Shown piece after piece: positions 1 through 64,000 of a stretch of 64,000 nucleotides of DNA. Position numbers and translations under genes: made by a program. The stretch spans positions 431,448 to 495,447 of the forward strand of contig BDDD01000346.1 of assembly GCA_001972305.1 (NCBI GenBank), written 5' to 3'. Under the pieces are notes generated by a model that made no database searches, was not told the DNA's origin, and was given only the letters and a program-made list of their open reading frames with translations. Numbering within the stretch: position 1 is the first letter of the stretch; the number at the start of each line of letters is the position of its first letter. This DNA is from Cephalotus follicularis. Taxonomy: Eukaryota > Streptophyta > Magnoliopsida > Oxalidales > Cephalotaceae.

Positions 1-636
1 TGTCCAGAGAATTATTTAGCACTGGTTGGACAACTATTGCCTTAACTTCATGAGAAGTTGGCATAGAAGCCATAATAGCCTAAACGTTAGGGTTCTATAG
101 TTCCACAAACTAGATTAAGTGATGTTAGGGTTTTATCTGATTCATACTGTTAACACTGAACACTTAGGCAAGTTCAGCAAGTCAATTCTCCACTCTTCCT
201 TTTTTTTTTGTCATCGTTCTTTGCAGCATCACCAAACTAGCAAGCTATGGGCAAAGCAACACATGCAAGTAATGGAATCCAAAACAGTAGCTGAAATACT
301 TACTTAGTATCAGCAGTAGCCAACAGAAGATGCTACCAGGATTTTAGCACAAATATTCACAATTAGTAAGTGTCATCAACAGTACATAAAGGTAAGATGC
401 TTCCAACAATCAAAGATAAAAACTGTTTCCATTATGGCAGAATGTAAATCAGATGCTTCAATTGTAAATTTGATTTACAAGGACATTAAACCATTTGATA
501 TACAAGGACATTTAATTCGTAATTACCCATAATATAAGAAGGCAGCTTTCGCTACTTGGAAATAAATTCATAATATGTCAAACTACAAATTAAGACAACA
601 GTCAAAGCATCCCAATTGGCAAGGGCTAGAACAAAC
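1..636 (-). other. intron 9 of the ATX-like gene (no exon recognised)
   Basis: This stretch lies downstream of exon 9 in the gene's direction. It is AT-rich, with a poly-T run near 200-210. I looked on the minus strand for the family's next exon (the region leading to the CxxC of the extended PHD) and saw nothing convincing. It is best read as intron running off the window edge. Confidence 0.6.
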
Positions 637-1265
637 CCATTTTTCCAGGGGTAGCATTGTACCCTTAACTTTGATGCTATACTTCCACTTTTTTGCTCTG
701 CATCCTGTGTGCCGTTCCCATTCACTAGGTGTCTGCTTCCTTGATCCACATGTACCGCACTTGCAAGCAATTCTAAAACGCAAAGCAAATCAAAGCTTCT
801 TGAAAAAATTCATCTTTACTATAATAAAATTTCAGATAATTACTTGGGTTTCTATAAAATCGACATTGATAGACTGGGAATGCACAATAAAAATTATGAA
901 ACCAGATTGATTGGCAGATCCCAAAAGCGTGCTTAACATTCAAGACAAAACTCTTACATATGTATTGTCCAACATTATATTTGATATAAACATATAAAGG
1001 TATGCAGTATTCACAAGACATGGCGTGTACTCGGACATGAAGATAGAAGGCATAGGGAATGCCTAAGAAGAAAAAAACAGCGGAAAGGGCAAGGAAGAGA
1101 AGGGGGGCACACACAGGAAATCTGACTCTAAATACAATCGAAATACTTATTATTAAACAGTTCAGGCCTTACAGATGAAGATTTGGAATATATGTTCCTT
1201 CCATGCCATTGCATACTACAGCTACCTTGTCAGGCGGCACAGCATGTCCACTGTGTTCTCTAGAT
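637..1265 (-). CDS. ATX-like exons 8-9: conserved segment after the PHD finger
   Basis: Exon 8 (1173-1265) encodes HAVPPDKVAVVCNGMEGTY and ends within a Leu codon at a GTAAGG donor. Exon 9 (637-772) encodes ACKCGTCGSRKQTPSEWERH and then MLPLEKW, ending at a GTTTGT donor. This Cys-rich block with the SEWERHTG core lies between the PHD finger and the extended PHD finger in ATX3/4/5 proteins. The phases (2 into exon 8, 2 into exon 9, 0 out) are consistent. No further exon was found between 636 and 1, so the window seems to begin inside the next intron. Confidence 0.85.
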
Positions 1266-4065
1266 CTGTGTCAGTATTGTCACGCCAAGAGGTTTAAAAC
1301 TCCAGCTTTAATGACCACGGTGATGATACAAAACCAAATGTGAAAATGCCCACAAATGAACTCAAGAAATGAAAAAACAGATATTGCAAGCATACTTGAC
1401 TTTTCGCTGCTTTTTCTTCGAATTTAATGAATCAAATTCAAACTTTGCTCTACAATCTGGGCAATAGTAATCAATGTGCTCCAAATCCTTCAAACCATAA
1501 ACAAGTCAGCGACCCTCCAAAACTTCATAATGTGGGTAAGACAAAACAGAAAAAGAAACATAAAATTGCAAGTAAACGGCACACCTTAAAAAGTTCGCTA
1601 GATATATTCTCACACTCAGCATGTACCCAGACATTACAACCATCACAACATACCTAAAAATGAAGTCCGCAAATCTCATATCATTCAATTGTTATATTCA
1701 TACACACACATATATCGGAACATAGTTTAAAATTTCACGAATTCTCACCCAATTTCCACCATCTGAATGGTGCCATATTTTCTTGCATATGCCACAATAC
1801 TGCTTTGACTTTCGAAGCTGAAAGATGTTGCAAACATGAACATCAGTTTCAGAAGCAAAGTAAAATTTACTTTTTCAGGGAAAACCAATATAAACCATAT
1901 CTTGTAAACCTTAGCACAATGGTTGCACAGTTGCTCTGCTTCACCTGTGCCCTTCATTTTCTTCATAGTTTTACACTGCCGAAACAATCCACAGCCGTCA
2001 CAGGGTCTCGCATCTTTGGAACACGCATCCTGCACAATCAGCTAATATATATTGTAAAACTGGTATGATTGGCCTACACTTTGGTGGCTAGGCAGTGCCA
2101 CATTTATGTTAATGGTCCTGGGTTCTTTTTTTTTATTCAATAGATGACGAATACAATAGGGGTATCCATCCCTTTCCCTAAACACCCCAATCCCAGACAT
2201 AGGCAGACCCTCTCATGGAAAATCGAACCCAATACCTGGTGTTCCACTACCAAGGTCTTACCACGTAAGCTAAGTGGCAGCCACAGTCAATTCAAGAAAT
2301 TATTACCCATACTACTTAGCATTATAATATTTTCTTTCCAATAAGTACAAATAATGTACAAAATAGAGTATCTAATGGTGCAACCTCAGTACCTAGGACG
2401 TTTGAAAAAGCAACCCCAAAAAAAAAAAAAACTGGATATCGAATTAGTTCCAAGATATATCTTATGATATCATGTTGACTGACGCTAATCACCACGATTT
2501 CTCAGAAGTACAAATATTCACCCCTATCGGCCTAATTTTTTCTTTAGTAATACCACTTTCAACTGTAATACATATATATCATTCTTCTAAACATTCATTG
2601 ATGTTTGATGCTTCTGGAAACATTCCATCTGGAGTGCACCACCAGACTTTCAATGGCCCATAGAACTCTCCATTCATGAACTGAATTTTGAAAGAATGAT
2701 GAGAACACGGGTTCGGAATTCTAACCTGGTTCTGAGTGAAATATTCCTGATCTTGACTTGAATTGCTAGGATGAGCTTCTGGATAGCCCATTTCCCCAAT
2801 CCCATGGTTCATATCAAGATAACCATTTTCAGCTAAAATAGCTTCCTCTAAAGCCACCTGAAAATCACTCGGCTTGCTCTTGTGCAACTGGGTCTGCCCC
2901 TGGAATCTAAAAATAATAAAACTCAAACAAAATTGACCATTCTCAAACAAAAAATTGACCATTCTCAAACAAATTATACATCATTCAACATTAGTCACCT
3001 ACACACCTATCCATGAACTCTGCAAAAGGGAATATCATTCCTTGTTTAACCCACGCATAATCCTGCCCATCAATCACAACATTCATATATGCTCCAAGAT
3101 AAACGAAAACACGGTGCTATGTATTCATTAACAAAAATCCACGGAAGAAAATGTCAAAATAAAAAAATTATTACCCTTTGCGTTCCATTCTTTGAGTACC
3201 CAAAAAACATCACACAAATAGCACCTGGAACACAACAGCTAAGAACGGCCTCAGGAGCTTGCAAAATGGGATCAATCACAACAGCTGGCCAAGCCGGGTA
3301 TTTCTTCCCACATTTAGCCCACACTAAATCACCCAATGCAAAATCCTCCGGTTTATACACATCCTTCCACCTTCCAGCGCTCTCTTTTGTCATCCTGTCA
3401 AAATTCCTATACTCAGAAATAAACTCTTCACTTTTAATCAATGGTAATGAACCTGAATTTCGAATCGGCATCACAGAACTCCGTGAACTCAAATAATTCC
3501 TGTACCCGTAATTATGAAACCCTACACTACCCAATTCACGATCACCATATGGGTACAACTTGGAGCTCCCATTTTTAAATTTATCGTGCACGGTTTTATA
3601 CCCACTGGACTTATTATATCTATCATTATCGTCCACGAATTCATCGTCTTCTAAGCTCGAATCAGTCTCATCTTTAAGTTCTTCGTTATCAGATAAAACA
3701 AGGACCGAGTCATTGTATCTCGAAGGAAGCATTTGCGCCCTTCCTCGTGACGATTGCATCCCTGGAGGGGCACGATGTCTCTCGGACCTCCGATTTGGTT
3801 TCCTAGGATCTTTCAAATTCTTCGAAATCAACTCGAACTCGTCGGCCCAGTACGACCTCTCCTCGCTGCTCAACGAAACCGAACCTGAAGCGCTGGTGAA
3901 ATCTTCCAATTCTCTTTTCGTTTCTATTGCGAAATACCCATTCGCTCTTCGTTTCTTTGGATTCACAGCAAATTCTTCGTCTTTGAAACAAGGCTCGTCC
4001 TCTACTTCATTCTTGACTCTCTTCAAATTAGGCATTTCGATATTCGTTGCCTTTTTTATTATCAT
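637..4065 (-). CDS. ATX3/4/5-like histone H3-lysine-4 methyltransferase, 5' nine exons (partial)
   Basis: This is a plant trithorax-group protein of the ATX3/ATX4/ATX5 type, nuclear enzymes that methylate histone H3 lysine 4. Nine coding exons read right to left with GT-AG introns and consistent phases: 3175-4065, 3007-3062, 2726-2906, 1910-2029, 1749-1817, 1585-1653, 1396-1487, 1173-1265, 637-772. Domains in order are a charged N-terminal region, a PWWP domain (FALGDLVWAKCGKKYPAWPA at the end of exon 1), a Cys-rich segment, a PHD finger, and the CKCGTCGSRKQT...SEWERHTG segment that follows it in this family. The start at 4065 was preferred because MIIKK resembles family N termini; an in-frame ATG 24 bp upstream is less likely. 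The ePHD, SET and post-SET exons must lie left of base 1. No stop or frameshift is seen, so it appears intact. Family assignment is strong; which paralogue is not resolved. Confidence 0.9.
1396..2906 (-). CDS. ATX-like exons 3-7: linker, Cys-rich motif and PHD finger
   Basis: Exon 3 (2726-2906) starts FQGQTQLHKSKPSDFQVALE and ends at QNQ. Exon 4 (1910-2029) carries the PCDGCG and LCNHCAK cysteine pairs. Exon 5 (1749-1817) holds QYCGICKKIWHHSDGGNW, exon 6 (1585-1653) VCCDGCNVWVHAEC and exon 7 (1396-1487) YYCPDC. Together exons 5-7 give the Cys4-His-Cys3 zinc ligands of one PHD finger, a methyl-lysine reader. Exons 5 and 6 are each exactly 69 bp and phase 0, so loss of either would keep the frame. 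An open frame runs past the exon 3 donor (to about 2579) but resembles no family sequence and is taken as intron. Confidence 0.87.
2126..2283 (-). mobile_element. tRNA-derived SINE in intron 3 of the ATX-like gene
   Basis: On the minus strand the element starts near 2283 with GGCTGCCACTTAGC and has an A-box-like TAGCTTACGTGGTAAG and a B-box-like GGGTTCGATTTTCC, the two internal RNA polymerase III promoter boxes of tRNA-related SINEs. It ends in TTGAATA followed by a 9-bp A run (2126-2134). Total length is about 158 bp. It lies between exons 4 (1910-2029) and 3 (2726-2906), in the gene's orientation. A clear target duplication was not found, so the exact borders are approximate. Confidence 0.6.
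3007..4065 (-). CDS. ATX-like exons 1-2: N-terminal region and PWWP domain
   Basis: Exon 1 (3175-4065, 297 codons) encodes a Lys/Arg- and acid-rich N terminus followed by the start of a PWWP domain, a chromatin-reader fold that binds methylated histone tails and DNA. The exon ends after GTQR at a GTAATA donor (3174-3169), phase 0. Exon 2 (3007-3062) opens with DYAWVKQGMIFPF and ends inside an Arg codon (AG, then GTGTGT), phase 2. The PWWP core is split by this intron, and the two halves join in frame. Acidic stretches (DNEELKDETDSSLEDDEF) precede the domain. Most of this N-terminal stretch is low in recognisable structure. Confidence 0.88.
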
Positions 4066-5493
4066 CTTCTTAACCGTCCAAAAAATCAACAGGATTCACC
4101 TTCAGAGCTACCTCCAAAACCAAACCCTAATTTCATATCTGATACCAATATTTTGTTTAACAATGATCAAATATTCAATCTCGAATTTACAAAATGCGCC
4201 GCTTGAAATTCCACACAGCCAGTGCATAAAAAAGCAAAACCCTAATTTTTTTAAACGAGACGCTAATATGAGGCAATGAAATAGGACTCTTAGTATTAGA
4301 AGGGTTAACTAGAAGTATACTTTTCTAAGGAGAAATCAATGAGAAATTTTGTGAGTCCAATCTTTGAATCGATTGTAAAGATAAAGAGGAGAATTTATGT
4401 ACTTTCTCGCGGGGGGAAAAGGGTAAAATTTTCCCGAGAAAGTAGTGGGAATCGCAGAGAGAAGCTTCAAAGAGAAATCTGTATGGGTTTGGTGGAAATA
4501 AACAAGTACAGGTCTATACGGTATTTGATTGTCTCAATGTTAAAATAGTTATTTTAATAATTTTTATAAAATTATTTGAATTCTAAATTAAAAAAATAAA
4601 TCCTGGGATTGAATGAATGTGTATGCGTTTTGGCTCCAATTGCAATTGGAGTTGGAGGGAGTCGCCAAATGAAAATCTAATGGTAGGACGGGACGTCGAC
4701 GTCTCTCTGGCTCTAGAGAGGGGTAGATGGAAATTGTCATCTTCCTTATTAAAATAAATAAATAATACTCTATATTTAGAGTCCATAAAATTGGAAAATT
4801 GAATAAGGAACAAAATAAATAAGTTTGGGATTAAAAATGTACTAATTCAAATGAAATTATTTTTTTACCTGTTACACGTAGAATCTAGTACTCGGCGTTT
4901 AGCTAATATATATGTTGTTTAATTTTTTGAATATGATATTATGATTTATGTTAAATATTATACTTTATTTTATTGTGAGTTTAAATCAAAATTTTATCTC
5001 TTATAATATGTTTTAGAGTTTTTTTTATGATTTTTTTTAAAAAAATATTTATTGACTAGTTTAAATGAATTAGTAGGATGTAAATTCAAAAAAAAGTATG
5101 AATTAGTAAGATATAAATTCAAAAAATATTCGGTCTTTGTATGTGAATCCATTAGACCCAAATTCAATCTCATATGTGTTATCCATTTTGCCACTAGCTC
5201 ATCTAGTCTTCTCTCATTGTGATTGTTTAATTGGGTTGGGCTGTGAACAATGAGACTTTCACCGTAATAACACTATCTTTATAAAAGCTTATTAGGATTG
5301 AAACAAGATTTATAATTTTAATTAAACTATGTCAAAATTATGAATTAAACCTAACAACAAATAATAAATTATAAATAAACTACCTTAACTTAACGGAAGC
5401 ATAAAAAATTAGAAGAAATTTTTTTATAAATGACATACATCTCCATATATTGTACACATACTGGTTTAATGAAATGTATATGTCGCATCTATA
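4066..5493. promoter_or_regulatory. 5' UTR, promoter and intergenic DNA upstream of the ATX-like gene
   Basis: No coding region is recognised here. The first few hundred bases should hold the 5' UTR and promoter of the minus-strand ATX-like gene; several AAACCCTA-type telo-box-like words (for example near 4120-4130 and 4240) are seen on the plus strand, which are common in plant promoters of growth genes. From about 4540 the sequence becomes AT-rich and featureless, typical of plant intergenic DNA. A transcription start cannot be placed by eye. Confidence 0.4.
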
Positions 5494-5947
5494 CAGACCT
5501 GGCAAACAGGTGCCCGAGGGTACCCGTGGATAAGGGTCATGGAGCCCATAGGTCAAATACAAAATGTACTCATGTTCAACGGGTCTAAAATATTAGTACC
5601 TGTATCTGTACCCATATGACCTGCGGATATTACCTTACTATATTTTTAAAAAAAATAAATCCACTTTAATAATTTGTTTTTAAATTGTTTATTGCATAAC
5701 AACATGAATAATATAGAATAAAAAAAACATGTTTAATGTCATTAGTCAAACAAAAACATAAAATAAAGTTAGATTTTCCATTTTTTCTTCATTTTTCATT
5801 TTTCATTTTTTTCTTTTATATATATAATAATAATTCTTGGGTCATTAATTTAGCTCATTGTATTATATAATATATATAGAGAGAGTAATAGTACTTTTTT
5901 GATCATTTGAATCATTATATATAATATAATTAAAAAAATAATATTTT
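5494..5947. mobile_element. possible hAT-like nonautonomous DNA element, left part
   Basis: A terminal-repeat-like sequence, CAGACCTGGCAAACAGGTGC, begins at 5494 and is followed by GGGTACCCGTGG. Beyond the large LTR element, 17612-17665 on the opposite strand reads CAGTTGGCAAATGTACCC... with GGGTACC, a rough inverted match. The two pieces would form a ~0.5-kb element into which the 11.7-kb retrotransposon inserted. CAG...TGGCAAA ends resemble hAT termini. The 8-bp sequences outside the two ends do not match, so this is tentative. Confidence 0.35.
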
Positions 5948-5952
5948 TTGTG
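5948..5952. repeat. target site duplication TTGTG, left copy
   Basis: Five bases TTGTG directly before the 5' LTR match the five bases after the 3' LTR (17607-17611). This fixes the LTR ends as TGATGTGG and ATCAACA and shows that the element is a single insertion. Confidence 0.9.
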
Positions 5953-6505
5953 TGATGTGGGAAAATTTTACTTAAAAGTATGGTGACATGTGCCTACAGG
6001 AGAAGAAGCCAGATGTATCCCTAAGGCCTGGGCATTTGACCAGGAGTTACATGTTTAATACATTATTGCGCTACTATCCCCGGGCGTTGCCAGCCCACGA
6101 CCAGAAACGTACACGGCACCACTTCCTAAAGGGAAAGTACCACCAAATCCGTCGGAGATCAGAGGAAATGCCCGGGCTCCTCGGGCATTTTCCTTAGGGG
6201 CAACCGTCAACTCCGATTTTCACGCTCTACAGTTACATTCGAGACCTATAAATACTAAAACCAACGACTTTAACCAGGTCAGTCATTTTAGCATTCAAAA
6301 GAACCTTATATTCTCTGTTCAACCACTAACTTGAGCGTTGGAGTGTCCCCGGGAGAACAACCTCCTAGACCTTCAACCCTCTTTGCTCTATTCGTGCATG
6401 GACAATCAATCAAAACACTTTTCTCGGATATATTCAAGCGTTTCTCTAAACAAATCAAAGTCCTCCACATAGGGTACTGTTGAAGGGAGATTTTCTGTAT
6501 CAACA
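5953..6505 (+). repeat. 5' LTR of the Retand-type element
   Basis: The 553-bp LTR begins TGATGTGGGAAAATT and ends GTATCAACA. It matches 17056-17606 along its whole length; by eye there are about 36 substitutions and a 2-bp indel. It holds a TATA box (CTATAAATA, 6246-6254), which should drive element transcription. Confidence 0.93.
6246..6254 (+). promoter_or_regulatory. TATA box in the 5' LTR
   Basis: CTATAAATA is a good plant TATA box, placed about 300 bp into the LTR. The 3' LTR copy reads CTATAAATT at the same place (about 17349). Confidence 0.6.
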
Positions 6506-6507
6506 GC

Positions 6508-6525
6508 TGGCGCCGTCTATGGGAA
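6508..6525 (+). promoter_or_regulatory. primer-binding site of the Retand-type element
   Basis: TGGCGCCGTCTATGGGAA starts two bases after the 5' LTR. TGGCGCC at this position is the usual tRNA-complementary primer site of Tat and Athila elements. The tRNA is most likely tRNA-Asp or a near relative from the first bases, but the 3' half does not let me fix it. Confidence 0.6.
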
Positions 6526-6550
6526 GCGCAGCGAAAAGCTATTAGTAGTC

Positions 6551-8272
6551 ATGCCTCCGAGAAAGAACACCAACAACCAATTTGGAGCCACCAACAGCCA
6601 ACCACAGGAGATCTCACCTCCTCCTCCTAAAGTCGGCCAAGTTGCGGCTCCAGAACAAGCTCCCATCACAGGGGAGCAACTCAGTCTACTCCTCCAGGGA
6701 ATGGAGCGACTCACAAATTTGTTGACAACCAACATTGCCAACCAGGCCCAGGCCAGACTTGTCCAAGCAAATAGCCGAGGACAAAGTGGCTTTGTTAGGC
6801 CAGTGGTGGAGATAGGGCACCCCCGAGGTGCCAGGCGAAACCCGCCAAGGGGAGAGAGACTCCCCCCAAGGCGGTCAGGAGATAATATTTCTCTGGAGAG
6901 GAGACCTAAGATCAACGTATCTCAGAGGGCAGAGTCCTCAACTGCCCGGGATCAGCCCAACGATCCTAGAAGAGTGCATCCTGGGCACCAAGCCATGGAA
7001 GTGGATCCCCAAGGGGAAGCCAGGGGTGCAGAGGATGCACAAGTGCAGTCTAATGCCCCACGCAGAGCAGCAACTGTCCAAGGAAGCAGGGCATATCGCA
7101 CGGCTACACTGGCCGGGGGGTCACGCGTTTCTAGCATGGCTAGAAACATTGAGGACGTGGAGCAAGCAATGAACAGAAGGTTTGCCGAGATGGAGAGAAG
7201 GCTCCAAGGAGCTGGGCAGCAGATGGGACATTTGTCCGAGGTGCGCAACATTAGCGCCCACCCCTTCACAGCTGAGATCATGGCGGAGCGTATTCCCAGT
7301 GGATTCAGGCTCTCAAGTCTCGTCAAGTATAATGGGTCCACGGATCCCATTCAACATGTACGCATCTACAGGCAAACCATGTTGGTGCACCAAATCTCGG
7401 ACGCCACACTCTGCCGAGGATTCCCGTCAACACTGACTGGAGCGGCCCAGTCATGATACTCCACCCTGGCTCAGAGATTAGTGGAGAATTTTGACCAGTT
7501 TATGGAACTGTTTGTGACCAAGTTCTTCAACAGCACTACGCAGAGGAGGAACTCTACACATTTGATCAACGTGGTGCAGGGAAGAGATGAATCGCTGAGA
7601 GACTATCTTACCAGATTCAACAGGGAGTCCCTCACGGTGAAAGACCTGGAACCATCTTTTGCCCTGGCAACATTGAATAGTGGGCTGAGGAATAACTCAT
7701 CCTTCATCTTCTCCCTTTTGAAGAAACTAGCGGTGGATATGGCAGACCTGCTAAGAAGAGCAGAAAAGTATGTCAACGTCGAGGAAGAGATGGCGGCCAG
7801 GAAACAAAAAACACTCTGGTCGGGCCATCAGGAGGAGAAAGAGGAGCATTCACGAAATGCTACAGAGAAGAAGGAGAAGAGGAAGGAGAGGTCAGAACTG
7901 TTCAAGGAACACCTCAGGCACAAACTCTCAAGAAGAGAGAATTCACCCAAGGGAGGGGCACCTATCCCATCCTACAACAATTTCGCCCCCTTCCTGGACA
8001 CACGCACCAGAATACTTGCAGTGGAGAAGGATAAGGTCTCTATCCAATGGCCTGCCCCACTAAGGTCCCAGGCAGAGAAGAGGGACACGGAGAAATACTG
8101 CCGGTATCATCGTGACCACGGGCATGATACCGAAGAGTGCAGACAGTTGAAGAATCATATTGAGGACCTGATTCGGAAGGGGCACTTGCGCAAGTATGTG
8201 GATAGAGATGCTCCCCAGGGAAGAAGGGAGAAAAGGAGAGAAGAGCCTCCTCGGCAGCAAGAGGAGCAGTAG
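6551..8272 (+). pseudogene. gag of the Retand-type element (one internal stop)
   Basis: Gag forms the particle that packages element RNA. The frame opens at ATG 6551 (MPPRKNTNNQ) and runs to TAG at 8270-8272. It is interrupted once by TGA at 7454-7456 where family proteins usually have Trp. Around 7481-7750 the sequence matches the retrotransposon gag domain (FDQFMELFVTKFF, RDESLRDYLTRFN). Near the end is the Tat-type zinc-binding motif CRYHRDHGHDTEEC (about 8100-8141) followed by LKNHIEDLIRKGHL. The C-terminal part is rich in Arg, Lys and Glu, with many GAA/GAG/AGG codons. Expression of full-length Gag is not possible as it stands. Confidence 0.85.
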
Positions 8273-8482
8273 TAGTAGCAACCCAAGGGTGTCATCCATA
8301 CCATCTCTGGGGGGGTCGCTTCTGGTGGCGACCACAAGAATGCCAGGAAAGCCTATAGGAGGCAATCCCTCGCTGTGCAATAGATCCATCATAGCAAAAG
8401 GCTAAGGATAGGTGGATATGAGGAGGTGATATCCTTCTCAGAGGTGGACTATGAGTGAGTACGTCTCCCTCACGATGATCCA
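8273..8482 (+). other. gag-protease linker of the Retand-type element, with several stops
   Basis: The same frame as gag continues through TAG codons at 8270-8278, another TAG near 8381 and a TGA near 8456. It still shows Tat-lineage linker words, such as GVIHTISGG and KNARKAYRRQ, which normally lie just before the protease. This indicates that gag and pol were one polyprotein frame before decay. Confidence 0.6.
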
Positions 8483-9232
8483 GTGGTGGTAACTCTTCAA
8501 GTGGTACTTTTCACTATGAAGAGAATTCTTGTTGATAGCGGGAGCTTGGCCGATATCCTATATAAGCACGCATTTGATCAGCTGAGGATACCGACCGACC
8601 AGCTAAAGCCCGTGAAGACCCCACTTGTTGGCTTTGCAGAGGAGATGGTCCATCCTCTGGGTTCCATCGACCTGACCGTGGTTGCAGGCACTGCCCCACG
8701 CCAGACCCAGGTAGAGATGACGTTCCTGATAGTGGATACACCAAGCCCATGCAACGCCATAATTGGGAGACCAGGGCTCAACCTGGTGGAGGGGATAGTG
8801 TCCACAAGACACTTACTGATGAAGTTCCTCACAAGGTTTGTCGTGAGGGAAGCTAGAGGAGACCAACGGGTAGCAAGGCAGTGTTACAAAACTGCCATCA
8901 TGGATAAAGGAAAAGACAAGGTACTTCCAATTGCGAATGTGGAGCTCAGAAGGGACGTGGAGCCTGAGCGTCCACAACCTGTTGAGGACGTGATTCAAGT
9001 GCCCCTGGAAGAGGGTAACTCAGAAAGAGTATTCCAAGTTGGCTCACAGCTTGGAGAGGTGAAGAAGGGGGAATTAATAACATTCCTCCGAGACAACAAA
9101 GATGTTTTTGCCTGGTCTGCAGAGGAGGTCTCGGGGATCAGTCCAAATGTAATGGTTCACAAGCTAAGTGTGGATCCAATGAGGTCCCCGACCACGCAGA
9201 AGAAGAGGAACTTTGCTCCTGAGAGGCAATAA
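8483..9232 (+). pseudogene. aspartic protease region of the Retand-type pol
   Basis: The retroviral-type aspartic protease cuts the Gag-Pol polyprotein. The active-site motif is visible as ILVDSGS (about 8524-8544) and the second conserved strand as AIIGRPGLN (about 8758). The region continues through the protease-RT linker and ends at TAA in FAPERQ* (9230-9232). It is in the same frame as gag. The catalytic Asp-Ser-Gly is kept, but the frame is closed both before and after. Confidence 0.8.
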
Positions 9233-9263
9233 GCAATAGCTGAGGATGTGAGCAAGCTATTGC

Positions 9264-9845
9264 ATGCATGGCAGGGAAGTGCATTACTCAGACTGGTTGG
9301 CGAACCCAGTGCTAGTCAAAAAAGCAAACGGCAAGTGGAGGATGTGTATTAATTTCACAGACCTCAACAAAGCTTGTCCCAAGGATCACTTCCCTCTCCC
9401 AAAGATAGATCAGTTTGTGGACGCGACCTCGGGCTACAGAATGTTAAGCTTCTTGGATGTCTACTCGGGATACAATCAAATCCCTATGTACGGGCCTGAC
9501 GAGAACAAGACAGTTTTTATCACAAACAGGGGGATGTACTGTTATAAAGTCATGCCCTTTGGACTGAAGGATGCGGGGGCCACCTACCAACGACTGGTCT
9601 ACAAGATCTTTGAGCCTCATATTGGGAGAAACATGGAGGTCAACATCGACAATATGCTCGTCAAGACCCCAGCCAAGAGCCCCCATATCAAAGACCTAGA
9701 AAAAACATTTGAGGTGCTAAGAATATACAAAATGAAAATCAATCCTTCCAAGTGCACTTTTGGGGTCACCTCTGGCAAGTTCCTTGAATTCATGGTCTCC
9801 AGCAGAGGGATAGAGGCCAATCCGGAGAAGATCTCGGCAGTTTAG
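9264..9845 (+). pseudogene. reverse transcriptase of the Retand-type element, active site changed
   Basis: The RT copies element RNA to DNA. Conserved blocks are WLANPVLVKKANGKWRMC, DLNKACPKDHFPLPKID, LDVYSGYNQI and MPFGLKDAGATYQR. The catalytic YxDD box reads VNIDNM at about 9640-9657, so the second Asp is Asn and the enzyme should be dead. The frame is +1 relative to gag and protease, so a frameshift lies near 9265-9280. It stops at TAG 9843-9845 and then continues in the same frame into RNase H. Confidence 0.85.
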
Positions 9846-9848
9846 AGC

Positions 9849-10406
9849 ATGAGGCCTCCCCAGACTATCAGGGACGTCCAAAAGTTGAACGGAAAGATTG
9901 CAGCCCTGAGTAGGTTTGTGTCTAAATCAGTTGAGAAGTGCCTTCCATTCTTTAAGGTGCTCAGGGATCCCAAGGGATTCTCCTGGTCAGATGAGTGCCA
10001 AGCAGCCTTCGACAAGTTGAAGGAATACCTGGCTTCCCCTCATCTGATCTCAAAACCAAAGGATGGGGAAGACTTGTATTTATACCTTGCGGCCACCTCG
10101 GGCGCAGTGAGTGCAGTGTTGGTAAGGGAGGAGGAGAAAGTTCAAAAGCCAGTGTACTATGTAAGCATGGCTTTGAATGACGCTGATGGGAGATACGCAG
10201 AGGTAGAAAAGTTTGTCTATGCTCTGATCATAGCGACCAGAAAATTGAGGCCATATTTCCAAGCCCATACAATCAGAGTTCTGACTGACAAACCACTCAA
10301 GCAAGTTCTTGCGAAGCCTGACACCTCAGGAAGATTAATCAAGTGGTCAGTCGAACTAGGCGAGTATGATGTGAAGTTTGAATCCAGACCAGCTATCAAA
10401 TCATAG
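9849..10406 (+). pseudogene. RNase H (first) of the Retand-type pol
   Basis: This follows RT in frame after one stop. It starts with the RT thumb/connection (TIRDVQKLNGKIAALSRFV) and continues into the gypsy RNase H (FSWSDECQAAFDKLKEYL, YYVSMALNDADGRYAEVEK, LTDKPLKQVL). The first catalytic Asp block reads YLYLAATSG, where an acidic residue is usually expected (YLAxSxxAVSAVL type), which is normal for Tat elements, whose first RNase H is degenerate. It ends at TAG 10404-10406. Confidence 0.78.
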
Positions 10407-10487
10407 GTCTTGGCCGACTTTGTTGGAGATAATACACCTACATAGTGTATAGAGGAAAACCCCTCCCATAGCGAGAGGGGGTTATGG

Positions 10488-10733
10488 AAGCTGTTCGTGG
10501 ATGGCTCTTCCTGCATCACTGGCAGTGGAGCAGGGCTAGTGTTAACAAGTCCAGACGGGTGGACGTTGGAGTATGCTATGAGGTTTGGCTTCAAAACTAC
10601 AAACAACGAAGCCGAGTGGGAAGCTTTGATAGCCGGGTTGACCATTGCAAAGCACCTGGAGGTGCGGAAGATTGAAGCCTCCAGTGACTCACAGCTAGTA
10701 GTTGGTCTGGAAAGTGAAGAGTATGAAGCCTGA
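10488..10733 (+). pseudogene. second, archaeal-type RNase H (aRNH) of the Retand-type pol
   Basis: The sequence FVDGSS...GSGAGLVLTSPDG, TTNNEAEWEALIAGL and SDSQLVV carries the Asp, Glu and Asp positions of the archaeal-type RNase H that Tat elements carry beside their normal RNase H. It is in the same frame as RT and the first RNase H, after stops at 10404 and about 10443. It ends at TGA 10731-10733. The domain itself is uninterrupted and its catalytic residues look kept. Confidence 0.82.
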
Positions 10734-11080
10734 CAAGACCCCATGGTCAAATACTTATTACATTTTCAGAGTTTGAAGTCAGCCTTTGAAGTTCTTAGAG
10801 TTTTGAAAGTACCTAGAGCGGAAAATGCCCGAGCAGACCAGTTATCAAAACTAGCCACGGCAGAGGAGCTGGAGAAAAACCAAACCGTGCTAGTAGACTA
10901 CCTGGACAGGCCCACCATCTCTGAAGCAGATGTGATGGATATAGACATACCTTAGGAGCCAAATTGGATGACCCCATTCATCAACTGGCTGAGGAATGGG
11001 ATTTTGCCCGAGGACCCTGCGGAGGTAAGGAAACTTGTGTACAGAGCAAACAGATTTTAGCTCTGAGATGGCATCCTCTA
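10734..11080 (+). pseudogene. RNase H-integrase linker of the Retand-type pol
   Basis: The frame continues (PMVKYLLHFQSLKSAFEVL, VPRAENARADQLSKLAT), which is the tail of the aRNH domain and the start of the linker to integrase. It has a TAG at about 10953 and a further TAG near 11058. No separate function is expected. Confidence 0.6.
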
Positions 11081-11546
11081 CAAAAGGTCATCCTCTTTTC
11101 CTTGGGTGTGATGCTTGACTCCTTTAGAGACTGATTATGCTCTAAGGGAGGTCCATGAAGGAGTTTGTGGCAACCACACAGGGGGCAGGACACTGTCCCA
11201 CAAGCTATTAAGGCAGGGCTACTACTGACCGACTTTCCATCAAGATGTTGTAGACTTGGTGAGAAAATGTGACAAGTGCCAGAGGAATGCAAATATAAGC
11301 AGAAGACCTTCTCAACCTTTGACATCTATCACGGCCCCATGGCCTTTGGCACAATGGGGGATGGACTTCATCAGACCACTACCCGTGGCGACAGGTCAGA
11401 GGAAGTTTCGCATTGTAGCAGTAGATTACTTTACCAAGTGGGTGGAAGCAGAGCCTTTGGCCACAATCACAGAAGCAAACACGGAGAGTTTCATTTGGAA
11501 ATCCATTATCTGTAGATTTGGAGTCCCGAGGACAATAGTCTCAGGA
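11081..11546 (+). repeat. tandem duplication in integrase, first copy
   Basis: The 466-bp segment from CAAAAGGTCATCC (11081) is repeated directly at 11547. The copies differ at only a few bases, for example TGA here versus TGG in the second copy within the zinc-finger part, and CTGTAG versus CCGTAG near the end. The first copy is in frame with RT and RNase H; 466 is not a multiple of three, so the second copy is thrown out of frame. It holds the integrase zinc finger and half of the catalytic core. Confidence 0.88.
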
Positions 11547-12012
11547 CAAAAGGTCATCCTCTTTTCCTTGGGTGTGATGCTTGACTCCTTTAGAGACTGA
11601 TTATGCTCTAAGAGAGGTCCATGAAGGAGTTTGTGGCAACCACACAGGGGGCAGGACACTGTCTCACAAGCTATTAAGGCAGGGCTACTACTGGCCGACT
11701 TTCCATCAAGATGCTGTAGACTTGGTGAGAAAATGTGACAAGTGCCAGAGGAACGCAAATATAAGCAGAAGACCTTCTCAACCTTTGACATCTATCACGG
11801 CCCCATGGCCTTTGGCACAATGGGGGATGGACTTCGTCAGACCACTACCCGTGGCGACAGGTCAGAGGAAGTTTCGCATTGTAGCAGTAGATTACTTTAC
11901 CAAGTGGGTGGAAGCAGAGCCTTTGGCCACAATCACAGAAGCAAACACGGAGAGTTTCATTTGGAAATCCATTATCCGTAGATTTGGAGTCCCGAGGACA
12001 ATAGTCTCAGAC
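11547..12012 (+). repeat. tandem duplication in integrase, second copy
   Basis: This is the second copy of the 466-bp segment and is the one that continues into the rest of the integrase. The near identity of the copies shows that the duplication came after insertion or shortly before it, unlike the 5'/3' LTRs, which differ at about 6%. Confidence 0.88.
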
Positions 12013-12675
12013 AATGGTAAACAATTTAACTACCAAGCCTTCCGTGACTTTTGTAGAGAATGGAGAATAGAGCACAGGCTTGCCTCAGTAGCTTACCCCC
12101 AGAGCAACGGTCAAGCCGAGGTGATCAACAGAGAAATCATCTCGGGCTTAAAAAAGTGCCTTGAAGACAGCAAAGGAAGATGGACAGATGAGATACCAAG
12201 CGTACTATGGGCATATAGAACCACTCCTCGGACCACAACTGGTGAGTCCCCATACAGCCTTTGTTTTGGAGCTGAAGCTATGATACCGGTGGCGATTGGT
12301 GTGCAATCACCAAGGGTCATTCATTTTACTGAAGAGAATAATGAATAAGGACTTAGATGCCTCCTCGATCTAGTTGAAGAGCTCAGAGATAAGGCCACAA
12401 TCAGAGTTGACGTGTACCAACAGAGGGTGAGCCGTTACTATAACAAAAGAGTAAGCCCCAGACCACTAAGGCAAGGAGATATAGTCCTACGCAACTCGGC
12501 TATTGTAGATCCAACCGGTACCAGAGGAAAGCTAGCTCCCACCTGGGAAGGACCGTACAAGATCAAGAGAGTGCTCCGCCCAGGAACATTCAAACTTGAA
12601 ACTATGGGGGGTAGGGAGATTGCCAGAGCTTGGAATGCCGAGTATTTGAGAAAATACTACCAATGTTTCTTGTAA
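11581..12675 (+). pseudogene. integrase of the Retand-type element
   Basis: Integrase joins the DNA copy to the host chromosome. An HHCC zinc finger (HEGVCGNHTGGRTL...CDKCQR) is followed by a DDE core: Asp in WGMDFVRPL (about 11827), Asp in VSDNGKQF (about 12007) and Glu in NGQAEVINRE (about 12118). The C-terminal part (12412-12675) has GKLAPTWEGPYKIKRVL and ends LRKYYQCFL. A TAA at 12346-12348 splits core from tail in the same frame. The catalytic triad is present, but the frame is +1 to RT because of the duplication. No chromodomain is seen, as expected for Tat elements. Confidence 0.87.
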
Positions 12676-13634
12676 AGATGTACAAAATTCAGAACAACAA
12701 TAAAGTTGAATTTTTCTTCAAAAATTGTGTTCAAGATTATATTTTCAAGTTTGCAAGGGACCGGAGGCCCAATGTTCATGTCCTTAAACCTCTGAACAGC
12801 CGCTGATCAACTCCCTACACAAAGACTCCTCCAGGGGAGCACTCAACAAAGCCCCCCAAGGGGGCAATTATAAAAAGACCCCCCAGGGGGCAATTCTGAA
12901 AAGACCGGCATTCTTAAAAGACTTCTAAGGAAGCAATAAGACTCCCCGGGGAGCGAACTCTGGTCAGCAACACCATGGGAACTTGTTCGACCAAGCCTAA
13001 AATCATGTCTTGAGAGGCGAATCCGTGGGAACTCGCAACGATCAAGGTCGTTGGACTGAGCACTTTAATACAAGTATCCCTACGTGGACTGCAAGCTCAG
13101 CCGGCCTGGCCTAGAACACAATGGGCCAGACGAGACCCTGTTTGGCAAACCCATAGGAACTTGCCCAAGCAGACCTAGAACTTTGTCTACGAACACATCA
13201 GAACTCGTAAAGACTAAGTCTCTTTGCCTAATCGCCTTTGAAATAAGGTGTCCTAAGAAGACTACAAAGTTTAGGTGATTAAGCCTGGAAATTTTGAGGC
13301 AATGATTTGAAGTCTACCAGTTACACTAACTTAAGGTCCCCAAGGGGAACAATGGTGCTCAATTGAAGTTCAGTTTTTGTTGTTCACGTTCAATTATCCT
13401 AAGGGAATTACGAATGCCAGGGAAGTGCTCGAGCCTAGTATACAATACGTTGGTGGGAAAGCAAGCCCGGGGAAAAAAAGCTTAGTGCTTATCGATACTT
13501 TATAACTTTTTTAAAGCAAAAAGGTAAAGCATACAAAGGAGAGGTACAAAAATATTTCTTATCATTGATTAATAAAAGAGTTACAATGCAAAAGAAAGAA
13601 AAAATTACAAGGTAAGATAAACAAAAGATCTACT
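12676..13634 (+). other. non-coding spacer between integrase and the antisense gene
   Basis: No gene is seen. Near 12830-12950 a short G/C-rich word (CCCCCAAGGGGGCAATT, CCCCCCAGGGGGCAATTCT) recurs a few times as an imperfect repeat. Long spacers with such repeats are usual between pol and the 3' LTR in Tat elements. Confidence 0.6.
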
Positions 13635-16457
13635 CTAGGTTCTCATCCCCCGAAGGGATGTCATACAAGATCAGAGGAGGAGGATCTTGAGGAGATGGAT
13701 CAGTAGGGAAAGCGGAGAACCTTCTGCCAAGTTCTCGAGAGGAGGATCCACGGCCACGAGCCCAGGTAAAGGATCCCCAGCCAGGGGGGCAGATCCAGAG
13801 GTCTCGGCAAGGAGTGTAGAGAGGGGTTACACATCCGAGGGCACAGCATCAGGCCTCCCAGCTCCACCAAGGAACATGACAACATCGCGCCCCTCAGGCG
13901 TCCACTCAGGGTCCCAAGCTGGGTCCTGACCCTCGCCCGAGGCTTGGAAGGCCCTCTCCTCGGCTTCATCAACCCCGTCAGGGATGAAATCATAATCATT
14001 CACCTGAGGCCCGCAGATGATGGACTCCAAGGGAAGCTCAGGATGAAACTCAACCATGTTTCATCAGGAGTAAAACCCCCACCGAAACAGGACTAAAGAC
14101 TTCTTGAAGACCTCTAAGGCCCTGAAGTTGTCCACAGCCTTGGCCATGGCATCTTGAAACTCCATGGAAGTCTTGTAGCTTTCCATAGCCCTAGCTTGAG
14201 CTTCTTGAAACTCTGGAGAAGTTCTGTAGTTCTCCACAGCCCTGTCCTGGGCCTCTTGAAACTCCGAGGACTCCTTGAAGTCAAGAATGGACCTCTCCAC
14301 GGCAGCTTGGGTCCGGACCCCCTCAAGGTCCTTGTACTCAATTAGCTTGTTGCCATAGCCCTTCACCTTGTCCTTAAGAAGAGCGATCTTGTCGACAACA
14401 TCCTGCCTTATCCTCTTTTCCCTCGCCAGATCTTCGAGGACTTTATCCTTCTCAGCAGTGAGGCCCTCTTGGACACTGATCACATCCTCGAGTTGGGCCT
14501 TTAGCACATCCTCCCTCCTCTTGTACTCAGCGTTCTCAGCCTCAATCTGCTCGAGCAGGGTCCTTTCATGGTCAGTCCACTCCATTGCGAGCTGGGCGTC
14601 ATTCATAAACTGAAAAGAAGAATGTATAATTATCAGAGAAAAAGAGATCCAATGGTGTCAAGAGTTAGAAAAAATTCACTAACCCTGAAGCCGCTTTGGA
14701 AGAGGTGAGTCCAGAGGTGGACGGTGTCCCAATTCTCCCTCAACTCCACCTTATGGGGGAAGAGGCCGGCCTTGCCCAGCGTAACAGCGACCCCGGGCAT
14801 CTTCAGATTCACCCCAGTCCTGCCAAGCCTGGTGAGGATCTTACTAATTTGATCCATCTCCTTGGCAGGGTATATCATGGCAAGGTCCTGGGGGCCCTCC
14901 TCAATGGGTTCGGCGCTAGGAGTGTCCCCCCTTCAGTCCTCTGCCTCCTCGACGGGCGGTCAAGGTCATCAACAGCGATCCGCTTCCCCCAGGCAATCTC
15001 AGCCCTCCTCGCCTCAGTCCTGGCTTCCACGGCCACGATGGTCTCAACAAACTCAGCACCCCCTGCCTGGGTATCGACTGCCCCATCGCCTCCAGCCTTG
15101 TCCTCCTCAGCACACTTTTGAGCATGCTCCTCGGCATATTTCCGGGCATGCTCCTCCACCTTGGCCTTGTCAGCGGCCCCTCTGGAAGCACCTCTTCCTG
15201 CCCTGGTAGTGGTTTTCCTCCTCATGAGGGCCCTTTTCTTCGCCTCGGCCTCTCACCTCAGTTGCTCAGGGTCTTGCGCCCTGACCTGCTCCCGGGCAGA
15301 CCTGACGGCATCTAGAGCTGATTCCTGGTTTGTCATCGCTGCACAAAGGATTAGAAGAACAGTTAGAAGAACATTCAAAGCATAGATGAAGGAAAATAAA
15401 AAATGAAAAATGATCCAAAAGAAAGCATAATACGGCTCTCTCCTTGGCTGGTTGCCACGAATTCAGTTCCATCTCGAGCACCTGCACTCCTCCCTCTCTC
15501 AACTCCCACAGCCGAGAATCCAGGTCTATCTTGAGTACCCGAGCCCCCTTCAATCCTAATCCCCATAGGGACCTCCTCAGCTAGGTCCGGGCTAGCCCTA
15601 CGGCCATATGACATGCTGAGCCCGTGGTTTTGTAAGCTTATCTTAGAGACCGCCACCAGCACCTCTTCGGGGGCAAGCATCAGAAGCTTGTCCAAATCAA
15701 CCTTCTCCTCCCTGCTCAAGGGCACCCTTAGGCTAAGGGCCACAGTATCCAAGGCATCGCTCCACGGGCTCGGCACGAAGCCAGGAAGGTTCTTGATCAG
15801 GAAGTACTTCTCCCTCCAATTCTTGACCGTCCTGGTGTTCTCAGCCAACAGTTTGTGATGGCCCGCACGAGACTTGAAGTATAAGCCCCACTTCTTTGGG
15901 GAGGAGGTTATGGTGTGGAACTCCTTGAACAGCCCTACAGTGGCCATCACCCCCGCCTCTTGGCACCTGACGAGGAAGCCTATAATGAACCCCCAGGACT
16001 GGGCCTGGAGCATCGAGGGGTGAACCTGGTAGTGGTCAAGGATGGTGGCAACGAAGGGGGGCAGTGGGAACCTCAGACCATGCTCCACGGCATCTTGGAA
16101 CACCACGAAGCAGCCATGCCTGCTTTCCATGATGACCCTGGGGTTAGCATGGATTTCAAAGTTGAGACCACCGGGGATGTTGTAATCTTTGACCAGCTCA
16201 GCCAGCTGTTAGGGGCCTATCTTAGTTTGCTTGAAGAGGGGTTCAACAATGTGGACCCCAGCCTCTCTGGCTGTTGCGTTGGGATTCCCGGCAGTGGAGG
16301 CCCCCGTCTCTACCTCCATGTCTAGGGGGAGCGTGGCAAAGGTAACCCCCAGGGACAACCGGGCCACCACCTCGGGGCGTTTGACCAGCCTCCTGGTCTG
16401 TTTGGTCCTTGCCATGGTGTTTTCAGAGAGAGAGGAAGACGAAGACGAGGCGGACAT
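13635..16457 (-). pseudogene. antisense extra gene of the Retand-type element (putative gypsy type transposon domain)
   Basis: Reading leftwards from ATG 16457 (MSASSSSSSLSENTMARTKQ) the first long exon runs to about 15430. It includes GLRFPLPPFVATILDHYQVH and NWREKYFLIKN, typical of the plant 'putative gypsy type transposon' family (Transposase_28-like). An intron probably ends at GTGCAG near 15335. Later parts hold Lys/Glu/Ala-rich sequence (KVEEHARKYAEEHAQKC, about 15120) and a long coiled coil (14064-14606) with a repeated EFQEAQ-type unit (about 20 residues). Stops are seen at about 16209, 15258, 14061 and 13827. Such antisense genes occur in Retand-like elements; their role is unknown. 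Confidence 0.72.
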
Positions 16458-17040
16458 GGAAATTTTTTACCAAGCAAAAAAGAAGCAGAAAGAGGAAAGC
16501 TGTTCACCTGAAGATTTGAGTAAGGCTAAGTCTTTGAGTTTGAAGATTGGAAGAGCTAGGGATTCAAGAAATCTTTCATTTTTAGGGTTTATGAAAGCGT
16601 AAAGAGGACCCCCAAAGTGGGAGAGGGGTATTTAAAGACCCTGCGAATGCTTCCAGACCATAGATCATATTTGATCTTAATGGTGGAGATCCCTCTCCCA
16701 AAATGAGAGCGGTAAACGAAGAGTTTGAGGGCGGGCATTGAAGCGTCAGGCGTTTAAAATTCGTAAGTTACGGCGCAATGATGAGAATTAATTGAAAGGG
16801 TATGGCGCAACATGACACATGTCATGTCACATCTATCAACAAACTATTTGGGCTACAAGGATTGGGCCCACTTAAGGTATGGGTTGTCTAATCAGTTAAG
16901 GACTAAGCCCTGATCGAGGCCATAAACGTCCAATAGTCGCCTCTTCCCAGGCCTTTTTATGTTTAGCCCTGCAAGGGAGCTCTGCCCAGGAGAGAAACTC
17001 TCAACTTTGCTCCTCCTCCTCTGCCAAGGCCAGAGAAGAA
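16458..17040. other. leader and upstream region of the antisense gene
   Basis: Nothing coding is recognised. The region separates the antisense gene from the 3' LTR and should hold its promoter and leader. Confidence 0.5.
16629..16636 (-). promoter_or_regulatory. TATA-like box of the antisense gene
   Basis: TTTAAATA on the minus strand lies 172 bp before the ATG at 16457. Between them is a plausible leader. It suggests that the antisense gene has its own promoter inside the element, independent of the LTR. Not tested beyond the motif. Confidence 0.4.
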
Positions 17041-17055
17041 GGACCAGGGGGCATG
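17040..17055 (+). promoter_or_regulatory. polypurine tract of the Retand-type element
   Basis: AGGACCAGGGGGCATG lies directly before the 3' LTR. A purine-rich tract in this position primes plus-strand DNA synthesis. The final CATG is not purine-rich, so the functional part is probably ACCAGGGGG. Confidence 0.6.
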
Positions 17056-17606
17056 TGATGTGGGAAAATTCTACTTAAAAGCATGGCGACACGTGCCTAC
17101 AGGAGAAGACGCCAGATGTATCCCTAAGGCCTGGGCACATGGCCAGGAGTTACAAGTTTAATCCATTATTGCGCCACTATCCCCGGGCGTTGCCAGCCCA
17201 CAACCAGAAACGTACACGGCACCACTTCTTAAAAGGAAAGTACCACCAAATCCGGTGAAGATCAGGGGAAATGCCCGGACTCCTCGGGCATTTTCCTTAG
17301 GGGCAACCGTCAACTCCGATTTCCACGCTCTACAATTACATTCGAGGCCTATAAATTCTAAAACCAACGACTTTAACCAGGTCAGCCATTTTAGCATTCA
17401 AAAGAACCTTATATTCTCTGTTCAACCACTAACTTGAGCGTCGTAGTGTCCCCAGGAAAACAACATCCTGGACCTTCAACCCTCTTTGCTCTATTCGTGC
17501 AGGGACAATCAATCAAAACACATTTCTCGGACATATTCAAGCGTTTCCCTAAACAAATCAAAGTCCTCCACGTAGGACTGTTGAAGGGAGATTTTATGTA
17601 TCAACA
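17056..17606 (+). repeat. 3' LTR of the Retand-type element
   Basis: This 551-bp copy matches the 5' LTR end to end, with about 36 differences by eye, mostly transitions. It is followed by the target duplication TTGTG (17607-17611). Confidence 0.93.
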
Positions 17607-17611
17607 TTGTG

Positions 17612-17665
17612 TGATATATATAAAAAGACCCACGGTACCCGTGGGTTGGGTACATTTGCCAACTG
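17612..17665. mobile_element. possible hAT-like element, right end
   Basis: On the minus strand this reads CAGTTGGCAAATGTACCC, a rough inverted match to the element start at 5494. See the left part; the assignment is tentative. Confidence 0.3.
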
Positions 17666-17949
17666 ATCAAACGGGCCGACTCAAAAAGTACACGCTTTCC
17701 CAAATTTAAGATCCGGTCTGTATAAATGTAATTCTCTAATAATAACAGTTAGAAGTAATTTATTGTTTTATTGTTTACCACAAAACTATATTGGAGTCGT
17801 GGAATAAATGGGAATAAGAGTTATATAACCAAAAAAAAAGTAATCTATATAATAAATTGTAACCGTGTTGTGTCAACTTCTAGTTACTCTCAATCTTGTA
17901 ATTAGATATTTAGTTGGTGTTAATATGGAATTGAGTTTTCATATAAGGA
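17666..17949. other. AT-rich spacer before the assembly gap
   Basis: No gene, repeat or known element was recognised between the hAT-like end and the run of Ns. Confidence 0.5.
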
Positions 17950-17974
17950 NNNNNNNNNNNNNNNNNNNNNNNNN
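17950..17974. other. assembly gap (25 Ns)
   Basis: Twenty-five Ns mark missing sequence of unknown length in a very AT-rich, low-complexity stretch. The left border of the family B solo LTR that should begin nearby may be hidden in or altered by this gap. Confidence 0.98.
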
Positions 17975-18124
17975 TTATATATTATGCATATATATATATT
18001 ATATATCAGTTATATAATTATAAGTAACATACTAATGTATGTATATAAGTAAGAGTACGTATAAAGGATGAATCGGTCTCACTCCCTGTTTCCGATTATG
18101 GATTGTTAATTTCTAATCGCTTAT

Positions 18125-18128
18125 GTGT

Positions 18129-18168
<40 letters not shown>
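18125..18168. repeat. (TG)n microsatellite
   Basis: A run of TG dinucleotides with one TCTG interruption. It sits just before the point where family B LTR sequence becomes recognisable. Confidence 0.9.
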
Positions 18169-18172
<4 letters not shown>

Positions 18173-19031
18173 ATATATAAACAACAATGCCAAATGGCTA
18201 CAATCACTCACTTATCAATCATACCACACAAGGGTACAAACAATCAATCCACTGTTTGTCCGAAGACCACTGGTGGGTGTCGACCATCGCTAACTCCTAA
18301 CAAACGATGCACCACCTAACTGTAACGCCCCAAATTCCCTTTGTGTACTGTTCATGCATACTTTGTACCGTATTGTACTGTATTGACTTGTAATGGACCG
18401 TATTGTATTGTACTGGCATGATATAAATATGTACCTATCGGTTATAGTATGGAATGTATGCATGTATAGTCGGGATTTTGGACTGAGTATCGGAAGGGTA
18501 AGGAAAGTGACTATATAAGTAAATTTCCTCACATTTTCTATCATTTTTCCTCTCCATTTCCCTCTCTCTACCTTCCTCCTCCTCTCTCTTAGCTAGACAG
18601 CCTCCATCCTTCATCTAGCAGCTCCGGTTTGGCTCTCCCAATCAACAAAGACAGCTTTTGCAAGTGGTGGCTTACCAATTGCACAAGAAAAGGGAGCGAA
18701 TTTTGGGAATTTCTGGCTTGGATCGATCATTGCTCTTTTGTTGAAGCTGCCATAATAGGTAGGAATTCCTCATTTGAATTGCCTATTGTTAGCATGATTG
18801 ATTTCTTGAATTGAATGATTGAATGAATGAAATTATGGTTTTAGGGTTTTTAGTTAATCCTTAACCAAATTGATATAGAAAATGATAGAATTTGTAAATT
18901 GTAGGTTGTCACTAGTTTTACTAACCTTAAATGATTGTTTTTAACACTTGGATTTTCAAAGAATGGGTTTTAATGGAATTTTGACCTGAGATTTGACTGT
19001 TTTCTGCATAAAAATCGACCTACCCAGCAAA

Positions 19032-19371
19032 GACATCGATCCCTAGCCCATGGACATCGATGTCTTTTGCTTGAAATGTCGCATCTTCAAATTCTACAGC
19101 AAAGACATCGATGTCTTTCAAAGACATCGACGTCTTTGCCCAGGATTTCCCTCCTTTGAAGAAGACATTGATGCCGAACATCGATGTGCATTTCCAGGTA
19201 AATTTTAATAAAACGCGTCGATGCCTTTTCCCAAAGACATCGACGTCTTTAAGCCAGATCTCTATACAAATAGAGAAAGACGTCGATGTCTTCCAAGGAC
19301 ATCGATGTCCTTCTACAGTTTTAAAGAAGTGTCCTGAAACGCATCGACGTCTTTCGCCAAAGACATTGATG
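19032..19371. repeat. phased palindrome array, GACATCGATGTC type (LTR C)
   Basis: About twelve full or mutated copies of GACATCGATGTC or GACGTCGATGTC occur here. Central TCGA positions read 19036, 19057, 19108, 19127, (19168), 19218, 19240, 19283, 19302, 19344 and 19366. Gaps are close to 21 or multiples of it (21, 51, 19, 41, 50, 22, 43, 19, 42, 22). The sequence between sites differs from site to site. Some copies have decayed to ATTGAT, as expected for a methylated CG. Confidence 0.8.
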
Positions 19372-22300
19372 CCTTCAGTGCAGAATGTAATTTTAACTAT
19401 TTTAAAAGCTGATTTTCAACTCATTTTCACATCGCCGCTTGACCGGAGTCTCACTTGAGGTATTCAAGCATTGGAAACATAGTTTTCTACGGTTTTCAAA
19501 GACCTAATTGTCAAATTGCTAGAGTGACGAAGTGAGCCATAGGCAACGATCCAGTGATTTTCATCAACTGGATGGACATTTCTTGTAACGGTCCGCATTA
19601 ATTTTGGGCAAATTGATGTTTGGGCTTGGGGGAAATTTTTTTTTTCTTCTCCTTGGTTGTGGTTGGCTTGGGCTCTTTTCTTGGATGATGTTAGTTTGGC
19701 TTAGGCTTGGTGGAGGCCCAATGGTTGTTATGGATTAAGAGATAAGAGATGTTTAGTTGGTGTTGGGATATGTGCAAAGCTTGCTTAAGAAGCTTGGCAG
19801 TTGGCTTTTAGCAGACATCTTATCCATCATCTCACACCTGAAGAAGCATTTGGAAGAGAGAGCTTTCATCTTTCTTCTTTCTTCTTCGTCTTTCTTCTGA
19901 AGCTTTGATCGCTGTTTGAGGTTGGGACTTTCTTTCACCTGTCTATGCGTCTAGCAGGTGAGTGTCCTCCTCAGTACGTTTTGGTGCGTCGCATGGTTGG
20001 TGCAGGCACGCTCTTTGAGGCCAAGGAAGAGCTTCGCCTTGGTTTTCATGTACGTATGTGGTTCATGCATAGCTTTAGAGATGTTGTTCATGGTAGCTAA
20101 GCGTTGTTGTGTGTTGATCTTGCAGAGGATGATCTAGGCACGGAGTCCGCACAACAAGGAAGCTAGCTGAGGAAGCTACTGATACTAGTGAGTGGGATGT
20201 TCTTCTTTCTATCAATTGATAACTAAGAGTTTATTGTTTATATGTCCTTTCATGATATTATCTTTGACTAGGATTTCTTCTCCTGTCATTTTGTTGATAT
20301 TGCATGTGAATACTGTTGTTTTCGAGTTGAGGGCTCAATGCATGGGTTGAACTTGTTGTTTCCCCTTTCTGTTTAAGTATTCATGCTTTATTTGATATCA
20401 TGTGTTGTTGTCCTTGGGTACTGGTTAGTGGTTACTTGGTTATGTATGAGACTTGTTGTGGCTGATGGGGGGGTAGGCGTTCGATCCCAATTACATTAAG
20501 CAGTGTCATTGTCTATGATGAGCTGTTGAGTGTGACTGTGCCTGGGTTCCATACCCGGATCTGCTCATTTCATTGGTCTATGATGGAATGATGTGTGAGG
20601 GCAGCCGAGGATCCGCTATCTTCTCTTGTCAGGCCATAATGGAGTCCTCGGGCATGAGATTGTCGGACGAGATGGTCTAAGTGGTGATACACTTACCTCT
20701 GAGCTGATGTTCTCCTATGTCATCTCGTCAAGGGTGGAGCTGAGCAGTGATTCACGGGCCCCTTGGACGATACTAGCGCTATGTGATTGCCGACGAGTTA
20801 GCTCCTTGATCGATTTTCATATGGTGTAGTGCTGAACTCGTGATTGTTGACAGGGGTGGGCTTGTGTAGCCCCTCGATCGATGTTCATGGAGTGAGGTGT
20901 GCCAACGTGTGATTACCGGGGAAGGAGTGCTGACGTAGCCCTTCTACCGATGTTCATACGGAGCTCTGGAAGTGGGTATCTATATGCGTATATGAGGGAT
21001 GTGTACAGTCCTGTAGCCCATGACCGCGTTGATGGAACGCCAACGGAGTTGTTATTTGTGCTTGCCGAGGTGGTTCCAGCTATGGAAGTGTGTGAGTTTG
21101 ATGTGTGCATGTGCGTGTGTGGAATGTGCTTGTGATTGATACAGTACCAGTAGTCCCCTTGATAATTGTTGATCCTTAGAGTTGATCTTTTGTTGATCCT
21201 TGGATCCCTGGCATGTTCTAACATATAACCTGTTGTTTATCTTCTTTCCTTGAGGTCGGTCATTGAGTTGGTAGCTCTGACATCTCCTCGGGTTTTCCTT
21301 TTTATCGATATCCTTGTATATTTTCACCTCTGCCTTGTTTTGTTGAGCAGGGGATATGGGTTGTCCTTTGGCCCAGTTGGGGCAGGGCACGTTTACCTTG
21401 GCTCTTGGTTTATGGTTTTGCGTGCATGCTTGATTTTGTAATTGTTCGATTGAACATCAAACGGAGATCCTAGGCTTTTCTATTTGGTACTAAGATGTAA
21501 GTGTGGACCATGACTTTCAGTCTTGGTGTTTTTTAAAAAAATTAAAATTATGCACACTTGTGTCTTAGGACCAAATCGACCGGGAACCCTTGCCAGGTTT
21601 CCAACACTTGGCACCCCGGTGGAAATGGGTTTGCCCAGGATATTCCTTGATCTTACTCACTAGTCAGTTAGATTAATCCCCTCTCAGTTTTGTGTGCAGA
21701 GGGAGCGGGGCAGCAGGGTTCTTGAGATCCACTAAGGACAGCGTGTTGAAAGAGGTAGACGTCGGACGCAGCACCTTAGGATGGCTCCTAGGCCACGAGC
21801 ACCTTCATGCATTTGGGGACATTCATAGGGTTTTTGTATAGACTTGTTGATGTCTATGTTTTGTAAAACCTTCTTTTGTAAACATGTATATGATTTCTTT
21901 GATGTTGTGGGTCCTTAGCATTTTGCCCGGGACCGTGTATATAATTCACTTGTTTTATATACTTTCCTTGTTGTTATGAGCCGTTTTCCCAGCCCTGGCG
22001 CTGTTTACGCTAAGTGTTTGGGCGTGCAGGGATGACGTATGAGTTTGGGGGTTGTTTGACCCATGGCAGAGAAGCGCCTCTCCCCAGCCCTGGCCTTGGT
22101 GAAACTTCAGTGTTTCTCCCCGGGCCCTTTTGTGCGTGGCACCTCTGCTAAGATGCCAGGGGAGGGGTGGCTATGTTCATGTTTGGTCAAACCTTAGGTT
22201 GACTTCACAGCTCGGGTTGGTTGACCCTAAGCTGAGGTCTGGTGGCGTCCCCGGGCATGCCGTAGGCGTTAAGTGGGAGTAAGCAGTTTTGTAATAACCG

Positions 22301-22463
22301 CAAATTCAATTAATGTATATTGATCCAATTTTGAAATAAAATATACATTTTAATTGAGTTAGTTGTCCAATTATAATAATTTCTGTGTTTGGTAATTGCT
22401 TAGGATGAGTGGATGTACAATTGGTGAAGTATCAAACTTAAGAAACCCTAAAACAGCCATCGA

Positions 22464-22543
22464 CAGCCGACTGTCACAGGGCGACAGTCGACTGTCTGAT
22501 GCGTGTGAAGAACAGTCGACTGCCTGCTAAAGACAGTCGACTG
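22464..22543. repeat. phased CAGTCGACTG array, first cluster of A1
   Basis: Sites start at 22464 (CAGCCGACTG), 22485, 22513 and 22534, spacing 21, 28, 21. The same 21/28/21 pattern is found in the other family A LTRs. A further degraded copy may lie at 22454. Confidence 0.85.
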
Positions 22544-23569
22544 GATCGGTACAGAATAGGTGTCTGTGCATGCCTGTGAGAATGGATCAATGGGGCATTG
22601 CATGAGGGGCAGGTGTCATGCGTGACAAGTAGCTGCCAGAGCATGCAAAATAGAATGCTTGCATGTTCTCTGCAACCTGCAAAGACAGAATAGAAAGAAG
22701 AGAAAAGAGAGAAAGAGGAATGCATGTGAGAGAGAGAAGGAATGAGAGAAAACTAAGTAAAGAATCTGGCGAATTCAAAGCTTTATATCAGCTGTCCAAG
22801 AGCTGAATGTGAGTTAGAAAACACTGGAGATAGAGGAGGGTGGCTGGAAAAATTATTGGAGCTTGCATGTTGATGGATTAAAGCTCAAAGAGGGAATTGA
22901 AGCTTTGTTTTCTTGGTAAGTCCTCAATTCGAACTCACTGCCATGTGATGATAATGTAACTAGGAGAATGGTAAGATGTCTTCTGTTAATACGGTTAAGA
23001 TTAGCAATTCTAGAATTGAAATTGAAATGGTAATGAAAGGAGTAAGAATTATGGACATGAAGCTTAGAGGAGTGTTAACAACTCTAGTTCAAATTGTAGT
23101 GTTGTTAGTTAGCATGATATAAACTTATGGATTTCTCTAAGTACACATATACATCTTCTGTCCACACTTTAAGATCAAAGAATCCGAAATTGAAAGATAT
23201 TTGACAAGGAGTTCAAAGGGAAGTTGTAAGAATGAAGTTTAAGGCTTAAGGAACTAGTAATAAGCTACTGTATGAATTGTAGTGGTCATGAGGTTACTGA
23301 AACTTACTAGTACTAATGCATGTGCCATAAACATTCATGCATAGATTGATTCTGCTGGAATTGAAAGATTGTTGGTGAAAAGCTTGGAAACTCAAAGAGA
23401 AAGATCAATTCCAATTGATCTTGGGATAAGCAATTGAGGTAGGGGTAATGACATGTTTATGGAAGATATTTTATGCATATCATGTATGTTATTTTCTGTA
23501 TGATTGCATGTGTGGAATTGGACATTGAAAAATATACAACCTGCTACTGCCTGCATTTCTGGGCAGAAG

Positions 23570-23682
23570 CAGTCGACTGTTCTTCATGACAGTCGACTAC
23601 TCAATGCATCCAGTCGACTGTGAAGACAAAACAGTCGACTGCTAAACCAAAACAGCCGACTGTTCTTGAGAACAGCCGACTG
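23570..23682. repeat. phased CAGTCGACTG array, second cluster of A1
   Basis: Six sites start at 23570, 23590, 23611, 23632, 23653 and 23673 (spacing 20, 21, 21, 21, 20). Two of them read CAGCCGACTG. Confidence 0.87.
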
Positions 23683-26600
23683 TCCTGGGTTAAAAATTCT
23701 GCTATAGGTCCTGTTCGGACCCGATTGAATTGCTACTGTTCTTGTCATTGTTTCTGTATATGCTACTGTTAATTAGTATATACTAATGATTGTTATAAAC
23801 CCTATTGTTCCATATTTCCAAAGATTGAACAGCTATGTGCTATATACACAATTTATGATATCAACTATCATTTTCAAAGGAAAGATTATTGTTTAAAAGA
23901 ACTACTGATTTTCCTCCTATGAGAGGTACCTACTGTTTTGTTTCCCAAATTAGAAACCACTATTGTATTGATATCGTTTTCCTCCTATGAGACGTACGAT
24001 AAATGAATTGTTATATGTTTCTAAAGAAAACAATACTATATTGCATATTAGACATATATGTAATATTATTGAATTGATTGTCTTTGTTATTGCCGTTAGT
24101 CGAGTGATGGAGGATGTCACTGACTACGGAGCACGTAGTATGGGCTGCGTGCGGATGATTTACGTTTTAAATAATTCGAAGATGAATGCTTCCGCTTATG
24201 TTTTTGAACTGTTATTGGAATGCTGAATAATTATACTTATTCCTGATATCACTATATATGTTTGTCCAATGTATTTGGAACGACGGGGTGTGACAAGTTT
24301 TCTCTAGTTTTGCCCGACCTCCCGACCTCGGACCAGCTCGGTCCCTGGAGATGTTTTGGTGGGTGAGCCCTGGTGGATCCCATGGGCGCTGGGCCGGGGT
24401 GAGATTCCATCTCCTTAGTGTAAGTTGAGCATTTGGGGGACCTCGGGTATGGTCTCATGCTTGGCGTTAGTCCCCGGGCCCTTGTGTTGATCCCAGGCTT
24501 AGCTTATGTTAAATGTTCTCGTTTTCTTGTTCCCGGGCGTATCCTTGTTTGTATGGATCATGCCCTGGGGAGGACATGCCCGTGGAGGACATGTCTGAAG
24601 TTAGTCGTCCAATGAGGACATGCCCGAGGATGGCTCATCCGGGGAAGGCATGTCTTAGGATGGGGTGCAGGCCTAGCTTGTGTTACGTCATGTTGTGTTG
24701 GGTGGTGTTGGCATCCCCTGCCCGGGACCCCAGGCAAGACGTAGTGTTACGTTCCCTGCCCTGGCTCCCTCACCTGGCATGTTCCTTTAGTGGAACGGTG
24801 CGTTTGGGCAGTGGTTGCTGTGTGCGTCCCCTTTCGTTAAACGATGAGTTTGGGGAATGGTTTTATGTAAGGGTTATTTAGAGTTTTGCCATTCCTTCTT
24901 TGTCCTTTCTCTGCCGTGTGTTTCTTCGGGCATTTCTTGTTTTATGCCTTAGGTGCGTTTGGCCTGGGGAGTGTGGCTCTCCTCGGCAGCGTGTTTTTAA
25001 TGCCTGTCCTGGCCTTAGTGTTAGCCTTTATTTGTTGGGGTTTTGGTTAGGGACCCAGGTGGGGGATCCTTTCACCTGGCACGGCCGTCCTCGGGCGGGG
25101 GTGCTCGGGAACGGGGCATGTCATTTCTTCCCATCTTGTTGATTCGATTGTCACCGTCTATTGGCTACTGATTGATTGATTGATTGTTTGAGCCGTAAGT
25201 ATTGTGAGTCTAAGTTCGGAACGTTGGACGCACATTCCCATTTCTCCATTAGACATCACCACTTATCGGCATTATACTGACAGATTGATTGATTGTATTG
25301 TGTGGATCCTATAAAGCGACCTTATGACTCGCATCGGCATGTTAGGCTGTCGACTTTCTCCACCTATTTCGTCGATCGCGTCATTTATTGTATTGATCTG
25401 CTGATGAGCAGTACTGTATTGATTGATGATTGATGCTCCCGGAGGGTCGTAGCTCCCTAACGGTATAGTAGCTCCCCCATGGTTGTAGCTCATCGATACT
25501 GTATTGACCCAGCCATAGGCTGGAAGACCCATGAGTCCCAAACCTGATTAGTTTGAGACAAATGGGTAGACCCCCCACCTTTTTCGAAGGACTTCCTTCC
25601 GTGGGATTGATCATTGCCACTGATTGACACTATACTGACCGAGGTCGCATGGATATGATTGATTGATTGGGTGTTTAATGCACCACCACCGAGTGTCTGC
25701 CATTGATTGATTGTTATAGATCCTATCCATATGCTTTGTTATGGGCTAGTGACATATGGATAGTAGATCGCCAACTGTATTCATGCATTTGCCATATCAT
25801 GCATTGATATTGTACACCGTACATTTATATTGTATAAACTGTCACCAATATTGCACATTGTATATGCATACATGCTGCATGGGGTTTCTGCTTAGCCTTG
25901 TGGCTAACCCCATCCTTTGGGGTGGGGCTGTGTTGTACTTTTATGTGTGGCATAGGTAGGGCAGCAGGTAGCAGCAGACAGAAGGATTAAACTTTCGGTG
26001 CGACCGCATGACCGTTAGCATATGACAGAGCCGTTTGACAGATCGTACCGAGGAGACTGAAGACTAGTATTGTAGGGGAATGTAATGAAGTGAAATGACT
26101 GGCATAGTATTGTATCTGAATATGTTGTCTTGTAATAACCGAACTATATCGTATTGTATCGCATGGATGAATTTTTGTATTGCATCTTCCGCTTATGACA
26201 TGTTTTGAAGTTTTAAGTTTTTCGCATTTTTATATTGCTAGTCTCGACCACTGTATTGTATAATGGATTTAGAGTAATGCCACGTGTCCGTTCTGCGGGC
26301 ACGGGGTGTTACACTAACTACCACCATGAACTTTGATGATGATAGAGAGGCAAACACTTATTACCAGCACTTGGCGGGCAATCACTCCCTCACGATCTGC
26401 GTTGCAGATAAGTTGGTGAATAAGCTCTAGCCAACTCCTGTCATGTAGGCTTACCGCAGTAGTCAGTGATGCACTCCGATCACTAGACCAATGGAACTAT
26501 CAGAGACAAACAATACACTCCGTATAGCAATATTACATATATAATATGTAACATAACAATAGTTTTCTTTTGAGAAAACAGTAAAACACTTTGATAAAAT

Positions 26601-27085
26601 CTCATTTTGAGAAAACAATAAACACTTCAATAAGTTCCCTTTTTTAGAGAAGAGTAACACTTCCTGGGTTTTCATTTAAGAAAACAATAAAACACTTCAA
26701 TGGCTCTTGCTTGGAGAATCAGTACAATAACACTAGGTTTTCTTTAAAACATTAGTTGAAAACCTTAAATTATGCTTATAGCATTCGATAATTAAAATCC
26801 TTGAAATCATTTTAGAACAACGGTATTTATGAAATACTTTGATAGATATACAATTTATATAACAGTAGCAATAGCAATATATAATTGCATAACAGTAACA
26901 CTATCGGTTCAAGGATTCAACAATAACATAAACAGTACACTCAATCCAATTTAAGAAATCAAATAGTAGATACCAAGCCACTCAATTCCTATATTCTGAT
27001 TACACCTAGCAGAGGTTGATTGTGGAAATCATCCTCTATGGAAGCCAGTGTAATTCCCTCGAATTTAATCTAAACAGTGCATTAA

Positions 27086-27243
27086 GCGTCGACTGTCTCA
27101 CATAAAGCGTCACCAGTTATATATAAAGCGTCGACAGTATATCCAAAGCGTCGACAGTATTCAAATGTCTAAGCGTCAATCAAGTCACTCAAAGCATCGA
27201 CCATTTACTCCTAAGCGTCGACCGTCACTACTAAAGCGTCAGC
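27086..27243. repeat. phased GCGTCGAC array, first cluster of B1
   Basis: Eight sites (GCGTCGAC and one-base variants) start at 27086, 27107, 27128, 27148, 27173, 27194, 27215 and 27236: spacing 21, 21, 20, 25, 21, 21, 21. LTR B2 has the same order of spacings, including the longer step. Confidence 0.85.
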
Positions 27244-28839
27244 GCTATAAGTCGACCAGGAAATTTCCAGAAATACAGAGCATGCATTTCATACTTCAAT
27301 CAATCCAATTCAGCATGCAAACATAGAAATAATCATCATAACACGAAATACATGCTATATGTTCAAAGCCATGTCATACCACCTACCTCAATCGCTTATC
27401 CCATAATCAATTGGTTTGATTCTTTTGTCTAAGTTCCAATACTCCTATAATTCAGTCAACTCCAATTCAATCCCCAATTTCCAGAATCTAATTCCAGGTT
27501 TGTCACACCCCGTTTTCCATAAATTCCAATATAGACAGCATATGTGGTGATATCAGAATTTAAGCATAATATTCCAGCACAATTTAATAACAATATATCA
27601 TAAAAATTGCGGAAGCACTCGATAAGCCAGAATATTTAAAACATAAGTCATCCGCACGCATCCCATACTACGTGCGGGAAAAGCCAACAGTTATCCTTAC
27701 AATACATCACAACGGGGTATGAACCGTTCAATACGATACAAAATACAGTACATCAATCATCATCATTAAAATAACAACCTTAAAACAAAAGGAAGAAGCT
27801 ATCCAAGCTTCAGCGGCAATCTTCCGAGTCTTCACTTAATCTGTAAGGGTTGGGGGTTAGCCGTTGTCCTCACTTGGCTAAGTAGGAAAATAATGTATGA
27901 TAAAGAATATATGGATGCAATATGTATGACAATTTATATCAAAATAACATTTGAATGGGCCAATATATAAGCAATCATGCCAAGTGGCCATAGACAATCC
28001 ATATGCAAGAATACCGCACAAGGGTACAATCAATTCAACACTCACTGGGTGTTACATGTCGCTAACTCCTAGCACAGACTGTACACCACCTAACTATCAT
28101 CCTACGCTCCGAGAAATGATAGATAAGGTAACACTTACTACCGGCATTAGCGGGTAGTTTAACACTGCAAACACACTGGGGGTGATACTCTGGCCAACTC
28201 CTGGCACCCAGAATCACATTCCGTAGTTGATGACAACCTCCGTCACTCAACCACAGCAACATACACAAACAATACAATCACTTCAATAATAATATTACAT
28301 ATATTGATAATATGCAATAGAAAATAGTTTTCTTTTGAACTTGTAACACTTCACTTATCGTACCTCTCTTTGGAGGAAAACGACATCACTTCAATAATGG
28401 TTTCCACTTTGGGAAAATAAAATCAGTAGGTACCTCTCATATAGGAGGAAAATCAATAACTCATTTGAAATAATCACTCACTTGAAATGATAGTTTATAT
28501 CATAAATTGGGTACATAGCCCATTTGGTTTCAATCTTTGAAATATCAGTGGTAGTGGTGATAAACGACACCACAAACAGTTACAATAATGTGACAGTAGC
28601 ACATTTGATAACACTTTCATAAAATCAATATTTCTTGTAATAAGAATTCTCACTTGAAATTGGTATTTTAAACCATGCATTGTATGTACACTATATATTT
28701 CATTCAATCGTTGCAATACCAGTAGTTGTGATGTTAAATAACACCAACCAGTATATACTAGATGATGGTAGCATATACAATTCAATAACAATATCAAAAC
28801 AGGAACAATTCAATCAATGCATGAATTCACTGCCCAGAA

Positions 28840-28909
28840 CAGTCGGCTGCCTCAAGAACCAGCCGGCTGCTTTGGTTGGCAGTCGACTGCTTTGGGTGGC
28901 AGTCGACTG
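28840..28909. repeat. phased CAGTCGACTG array of A2 (distal cluster)
   Basis: Four sites start at 28840, 28860, 28880 and 28900 with regular 20-bp steps. Two are CAGTCGGCTG/CAGCCGGCTG variants and two are perfect CAGTCGACTG. Confidence 0.82.
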
Positions 28910-30065
28910 TATATGCCCAGAAATTGCAGAAAATTGCAGTCATGTGATGGCAATCCAATTCCAAATCAATTCAACACTTGTAATTATGCAGAAAATAACA
29001 TACATAACATGCATACTCAAATCTTCTATAACATATCACTACCCCTACCTCAAATCGCTATCCCAAGATCAATTGAATGATCTTTCTCTTTGAGTTCCAA
29101 GTCACTTTTGTCAACCAATCTTTCAATTCAGCAATATCAATCTATGTACACATGATTTATGGGTATATGTATCAAAATCAGTAGGTTTAATAACAACAAC
29201 AATTCCCACAGTAGCTTAATTATCAAGTTCCTCAAGTCTTACTTCCATTTAACATTTTCCTTGAACTCTATGTCAACTTATCATTAATCTCGAATTTATT
29301 CATTTTATCTTGCTTGACAGTAGATATACTCATGAAATCAGTATGTATATATTTCTAATCAACTACTATTATACTGGAATTCTTAAGTCTCTATCTCCAA
29401 TTAAAACACTTTCCATATTTCAATTAATTTACTCCATCCATCTATTAATTGTATGTTTCAACAGTAGATATATATGTATATTTAGGATCCATTAAACATA
29501 TATCCTAACTCTTAGTAACAATCAAAATCCGTTCTAGAGATTATGATCACTAATTACACTTGATCCAATTCACTACTTTCTATTTCAATTTTAAGAATTG
29601 TTGTTTCTAATCCATTAACAGTAGATAATTAACATTCCTAATCACATTTAATCACCAAAATAACAAGAGTTTCGGATTAAGAACTTACCAAGTCTCTAAA
29701 GCCTCAAAATTCCTTCTTTGAGCCTCCAAAATCCTCCAATTCAAGCTCCAATGAATCCTTAGCAAACCCTCAATTCTCTCTGTGTTTCTAACACTCATAA
29801 CACTATACAAACAGCTGATATAACTCTCAACTCGTCAGATTTGTTACCTACTCACATGCACTAACATTCCTTTTTCTTTCTTTACTCTAACACATGCTTC
29901 ACTCACTCCACTTTTCATTAATTAATCAATTGTGGTTGTTAGATCTGCAGAGAACATGCATTCATTCTCCTTTTGCATGTTCTGGCCGGTGGTGGAGAGT
30001 ATGGGTGTCATTCCCACCTGTCCCTCTTGTCTTTGCACATGGTGTGCAATCTGTCCAGACAAAAA

Positions 30066-30146
30066 CAGTCGGCTGGAATTAGTGGGCAGTCGACTGGTTT
30101 TCCTCACGTGGAAGGCAGTCGGCTGTTGTCCTATGGCAGTCGGCTG
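30066..30146. repeat. phased CAGTCGACTG array of A2 (promoter-side cluster)
   Basis: Sites start at 30066, 30087, 30116 and 30137: spacing 21, 29, 21, as in the other family A copies read in reverse. Confidence 0.82.
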
Positions 30147-30842
30147 TCCGGCCTAAATTAGGGTTTCCAAATTTGGTACTTTTCCCAATTGCACATTTAA
30201 TCAACCTCCAACAATTACCAATCATAGAAATCAATGAAATTGGACAATTAACTCAATAAAATGAATATTTAATTTAAATATTAAATCAAAATGCAATAAT
30301 TAAAGTTGCGGTCATTACAAGGTTTGTATGATAACAGTAGGTATAGACATCAAAAACAGTATGTATATAAAGCTGATTCACCATGATAACAACAAGTGAG
30401 CTCGAATCAGTAGCTTACCACTTCAAGGGAAGCTTCAATTTCCATTTGAACACTCCTTGTTCAACATGCAAAGTTCCAGTAATCTCCCAGAACGATTCCT
30501 CCTTTTTCCAAGTGTTTCTAACTCCTATTTCAGCTCATACTCGTAGCTGATATAGAACTCTCATTCAGTGTCTCATTAATTTCATTAACTCAATCTCCTG
30601 GTATCTTCCTTCTCTCTCTCTACTGTGTTCTTCCTCTTTTCTGTTTTGTTTTCATTCTTTCACTTCTCGCAGATTCCATGCGTTGAGCAACCCTCAGGAC
30701 ACTCATGCCTCACTCGTTAGCAGCTGAGGACACGTTTTCGGCGTCCTTGACACGTCCTAGGACCCTTGTCCAGCCTAAAATCTGTTTAAACGCCACTGCT
30801 CTGTTCAACTCAACACGTAGCACACACCTGGAACCGCCCAAA

Positions 30843-31000
30843 ACGTCGACGGTTTAGCGTTGGCGTCGACGGTTTGTGCGCTATAGTTTGGTTTCCAAAC
30901 AACACGTATCAACACTTTTCCTAGGCTAAAGTGTCGACAGTTGCTTTGTGAGCGTCGACGGTTTAGAACAAAGCGTCGATACTTGTCTCTTGGCGTCGAC
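30843..31000. repeat. phased GCGTCGAC array, second cluster of B1
   Basis: Sites start near 30843, 30863, 30931, 30952, 30973 and 30993. Local spacings are 20, 21, 21 and 20, and the larger step of 68 is close to three units. Most read GCGTCGACGG. Confidence 0.8.
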
Positions 31001-31262
31001 GGTTTGGCGCCATAATTCCTTTTTTAAAACTTTCTATAATTCAACTTCTCATTTCTTTCAATTAGATCCTCAATCCCATCCCATAACGACAATTAGCTTA
31101 AATAAAAGGACAATTAAGCATTTAATTTCAAATCAATGTATATTTTATTCATTAATTGTACAATATACATTAAATTCGAAATTGCGGTTATTATAGAAAA
31201 ATTTTTTCGCGGGTTTTCTTGAATATAATTTGTGAACTGTGAAGTGGGTTTTTTGATTGAAA

Positions 31263-31489
31263 ATATCGACACACAGTCGCCGATCATCGTTCTCGTCGTC
31301 GACAACGTCGTCTATAGCGAAGCAACATGCATCTTCCTTGACGTCAGCAGAGAATAATCACAAAAGTGGTGCTTTTGCTCTTCACTCGTCAAAGAAGAGA
31401 GCGCCTTTCAGTAACATTACCAACAATAAAAAGAATGTGCCTTACATTGCCTCTAAAAGCTTCGCATCATCGGCTTCTTTGGTGGGTAT
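31263..31489 (+). pseudogene. cyclin-A-like gene fragment, first exon
   Basis: The translation STHSRRSSFSSSTTSSIAKQ, then SSKKRAPFSNITNNKKN, resembles the N terminus of plant A-type cyclins (CYCA1-like), which regulate the cell cycle. The codon where the family has Met reads ATA (31263-31265), so the start is lost; no other ATG fits nearby. Exon sequence ends at the point where solo LTR B2 inserted; the target duplication GGTAT overlaps what looks like the exon 1 donor. Intron-like sequence resumes at 37049. No cyclin box exons were found before the MULE. This is a dead fragment, and the family call rests on a low-complexity N terminus, so it is moderate. Confidence 0.55.
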
Positions 31490-33419
31490 TGTCACACCCC
31501 GTTTTCCATTAACAACATATATATGGTTATCAGTTAATAATTCAGCATTTAACAATAATGCAAAATAATCAAAACATAAAACTTTGCGGAAGCATTTGAT
31601 ATATTGGATTATTTTAAATCTCCGCATGCAGCCCATACTACAAGCGTACAAGTACAACACAATTATATTTTACATATCGGAAATGTAAATATAACATAAC
31701 GGAAGTATGAATTATTACAAATCAACATTAACAACCATAAAATAAGAAGCCTCCGAGTATAACTTCAACAGTAGGTCCACAACACCTTCACTTCAATCTG
31801 AAATTGTAGGGGTTAGCCTTTGTCCTCACTTGGCTAAGTAGGAATTATGCATGAATATGAAAATATATATGTAATCATGCATGACATTTATGATTTTGAA
31901 ACAGTTTATATATATGCCAATATATACGAAAACATGTCAAATAGCTACAATCAATCAGTTATCAAAGATACCGCTCAAGGGTACAATCACTCAGTTGTCC
32001 GAAGACCAGTAGTGGTTGACACATGTTGCTAACTCCTAGCACAAACTGCGCACCACCTAACTACCACCATGCACTCCGATGATGGCAGAAAAGGTAAACA
32101 ATTCTGTCGGTGTTTAGCGAGCAGCTAACAGTCAGGATCGGCATTGCCAATAAATTTGGTGAGAGCTCTAGCCAACTCCTGGCACATAGGTCCACTTCTG
32201 TAGTCAGTGATGGCTCCTATCACTCGACTAACAGAACTAGCAATCACAGTCAATACAGTGTATTACATATATAATGTAATAAAACAGTTGGTCTCTTTTG
32301 TAGAGAAAACAGTAAAACAGTATCAGTGGTCCTCATTTGGGACAAAATAGCAGTAACACTTTCAGTAGGTTCTTGTAGAGAACAAGATAACAGTAACAAG
32401 TTTGTGCATTTAGCACTCAATTATAAACAGTAACAGTAAAATGTGCATATAGCACTCAGTTCTTTGAAAACAGTAAACAGTAGTTGTGCGTATAGCACAT
32501 AGTTCTTGAAGCTGTTTGAAACAATTTAACAGTAGTATTTGAACACTGGTAACAGTTAACACTTTGAATGATATGCAATGCACAACAACCATTCAATCAA
32601 TTTTAAGAACAACAGTAATACAATCATCTCCCAAAATATGCAATCAAACAGTAGTTGTGTCACACCCCGTTTCACAAACAACATATAAAGTGGTGGCAAT
32701 TAACATATAAATCCGGCTTATGCAATTTACCATAAAATTAAAACTTTCCATATCCATTAACAACTCGCGGAAGCATATAAAATAAGCCGAAACATAACGC
32801 AACATGCATCCCATACTACATGCTACAACAGTAAATATCATCACAGTTAACTGCCCTCAACGGAGCGTGAACAAGATTCATTATTACAATCATTCATTTA
32901 TTACAATGATCCATTAACATTCCTCAAAAGTAAACAACATAAAACTTCACTTTGCTCCTCGGAGCTCAACGGTAACCAACGGCTGCATCAACCTGAAACA
33001 CACTGAAGTTGTAGGGGGTTAGCCTTTGTCCTTACTCGGCAAAGCCATACAAGCGATCTAGGGTTACGGATAAAACATGTCATGACATGAATGCACAATG
33101 ATGCAGTACATACTATATCTCGATGCGTATATAATATATATATATATATACATATGCCACAACCACAAGGTCACAGCCCACGATGTCACCAGAGCACATC
33201 AACACACTACACGGTTCACAATATCATAATAGCACAAGTAGCCAACTATGTCTCAAGTCTCTAAGGACCCATCACTCCACAGTAACGATCAGCCACGTTC
33301 CACAGGACAACACTATACTCAATCAGGCATGTCATAGCAGACAATCAATACACTCAATGCAAACAATTGTTCCCGTCACTGGCACAACGGCGAGTAACAA
33401 CACTCAGAACACACTACGA

Positions 33420-33590
33420 TACAAGCACGGCGGCAAGTACCAACACTTCCCCGCTAACGGCAACACTCACGATACTAGCACGGCGGCTAAGTACCAACAT
33501 TACCCCGCTAGCGGCAACACTCAATCACAATCAAATACAATAACATCCACGTTACTAGCACGGCGGCTAAGTAACAACAATCAATACAAT
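33420..33590. repeat. short tandem repeat in LTR E
   Basis: Three copies of a unit with CACGGCGGCTAAGTACCAAC start near 33426, 33479 and 33559. Unit length is 53 bp for the first step; the second step is longer. The open frame across it is a by-product of the repeat. Confidence 0.6.
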
Positions 33591-34310
33591 CACGATAACA
33601 GTGCAGTCACAGCACACACAAAACCACTCAAGTAGTTTATAAAATAAATACTTGATCAAAACATCTCGTTCAAAACATTGCAGTTCGTTTCCAAAACGTT
33701 TAAAGTATAAATACTTACAACATATATATATTTGTCAAAATATATATATATATATAACACTCCATTTCCCAAGTAAATTATGCTTCATAAAATACTTGCA
33801 ACAATACATTTTCCTTCAAACATTTCAAGTAATTTATAGATATAAATACTTGCAACATATATATATTTGTCAAAATATATATAACAATACTTTTCCCGAA
33901 AACTCAAGTATCAAAGTACTTGGAATCATACACTTTCCGTAAAACCCGGTTATTTGAACTACATTCAAATACCTCAAAAATACGTATTTCGTATAACAGT
34001 TTCGCAATCCCTTGAAAGCCATTTTCACAATCCTTTTGGAAAGTATACTTTTTCATACAACAAATGATTTTAATAAACCATTCAATTAACCAAACACATT
34101 TTCACAAGGTTTTGGAAGCCCTTTTCACAATCTTTCGAGAATATATATATATCTCAAAACGTACATTTCGCATAAAGTAATGATTTATAGAAATCATGTT
34201 TGCACCTCCAAAAGGGGTAAAACGTTTCACAATCATCAATAACTAGTTCGAAAAACAGTTATCACGGTACAAGATGCACGCATATGCTCACAATGCAAAA
34301 CAGTCCCAAA

Positions 34311-34572
34311 CAGTCGGTTGTCTCTCACTGACAGTTGGTTGTTCTCCTTCAACAGTCGGTTGTTCTCCTTCAACAGTCGGCTGTCTCCCACTTGGCAGTC
34401 GGCTGCCCTTAACCAACAGTCGGCTGCCCTCCTTGGCAGTCGGCTGTCCTCGACCAACAGTCGACTGCCCTCCTTGGCAGTCGGCTGTCCTCGACCAACA
34501 GTCGGCTGCCCTCCTTGGCAGTCGACTGGTCCCCCACTTAGCAGTCGGCTGCCCTCTCCAGGCAGTCGGCTG
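34311..34572. repeat. phased CAGTCGGCTG array of LTR E, main block
   Basis: Thirteen sites start at 34311, 34332, 34353, 34373, 34395, 34417, 34437, 34458, 34478, 34499, 34519, 34542 and 34563. The mean step is exactly 21.0 bp (252/12). Most read CAGTCGGCTG; some are CAGTCGACTG or CAGTCGGTTG. Spacers partly alternate (CCCTCCTTGG and TCCTCGACCAA), which suggests that a 42-bp double unit has expanded. Confidence 0.9.
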
Positions 34573-34645
34573 ATCCATACACATTCCTTTGTCACCACTT
34601 GTCCCAGCATGCCACCTCAGCAAGCCCGGTAGAGTGACACGTGGA

Positions 34646-34869
34646 CAGTCGGCTGTTACCCAAAACAGTCGGCTGCACCACCCACAGTCGGCTGCCTTCC
34701 TTTGGCAGTCGGCTACTCAATCAGCAGGAAGCAACCTGCAACACCAGGCACAAACAGTTGACTGGCTCCAATGCACAGTCGGCTGTTTTCCATGGGTAGT
34801 CGGCTGTTCCTCACGAACAGTCGACTGCTAGCCTTGGACAGTCGGCTGTCCTCCCTAGACAGTCGACTA
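34646..34869. repeat. phased CAGTCGGCTG array of LTR E, second block
   Basis: Sites start at 34646, 34666, 34685, 34706, then 34755, 34776, 34797, 34818, 34839 and 34860. The last six are spaced by exactly 21 bp each, although the spacers between them differ in sequence. Confidence 0.9.
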
Positions 34870-35405
34870 CCCCTACAGGCAGTGCCCGAAAACAGCAGAA
34901 ATCACACATGCTCAATCCACATTAAACCAATCAAACCACAAAGCACTATCACCACAACACCCATTCATGCTTTTATCACAATATAACACATGCATTTCAC
35001 TCATGAACATCATTATAAATGACTTTAAATCACAATTATAGCTTTCCCCTACCTTAGAACTCCAAGTTAGGAGTTGCAATCCACCTCTTTAAGTCCCGGA
35101 TCCGAGTTCCTTGCACTACCAAATCCGTCCAGCAGCCTCCACTGGTCCGGTTCCTCCACTGCCCAAGCCTCCAAGTCCACGGTTCAACACGAAGCTCCGT
35201 ATCTCCACAACACACACACACTTTCACTCCATTTTCTCTACTCCCAAACACTCTTGAATCCACTGAGAGAGATGGAGATTTGAGAAGGGAAGCTTGTGTT
35301 TTTATGGAGGAAACCCGGCCCCTCTCCTGCCTTATGTCCAAATAAACCAAAACTCCCACTTTTGTCACTTTAAGGCTGACAGCACGTGGGTTGTCTGGCG
35401 CCTGG

Positions 35406-35537
35406 CAGTCGGCTGCCATGACTTGGCAGTCGACTGTTTCTGCAAACACTCCCACCAGCCGGCTGCTCCCTCACAGTAGTTGGCTGTCGCCTTCACCAGG
35501 GGAGTCCAGTCAGCTGCCTCCCTGTGGCAGTCGGCTG
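35406..35537. repeat. phased CAGTCGGCTG array of LTR E, promoter-side cluster
   Basis: Sites start at 35406, 35427, 35456, 35477, 35507 and 35528, i.e. pairs 21 bp apart with 29-30 bp between pairs. This is the same pairwise layout as the first cluster of family A LTRs. Confidence 0.85.
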
Positions 35538-35799
35538 CCCCGTGTACAAAAACACACCAACACACTTTTTCTTGCAACTTTCAACACCCCAAAGGGGAAA
35601 AACACGATCCCCATTAACTCAACGTGTAAAATCACATTAGAAATGCAACATTACACCTTAACGAAAACCCCGGGCGTTACAAGTTGCCATAGCTGTTCAA
35701 AGAGATAAAATGATTACACATAGTAGAGGTTGATTATGGAAATCATCCCCATTGGAAACTAGTGTAAATTTGTACGATTAGCCAAAACAGTACACTAAA

Positions 35800-35976
35800 G
35801 CGTCGATAGTTGCGACCAAGCGTTGCCGCTTATCTCCAAAGTGACGCCGCTTATCTCCAAAGTGTCAATGGTATGCCTAAAGCGTCGCTAGTGTTCATTC
35901 CCTAAGCGTCGATGTAATTGGCTAAGGTGTCGACATTTATGCCTTAAGCGTCGACGGTTCTTTACTAAGCATCGGC
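35800..35976. repeat. phased GCGTCGAC array of B2, first cluster
   Basis: Nine sites start at 35800, 35820, 35841, 35862, 35882, 35906, 35927, 35948 and 35969: spacing 20, 21, 21, 20, 24, 21, 21, 21. Several are mutated (GCGTTGCC, GTGTCAAT), but the spacing is kept. Confidence 0.87.
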
Positions 35977-36725
35977 GCTTTATGACGAACAGGCAATTTA
36001 CAACAGTAGCAATTAAAACAGAGCATGCATAATCTCAGTTCAATTCCAATCCAGTTCAACATATAATCATATACAAATTATCACCATACGATATACATGT
36101 TATATGTTCGAAAACAGGTCAAAAACCCCTACCTCAATCGCTTATCCCAGAATCAATTGAATGATTCTTCTCTCTAAGTCCAATGTTCTTCAATTTCAAC
36201 AATCTCCAATAATCTCAAAATTCAATCTATGTTTGCATGAACACAGAAGATATAGAAAACGAACTCAGCATGTATGCGTACTGATTAACTAAGATAACAT
36301 CAACTAAAACCGAACAGTAGCTTACCAGTGAAAATATAACATTCAAAACTCACTTTGCAACTCTAACTTCCAACATGCAATTCCAGAAATTGTCCAGAGC
36401 AATTCCTATCCTTTACAATGTTTCTAACACTAAAATTCACTCTCTCAACAACTGATATAAAGGTTCAATGCCCAGGAATTCGTCTGATTTTATTAACTCT
36501 AAATTCTAGCATTTTCTCTCTTCTCTCTCCATTTCTTTCTCTTTCTTGCTGCTTGCAGGTTTGTAGGCTTAGGACACATGCAAAACTCTAATCTCAGTTG
36601 GTGAGTAGCTGGTGACACGCATTGATGTGTTGTTGACACGTTTAAGACACCTGCCATGCAAGGAAATGTTTAGCGCCACAACTCTGTTCCATTCAACACG
36701 TATTCCACACCTGGCACCGCTCAAA

Positions 36726-36895
36726 GCGTCGTCGGTTTCTCCCTGGCGTCGTCGGTTAAGTCACCGCTCTGTCCAAGCCACGTACACTATTACATCTTTC
36801 CAATTGACACGTATTTAAACTTCAAAGTGTCGACGGTGTACCCAAGGCTTCGACGGTTAATCCAAAGCGTTGATGCCTTGGCATTGGGCGTCGAC
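36726..36895. repeat. phased GCGTCGAC array of B2, second cluster
   Basis: Sites start at 36726, 36746, 36827, 36847, 36867 and 36888, spaced 20, 81 (about four units), 20, 20 and 21. Confidence 0.8.
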
Positions 36896-37048
36896 GGTTG
36901 GCGCCAAATTCGATTTTTAACCTCATTTAATCAACTTTCTTTTTATCTCAGTTAAGCCTCTCAATTCAAACCACCAACAATTAGCTTAATAAAAGGGTAA
37001 TTAATGGTACAATATACATTGAATTAAAATTGCGAGTATTACAGGTAT

Positions 37049-37459
37049 TAAGTTTTTTTTTTATGTTAATGAGAAAGTGAAGGACTTTTTTTTAATGAAT
37101 AAAATAGATTTGGAATTGTTTGTATATTTATCTGCCTTTATCAATGTTTTTTTTTAATATTTATTGATTAACTAGTTCTTTGATTTATTCATGTTTTAAG
37201 TTTGGTGTCTTGAATGTTCTTTTCTGAGTTTTTTCCCCATTTACAAAAATTATAAATACTTATTCCATATATATAACATATGATATTTTATTACATTAAC
37301 ACAAATATTTTACATTACACAATAACAAAATGAAAAAGACAAATACAATCATTGTATTAAAAATTAAACATCTTAAATATTTAACACATGATTTTTTATT
37401 GCATTAACACAAATAATTTACATTACACGGAAAAGACAAATACATTCACTGATTCCTAT
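37049..37459. other. intron-like remnant of the cyclin-like fragment and 3' end of the MULE
   Basis: AT-rich DNA with long T runs and no coding sequence. A ~45-bp word (CATATGATATTTTATTACAT... and CACATGATTTTTTATTGCAT...) occurs twice as a direct repeat (about 37277 and 37384). The border between the former intron and the MULE end was not located; terminal inverted repeats of the MULE could not be identified by eye. Confidence 0.45.
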
Positions 37460-38087
37460 TTAGACACACCTCCGATTGTGTCCTAAATTGTGGCAAAGAT
37501 CACATGTCTGTTGTGTCCGAACACCCCCCCTAGAATCCATCTCATTGTGAAAACGGGTAGATCGAGGCCTGCCTTTCTTGTTTCTCCTCATTGTCGGATC
37601 CGGAACAAGAATCCGCCCATCATACGTTAGCCAAGTGGTTCTATTAGGTACTGAGTGAAAAGTAGGAGCCCATGTGTTCACATAATTTTGAATTGAATAC
37701 TGTTTGGCCACAAAAATGCTAGGATCAATATTATGCAAACTACAAATAGCAAGAACGTGCAAACACAGATAGTGATAGATCCTCCACTCGCTACAAGTAC
37801 ATGATCTTTCGCTTAAATCAACCACATGCGACTCTCGCATATTGGAATGGCCTCAGTAGTAGTTTGTCCTATGACTGACTTCAAAAACACCAGGCCTATC
37901 ATAGAACATCACAGCCTCATAACTACCGGAAAGCTGGCTCAATCCATGAAGTTTTGCATCTATCGTTGGAGTGAATCCAGCTCTTGATGCCATAAGGGCT
38001 TGACCGTCCTGTTGTCTGATAACAAAATAACTATTTGACCTGTAGAAGCTTAGTTGCACTAATGCTGTAATGGGCAGACCGCGAGTA
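37460..38087 (-). pseudogene. MULE transposase, C-terminal part with SWIM zinc finger
   Basis: This is the C-terminal part of a Mutator-like (MuDR-type) transposase. It begins TRGLPITALVQLSFYR next to the F insertion and contains the SWIM zinc finger SCTCSEWRIYHYLCLHVLA (CxC...CxH). A TGA near 37850 replaces the Trp of the usual YYWGHSN, in the same frame on both sides. A zinc-knuckle-like CDLCHNLGHNRRC is at the end, just before the stop at 37460-37462. It belongs to the same gene as 43618-45102, which continues on the other side of element F. Confidence 0.85.
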
Positions 38088-40258
38088 CCCTTTGACATGG
38101 CCGGACCCAGCCCACTGGGATCCGTCACACCCATTACGAGGCTAAGCCTCCCATTAGAGACTCATCTCGTAGGTTCAGCAGAACAGAGTTTCAAAAATAG
38201 ATTTTTAAACAGGATGAATATAAAAAGGTTTAGCTAAAAACCATTTAATAAATAAAAGAATTTCTTCAAAAATTTGAAAATAATTCTAACTCTTAAATTT
38301 TTAAGAAAATCGGGCATGTAGTATCCGTTCATCAGACTATGCCCCCTGTAAGGAAAAACACAATTCATATAATGGGCTTAGCCCTTAGCAGACCATACTC
38401 TCGTAGGAAGAATTTCACACTTAAAATAGTAAACATGTATGGGTTGGGCTCCGCCTCAACCATATTATCAAAGTATGAAATATAAATAGGGCTCAACCCT
38501 TCAACAAACATACTATATCAAAACAATACTGCCATTCGTAGGTAGATTTCAATAACAGAATAGACAAAATAGGTTTGGGGCCCGCCCATCTAATAAAAAA
38601 CAGAAAACAATTTATCGGACTCAATCCGTCAACGAAATAAAGTTTTAAATACAAACAGTACAGAAAAAGAGCTCAGCTCATTAAACATTAAAGCAATAAA
38701 TGGAAATAAATGTATGAATCATGAATGTATTATGCAATCAATGGAATGCAGACAACAGAATCGGCAAGTATGCCCTCGTGGTCTCACCTCAGCTGACTGA
38801 CTGACTTCGGCTGACAAAACTTAGCAGACTAACCTATCATAACTGAAAACGGAGGGGATTAGTCCAGAGGACTAATGAGATGGAACAAAAGACTCGAACA
38901 GTGTTTTGCTAGCAATAAATTGTATTTTTGCAGAAATTTTATAACCAGAAGTATAAAAAAAATTAAACAGAATTTCAGAAACAGAATGAAAATCCAAAAT
39001 CCGATTTAGAAAACAAATTATAAAATAGAAATTAACAGAATCAGCAGAACATCATATTTTTATCATAAAAAAATTATAAAACAAAAGTTAACAGAATCAG
39101 CAGAAAGTCAGATCATTTTCTTAAAACAGACTTAAATCATCATAAACTCAAATATATGTAGGATTTAACAGAGTTTAAAACAAAATAAATATATAACAAT
39201 GCAAAGGGTCTGCGAGGTAAGGTTGACGACTGGGTCCCGTCGAGCTGAACGTCTAGCAGAAAATAGTGGCAATGACACCGTCGTGTCAAAGCATCAGCAG
39301 AAAGTCTACAGTGTAGACAGTGCCTCTCATGAGCAACAAATGTATAACTAATACAATACCGAGATCTCCAGTGCATCGAAACATATTTAAAACAGATTTC
39401 AAAGATACAGAAATCATCGATGCCTCAAAACAGATTTAAATAGATACATAAATCATTTTCTTATCAAATACAGATATAACTGCAAATAGCGTCATACTAT
39501 GACTATCAATATGCGAGCGTTTGAAAAACATTAAAAGAATGTATCAGACATTTTAAACTTAAACAGATTTTAGAAATGAACTAGATCTGAATTCGTTAAG
39601 ATACGAAAATAATTAAGTGAATACGTGTAAACCTTTAAGTCATTTAAAAGAATTTCAGAAATAAAGGGTTAAAGGAAAGCGTTTCACTCACAGAACAGAC
39701 GAACAAGTCCTACGACTTGTCGCCTCCATGGCCGACCTTAAAAGTAAGATCCTCTGTTATACGGATAACAGATAGATAGACAGATAGACAGATAACAGAC
39801 TATCATAACTCAAACACGACATAAAACCTAAACGCAGCCATGATTCCAACGTATACTCATTATCATGAATGCATATGGCAAAAACCAATAAAATTCCATT
39901 TAAACCTTAATTAAACACAATCCTAAAATCACTAAAGAAACTCCAAGTAGTTGTCCAAGTTATCCAATTTTGAATAAACTAAACAATTCAAGTTCTTATT
40001 ATTGCAGAAACAGATACGGAATTACAGAATTCAACGGAAAGCAGAATTAACGGAACAGAGTTCAGAGTTTACCAGAAACAGACGGAGCGGAGTTGTAATG
40101 TCCCGAATTTTCATTTAATGTATTATTGTAATTTCCATTGTAATAATACATCAAATCAATGAAGGTTATGGATTTCCAGCTTGTATTGTTAAATTTTGAG
40201 TAAATAGTGTTAAGAAATGTTGTGATGGGTTGAAATGGGGGGAAAAGGGGCGTTTAAA

Positions 40259-40497
40259 GCGTCGACGCCCAGAGGTAGCGTCAACGCCAAGAAGTAAAAG
40301 CCGCGTTTAAGGCTCTTTGCCTTAAAGCGTCGATGACAAGAGATAGCGTCGACGCCAAGAAGTAAAGCACCACGCTAAGGGTTCTTGCCCTAAAGCGTTG
40401 ATGCCAAAGAGATAAAGCGTTAACACTATTCATGGAACTTGTTAGCGCTAAGGAAGGATGGTCAACGGGTCGACGCCAAGAGGTAAACGTCGACACC
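40259..40497. repeat. phased GCGTCGACGC array of B3, first cluster
   Basis: Sites start at 40259, 40279, 40327, 40346, 40395, 40417, 40468 and near 40488, i.e. pairs about 20 bp apart with 48-51 bp between pairs. Many carry TCGA to TTGA or TCAA changes. Confidence 0.8.
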
Positions 40498-40678
40498 TAA
40501 ACATGACAACAGATGAAGCTAAAGCACTAACAGAAGACGCGTTAAAGACAGGTGTAGCCTATTGATCAGGCGCCTTATCACGCCAGAGGTAGTGTGTTAA
40601 GCATGTCGCCATTTCCCCAGGCCTGGAATGGCAGAATGAGAGAAAGGAGGGGACAGGTGTGTCAGGCAGGGAGTTGAG

Positions 40679-40683
<5 letters not shown>

Positions 40684-40719
<36 letters not shown>
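40684..40719. repeat. (GA)n microsatellite in B3
   Basis: An uninterrupted GA run of about 35 bp inside the LTR. Confidence 0.9.
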
Positions 40720-41237
40720 GCAACTCCTCCATAAACACACCTCTCATCTCTTCAACCTGTACCAAAAATGAAAAGAGAAAAGAGAAAGAAAACAGAGGAA
40801 GAGAGAAACGGGGGAAGGAAGGAGAAAGAGATAACCATATTCTCCATACTTGAACTCGGAGATAAAGGCTTGGAAGCTCGGACCGAGGTTGGAATCAAGC
40901 TTGGATTTGGAGTTACTGTACCAGACTTGGGAGCTCAAAGCGCCACGAGTCTGTGACTTTGAGGAAGTGGACTACGATTCCTAACTTGGAATTTGAGGTA
41001 GGGATTATATAACTGTGTTTTGAGTTCAAATATAGTATATGCTCATTTGATGAAATGCATAAATGGTGGATTGTGGGCTGTGAAATGTTGTGGTTTTCCA
41101 TTGATAGATAAACTATTATACATGTCCTGATCTGGAATGGAAATGGATTAAGTTACATGTGTTGTTATGCTTGATTTCACTGATATTAAGACATGGTTGG
41201 ATTTTTCAATGGAGAAGACGTGTTTTGGTTCACTGAA

Positions 41238-41440
41238 CCGTCGATGCTTAGAGGACAAGCGTCGACACCTTGGCATGTTACTCAAGGAAAGAGACGCTTA
41301 AAGCGTCGACGCTAAGAAGTAAGTGTTGATGCCTAAGGTTCCTACCTTAAAGCATCAACGCCAAGAGGCAAAGCGTCGACCCCTAAGGTTCCTACCTTAA
41401 AGCGTTGACGCCAAGAGGTAAAACGCCGACGCTTAAAAGT
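41238..41440. repeat. phased GCGTCGACGC array of B3, second cluster
   Basis: Sites start at 41238, 41259, 41303, 41323, 41352, 41373, 41402 and 41423. Pairs are spaced 21, 20, 21 and 21, with 29 bp between the last three pairs. Confidence 0.82.
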
Positions 41441-42208
41441 CTTCCATACACGTTGACGCCTAGAGTATGCGTTAACGCCTAAGAGGGCTGCCATAAACGT
41501 TGATGCCTATAGGGTATGTGTTGACGCCAAAAGAGTCTGTTTGCATTTTGAGCATATGATTGCCTGCATATTACTGTGGATTGATTGTCATTGATTCTAA
41601 AAGTGTTTTATCATTCTAGAAACAGTGCATACTTGATTTTTTTTTATAAATCATTATTTTACATGGAAATATTATAGTTCAAAAGATTGAGATACGGTTT
41701 CAAAGAATGATTATTCATTTTGAACAAATGTGTTATTTCAAGTATTTTATAACTTATAAACTGCTTGAAACGGATTGATTGTTGGATTGTGATTTGGATT
41801 GATGCCTTTTTAGTCACGGTGGTGGAGGTTGTCACTGATGGCTAACGGCGGGTTAGGCTCTAGGGGCCAGGAGATGGCTAGGGACACCCATACTGGTTAC
41901 TTGGCCTAGTGCGAGTAACAATGGATTGATTTCCTTGTTTTGAGTCGGCCAGAGATGGGGCTGAAGTAGGAGTACAATATCGGTGCTAGGAGATGGCGAT
42001 GCGCTTCGTACGTACAGATGGATTGATTGGTGCTTTGTGACACGATTGATGGATTGTATTGATATAGCCACTTGGCATATATATATATATATATATATAT
42101 ATTTCAAAATAAACTGTCATGCATGATTACATGCATATTTTCCTACTTAGCCGAGTGAGAACAAAGGCTAATACCTACAATTTCATATTAACGAAGTGAA
42201 GTGGAGAC

Positions 42209-42246
<38 letters not shown>

Positions 42247-43617
42247 TTTTATATATTACGTGTTGCATCATGATGTATTCATTTCATGACATTTGTTATC
42301 GTTGACCCCGAAGTACTTTTATATCTTTCCTACTTAGCTAGTGGAATCGGCTAACCCTATCAAATTACAGATTGATGCAATGGGATCGGTATTACTTAAG
42401 CTTGGGGGACCGAAGAGAAGATAGAATTGTCTTTCTTTTGGAGTAATGTTAAATTGTTTAATGTATTAATGGATATTAGTTCATGCTCCGTTTGAGGGCG
42501 ATTAACGATGGTTATATTGTATTGTTATTAAACATTTGGTAACATGTAGTATGGGTTGCATGCTACGTTACTTTAAATTCAGCTTATATTTAAATGCTTC
42601 CGCAAGAATTTATATGTTTGGAAAGTTTAAAATTTTCCTCGATTTCATTTAAGCTGGATATATGTTAATTGCCATGACCTTCGGGTTGTATATGGAAATG
42701 GGGTGTGATAGGAATACAGAGCCGGAATCATTGAGCGGAACTGGAACGGAACACCTTTATGGGGAAAACAGATTCAGAGTGCTGGACGCGCGTCTGCAAA
42801 TCGGTGCATGAGGCTACTGGCGGTGGGCTCACGCGCCGCCACTGATTGGTGCGTCGGAGGTCGGGGATCATGGATCTAAGACCCGTTGGTCACAGCACCG
42901 CCGCATCTGGCCGGAACGAGCGCATTTGACCGAGGCTATCTTCGCCAGTGAATTAAGCTGTTGGCGTTGTCATGGGTCGGGGCTGGTCATGTTTGACTCG
43001 CCTTGACGCCAGGATGCCGGATCTGGGCTCACCTTGTCGTGATTGTCGCCGGAGATGAAGATTCAATGTACGACAGAGGTGGGGAGAGAGAAACTGCTGG
43101 TCGCGCACACCGGGGCCGTTGCCAGTGCCGGGGTGGTGTCTTGTGCGCTCGGGAGGCCACAGTGGTCTTGTCGACGCCTCACCGGCGTCACTTCAACAGT
43201 GACCCGTCGGCAGAGAGAGGAGAGAGAAAAGAGAACGAGAGAGAGGGAGAAGAAAGAGAGAGAGAGAGAGAAAAAATGTAACAATGGCATATTCCTTTAT
43301 ACTCATTAAAATGGATTGGGTTTTTCTCCAGAATTTAACCGATACGAATAGAAATTTGGATGTTTAGGACGTAGCACTTGGCTTATTTTCCAAATTTAGC
43401 AACAATTTCAGTAAAACATCATTTAATTTTAAAACAAGGAAAATTTTACTTGTTATACCGATTAACCATCGGAATAAAATCACACTGATAAAAATTTGTT
43501 AATGTCGTGATGCATATGTCACAAATGCCAGAAAAATAGACTAACCGCTAGCTAGACAGACAGAACGTCACGTAGTCTCACAGACACAGACTACTAGGAC
43601 ATGGATGTCACACCCTT

Positions 43618-44352
43618 CAAGACACCATTAAAAATCTCGACCATATTTGTTGTCATGTCTCCCCATCTTCTTCCTTGATCATATAGCAAAGTCCATTTGT
43701 CAAGAGAAATATTGTTAAGCCACCGGGCAACACGCCCTTCTTCAACATCCTCAATCTTCTCCCATTGGCTATCGAATTATCTTTGTTGAGTTGCTAAAGC
43801 CATTGAATAGACCGTGGTTTTCAACGCCTTGTTCTTGAACATCGTGTTAAAATTACTAGCCAAGTGTCTCACACAGAATCGATGATATGCATATGATTCT
43901 TGCCATCCTAAGTACTCATCTCGCATGGCATTTATGATCCCAATATGTCTATCAGAAATGACAGTCAAACCATGCCTATTGGTAACCCTCTGTCGTAAGT
44001 TAGCCATAAACCAAGTCCAAGTGTCATTCGATTCACCTTCCGTGATAGCGAAAGCCAATGGGAGTAACTGTCTATTCCCATCAATACCAACAGCAATGAG
44101 CAATTTTCCTTTGTACTTCCCATATAGATGGGTGTCATCGACACATATAACTGGTCTGCAATATTTGAAAGCCTCGATGGCAGCACCGAATGCCCAAAAA
44201 ACCTGTTGGAAAACTTGTACTCCTGGTTTGCCTGACTCTGTCTTGTGCCATACTACAATGCTACCAGGATTAGAAGCTTCCATCGTAGCCATCCACTCGG
44301 GCAAAAGTCTATACGATGCATCCCAGTTACCAAATAAATCGGTCATGGCCAA
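43618..44352 (-). pseudogene. MULE transposase, catalytic (DDE) part
   Basis: The sequence CVDDTHLYGKYKGKLLIAVG, FAITEGESNDTWTWF and TVISDRHIGIINAM is the core of the MULE transposase domain; the Asp residues of VDDTH and ISDRH are the first two catalytic positions. Downstream, RWGDMTTNMVEIFN leads directly to the F insertion, and the protein continues at 38087 after it. A stop lies near 43777 and another near 44350. The enzyme would cut and join the ends of Mutator-type elements. Confidence 0.85.
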
Positions 44353-45102
44353 CTATTTTTCGAGCCAGGCTTTCTTATATGAAATCGTGTAATGATATCG
44401 TTGCTTAATCGTTGCAATAATCACAGCGATGTTAATGTTCAGTTGTGATCTAATGATTTCCCTCAATTCATCAGCCACAAAACGAGAATTTATCTGTCTG
44501 TGATCCCTTGTAGTGTACGAATTAAAACAGGTGTGCGGACCCTATAAATTCGAAATCCTCCAAAAATTGTGGCCTTGAGGTAATGTTGTTGTGAGTTTCG
44601 AGGTGCAAGAACTTCCCTCTTTATATTGTAATCTCCACTGACCATGATCAGAATGCAAGACTTTATATTCAGCATGGACACCCACCTGGTGCACCTTCAC
44701 CGCATGCACTAACTCCTCCCAACTTGCAAATTGTGCACCAACAAATAAATTTCTACCTTATATCTGGAGTTGCACTTGCTGTTGCACCCACTGACTGGAC
44801 ACCATACCGCTTGCGCAATCAACATTTTCAAATTCATGAGAAATGTTCCCCTGAAATGTCGATGATGGCCTGGCCCCCATACTTTCATAAAATTGGGATG
44901 AATAAACAGGAGACTGCTCAATGTTCATGAACCCCTGCTCATCAACATCCTTATTCTCTAGCATTACGTCAACGTCTTCATCATCGTCATCCTCATAACG
45001 AAGATCGTTATGACTGACTATTTCTGCACTAAGAGCGTATAGATCCTCGCTATAAAGCATAGAAGAAATAGCATCCAAGTTTATTGAATTTGAATTCATA
45101 TC
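44353..45102 (-). pseudogene. MULE transposase, N-terminal part (degenerate)
   Basis: Starting at 45102 (MNSNSINLDAISS), an acidic N-terminal region (EDDDDEDVDVMLENKDVDEQ) runs to a stop at 44758. Further pieces in shifting frames (44390-44690) show the MuDR N-terminal DNA-binding region, for example VADELREIIRSQ near 44460. Several frameshifts separate the pieces, so the gene is dead apart from the F insertion. Confidence 0.65.
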
Positions 45103-46245
45103 GCTTTGAAAACACATCACAAATATATTATAAATAACTGTGTCAAATATCAATTAACAAAACATAATTAACTCATGTGTTAAAATATATCAAATTCAAA
45201 CAACAAACAAAAACACTTTGAACAATTAAAATATTCAATGAAATTCAACCGCATTTTAGGATTTTTTTTCTTGATTAATCATGTTTCCCCTCAGTCACTA
45301 ACAACATATTCTACAAATCTAATACTGGATTGAAAAAGACATTCCACATATTATATTTTAACATTATATATTTTTGCTCGATAGCATATACAATAAATTT
45401 GATGCTTGTAGAAGTAATAATAATACTTCTTCACTAATGCTTGTAGAATTAATAATAATAATAATTAAATGTGAAAAAACACATTTAATAATCAATAATT
45501 AAAAAAATAGTAGATGTTCAAATCTGAAAAAATAATAATAATTAAATAATACATCAAATTAATTAATTGAAAATTATCAATTATAAATACCCTAACTGAT
45601 TAAATTAAAAAATTAAAAAAATAAAAACCTTCTAACTTTATCAATGCAATGATAATGGTAGATAGTGATACTTTTTTTATTCACAGGTATTGAATCTCGG
45701 TGTAAGAGAGAGAATGAGATAAAGAGAAGCTACACTAGAGCGAACAAATACGAGAGAGATACCGAAGTCCGAAGCCTACAAATGAGAGAGAGAGAGAGAG
45801 AGACCAAAATTCTGAGAGAGATACCAAAATTTTGAGAAAAAACTGCTGGGCATATATGCATTTATATAACATTTTTTTACCTAATTTTTCATCTAATTTT
45901 CCTATCTAACATTTCTAACTAAATTTTATTTATAATATATATATATATATATATATAACTGCTAGCTTAAGTTGGCGGTTCTAAGCAGAAAACAATTTTT
46001 TTTTTAAAGTTAAGTTCGGTTTAAAAGTTAGGTTTGGAGTGGTATATTGAGAAATAGCTTGGCAAAAGTGATATATGCGCAATAAATGGCGCTGAAAGTG
46101 TTAAATAGGAAAAATAAACACGATTAAATTTTACGTAATACCATTAAATGCATGTTAGTCTGACGCACACTCACGCGATTGATGTTGTCATCTCAGAACA
46201 AACCCATGAGGATACACGTATTTTCACTTTGACGTGGACGTTAGA
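45103..46245. other. AT-rich DNA upstream of the MULE transposase
   Basis: No gene recognised. It is very AT-rich with a GA microsatellite (45786-45804) and a TA run (45938-45957). It should hold the MULE 5' end and its terminal repeat, which I could not identify. Confidence 0.5.
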
Positions 46246-47478
46246 TGTGATGACCCAGGTCCATTTTGGGTATTGGACTCTTTGGTTTTGGGCCTTGGAA
46301 AAAAATTTCTTTTCTTTTGTAAAGGTGGGCCCTATGTGTTTGGGCTGGTTGGGTTTTGGTTTGTTTGGTTTATTGTTTCTTTATGTGGTTTTGGCGGGAT
46401 GGCGTTGAAGTAGTATGCACGTGAGGGTGGCAGGTTGTGTAAGGGATTTACAGTGTCCCATCTTGTCAAGCACACAACTTTCAAGTCAAGGCAGTATAAG
46501 CAGTAAGGAGCCGTTGTATCAGTTGTTGGTGCCAGAAGTGTGTTGGTTGAGAGAAGTGTAAGTTCTCGGTGCTTCTTCTTCTTCTTTCCTTCTGAAGTTT
46601 CGTTTGGCGAAGACGAGTTTTTCTTGAAGATCTTGGACCTTGAGTTCATCGAGGTCAGCTCTTCCCTTCTTTGTCTTCTTTCCTCTGATTAGTTTGGCTA
46701 TGTGTGTGCTAAACCTCCCGTTCGCGGTGGAGTCAGAGAGAACAATGGTAGTCGTGGGTTGATCAGTGATGGATTCTTGAGCAGGGTGCATGGTCAAGAT
46801 GACTGTCCGAGGAGACAATCATGTATGTTTTGTTCTGTTTTTGTTATAGACTACGCTAAGTCTGTGTTTGTTTGTTTCTTGTAGCCGAGGAGCTGAGTGT
46901 TAATCCTGAGCTATAGGAAGCTGTGCGGTGAAGTGTGGTTAAGTGGTGAGTTGGGCATTCCTTTCTTTTACCTTGAATAGTTGAAAGTCTCGAACTTATT
47001 TTGTGTCCTCTGAATATTTCCTTTCATGGTGTCTTATTTCTGGGAGTTATTCTTTCCTCTGGTTTTGATATATTTCAGTTGATATAGATTTCCGAGGTAG
47101 TGAGCTTGATGTTATGGGATATGTTTTTCCCCTATTTTATCCTGTTATTATATATGTCATAGCTCTATTGATACCATGCATTATTGAATTCTGGATACTG
47201 GGTACTGGGATAATGTAATGACCGAGCACGACAGGGTGAGGGCGAGCAAGCGTGGATTCCCCCTCTCATAACTGCAGTGGCATTGGTTTATGATGCGTTG
47301 TAAGTGTGACTGATCCCAGGTTCCTCTACCTGGATCTGCACATTTCCATTGTCTATGATGGAATGTGAGTATGAGTGAAGCCGAGGATCCGCTCCTCTTC
47401 CCAACAAGCCTTGTAGGATTCTCTACTATGAGATTCCCCACGATGGATGGCTCGTGCGGTGATTCGCCGACCTCTTAG
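46246..47478 (+). mobile_element. LTR D fragment (plus strand), cut by the chromovirus insertion
   Basis: It starts TGTGATGACCCAGG and follows LTR D of 19584-25123 in order: the CATTTTGGG start, then GGATCTGC-CATTT-TCTATGATGGAATG and AGCCGAGGATCCGCT blocks (47331-47400 here, 20560-20612 there). It is well diverged. It breaks at 47478, where the chromovirus element inserted; its right half is not found beyond that element because satellite follows. Confidence 0.7.
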
Positions 47479-47652
47479 TGTAATAACAGCAATTTCAATT
47501 AATGTATATTGATCCAATTTTGAGATAAAATATGCATTTTAATTGAGTTATTTGTCCAATTATATTGATTTCTATGATTGGTAATTGCTTGGGGTGATTG
47601 AATATGCATTTGGAGATGTATCAAAGATTGGAAAACCCTAAACTAGCCCAAA

Positions 47653-47732
47653 CAGTCGACTGTCACAGGGCAACAGTCGACTGTTTGCCACGTGATGAAG
47701 GCAGTCGACTGCCCACTATAACCAGTCGACTG
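47653..47732. repeat. phased CAGTCGACTG array, first cluster of the 5' LTR
   Basis: Four perfect palindromes start at 47653, 47674, 47702 and 47723: spacing 21, 28, 21. Confidence 0.9.
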
Positions 47733-48765
47733 GATTTGCCCAGGACAGATTCCTGGCATGTGCAGGGACAAGAATGACAGGTGGGTAAATGGCACATGCG
47801 TTTCACCACCTGCCAGAACATGCAAAAGTGAATGTTTGCATGTTCTCTGCAGACCAACAACCTGCAAATTGAATATTTTATGATAGAAAAGTGAAGAGAG
47901 GGATGCATGTGAAGGAAAGAAAAGGAGAGAAGTGTGTGTGCATGTGACTAGGGAAGGAATCTGACGAATTCATAAGTCTTTGAGACTTATATCAGATGTT
48001 GAATGGTGTATGAGTGTTGGAAAAACACTGAGTGAAGTGAGAATTGCTAAGGATTATTGGAGCTTGCTTTGGTAGGATTTGGAGAACTCAAGAAGGAACC
48101 TTGAAGCTTTGGTCACTTGGTAAGTTCTCAATCCGAAATTCTCTGTAATTATGATGATAAATGACTAGGAGAATATGGAATATCTTCTGTTAATGGATTA
48201 GAATCAACAATTCTTAAATTTGAAATGGAAAGTAGTGAATTGGATCAAGTGGAATTGGTAATTATAACCTCTAGAAAGGATTTTAATTGTTGTTAGTGTT
48301 AGGATATATGCTTAATGATTCCTAAGTATGTATATACCTACTGTCAAACAAGTTAAAATCCATGAATCCGAGATTTAATGATACTTGACATGAAGTTCAA
48401 AGGAAATTGGAAATGGGAGTTAAGACTTAGAACACTTGATGATTAAGCTACTATTGGAATTGAAATTGTTACAAGTAACTACTGAAACCTACTGGTACTA
48501 ATGCATGAGTCTATAAACATGCTTACATAGATTGATATTGCTGAATTGAAAGAATTGTTGGTGAAAGTGACTTGGAACTCAAAGAGAAAGATCAAACTCA
48601 ATTGATCTTGGGATAGCGATTTGAGGTAGGGGTAATGATATGTTATGGAAGATATGAGTATGCATATTATGTATGGTTATTTTCTGCACGATTACATGTG
48701 TTAAAATTGATTGGAAATTGAATTGGTATTGCATGACTTGCTATTTCTGCATTTCTGGGCATAGG

Positions 48766-48878
48766 CAGTCGACTGCCACCCTTGGCAGTCGACTACTCAA
48801 CCTATCCAGTCGACTGCCAGGGCAAAGCAGTCGACTACACAACCCAACAGCCGACTGGTTCTTGAGAGCAGTCGACTG
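48766..48878. repeat. phased CAGTCGACTG array, second cluster of the 5' LTR
   Basis: Six sites start at 48766, 48786, 48807, 48828, 48848 and 48869: spacing 20, 21, 21, 20, 21. Three read CAGTCGACTG, two CAGTCGACTA and one CAGCCGACTG. Confidence 0.9.
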
Positions 48879-50217
48879 TTCTGGGCAGAAATTGTATAAT
48901 CTTGATTGAATTGTTACTGTTGGTACTGTTATTGAATTGTATATACTGCCATCATATAGTATATACTGATCGATGTTATTTAACATCGCTACTACTTATA
49001 TTGCAACGATTAAACCAACTATGCGCCATATGCACAATTCATGGTTTTAAGCACCATTTTCAAATGAAAATTATTATTGTAAGAACTACTGATTGTGATA
49101 TTGTCACTGAATATGCTACTGTCATATTAGTATAAACTGTTTTGGTGTCTTCTAACACCACTACCACTTGTATTTCAATGATTGAAACCAACTATGGGCT
49201 ATGTACCCAATTTACGAAATTAACTATCATTTTCTAATAAATGATTATGGCCAAATGAATTACTGATTTTTCCTCCTACATGAGAGGTACCTACTGTTTT
49301 GTTTCCCAAACTGGAAACCACTATTGAATTGAGATCGTTTTCCTCCGAAGAGATGTACGATAAATGATTGTTATAAGTTTTTAAAGAAAACAACATTTAT
49401 ATTGCATATTGCTGATATATGTACTATTATTATTGAAATGCTTGAATTGATTGTCTATGCTTGCCGTAGCCGAGTGATGGAGGACGTCACTGACTATGGA
49501 TGTGATCCTGGGTGCCAGGAGTTGGCCAGAGCATCACTTAAATGTGTCTGCATTGCAGATTTTATTGTTAAACTACCCGCCAACGCCGGTAGTAATTGTT
49601 ACCTGATCTTTCATCCTCGGAGCATAGGGTGATAGATAGGTGTGCACAGTTGGTGCTAGGAGGTAGCGACATGTGATACCCAAGTGAGTGATGAATTGAT
49701 TGTACCCTTGTGAGGTATTCTTGCATATGGATTGTTTATGGCCACTTGGCATGATTGCTTATATATTGGCTCATTTAAATGTTATTTTGATATAAACTGT
49801 CATACATGTTGCATTCATATATTCCTTATCATACATTATCATTCTACTTAGCCAAGTGAGGACAACGGCTAACCCCTACAATTTCAGATTAAGCAAGGAC
49901 ATTTGGAGACTGCTGCCGAAGCTTGGAGAGCTTCTTTTGTTATTTTAAGGTTGTTATTTTAATGTTGATGATGTTATTGTATTTGATTGAACGGTTCATA
50001 CCTCGTTATGTTGTATTTTTCCTTTTGTAAGGATAATTGTTGGTTTTACCCGCACGTAGTATGGGATGCGTGCGGACGGCTTGTATTTATATTCCGGCTT
50101 ATCGAATGCTTCCGCAAATTTATTTATGAATTGTGCTGGAATATTATTATGCTTATTTCTGATATCACCACATATACTTGTCTATATTGGAATTGAAATA
50201 ACGGGGTGTGACAAGCA

Positions 50218-50229
50218 TGGTATCAGAGC
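50218..50229 (+). promoter_or_regulatory. primer-binding site, tRNA-iMet type
   Basis: TGGTATCAGAGC, starting four bases after the 5' LTR, is complementary to the 3' end of plant initiator tRNA-Met, the usual primer of chromoviruses and many other plant LTR elements. Confidence 0.85.
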
Positions 50230-50319
50230 ATATTCCATATATGCTAAGTTGGGATAAGTTTCTCGGAAATTAAGTAAATTGTTTCCTAATGATTTTTGTC
50301 ATTCCATATAGGAAACAGA

Positions 50320-51480
50320 ATGGATCAAAGGAGAGGTAGACGTGGAAGGCGTAGAGCTGACGAGGTGAACAATGCCCCGCCTGTTCACGGAAATGCCCCA
50401 GAAGTGAATGTCCCTCCAGTACACGATGAGAGGAGTAACTTCGAACGCATGGCTGATCTTTTCCAACAACAGATCCAAGCCAATGCCGCACACATGGAAC
50501 AGATGAGACAGATGTATGAGGCTACTCAAGCCCGACAGTGTGTTCCCGAAGTCAATCATGTTGGCAATTTTGGTAGAGACCTGGAGCGGTTCATGAGGCA
50601 GAATCCTCCTACATTCTTGGGTGAGTTGGATGCCAATGTCGCTGAGCGATGGATGAGAGACATGGAGAGGATATTTGAAGCCTTGAGATGTACCGATGAA
50701 CAGAAGATAACCTTTGCTGTGTACCGCCTATGGGGTGAAGCTACTCATTGGTGGGAAATGGTTGAAGCAAAGTGGGAATCTTGAAATCTGGACAGAACTT
50801 GGGACCGATTCCAATCAGAGTTTTCTGCAGCTTATGTTCCACAGATGGAGCGAGACAGGAGAGAGACAGAATTGATGGAGCTACGTCAAGGTGATATGAC
50901 GGTAGCTCAGTACCAAACCCGTTTTGTGGAGTTAGCTCGGCACACGCCCTATCTTGTAGAGGGTGAATCCAGAAAGATCCGAAGGTTCCTGAAAGGCCTT
51001 CGTCCAGATATCTGATCTAAGTTATTACTGTTACAGCTAACATCTTTTGTAGATATTGCTGAGAGAGCTAGGATTCTGGAGTCTGATGCAAATGACAGAA
51101 GGATAGAGCGGTCTCGTACTCAATCGAGACCAGCACAGTCACAAGGACAAGGAAGCAATAAACCTGTTGGTTCTGCAAAGTCTGGGAATAAGAATCAATG
51201 AGGTTTTCAACGCAATAATTTCCGATCAAGAACTCCTAACCGGAGTGGTAAACAAAACTCTGAAGGATGTACTTTTTGCGGTCTCCAGAACCATGACGAG
51301 ACCAAGTGTTGGAAGAAGATGGGGAAATGCCTGAGGTGTGGTTCGCAGGACAATTTGATGAGTGGTTGTCCGATGATGAAGGATCATGCACGCGGCCAAC
51401 AGGGAGGTGCTGGCGCAAGTGGTGGTGTTGCGGCGGCTCAACCGCGGAGAGACACCGGAAAGGGGATTATGAAAGGTAGG
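50320..51480 (+). pseudogene. gag of the chromovirus element (three stops)
   Basis: Starting at ATG 50320 (MDQRRGRRGRRRAD), the gag domain is visible in NPPTFLGELDANVAERWMRD and VAQYQTRFVELARH. A zinc knuckle [14 protein letters not shown] (CX2CX4HX4C) is followed by a second, [14 protein letters not shown], whose His is Asn. Stops in the same frame are TGA at 50782-50784, 51013-51015 and 51199-51201, two of them where CGA to TGA change is likely. It shares one frame with pol. Confidence 0.82.
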
Positions 51481-52788
51481 GTCTATACCTTATCTAGAGA
51501 TGATGTGCCAGAATCTGCTACTGTTGTGGGAGGTACCATTTTGATATTTGGCATATTAGCTCATGTACTGATTGATCCTGGTGCTACGCATTCATTCATT
51601 GCATCTGAATTTGCTCACAAATTGCATGGCATTACTTCTAATTTGCCTTATGTTTTGGAAGTGAGTACTCCAGCTGGTACTTATCTTCGATCTGACTCTG
51701 TAATGGATAATTGTGAGATCACGATAGCTGGGGTTCAGTTATTGGCCGATCTAATTGTGTTACCTATCCGAGATTTTGATGTAATCTTGGGGATGGATTG
51801 GCTGTATTCTCATCATGCTTCTGTTGATTGCTACAACAAGATGATGACCTTTTATTTACAAGATGGGACGGAGTACAAGTTTATCGGGGAGAAGAATGTT
51901 ACTGCTCCGATTATTTCATATACACGAGCACAAAAGTATCTCAAGCAAGGATGCGAAGGTTACTTGGCGTACGTAATTGATCATACGAAAGGTACGCCTA
52001 ATATTGAACAAGTTCCTGTTGTATGTGAATTTTCGGATGTGTTTCCAGATGAACTCACTTCGTTGCCACCGGAGAGAGATGTCGAGTTCAGCATTGGGCT
52101 ATTGCCGGGAACTGCTCCTATATCTAGAGCACCATACCGAATGGCTCCTACTGAGCTGAAGGAGTTAAAAGTTCAACTACAAGATTACCTTGACAAAGGG
52201 TTCATCAGACCGAGTGTATCACCGTGGGGCGCACCGGTTCTATATGTAAAGAAGAAAGATGGATCAATGCGGCTATGCATTGACTACAGGCTGCTGAATC
52301 AAGTGATGGTGAAGAACAAGTATCCTCTACCACATATTGAGGAGTTGTTTGACCAATTGCAAGGCTCAACTGTATACTCCAAACTTGACCTGAGAACAGG
52401 TTACCATCAGTTGAGGATCAGAGAAGGCAATGTGGAGAAAACCGCATTTCGAACCAGATATGGGCATTACGAATTTCTGATACTGCCATTTGGTTTAACT
52501 AATGCTCCTGCAGCTTTTATGTGTCTGATGAACAGAGTATTCCAACCTTATCTGGACCAGTTTGTCGTTATATTCTTAGATGACATCCTGATCTACTCAA
52601 AGAGCACTGAGGAACACATGCAGCACTTGAGAATTGTACTGCAGACACTACGGAAGGAACAGCTGTACGCCAAATTCAGCAAGTGTGAATTTTGGCTGGA
52701 TCGTGTGACTTTCTTGGGTCACATAGTGTCGAGTGAAGGATTGTCGGTGGATCCGTCAAAGATTGAAAGCATTGTTGATTGGCCCTAA
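51481..52788 (+). pseudogene. protease and reverse transcriptase of the chromovirus element
   Basis: In frame with gag. The protease active site reads [11 protein letters not shown] (about 51574) and [11 protein letters not shown] lies further on. RT blocks are [29 protein letters not shown] and the catalytic box FLDDILIYS (about 52573), which keeps both Asp residues. A TAA at 52786-52788 (IVDWP*PKN) interrupts the frame; everything before it from 51319 is open. This is the best-preserved enzyme of the window. Confidence 0.88.
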
Positions 52789-52797
52789 CCGAAGAAC

Positions 52798-53457
52798 GTG
52801 ACGGAGGTTCGGAGTTTCTTGGGATTGGCTGGCTACTACCGAAGATTCATCAAGGAGTTCTCGAAACTTGCTAAACCACTGACACAGTTGACTCAGAAGA
52901 AGTCTAGCTTTGTGTGGGATGATTCCTGTGAAGCGAGTTTCCAAGAGTTGAAGAGTCGGTTGATTTCGGCTCCAGTGTTGGCATTACCGGAAGGTAATGA
53001 GGGTTTTACTGTCTACACTGATGCTTCTGGGAAAGGATTGGGATGCGTTCTAATGCAACATGGTAGGGTGATTGCATACGCATCAAGGAAGTTAAAGCCG
53101 TACGAGGAAAACTATCCTGTACACGATCTTGAATTGGCAGCCATAGTATTTGCTTTACAGAAATGGAGGCACTATCTCTATGGTGCTCAGTTTGAGATCT
53201 TCACCGATCACAAAAGCTTGAAATATTTGTTTTCCCAGAAGGAGCTCAACATGAGACAAAGGCGATGGGTGGAATTCTTCAATGACTATAACTGCAATAT
53301 TCAATACCACCCAGGAAAGGCAAATGTAGTGGCTGATGCGCTGAGTCACAAGGCGATGATTGCTGGAGCAATGGTTTCACAGTGGAATCTATTGGAGGAA
53401 TTTCAGAGATGGAATCCGTTCATGGTTTCCCTAAATTCGAGGACGAATTTTCTGTAA
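52798..53457 (+). pseudogene. RNase H of the chromovirus element, then junction of the integrase deletion
   Basis: In frame after the TAA: thumb [19 protein letters not shown], then RNase [44 protein letters not shown] and NVVADALS. The Asp-Glu-Asp residues look intact. After about 53350 normal pol would continue to the integrase zinc finger, but instead the sequence runs into CCCTAAATTCGAGGACGAAT, the usual last part of pol, in another frame. Integrase and chromodomain have been deleted. It ends at TAA 53455-53457. Confidence 0.87.
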
Positions 53458-53468
53458 GGAGGGGGGAA
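53456..53468 (+). promoter_or_regulatory. polypurine tract of the chromovirus element
   Basis: AAGGAGGGGGGAA lies directly before the 3' LTR start TGTAATGACC, as expected for the plus-strand primer. Confidence 0.85.
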
Positions 53469-53641
53469 TGTAATGACCACAACTTTATTTATTGCATTTT
53501 GATTTAAAATTTAAATTAAATATGCATTTTATTGAGTTACTTGTCCAATTTCATTAATTTTTATGATTGGTAATGGTTTGGAGATGATTGAGTGTACAAT
53601 TGGGGATGTATCAATGACTAGAAACCCTAAATTAGGCATGA

Positions 53642-53721
53642 CAGCCGACTGCCACAAGGCAACAGCCGACTGCCTGCCACGTGAGGAAGGCAGTCGACTG
53701 GCCACCAAATCCAGCCGACTG
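53642..53721. repeat. phased CAGTCGACTG array, first cluster of the 3' LTR
   Basis: Sites start at 53642, 53663, 53691 and 53712 (21, 28, 21). Three read CAGCCGACTG and one CAGTCGACTG. Confidence 0.87.
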
Positions 53722-54870
53722 GTATGCCCTGGACAGATTGCCTAGCATGTGCAAAGACATGAGGGACAGATGGGATAATGACCCATGCTTCCACCACCGG
53801 CCAGAACATGCAAAAGGGAGCATGTTTGCATGTTCTCTGCAGATCTAACAACTACAATTGATTAATTAAAGGAAAAGTGGAGTGAGTGAAACATGTGTTG
53901 GAGTAAAGAAAGAAAAGAATTTTTGAGTGCATATGAGTAGGTGATGATCTGACGAATTAGGTGGGATATTAACATTATATCAGCTGAATGAGAGATGTTG
54001 GAGTGTTAGAAACACAGAAAGAAGTGAGGAATTGCTAAGGATTCATTGGAGCTTGATTGGAGGCTCAAAGAAAGGACTTTTTGGAGTTTAAATCTTGGTA
54101 AGTTCTTTGATCCGAATTCTGGTTGTTATGTTAATAAAATATGACTAGGAATGTCAATTATCTACTGTTGAAGGATTAGAATTAACAATCTTTGAAATTG
54201 AAATGGAAAGTAATAATGAAATCAAGAGGAATTGGTGATATAGCCTCTAGAATAAATTGTAATTGTTGTTAATGATAAGATATATTTAACGACTCCTAAG
54301 TAAGGATATATCTACTGTTGAAACATACAAATCTATAGATGGATTGAATAAATTATTTGAGATGTGGAAGTATTTTAAATGGAACTAGAAGGCTTGAGAT
54401 TTTTAATGATGATTATAGTTGTTGATTAGTATATATACCTACTGATTTTGTTGGTACATATCTTCTGTCAAAACAAGTTAAATGAATGGATTCGAATTTA
54501 ATGATTGTTGACATAGAGTTCAAAAGGAAAAGTGATGAAATGATAAAAGTGATGATAAATGAGCTAGTGTTAAGCTTGTTAATGTTATTGAAACCTACTG
54601 ATATTGATGTATATGTTCATAAACAAACATGCATAGATCTATACTACTGAATTGAAAGAATTGCTGGTGAAAGTGACTTGGAACTCAAAGAGAAAGATCA
54701 CATCCAATTGATCTTGGGATAGCAATTTGAGGTAGGGGTAGTGATATGTTATGGAAGATTTGAGTATGCATATTATGTATGTTTATTTTCTGCATAATTA
54801 TATGTATTGAAGTGATTGGAATTGGAATTGCATTACATGACTTGCCATTTCTAAAATTTCTGGGCAGAAG

Positions 54871-54940
54871 CAGCCGACTGCCACCCAAAGCAGTCGACTA
54901 CTTCACCCAGCAGCCGGCTGGTTCCTGAGGCAACCGACTG
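54871..54940. repeat. phased CAGTCGACTG array, second cluster of the 3' LTR
   Basis: Sites start at 54871, 54891, 54911 and 54931 in regular 20-bp steps, as in solo LTR A2. The last two are variants (CAGCCGGCTG, CAACCGACTG). Confidence 0.82.
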
Positions 54941-55363
54941 TTCTGGGCAGTGAATTCATGCATTGATTGAATTGTTCCTGTTTTGATATTGTTATTGAAT
55001 TGTATATGCTACTATCCTCTAGTATGTACTGTTGGATGTTATCTAACATCACAACTTCTGGTATTTCAGCGATTGAACGAAATATGTAGTATACCTACAA
55101 TGCATGGTTTAAAATACCATTTTCAAGTGAGAATCCTATTGCAAGAATGATTGATTTATGAAAGTGTTATCATGTGCTACTGTCACATTATTATAAATTG
55201 TTTTGGTGTTAATTATCACCTCCATCACTGTATTTCAATAATTGAAACCAATTTTGGACTATGTATCCAATTATGAAATCAAACTATCATTTTCAAAGTG
55301 AGTGATTATTGCCAAATGAATTATTGATTTCCTCCTATATGAGAGGTACCTACTGATTTTATT

Positions 55364-58300
55364 GTCAATTTATCGTTTTTATAACTCTAGGGGCGTAATC
55401 GTAAATTTTGAAAATTCATGTTTTCAATCGTTTCAACGTTTCTTTTTGCAGACAGTACAAATAAATCGTCGTAAGCTATTTGCCGGTATTTCGAGGTCAA
55501 ATTAACGTTCAGAGATCGTTTAGTGCGTCAATTTATCATTTTTATATCTCTAGGGGCGTAATCGTAAATTTTGAAAATTGATGTTTTCAATCGTTTCAAC
55601 GTTTCTTTTTGTAGACAATACAAATGAATCGTCGTAAGTTATTTGCCGCGATTTCGGGATCAAATTCGCGATCCGAGATCGTTTAGTGCGTCAATTTATC
55701 GTTTTTATATCTCTAGGGGCGTAATCGTAAATTTTGAAAATTCATCTTCTCAGTCGTTTCAATGTTTCTTTTTGCAGACAGTACAAATGAATCGTTGTAA
55801 ACTATTTGCCGGTATTTTGGGGTCAAATTAGCGTTCCGAGATCGTTTAGTGCGTCAATTTATCGTTTTTATAACCCTAAAGGCGTAATCGTAAATTTTGA
55901 AAATTCATGTTTTCAGTCGTTTCAACGTTTCTTTTTGCAGACAGTACAAATGAATCGTCATATGCTGTTCGCCGGTATTTCGGGGTCAAATTAGCGTTCG
56001 GAGATCGTTTAGTGCATCAATTTATCGTTTTTATATCTCTAGGGGCGTAATCGTAAATTCTGAAAATTTATCTTTTCAGTCGTTTCGACGTTTCTTTTTT
56101 CAGACAGTACAAATGAATTGTCGTAAGTTGTTTGCAGGGATTTCGGGGTCAAATTAGCGTTGCGAGATCGTTTAGTGCGTCAATTTATCCTTTTTATAAC
56201 TCTAGGGGCGTAATCGTAATTTTTGAAAATTCATCTTTTCAGTCGTTTCACCGTTTCTTTTTGCAGACAGTACAAATGAATCGTCGTAAGCTGTTTGCCG
56301 GTATTTCAGGGTCAAATTAGCGTTCCGAGATCGTTTAATTCGTCAATTTATCCTTTTTATAACTCTAGGGGCGTATTCGTAAATTTTGAAAATTCATCTT
56401 TTCAGTCGTTTCACCCTTTTGTTTTTGCAGACAGTACAAATGAATCGTTGTAAGCTGTTTGCCGGTATTTCAGGGTCAAATTAGCGTTCCGAGATCGTTT
56501 AGTTCGTCAATTTATCGTTTTTATAACTCTGAAAGCGTAATCGTAAATTTTGAAAATTTATGTTTTCAGTCGTTTCAACGTTTATTTTTGTAGACAGTAT
56601 AAATGAATCGTCGTAAGCTGTTTGCCGGTATTTCGGGGTCAAATTAGCGTTCCGAGATCGTTTAGTGCGTCAATTTATTTTTTTTGTATCTCTAGGGGCG
56701 CAATCGTAAATTTTATTAGCGTTCGGAGATCGTTTAGTGCGTCAATTTATCGTTTTTATATCTCTAGGGGCGTAATCGTAAATTTTGAAAATTCATGTTT
56801 TCAGTCGTTTAAACGTTTCTTTTAGCAGACAGTATAAATGAATCGTCGTAAGCTGTTTTCCGGTATTTTGGGGTCAAATTACGTTCCGAGATCGTTTAGT
56901 GCGTCAATTTATCGTTTTTATATCTCTAGGGGCGTAATCGTAAATTTTGAAAATTCATGTTTTCAGTCGTTTCAATGTGTCTTTTTGCAGACAGTACAAA
57001 TGAATCGTCGCAAGCTATTTGCCTGTATTTCATGGTCAAATTAGCGTTCCGAGATCGTTTAGTGCGTCAATTTAACGTTGTTATTTCTCTAGGGCCGTAA
57101 TCATAAATTTTGAAAATTTATCTTTTCAGTCGTTTCAATGTTTCTTTTTTCAGACAGTACAAATGAATTGTCGTAGGTTGTTTGCAGGTATTTCGGGGTC
57201 AAATTAGCGTTCCGACATCGTTTAGTGCGTCAATTTATCATTTTTATAACTCTAGGGGCGTAATCGTAAATTTTGAAAATTCATCTTTTCAGTCGTTTCA
57301 CCCTTTCTTTTTGCAGACAGTACAAATGAATCGTTGTAAGCTGTTTGCCGGTATTTCAAGGTCAAATTAGCGTTTCGAGATTGTTTAGTTCGTCAATTTA
57401 TCGTTTTTATAACTCTGAAGGCGTAATCGTAAATTTTGAAAATTTATATTTTCGGTCGTTTCAACGTTTATTTTTGTAGACAGTATAAATGAATCGTCGT
57501 AAGCTGTTTGCCGGTGTTTCGGGGTCAAATTAGCGTTCCGAGATCGTTTAATGCGTCAATTTATCGTTTTTGTATCTCTAGGGGCGCAATCGTAAATTTT
57601 GAAAATTCATCTTTTCTGTCGTTCCAAGGTTTCTTTTTACAGACAGTACAAATGAATCATCGTAAGCTATTTGCCTATATTTCGGGTTCAAATTAGCGTT
57701 CCGAGATTGTTTAGTGCGTCAATTTATCGTTTTTATATCTTTAGGGGCGTAATCTTAAATTTTGAAAATTCATGTTTTCATTCGTTTCAACGTTTATTTT
57801 TGCAGACAGTACAAATGATTGGTCTTAAGTTGTTTGCCACGATTTCGGGGTCAAATTCGCGTTCCGAGATCGTTTAGTGCGTCAATTTATCGTTTTTATA
57901 TCTCTAGGGGCGTAATCATAAATTTTAAAAATTCATGTTTTCAGTCGTTTCAACGTTTCTTTTTACAGACAGTACAAATGAATCATCGTTAGCTGTTTGC
58001 CAGTATTTCGGGGTCAAATTAGCGTTCCGAGATCGTTTAGTGCGTCAATTTATCGTTTTTATATCTATAGGGGCTTAATCGTAAATTTTGAAAATTCATG
58101 TTTTCAGTCGTTTCAATGTTTCTTTTTGCAGACAGTACAAATGAATCGTCATATGCTATTCGCCGGTATTTCGGGGTCAAATTAGCGTTCGGAGATCGTT
58201 TAGTGCATCAATTTATCGTTTTTATATCTCTAGGGGCGTAATCATAAATTTTGAAAATTTATCTTTTCAGTCGTTTCAACGTTTCTTTTTTCAGACAGTA

Positions 58301-61300
58301 CAAATGAATTGTCGTAGGTTGTTTGCAGGTATTTCGGGGTCAAATTAGCGTTCTGAGATCGTTTAGTGCGTCAATTTATCCTTTTTATAACTCTAGGGGC
58401 GTAATCGTAAATTTTGAAGATTCATCTTTTCAGTCGTTTCACCGTTTCTTTTTGCAGACAGTACAAATGAATCGTCGTAAGCTGTTTGCCGGTATTTCAA
58501 GGTCAAATTAGCGTTCTGAGATTGTTTAATTCGTCAATTTATCCTTTTTATAACTCTAGGGGCGTAATCGTAAATTTTAAAAATTCATCTTTTCAGTCGT
58601 TTCACCATTTCTTTTTGCAGACAGTACAAATGAATCATTGTAAGCTGTTTACCGATATTTCATGGTCAAATTAGCGTTCCGAGATCGTTTAGTTCTACAA
58701 TTTATCGTTTTTATAACTCTGAAGGCGTAATCGTACATTTTGAAAATTTATGTTTTCAGTCATTTCAACGTTTATTTTTGTAGACAGTATAAATGAATCT
58801 TTGTAAGATGTTTGCCGGTATTTCGAGGTCAAATTAGCGTTCCGAGATCGTTTAGTGCGTCAATCTACCGTTTTTATATCTCTAGGGACGTAATCGTAAA
58901 TTTTAAAAATTCATATTTTCAGTCGTTTCAACATTTCTAGTTGCAGACAGTACAAATGAATCGTCATAGGTTGTTTGCCGTGATTTCGGTGTCAAATTCG
59001 CGTTCCGATATCGTTTAGTGCGTCAATTTACCGTTTTTATATATCTAGGGGTGTAATCGTAAATTTTAAAAATTCATGTTTTCAGTCGTTTCAACGTTTC
59101 TTTTTACAGACAGTACAAATGAATCGTCATAAGTTGTTTGTCGTGATTTCGGGGTCAAATTCACGTTTTGAGATCGTTTAGTGCGTCAATTTATTGTTTT
59201 TATATCTCTAGGGGCGTAATCGTAAATTTTGAAAATTCATCTTTTCAGTCGTTTCAACGTTTCTTTTTGCAGACAGTACAAATGAATCGTCGTAAGATGA
59301 TTGCCGGTATTTCGGGCTCAAATTAGCGTTCCGAGAACGTTTAGTGCGTCAATTTATCATTTTTATAACTCTAGGGGCGTAATCGTAAATTTTGAAAATT
59401 CTTGTTTTCAGTCGTTTCAACGTTTCTTTTTGTAGACAGTGCAAATGAATCGTCGTAAGCTGTTTGCAGGTATTTTGAGGTAAAACTAGCGTTCAGAGAT
59501 CGTTTAGTGCGTCAATTTATCGTTTTTATATCTCTAGGGGCGTAATCGTAAATTTTGAAAATTCATCTTTTCAGTCGTTTCAACGTTTCTTTTTTCAGAC
59601 AGTACAAATGAATCGTCCTAAGCTGTTTCCCGGTATTTCGGGGTCAAATTAGCGTTCCGAGATCGTTTAGTGCGTCAATTTATCGTTTTTATATCTCTAG
59701 GGGTGTAATCGTAAATTTTAAAAATTCATGTTTTTGGCCGTTTTAACGGTTCTTTTTGCAGACAGTACAAATGAATCACCGTAAGCTGTTTGCCGGTATT
59801 TTGGGATCACATTAGCATTCCGAGATCGTTTAGTGCGTCAATTTATCGTTTTTATATCTCTAGTGGCGCAATCGTAAATTTTAAAAATTCATGTTTTCAG
59901 TCGTTTCAACGTTTCTTTTTGCATAAAGTACAAATGAATCGTCGTAAGTTGTTTGCCGGTATTTTGGGGTCAAATTAGCGTTCTGAGATCGTTTAGTGCG
60001 TTAATTTATCTCTTTTATATCTCTAGAGGCGTAATCGTAAATTTTGAAAATTCATGTTTTCAGTTGTTTCAATGTTATTTTTTTGTAGACAATACAATTG
60101 AATCGTCGTAAGTTGTTTGCCACGATTTCGTGGTCAAATTCGCGTTCCGAGATCGTTTAGTGCGTCAATTTATAGTTTTTATATCTCTAGGGGCGTAATC
60201 GTAAATTTTGACAATTTATCTTTTCAGTCGTTTCAACGTTCCTTTTTGCAGACAGTACAAATGAATCATCGTTAGCTGTTTGCCGGTATTTCGGGGTCAA
60301 GTTCCGAGATCGTTTAGTGCGTCAATTTATCGTTTTTATAACTCTGAAGGCGTAATCGTAAATTTTGAAAATTCACGTTTTCAGTCGTTTCAAGGTTTAT
60401 TTTTGAAGACAGTACAAATGAATCGTCGTAAGCTGTTTGCCGGTATTTCGGGGTCAAATTAGCGTTCTGAGATCGTTTAGTGCATCAATTTATCGTTTTT
60501 ATATCTCTAGGGGTGTAATCGTAAATTTTGAAAATTCATCCTTTTAGTCGTTTCAACGTTTATTTTTGCAGACAGTACAAATGAATCGTCGCAAATTGTT
60601 TGCCGGTATTTCGGGGTCAAATTAGGGTTCAGAGATCGTTTAGTGCGTCAATTTATCGTTTTTATATCTCTAGGGGCGTAATCGTAAATTTTGAAAATTC
60701 ATCTTTTCAGTCGATTCAACCTTTCTTTTTGCAGACAGTACAAATGAATCGTCGTAAGCTGTTTGCCGGTATTTCGAGGACAAATTAGCGTTCCGAGATC
60801 GTTTAGTGCGTCAATTTATCGTTTTTATATCTCTAGGAGCGTAATCGTAAATGTTGAAAATTCATGTTTTCAGTTGGTTCAACGTTTCTTTTTGCAGAAA
60901 GTACAAATGAATCGTCGTAAGAAGTTTGTCGATATTCCGGGGTCAAATTAGCGTTCTTAGATCGTTTAGTGCATCAATTTATCGTTTTTATAACTCTAGG
61001 GGCGTAATCGTAAATTTTAAAAATTCATGTTTTCAGTCGTTTCAACGTTTGTTTTTGCAGACAGTACAAATTACTCGTCGTAACCTGTTTGCCGGTATTT
61101 CAGGGTGAAATTAGCGTTCAGAGATCGTTTAGTGCGTCAATTTATCGTTTTTATATATTTAGGGGCGTAATCGTAAATTTTGAAAATTTATCTTTTCAGT
61201 CGTTTCAACGTTTCTTTTTACAGACAGTACAAATGAATCGTCGTAAGCTGTTTTTCGGTATTTCGGGGTCAAATTAGCGTTCCGAGATCGTTTAGTGCGT

Positions 61301-64000
61301 CAACTTATCATTTTTATAACTCTAGGGGCGTAATCGTAAATTTTGAAAATTCGTGTTTTCAGTCGTTTCAATGTTTCTTTTGCCAGACAGTACAAATGAA
61401 TCGTCGCAAGTTGTTTGCCGGTATTTCGGGGTCAAATTAGGGTTCAGAGATCGTTTAGTGCGTCAATTTATCGTTTTTATATCCCTAGGGGCGTAATCGT
61501 AAATTTTAAAAATTCAACTTTTCAGTCGATTCAACCTTTCTTTTTGCAGATAGTACAAATGAATCGTCGTAAGCTGTTTGCCGGTATTTCGGGGTCAAAT
61601 TAGCGTTCCGAGATCGTTTAGTGCGTCAATTTATCGTTTTTATATCTCTAGGGGCGTAATCGTAAATTTTGAAAATTCATGTCTTCAGTCGTTTCAACGT
61701 TTCTTTTTGCAGAGAGTACAAACGAATCGTTGTAAGGTGTTTGTCGGTATTTTATGGTCAAATTAGCGTTCTGAGATCGTTTAGTGCGTCAATTTATCAT
61801 TTTTATATCTCTAGGGGCGTAATCGTAAATTTTGAAAATTCATGTTTTCAGTTGTTTCAACGTTTCTTTTTGCAGACAGTACAAATGAATCGTCTTAAGT
61901 TGTTTACCGGTATTTTAGGATCAAATTAGCGTTCCGAGGTCTTTTAGTGCGTCAATTTATCGTTTTTATATCTCTAGGGGCGTAATCGTAAATTTTTAAA
62001 ATTCATGTTTTCAGCCGTTTCAACGTTTCTTTTTACAGACAGTACAAATTAATCGTCGTAAGTGGTTTGCCTGTATTTCGCGGTCAAATTAGGGTTACGA
62101 GATCGTTTACTGCGTCAATTTATCGTTTTTAAATCTCTAGGGGCGTAATTGTAAATTTTGAAAATTCATGTTTTTAGTCGTTTCAACGTTTCTTTTTACA
62201 GACAGTACAAATGAATCGTCATAAGTTGTTTGCCTCTATTTCGGGGTCAAATTCGCGTTCTAGTATCGTTTAGTGGGTCAATTTATCGTTTTTATATCTC
62301 TAGGGGCGTAATCGTAAATTTTGAAAATTCATGTTTTCAGTCGTTTCAACGTTTCTTCTTACAGACCGTACAAATGAATTATCAGAAATTGTTTAGGGCT
62401 ATTTCGGGGCCAAATTCGCCTTCCGAGATCGTTTAGTGCGTCAATTTATCGTTTTCATATCTGTAAGGGCGTAATTGTAAATTTTGAACATTCACGTTTT
62501 CAGTCGCTTCAACGTTTCTTTTTGCAGACAGTACAAATTAATCTTCGTAAGTTGTTTACCGCTGTTTCGTGGTCAAATTCACGTTACGAGATCGTTTTGT
62601 GCTTCAATTTATCGTTTTTATATCTCTAGGGGCGTAATCGTAAATTTTGAAAATTCATGTTTTCAGTCGTTTAAACGTTTCTTTTTACAGACAATACAAA
62701 TGAATCGTCATAACTTGTTTGCCGCTATTTCGTGGTCAAATTCGCGTTCCGAGATCGTTTAGTGGTTCAATTTATCGTTTTTATATCTCTAGGGGCGTAA
62801 TAGTAAATTTTGAAAATTCTTGTTTTCAGTCGTTTCAACGTTTATTTTTGCAGACAGTACAAATAAATTGTCCTAAGTTGTTTGCTGGTATTTCAGGGTC
62901 AAATTAGTGCTCCGAGATCGTTTAGTGCGTCAATTTATCGTTTTTATATCTCTAGGGGCGTAATCGTAAATTTTTAAAATTCATATTTTCTGTGGTTTCA
63001 ACGTTTCTTTTTGCAGACTGTACAAATGAATCGTCGTAACTTGTTCGCCGTTATTTCGGGGACAAATTAGCGTTCCGAGATCATTTAGTGCGTCAATTTA
63101 TCGTTTTTATATCTCTTGGGGCATAATCGTAAATTTTGAAAATTCATGTTTTCAGTTGATTCAACATTTCTTTCTGCAGACAGTACAAATGAATCGTCGT
63201 AAGTTGTTTGCCGGTATATTGGGGTCAAATTAGTGTTCCGAGATCGTTCAGTGCGTCAATTTATCGTTTTTATATCTCTAGGGGCGTAATCGTAAATTTT
63301 GAAAATTCATGTTTTCAGTCGTTTCAACGTTTCTTTTTCCAGACAGTACAAATGAATCGTCGTAAGTTGTTAGCAGGTATTTCGAGGTCGTATTAGCGTT
63401 CTGAGATCGTTTACTGCGTCAATTTATCGTTTTTATATCTCTAGGAGCGAAATCGTAAATTTTGAAAATTCATGTTTTCGGTCATTCCGAGATCGTTCAG
63501 TGCATCAATTTATCGTTTTTATATATCTAGGGGCGTAATCGTAAATTTTAAAAATTCATGTTTTCAGTCTTTTCAACTTTTCTCTTTGTAGACAGTACAA
63601 ATGAATCGTCGTAAGTTGTTAGCCGGTATTTCGAGGTCATATTAGCGTTCTGAGATCGTTTACTGCGTCAATTTATCGTTTTTATATCTCTATGGGTGAA
63701 ATCGTAAATTTTGAAAATTCATGTTTTCGGTCGTTCCGAGATCGTTCAGTACATCAATTTATCGTTTTTATATATCTAGGGGCGTGATCGTAAATTTTAA
63801 AAATTCATATTTTCAGTCGTTTCAATGTTTGTTTTTGCAGACAGTACAAATGAATCGTCCTAGGTTGTTTGCCGCGATTTCGAAGTACAATTCGCGTTCC
63901 GAGATCGTTTAGTGCGTCAATTTATCGTTTTTATATCTCTAGGGGCGTAATCGTAAATTTTAAAAATTCATGTTTTCAGTCGTTTCAATATTACTTTTTA
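55364..64000. repeat. 163-bp satellite array, about 53 monomers
   Basis: Head-to-tail monomers of 163 bp with landmarks CAGACAGTACAAATGAATCG, GAGATCGTTTAGTGCGTCAA and CTCTAGGGGCGTAATCG run from 55364 to the window end. Most monomers differ by a few bases. Two recurring forms are GCCGGTATTTCGGGGTC with AAATTAGCG, and GCCGCGATTTC with AAATTCGCG. Shortened monomers occur near 56715, 60300, 63480 and 63730. The length fits plant (peri)centromeric satellites. There is no gene. One frame of each monomer is open for about 62 codons, but the frame changes from monomer to monomer (163 is not a multiple of 3) and it is not taken as coding. Confidence 0.95.

Follow-up and report, generated by a model that had tools for sequence, protein, structure and literature searches.

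Long terminal repeats (LTRs) of retrotransposons in Cephalotus follicularis carry arrays of short, oriented near-palindromic words with a CG core, spaced in sharp classes that are kept where the sequence between the sites is not. These arrays are real, occur genome-wide and lie far above chance expectation. We give about an even chance to the reading that they are operator arrays in retrotransposon control regions, serving a sequence-specific DNA-binding protein that would most likely be a host transcription factor. An earlier note on the window (the whole stretch of 64,000 nucleotides analysed here) described TCGA-centred palindromes repeated at 21 bp, each LTR family having its own word. The phased arrays of TCGA sites stand, while a separate word for family E, one step for all families and the interval given for family C do not; the C array, at 19030-19380, falls outside the interval 22290..54940 in which it had been placed.

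The A word (CAGTCGACTG) has 21 copies in the window for 0.06 expected under uniform base composition, and the B word (GCGTCGACGC) and GACATCGATGTC have three copies apiece. The full list of CG-centred near-palindromes, with their steps, comprises 166. A perfect 10-bp palindrome surrounds 71 of 635 TCGA tetramers (11.2%), compared with 0.5-5.6% for the 15 other self-complementary 4-mers. When words of just one or two base types are excluded, the top 8-bp palindromes in twenty 10-kb regions drawn at random from this genome are AGTCGACT (68), CGTCGACG (22) and CATCGATG (13), with 3.05 expected of each. Strict arrays (at least three like sites joined by links of 18-30 bp) number 15, spread over 5 of these 20 regions, and none was found in one mononucleotide shuffle. 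Genome-wide, for gaps of 8-20 bp, pairs of the A word occur at 46,302 places versus 150 for the reversed pattern, and a TCGA palindrome of the same composition (CTGTCGACAG) gives 9 pairs, all with a step of 30; B pairs number 3,912 (6 for the reversed pattern), pairs of the C word (ACATCGATGT) 1,209 (1 for the reversed pattern), and pairs of a fifth word, GAG (GAGTCGACTC), 1,949. No exact A pairs were found in IMG/VR contigs, and the open reading frames of the arrays, used as protein queries toward other species, gave no match at E 0.1. Full-text searches of the open-licence literature brought up no paper whose title or abstract describes such arrays; for the exact site word, the titles of the part of the matching papers that was seen look unrelated.

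Each of the eight Ty3-like LTRs that we examined in the window has two similarly placed arrays, which carry the same word type (Table 1). In Ty3-like LTRs, one array precedes the promoter and the other lies downstream of it, past a TATA-like motif. In A1, A2, A3 and E1, a conserved TATATCA follows array 1 at a distance of about 240-260 bp. Across array 1 of four homologous LTRs, the sites start at +174/175, 195/196, 223-225 and 244-246, and their bases agree at 229 of 240 positions (95%), versus 122 of 186 (66%) for the spacers.

Table 1. Retrotransposon LTRs and word arrays, in positions of the window
Feature	Position	Strand	Remarks
C array, 12 ACATCGAYGT-type sites	19030..19380	+	TGTAACGCCCC... 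LTR starting at 18321; one array seen
A1 solo LTR	22290..24295	+	ends TGTAATAACC...GGGGTGTGACA; target duplication AGTTT
A1 array 1, 4 sites, steps 21-28-21	22464..22543	+	
A1 array 2, 6 sites, steps 20-21	23570..23682	+	
D1 3' part past E1 insertion	26314..27500	-	array 2, 27084-27245; left half varies, right half GTCGACGC retained
E1 solo LTR, A word, inside D1	27501..30319	-	target duplication AGGTT
E1 array 2, 4 sites, step 20	28840..28909	-	
E1 array 1, 4 sites, steps 21-29-21	30066..30146	-	
D1 5' LTR part	30320..31195	-	array 1 at 30843-31002; word CCGTCGACGC (LTR sense)
D2 3' part past E2 insertion	31490..32657	-	GGTAT flanks D2 on both ends
E2 solo LTR, A word, inside D2	32658..35681	-	target duplication AGTTG
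E2 array 2, 22 sites, partly via 41-bp (two-site) duplication	34305..34872	-	
E2 array 1	35406..35537	-	5 sites in scanned 35400-35540
D2 5' part	35682..37043	-	arrays at 36720-36900 (array 1) and 35795-35985 (array 2)
B solo LTR, word GCGTCGACGC	40094..42710	+	imperfect target duplication GGAGT/GGAAT
B array 1, 6 sites	40255..40480	+	
B array 2, 9 sites, CG decayed in several	41255..41530	+	
A2 LTR	47479..50213	+	then primer site TGGTATCAGAG at 50218, gag-pol pieces 50293-53457
A2 array 1, 4 sites, steps 21-28-21	47653..47732	+	
A2 array 2, 6 sites, steps 20-21	48766..48878	+	
A3 LTR, truncated by 163-bp satellite	53469..55366	+	
A3 array 1, 4 sites, steps 21-28-21	53642..53721	+	
A3 array 2, 4 sites, step 20	54871..54940	+	

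The spacing of the sites was measured genome-wide among the first 69, 50 and 49 places listed for A, B and C, respectively, which are not a random draw. Among these, the step of A is 21 bp in 29 of 54 distinct spacers and 20 bp in 10, with a second class at 27-28 bp (11 of 54) and nothing at 23-26 bp; that of B is 20-21 bp in 31 of 43 distinct spacers, and the modal step of C is 19 bp (7 of 23). The GAG word has a step of 13 in 45 of the 50 pairs among the matches listed. A single 21-bp step thus holds for A, B and D (20-21 bp) and roughly for C, and fails for GAG. The proposed grouping of sites in pairs, with some 28-30 bp between pairs, is borne out by the geometry 21-28-21 in A1, A2 and A3 and 21-29-21 in E1. 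Spacers of A that have equal lengths share a fraction of 0.40-0.41 of their bases in the better orientation, so that sharp spacing classes coexist with unrelated spacers; together with the similar array positions and the matched words, this upholds the idea of one architecture with changed words.

The sites are also polar, which does not support symmetry as their essential feature. The A variant CAGCCGACTG is arranged head-to-tail at 33,419 places genome-wide and opposed at 1,147, a ratio of 29 to 1; polar C sites (ACATCGACGT) form 5,863 tandem pairs versus 600 convergent ones, and the D word 1,080 tandem pairs. None of 23 array rows with the A variant, 14 of which hold at least two copies of it, shows mixed orientation (a count that omits the overlapping loci L002, L004, L007, L010, L012, L013 and L015, and in which L008 and L009 still contain one array twice). 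Among 154 sense-oriented sites, the substitution T4>C was found 69 times and A7>G 5 times. The supposed word of family E (CAGTCGGCTG) is CAGCCGACTG read on the opposite strand, both E LTRs being on the minus strand. In the B LTR and in the element L036, the polar variants point the opposite way.

The words are not private to families, as had been thought, since those of A and C each cross Ty3-like and other element types. We assign the A LTRs to Ty3/gypsy from the adjoining gag-pol (Retrotrans_gag, Ty3_capsid, RVP_2, RVT_1, RT_RNaseH and SH3_Tf2-1, in pieces), and the E, D and B LTRs by their similarity to A; we take all of these elements to be Tekay-like. The A word also occurs in the unrelated LTR of L017, probably of copia type, where the sites stop about 40-50 bp upstream of TATTTAAA. 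The C word is present in the Ty3-like LTR of L016 and, downstream of the primer site, in the leader of L036, which is Ty1/copia by its domains (gag_pre-integrase, PF13976, 6.2e-14; RVT_2, PF07727, 2.1e-22). The likeness between F and A spacers exceeds that obtained by shuffling (2 of 500 shuffles reach the observed value), so the sharing of words may stem from an exchange of array modules and not from the independent choice of one host factor. The array region of E2 is nearest to L030 (78-79%) and its 3' 1.5 kb to L027 (82.7%), which bears GCG-type words; the single well-resolved change of word thus looks like a recombination that imported the array-bearing half, and not like a stepwise change.

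Each site is a 10-bp near-palindrome, oriented and centred on CG, and the next one follows after about two helix turns; on the operator reading, protein molecules would thereby bind to one side of the DNA, all facing alike and usually as pairs. Were a single trans-acting protein to read both arrays of an LTR, one would expect them to have a common word, as they do. A host factor would be the likeliest reader, because the words are common to unrelated element types and no gene for a reader was found in L034, the one two-LTR A element examined. Read in LTR sense, GTCGAC or GCCGAC forms part of the A, B and D words, and ATCGAC of most polar C sites; these fit the CRT element (G/a)(C/t)CGAC reported for barley CBF factors (PMC3602543), which makes an AP2/ERF protein a candidate. 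The resemblance to CRT/DRE elements (CBF/DREB/ERF, AP2) lies in the G(C/T)CGAC of sense A sites, but CRT/DRE sites have neither flanks that are near-palindromic, nor outer bases specific to a word, nor a regular phasing. Against the operator reading stand the 27-28 bp gap between pairs, which is out of helical phase, the different steps of C and GAG, and the reversed polarity in the B LTR and L036. A single reader of DREB type would leave unexplained the conservation of AG and CT on either side of the A core, the differences among the words, and the perfect ACATCGATGT sites (1,209 pairs versus 5,863 for ACATCGACGT), which are without CGAC.

Regulatory repeats in LTRs are already known. In Tnt1 and other stress-responsive plant LTR elements, tandem U3 repeats control transcription, and the motifs in U3 vary between subfamilies together with the response to stress (PMC3601003, PMC10794571). 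Our arrays resemble these in having repeated sites near a promoter (array 1 upstream of TATATCA, L017 sites upstream of TATTTAAA), but differ in the second array of each Ty3-like LTR, downstream of the TATA-like motif, in the sharp 20-21 bp step and uniform polarity, and in occupying tens of thousands of places without a known inducer. If the operator reading is true, phased polar arrays with few words, common to Ty1 and Ty3 elements and exchanged together, would be a natural operator series that lets one ask how transposons come to be driven or silenced by a given host protein and how they switch to another; the key question is what binds CAGYCGACTG, GCGTCGACGC and ACATCGAYGT. A bolder version, which we consider doubtful, would see an exchangeable address system shared by the retroelements of this lineage. 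The two arrays of an LTR, as a module of phased polar sites, would switch their word jointly, whether through recombination or through concerted change, and would thus track or evade a particular member of a family of paralogous DNA-binding proteins, Ty1 and Ty3 elements competing for the same few readers.

It is also conceivable, though in our opinion improbable, that no protein reads the arrays, which would expand through slippage and unequal exchange, recombination passing them from element to element. The 41-bp two-site duplications in array 2 of E2, the apparently recombinant nature of this LTR and the likeness of F and A spacers agree with such a neutral spread, but the conservation of sites over spacers and flanks in four LTRs, sharp spacing with unrelated spacers, the strong polarity and the match of words between the two arrays of an LTR do not.

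We think it unlikely that an anti-silencing or activating protein encoded by the elements themselves reads the arrays, words and proteins co-evolving as in the VANC system. The logic would be that of the VANDAL transposons of Arabidopsis, which have short family-specific motifs, differing between related families, repeated in their non-coding DNA (family-specific motif arrays in DNA transposons being thus already known); but VANDALs are DNA transposons that encode their own reader, with motifs such as YAGTATTAY (PMC5735166), whereas here we have LTR elements whose words also cross families and superfamilies, with CG-centred polar near-palindromes at a spacing of about two turns. The string "palindrom" is absent from the text of PMC5735166. 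In five direct-repeat pairs, the CG core is retained more often within arrays (5 TG/CA changes, 47 retentions, 1 other change) than outside them (22, 57 and 7, respectively; with the "other" class excluded, Fisher p 0.0145), an indirect hint, through CpG decay, at the loss of DNA methylation that a VANC-like protein would cause; this signal comes mostly from L016 and L034, is absent from L017 and L023, and the direct repeats are putative LTR pairs. Active sunflower Tekay elements reportedly have an extra ORF, but its protein is reported to resemble dsRNA-binding proteins (PMC12844716). The co-varying gene that the earlier note proposed to look for was not found: in L034, the one two-LTR A element examined, which is broken, no extra sense-strand ORF of at least 100 aa exists besides the gag-pol pieces, and fewer than 50 bp separate the last pol piece from the 3' repeat; this speaks against a reader encoded by the element. 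The two LTRs of L034, both with A arrays, are 92.5% alike, and all eight protein matches of its gag piece are from Cephalotus follicularis (69-82% likeness, covering 19-43% of the query).

Finally, it seems very improbable to us that the palindromes work at the level of RNA or single-stranded DNA, by forming hairpins or by serving the dimerisation of retroelement RNA. Four A arrays do fold as RNA much better than shuffled sequences (z -4.8 to -8.5, equalled by none of 200 shuffles); one of the two arrays would be transcribed, and that of L036 is part of the leader. But good folding is expected of any repeated palindrome, the other array precedes the TATA-like motif, the commonest variant creates A-C mismatches in the sense strand, and the G-U-compatible CAGTCGGCTG was found at none of 95 sense-assigned sites (counts that include the overlapping loci L006/L007 and L014/L015, with five more sites lacking an assignment). 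Wobble pairing in an antisense RNA, which would fit T4>C, was considered and rejected, transitions outside positions 4 and 7 being balanced (15 versus 17).

The palindromic words reported by the earlier note are indeed present in the window beyond chance (CAGTCGACTG 21 times, GCGTCGACGC and GACATCGATGTC three times each in 64 kb). All 8 hits obtained with a gag piece point to the pitcher plant Cephalotus follicularis, or a species close to it, as the probable host. In the 1.577 Gb of genome searched, pairs of word A with gaps of 8-20 bp occur at 46,302 places against 150 for the reversed pattern, those of B at 3,912 against 6 and those of C at 1,209 against 1, and a control word, CTGTCGACAG, yields 9 pairs at the same gaps. 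In 20 regions of 10 kb, sampled without bias, AGTCGACT, CGTCGACG and CATCGATG are the top three 8-bp palindromes (words made of one or two base types were omitted from the ranking). Of 635 TCGA cores, 71 lie in the middle of a perfect 10-bp palindrome; fifteen other cores have shares of 0.5-5.6%. Fifteen strict arrays, that is, rows of such sites, were located in 5 of the 20 regions, and a permissive list, judged by eye, places TCGA-type clusters in 12.

In each of the eight Ty3-like LTRs of the window (see table) the first array begins within +144 to +194 and the second between +813 and about +1,400, and in 8 of 8 the same word type, CAG or GCG/CCG, is found in both arrays, within array limits that we chose ourselves. 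In four of these LTRs (A1, A2, A3 and E1) the positions of the four array-1 sites match to within 2 bp, and TATATCA occurs at +495 to +510; pairwise comparison shows identity at 229 of 240 site bases and at 122 of 186 spacer bases. Between the two site pairs of array 1, the 28-bp middle gap contains CCACGTGA in A2, A3 and E1 and GATGCGTGTGA in A1, so that the G-box-like core is kept in three LTRs out of four. D1 harbours the E1 insertion and D2 the E2 insertion, and both inserted LTRs are flanked by a 5-bp duplication of their own.

Features with coordinates in the window and in array-bearing loci (L numbers) elsewhere in the genome
Feature	Located in	Position	Remark
Ty3-like LTRs with two arrays each	A1, A2, A3, E1, E2, D1, D2, B		n=8
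G-box-like CCACGTGA	A2	47691-47700	array 1 gap
Element with gag, protease, RT and RNase H pieces	window	47479-55366	
Satellite	window	55364-63983	units of ~163 bp, a single row having 49 copies; truncates LTR A3
Ty3-type element	window	5951-17606	LTR-like repeats 93.2% alike
466-bp tandem duplication (98%)	Ty3-type element	11080-12014	
Step-13 pairs, GAGTCGACTC or mixed	L027	7061-7112	
Step-13 pairs, GAGTCGACTC or mixed	L030	3730-3752	
ORF starting MAPKRARGS	L017	5205-6404	weak likeness to PF20167 (putative plant transposon protein), below cut-off

The sites are oriented. What had been taken for a separate word E is the A variant CAGCCGACTG read on the opposite strand. When sense was assigned from the LTR flanks with the words masked, which left 117 sites without assignment, the A sites comprised 49 CAGTCGACTG, 41 CAGCCGACTG, 5 CAGCCGGCTG and no CAGTCGGCTG. 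Genome-wide, CAGCCGACTG follows itself head-to-tail at 16,670 + 16,749 places and meets its own reverse convergently at 398 places and divergently at 749; it occurs in 23 of 33 array rows, none of mixed orientation, 14 of the 23 being able to show mixing. The asymmetric C form ACATCGACGT is head-to-tail at 2,910 + 2,953 places, about five times the number of perfect C pairs, and opposed at 600, counting the convergent class only. A, B and D all contain G(T/C)CGAC when read in the sense of the LTR; the sense form of C is ATCGAC in the Ty3-like L016 and in L029, prevails over the reverse form (2 vs 1) in the C array of the window, and is mostly reversed (1 vs 2) in the copia element L036.

The single 21-bp step (start to start) once proposed holds in part. 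Counting distinct spacers among the matches listed first, A has a step of 21 in 29 of 54 cases, 20 in 10, 19 in 2, 22 in 2, none from 23 to 26 and 27-28 in 11, this last class interrupting the helical phase between pairs; B has 20-21 in 31 of 43, and D (tandem pairs at 1,080 places) mostly 20-21 among the matches listed. However, C, a longer palindrome (AAAGACATCGATGTCTTT), has 19 in 7 of 23 and 20 in 5, and a fifth word, GAGTCGACTC, with pairs at 1,949 places genome-wide, has 13 in 45 of the 50 listed. Near-two-turn spacing is therefore common, not universal.

Neither are the words private to families, as had been supposed. C arrays occur in L016, Ty3-like by its gag match and primer site, and between the primer site and gag of L036, which is Ty1/copia by RVT_2 and gag_pre-integrs. 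A arrays occur in L017 within a 1-kb direct repeat (98.1% identity, TGTTGG start) that blastn, run with the words masked, does not align to the A LTRs. Its repeats enclose the ORF that weakly resembles PF20167 (see table) and a copia-like RNase H piece, which matches no Pfam family but can be aligned with copia regions at other loci; we regard L017, with some doubt, as a copia-type element. A relative (57.6%) of its MAPKRARGS ORF adjoins A arrays in the overlapping loci L002-L004. The words thus cross superfamilies. Spacers labelled F resemble those of A more than shuffled ones do (2 of 500 shuffles attain the observed value), which hints at past exchange of array modules.

E2 (A word) is 82.7% identical to L027 (GCG-type words) over 1,501 bp of its 3' part, its first 800 bp have no L027 match in that search, and its array region with the next 211 bp is 78-79% identical to L030 (A word). 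From these alignments E2 is a putative recombinant, whose word would have arrived with the array-bearing half. D and A LTRs, which differ in their words, are about 75% alike in the 103 bp immediately before array 2 and 68% alike in a stretch of 799 bp farther along; recombination and stepwise change would both fit.

We think that the arrays are best explained by a putative DNA-binding protein, which would read sites that are conserved, oriented and regularly spaced around the promoter, with one word per LTR in both arrays. A role of the palindromes at the RNA level would agree with the strong RNA folding of the arrays, but the substitution pattern does not track base pairing. As to the putative reader, a host factor is favoured, because the words are shared and L034, a two-LTR A element, has (in one broken copy) no sense-strand ORF of at least 100 aa outside the gag-pol pieces. 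A, B, D and the polar C sites fit the barley CBF element as it appears in passages of PMC3602543, (G/a)(C/t)CGAC; perfect C sites, however, do not fit, and that element leaves unaccounted for the AG/CT flanks of the A core, which are kept (154 sites). Between direct repeats, CpG decay is lower inside arrays (5 TG/CA vs 47 kept) than outside (22 vs 57; p 0.0145), unevenly among elements.

A full-text literature search gave, among the matches listed, no prior description of these LTR arrays. The motif arrays of VANDAL elements (PMC5735166) and the U3 repeats of Tnt1 and its relatives (PMC3601003, PMC10794571) are among the closest kinds, to which we rate the present arrays as adding a variant.

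Finally, a near-palindrome scan of the window found no site arrays in the Ty3-type element, and no integrase match was found ahead of the 3' LTR of the element that precedes the satellite. The LTRs of the latter element differ by ~12-26% over aligned pieces and A3 is equally close to E1 and A2, so this element is old or mosaic.
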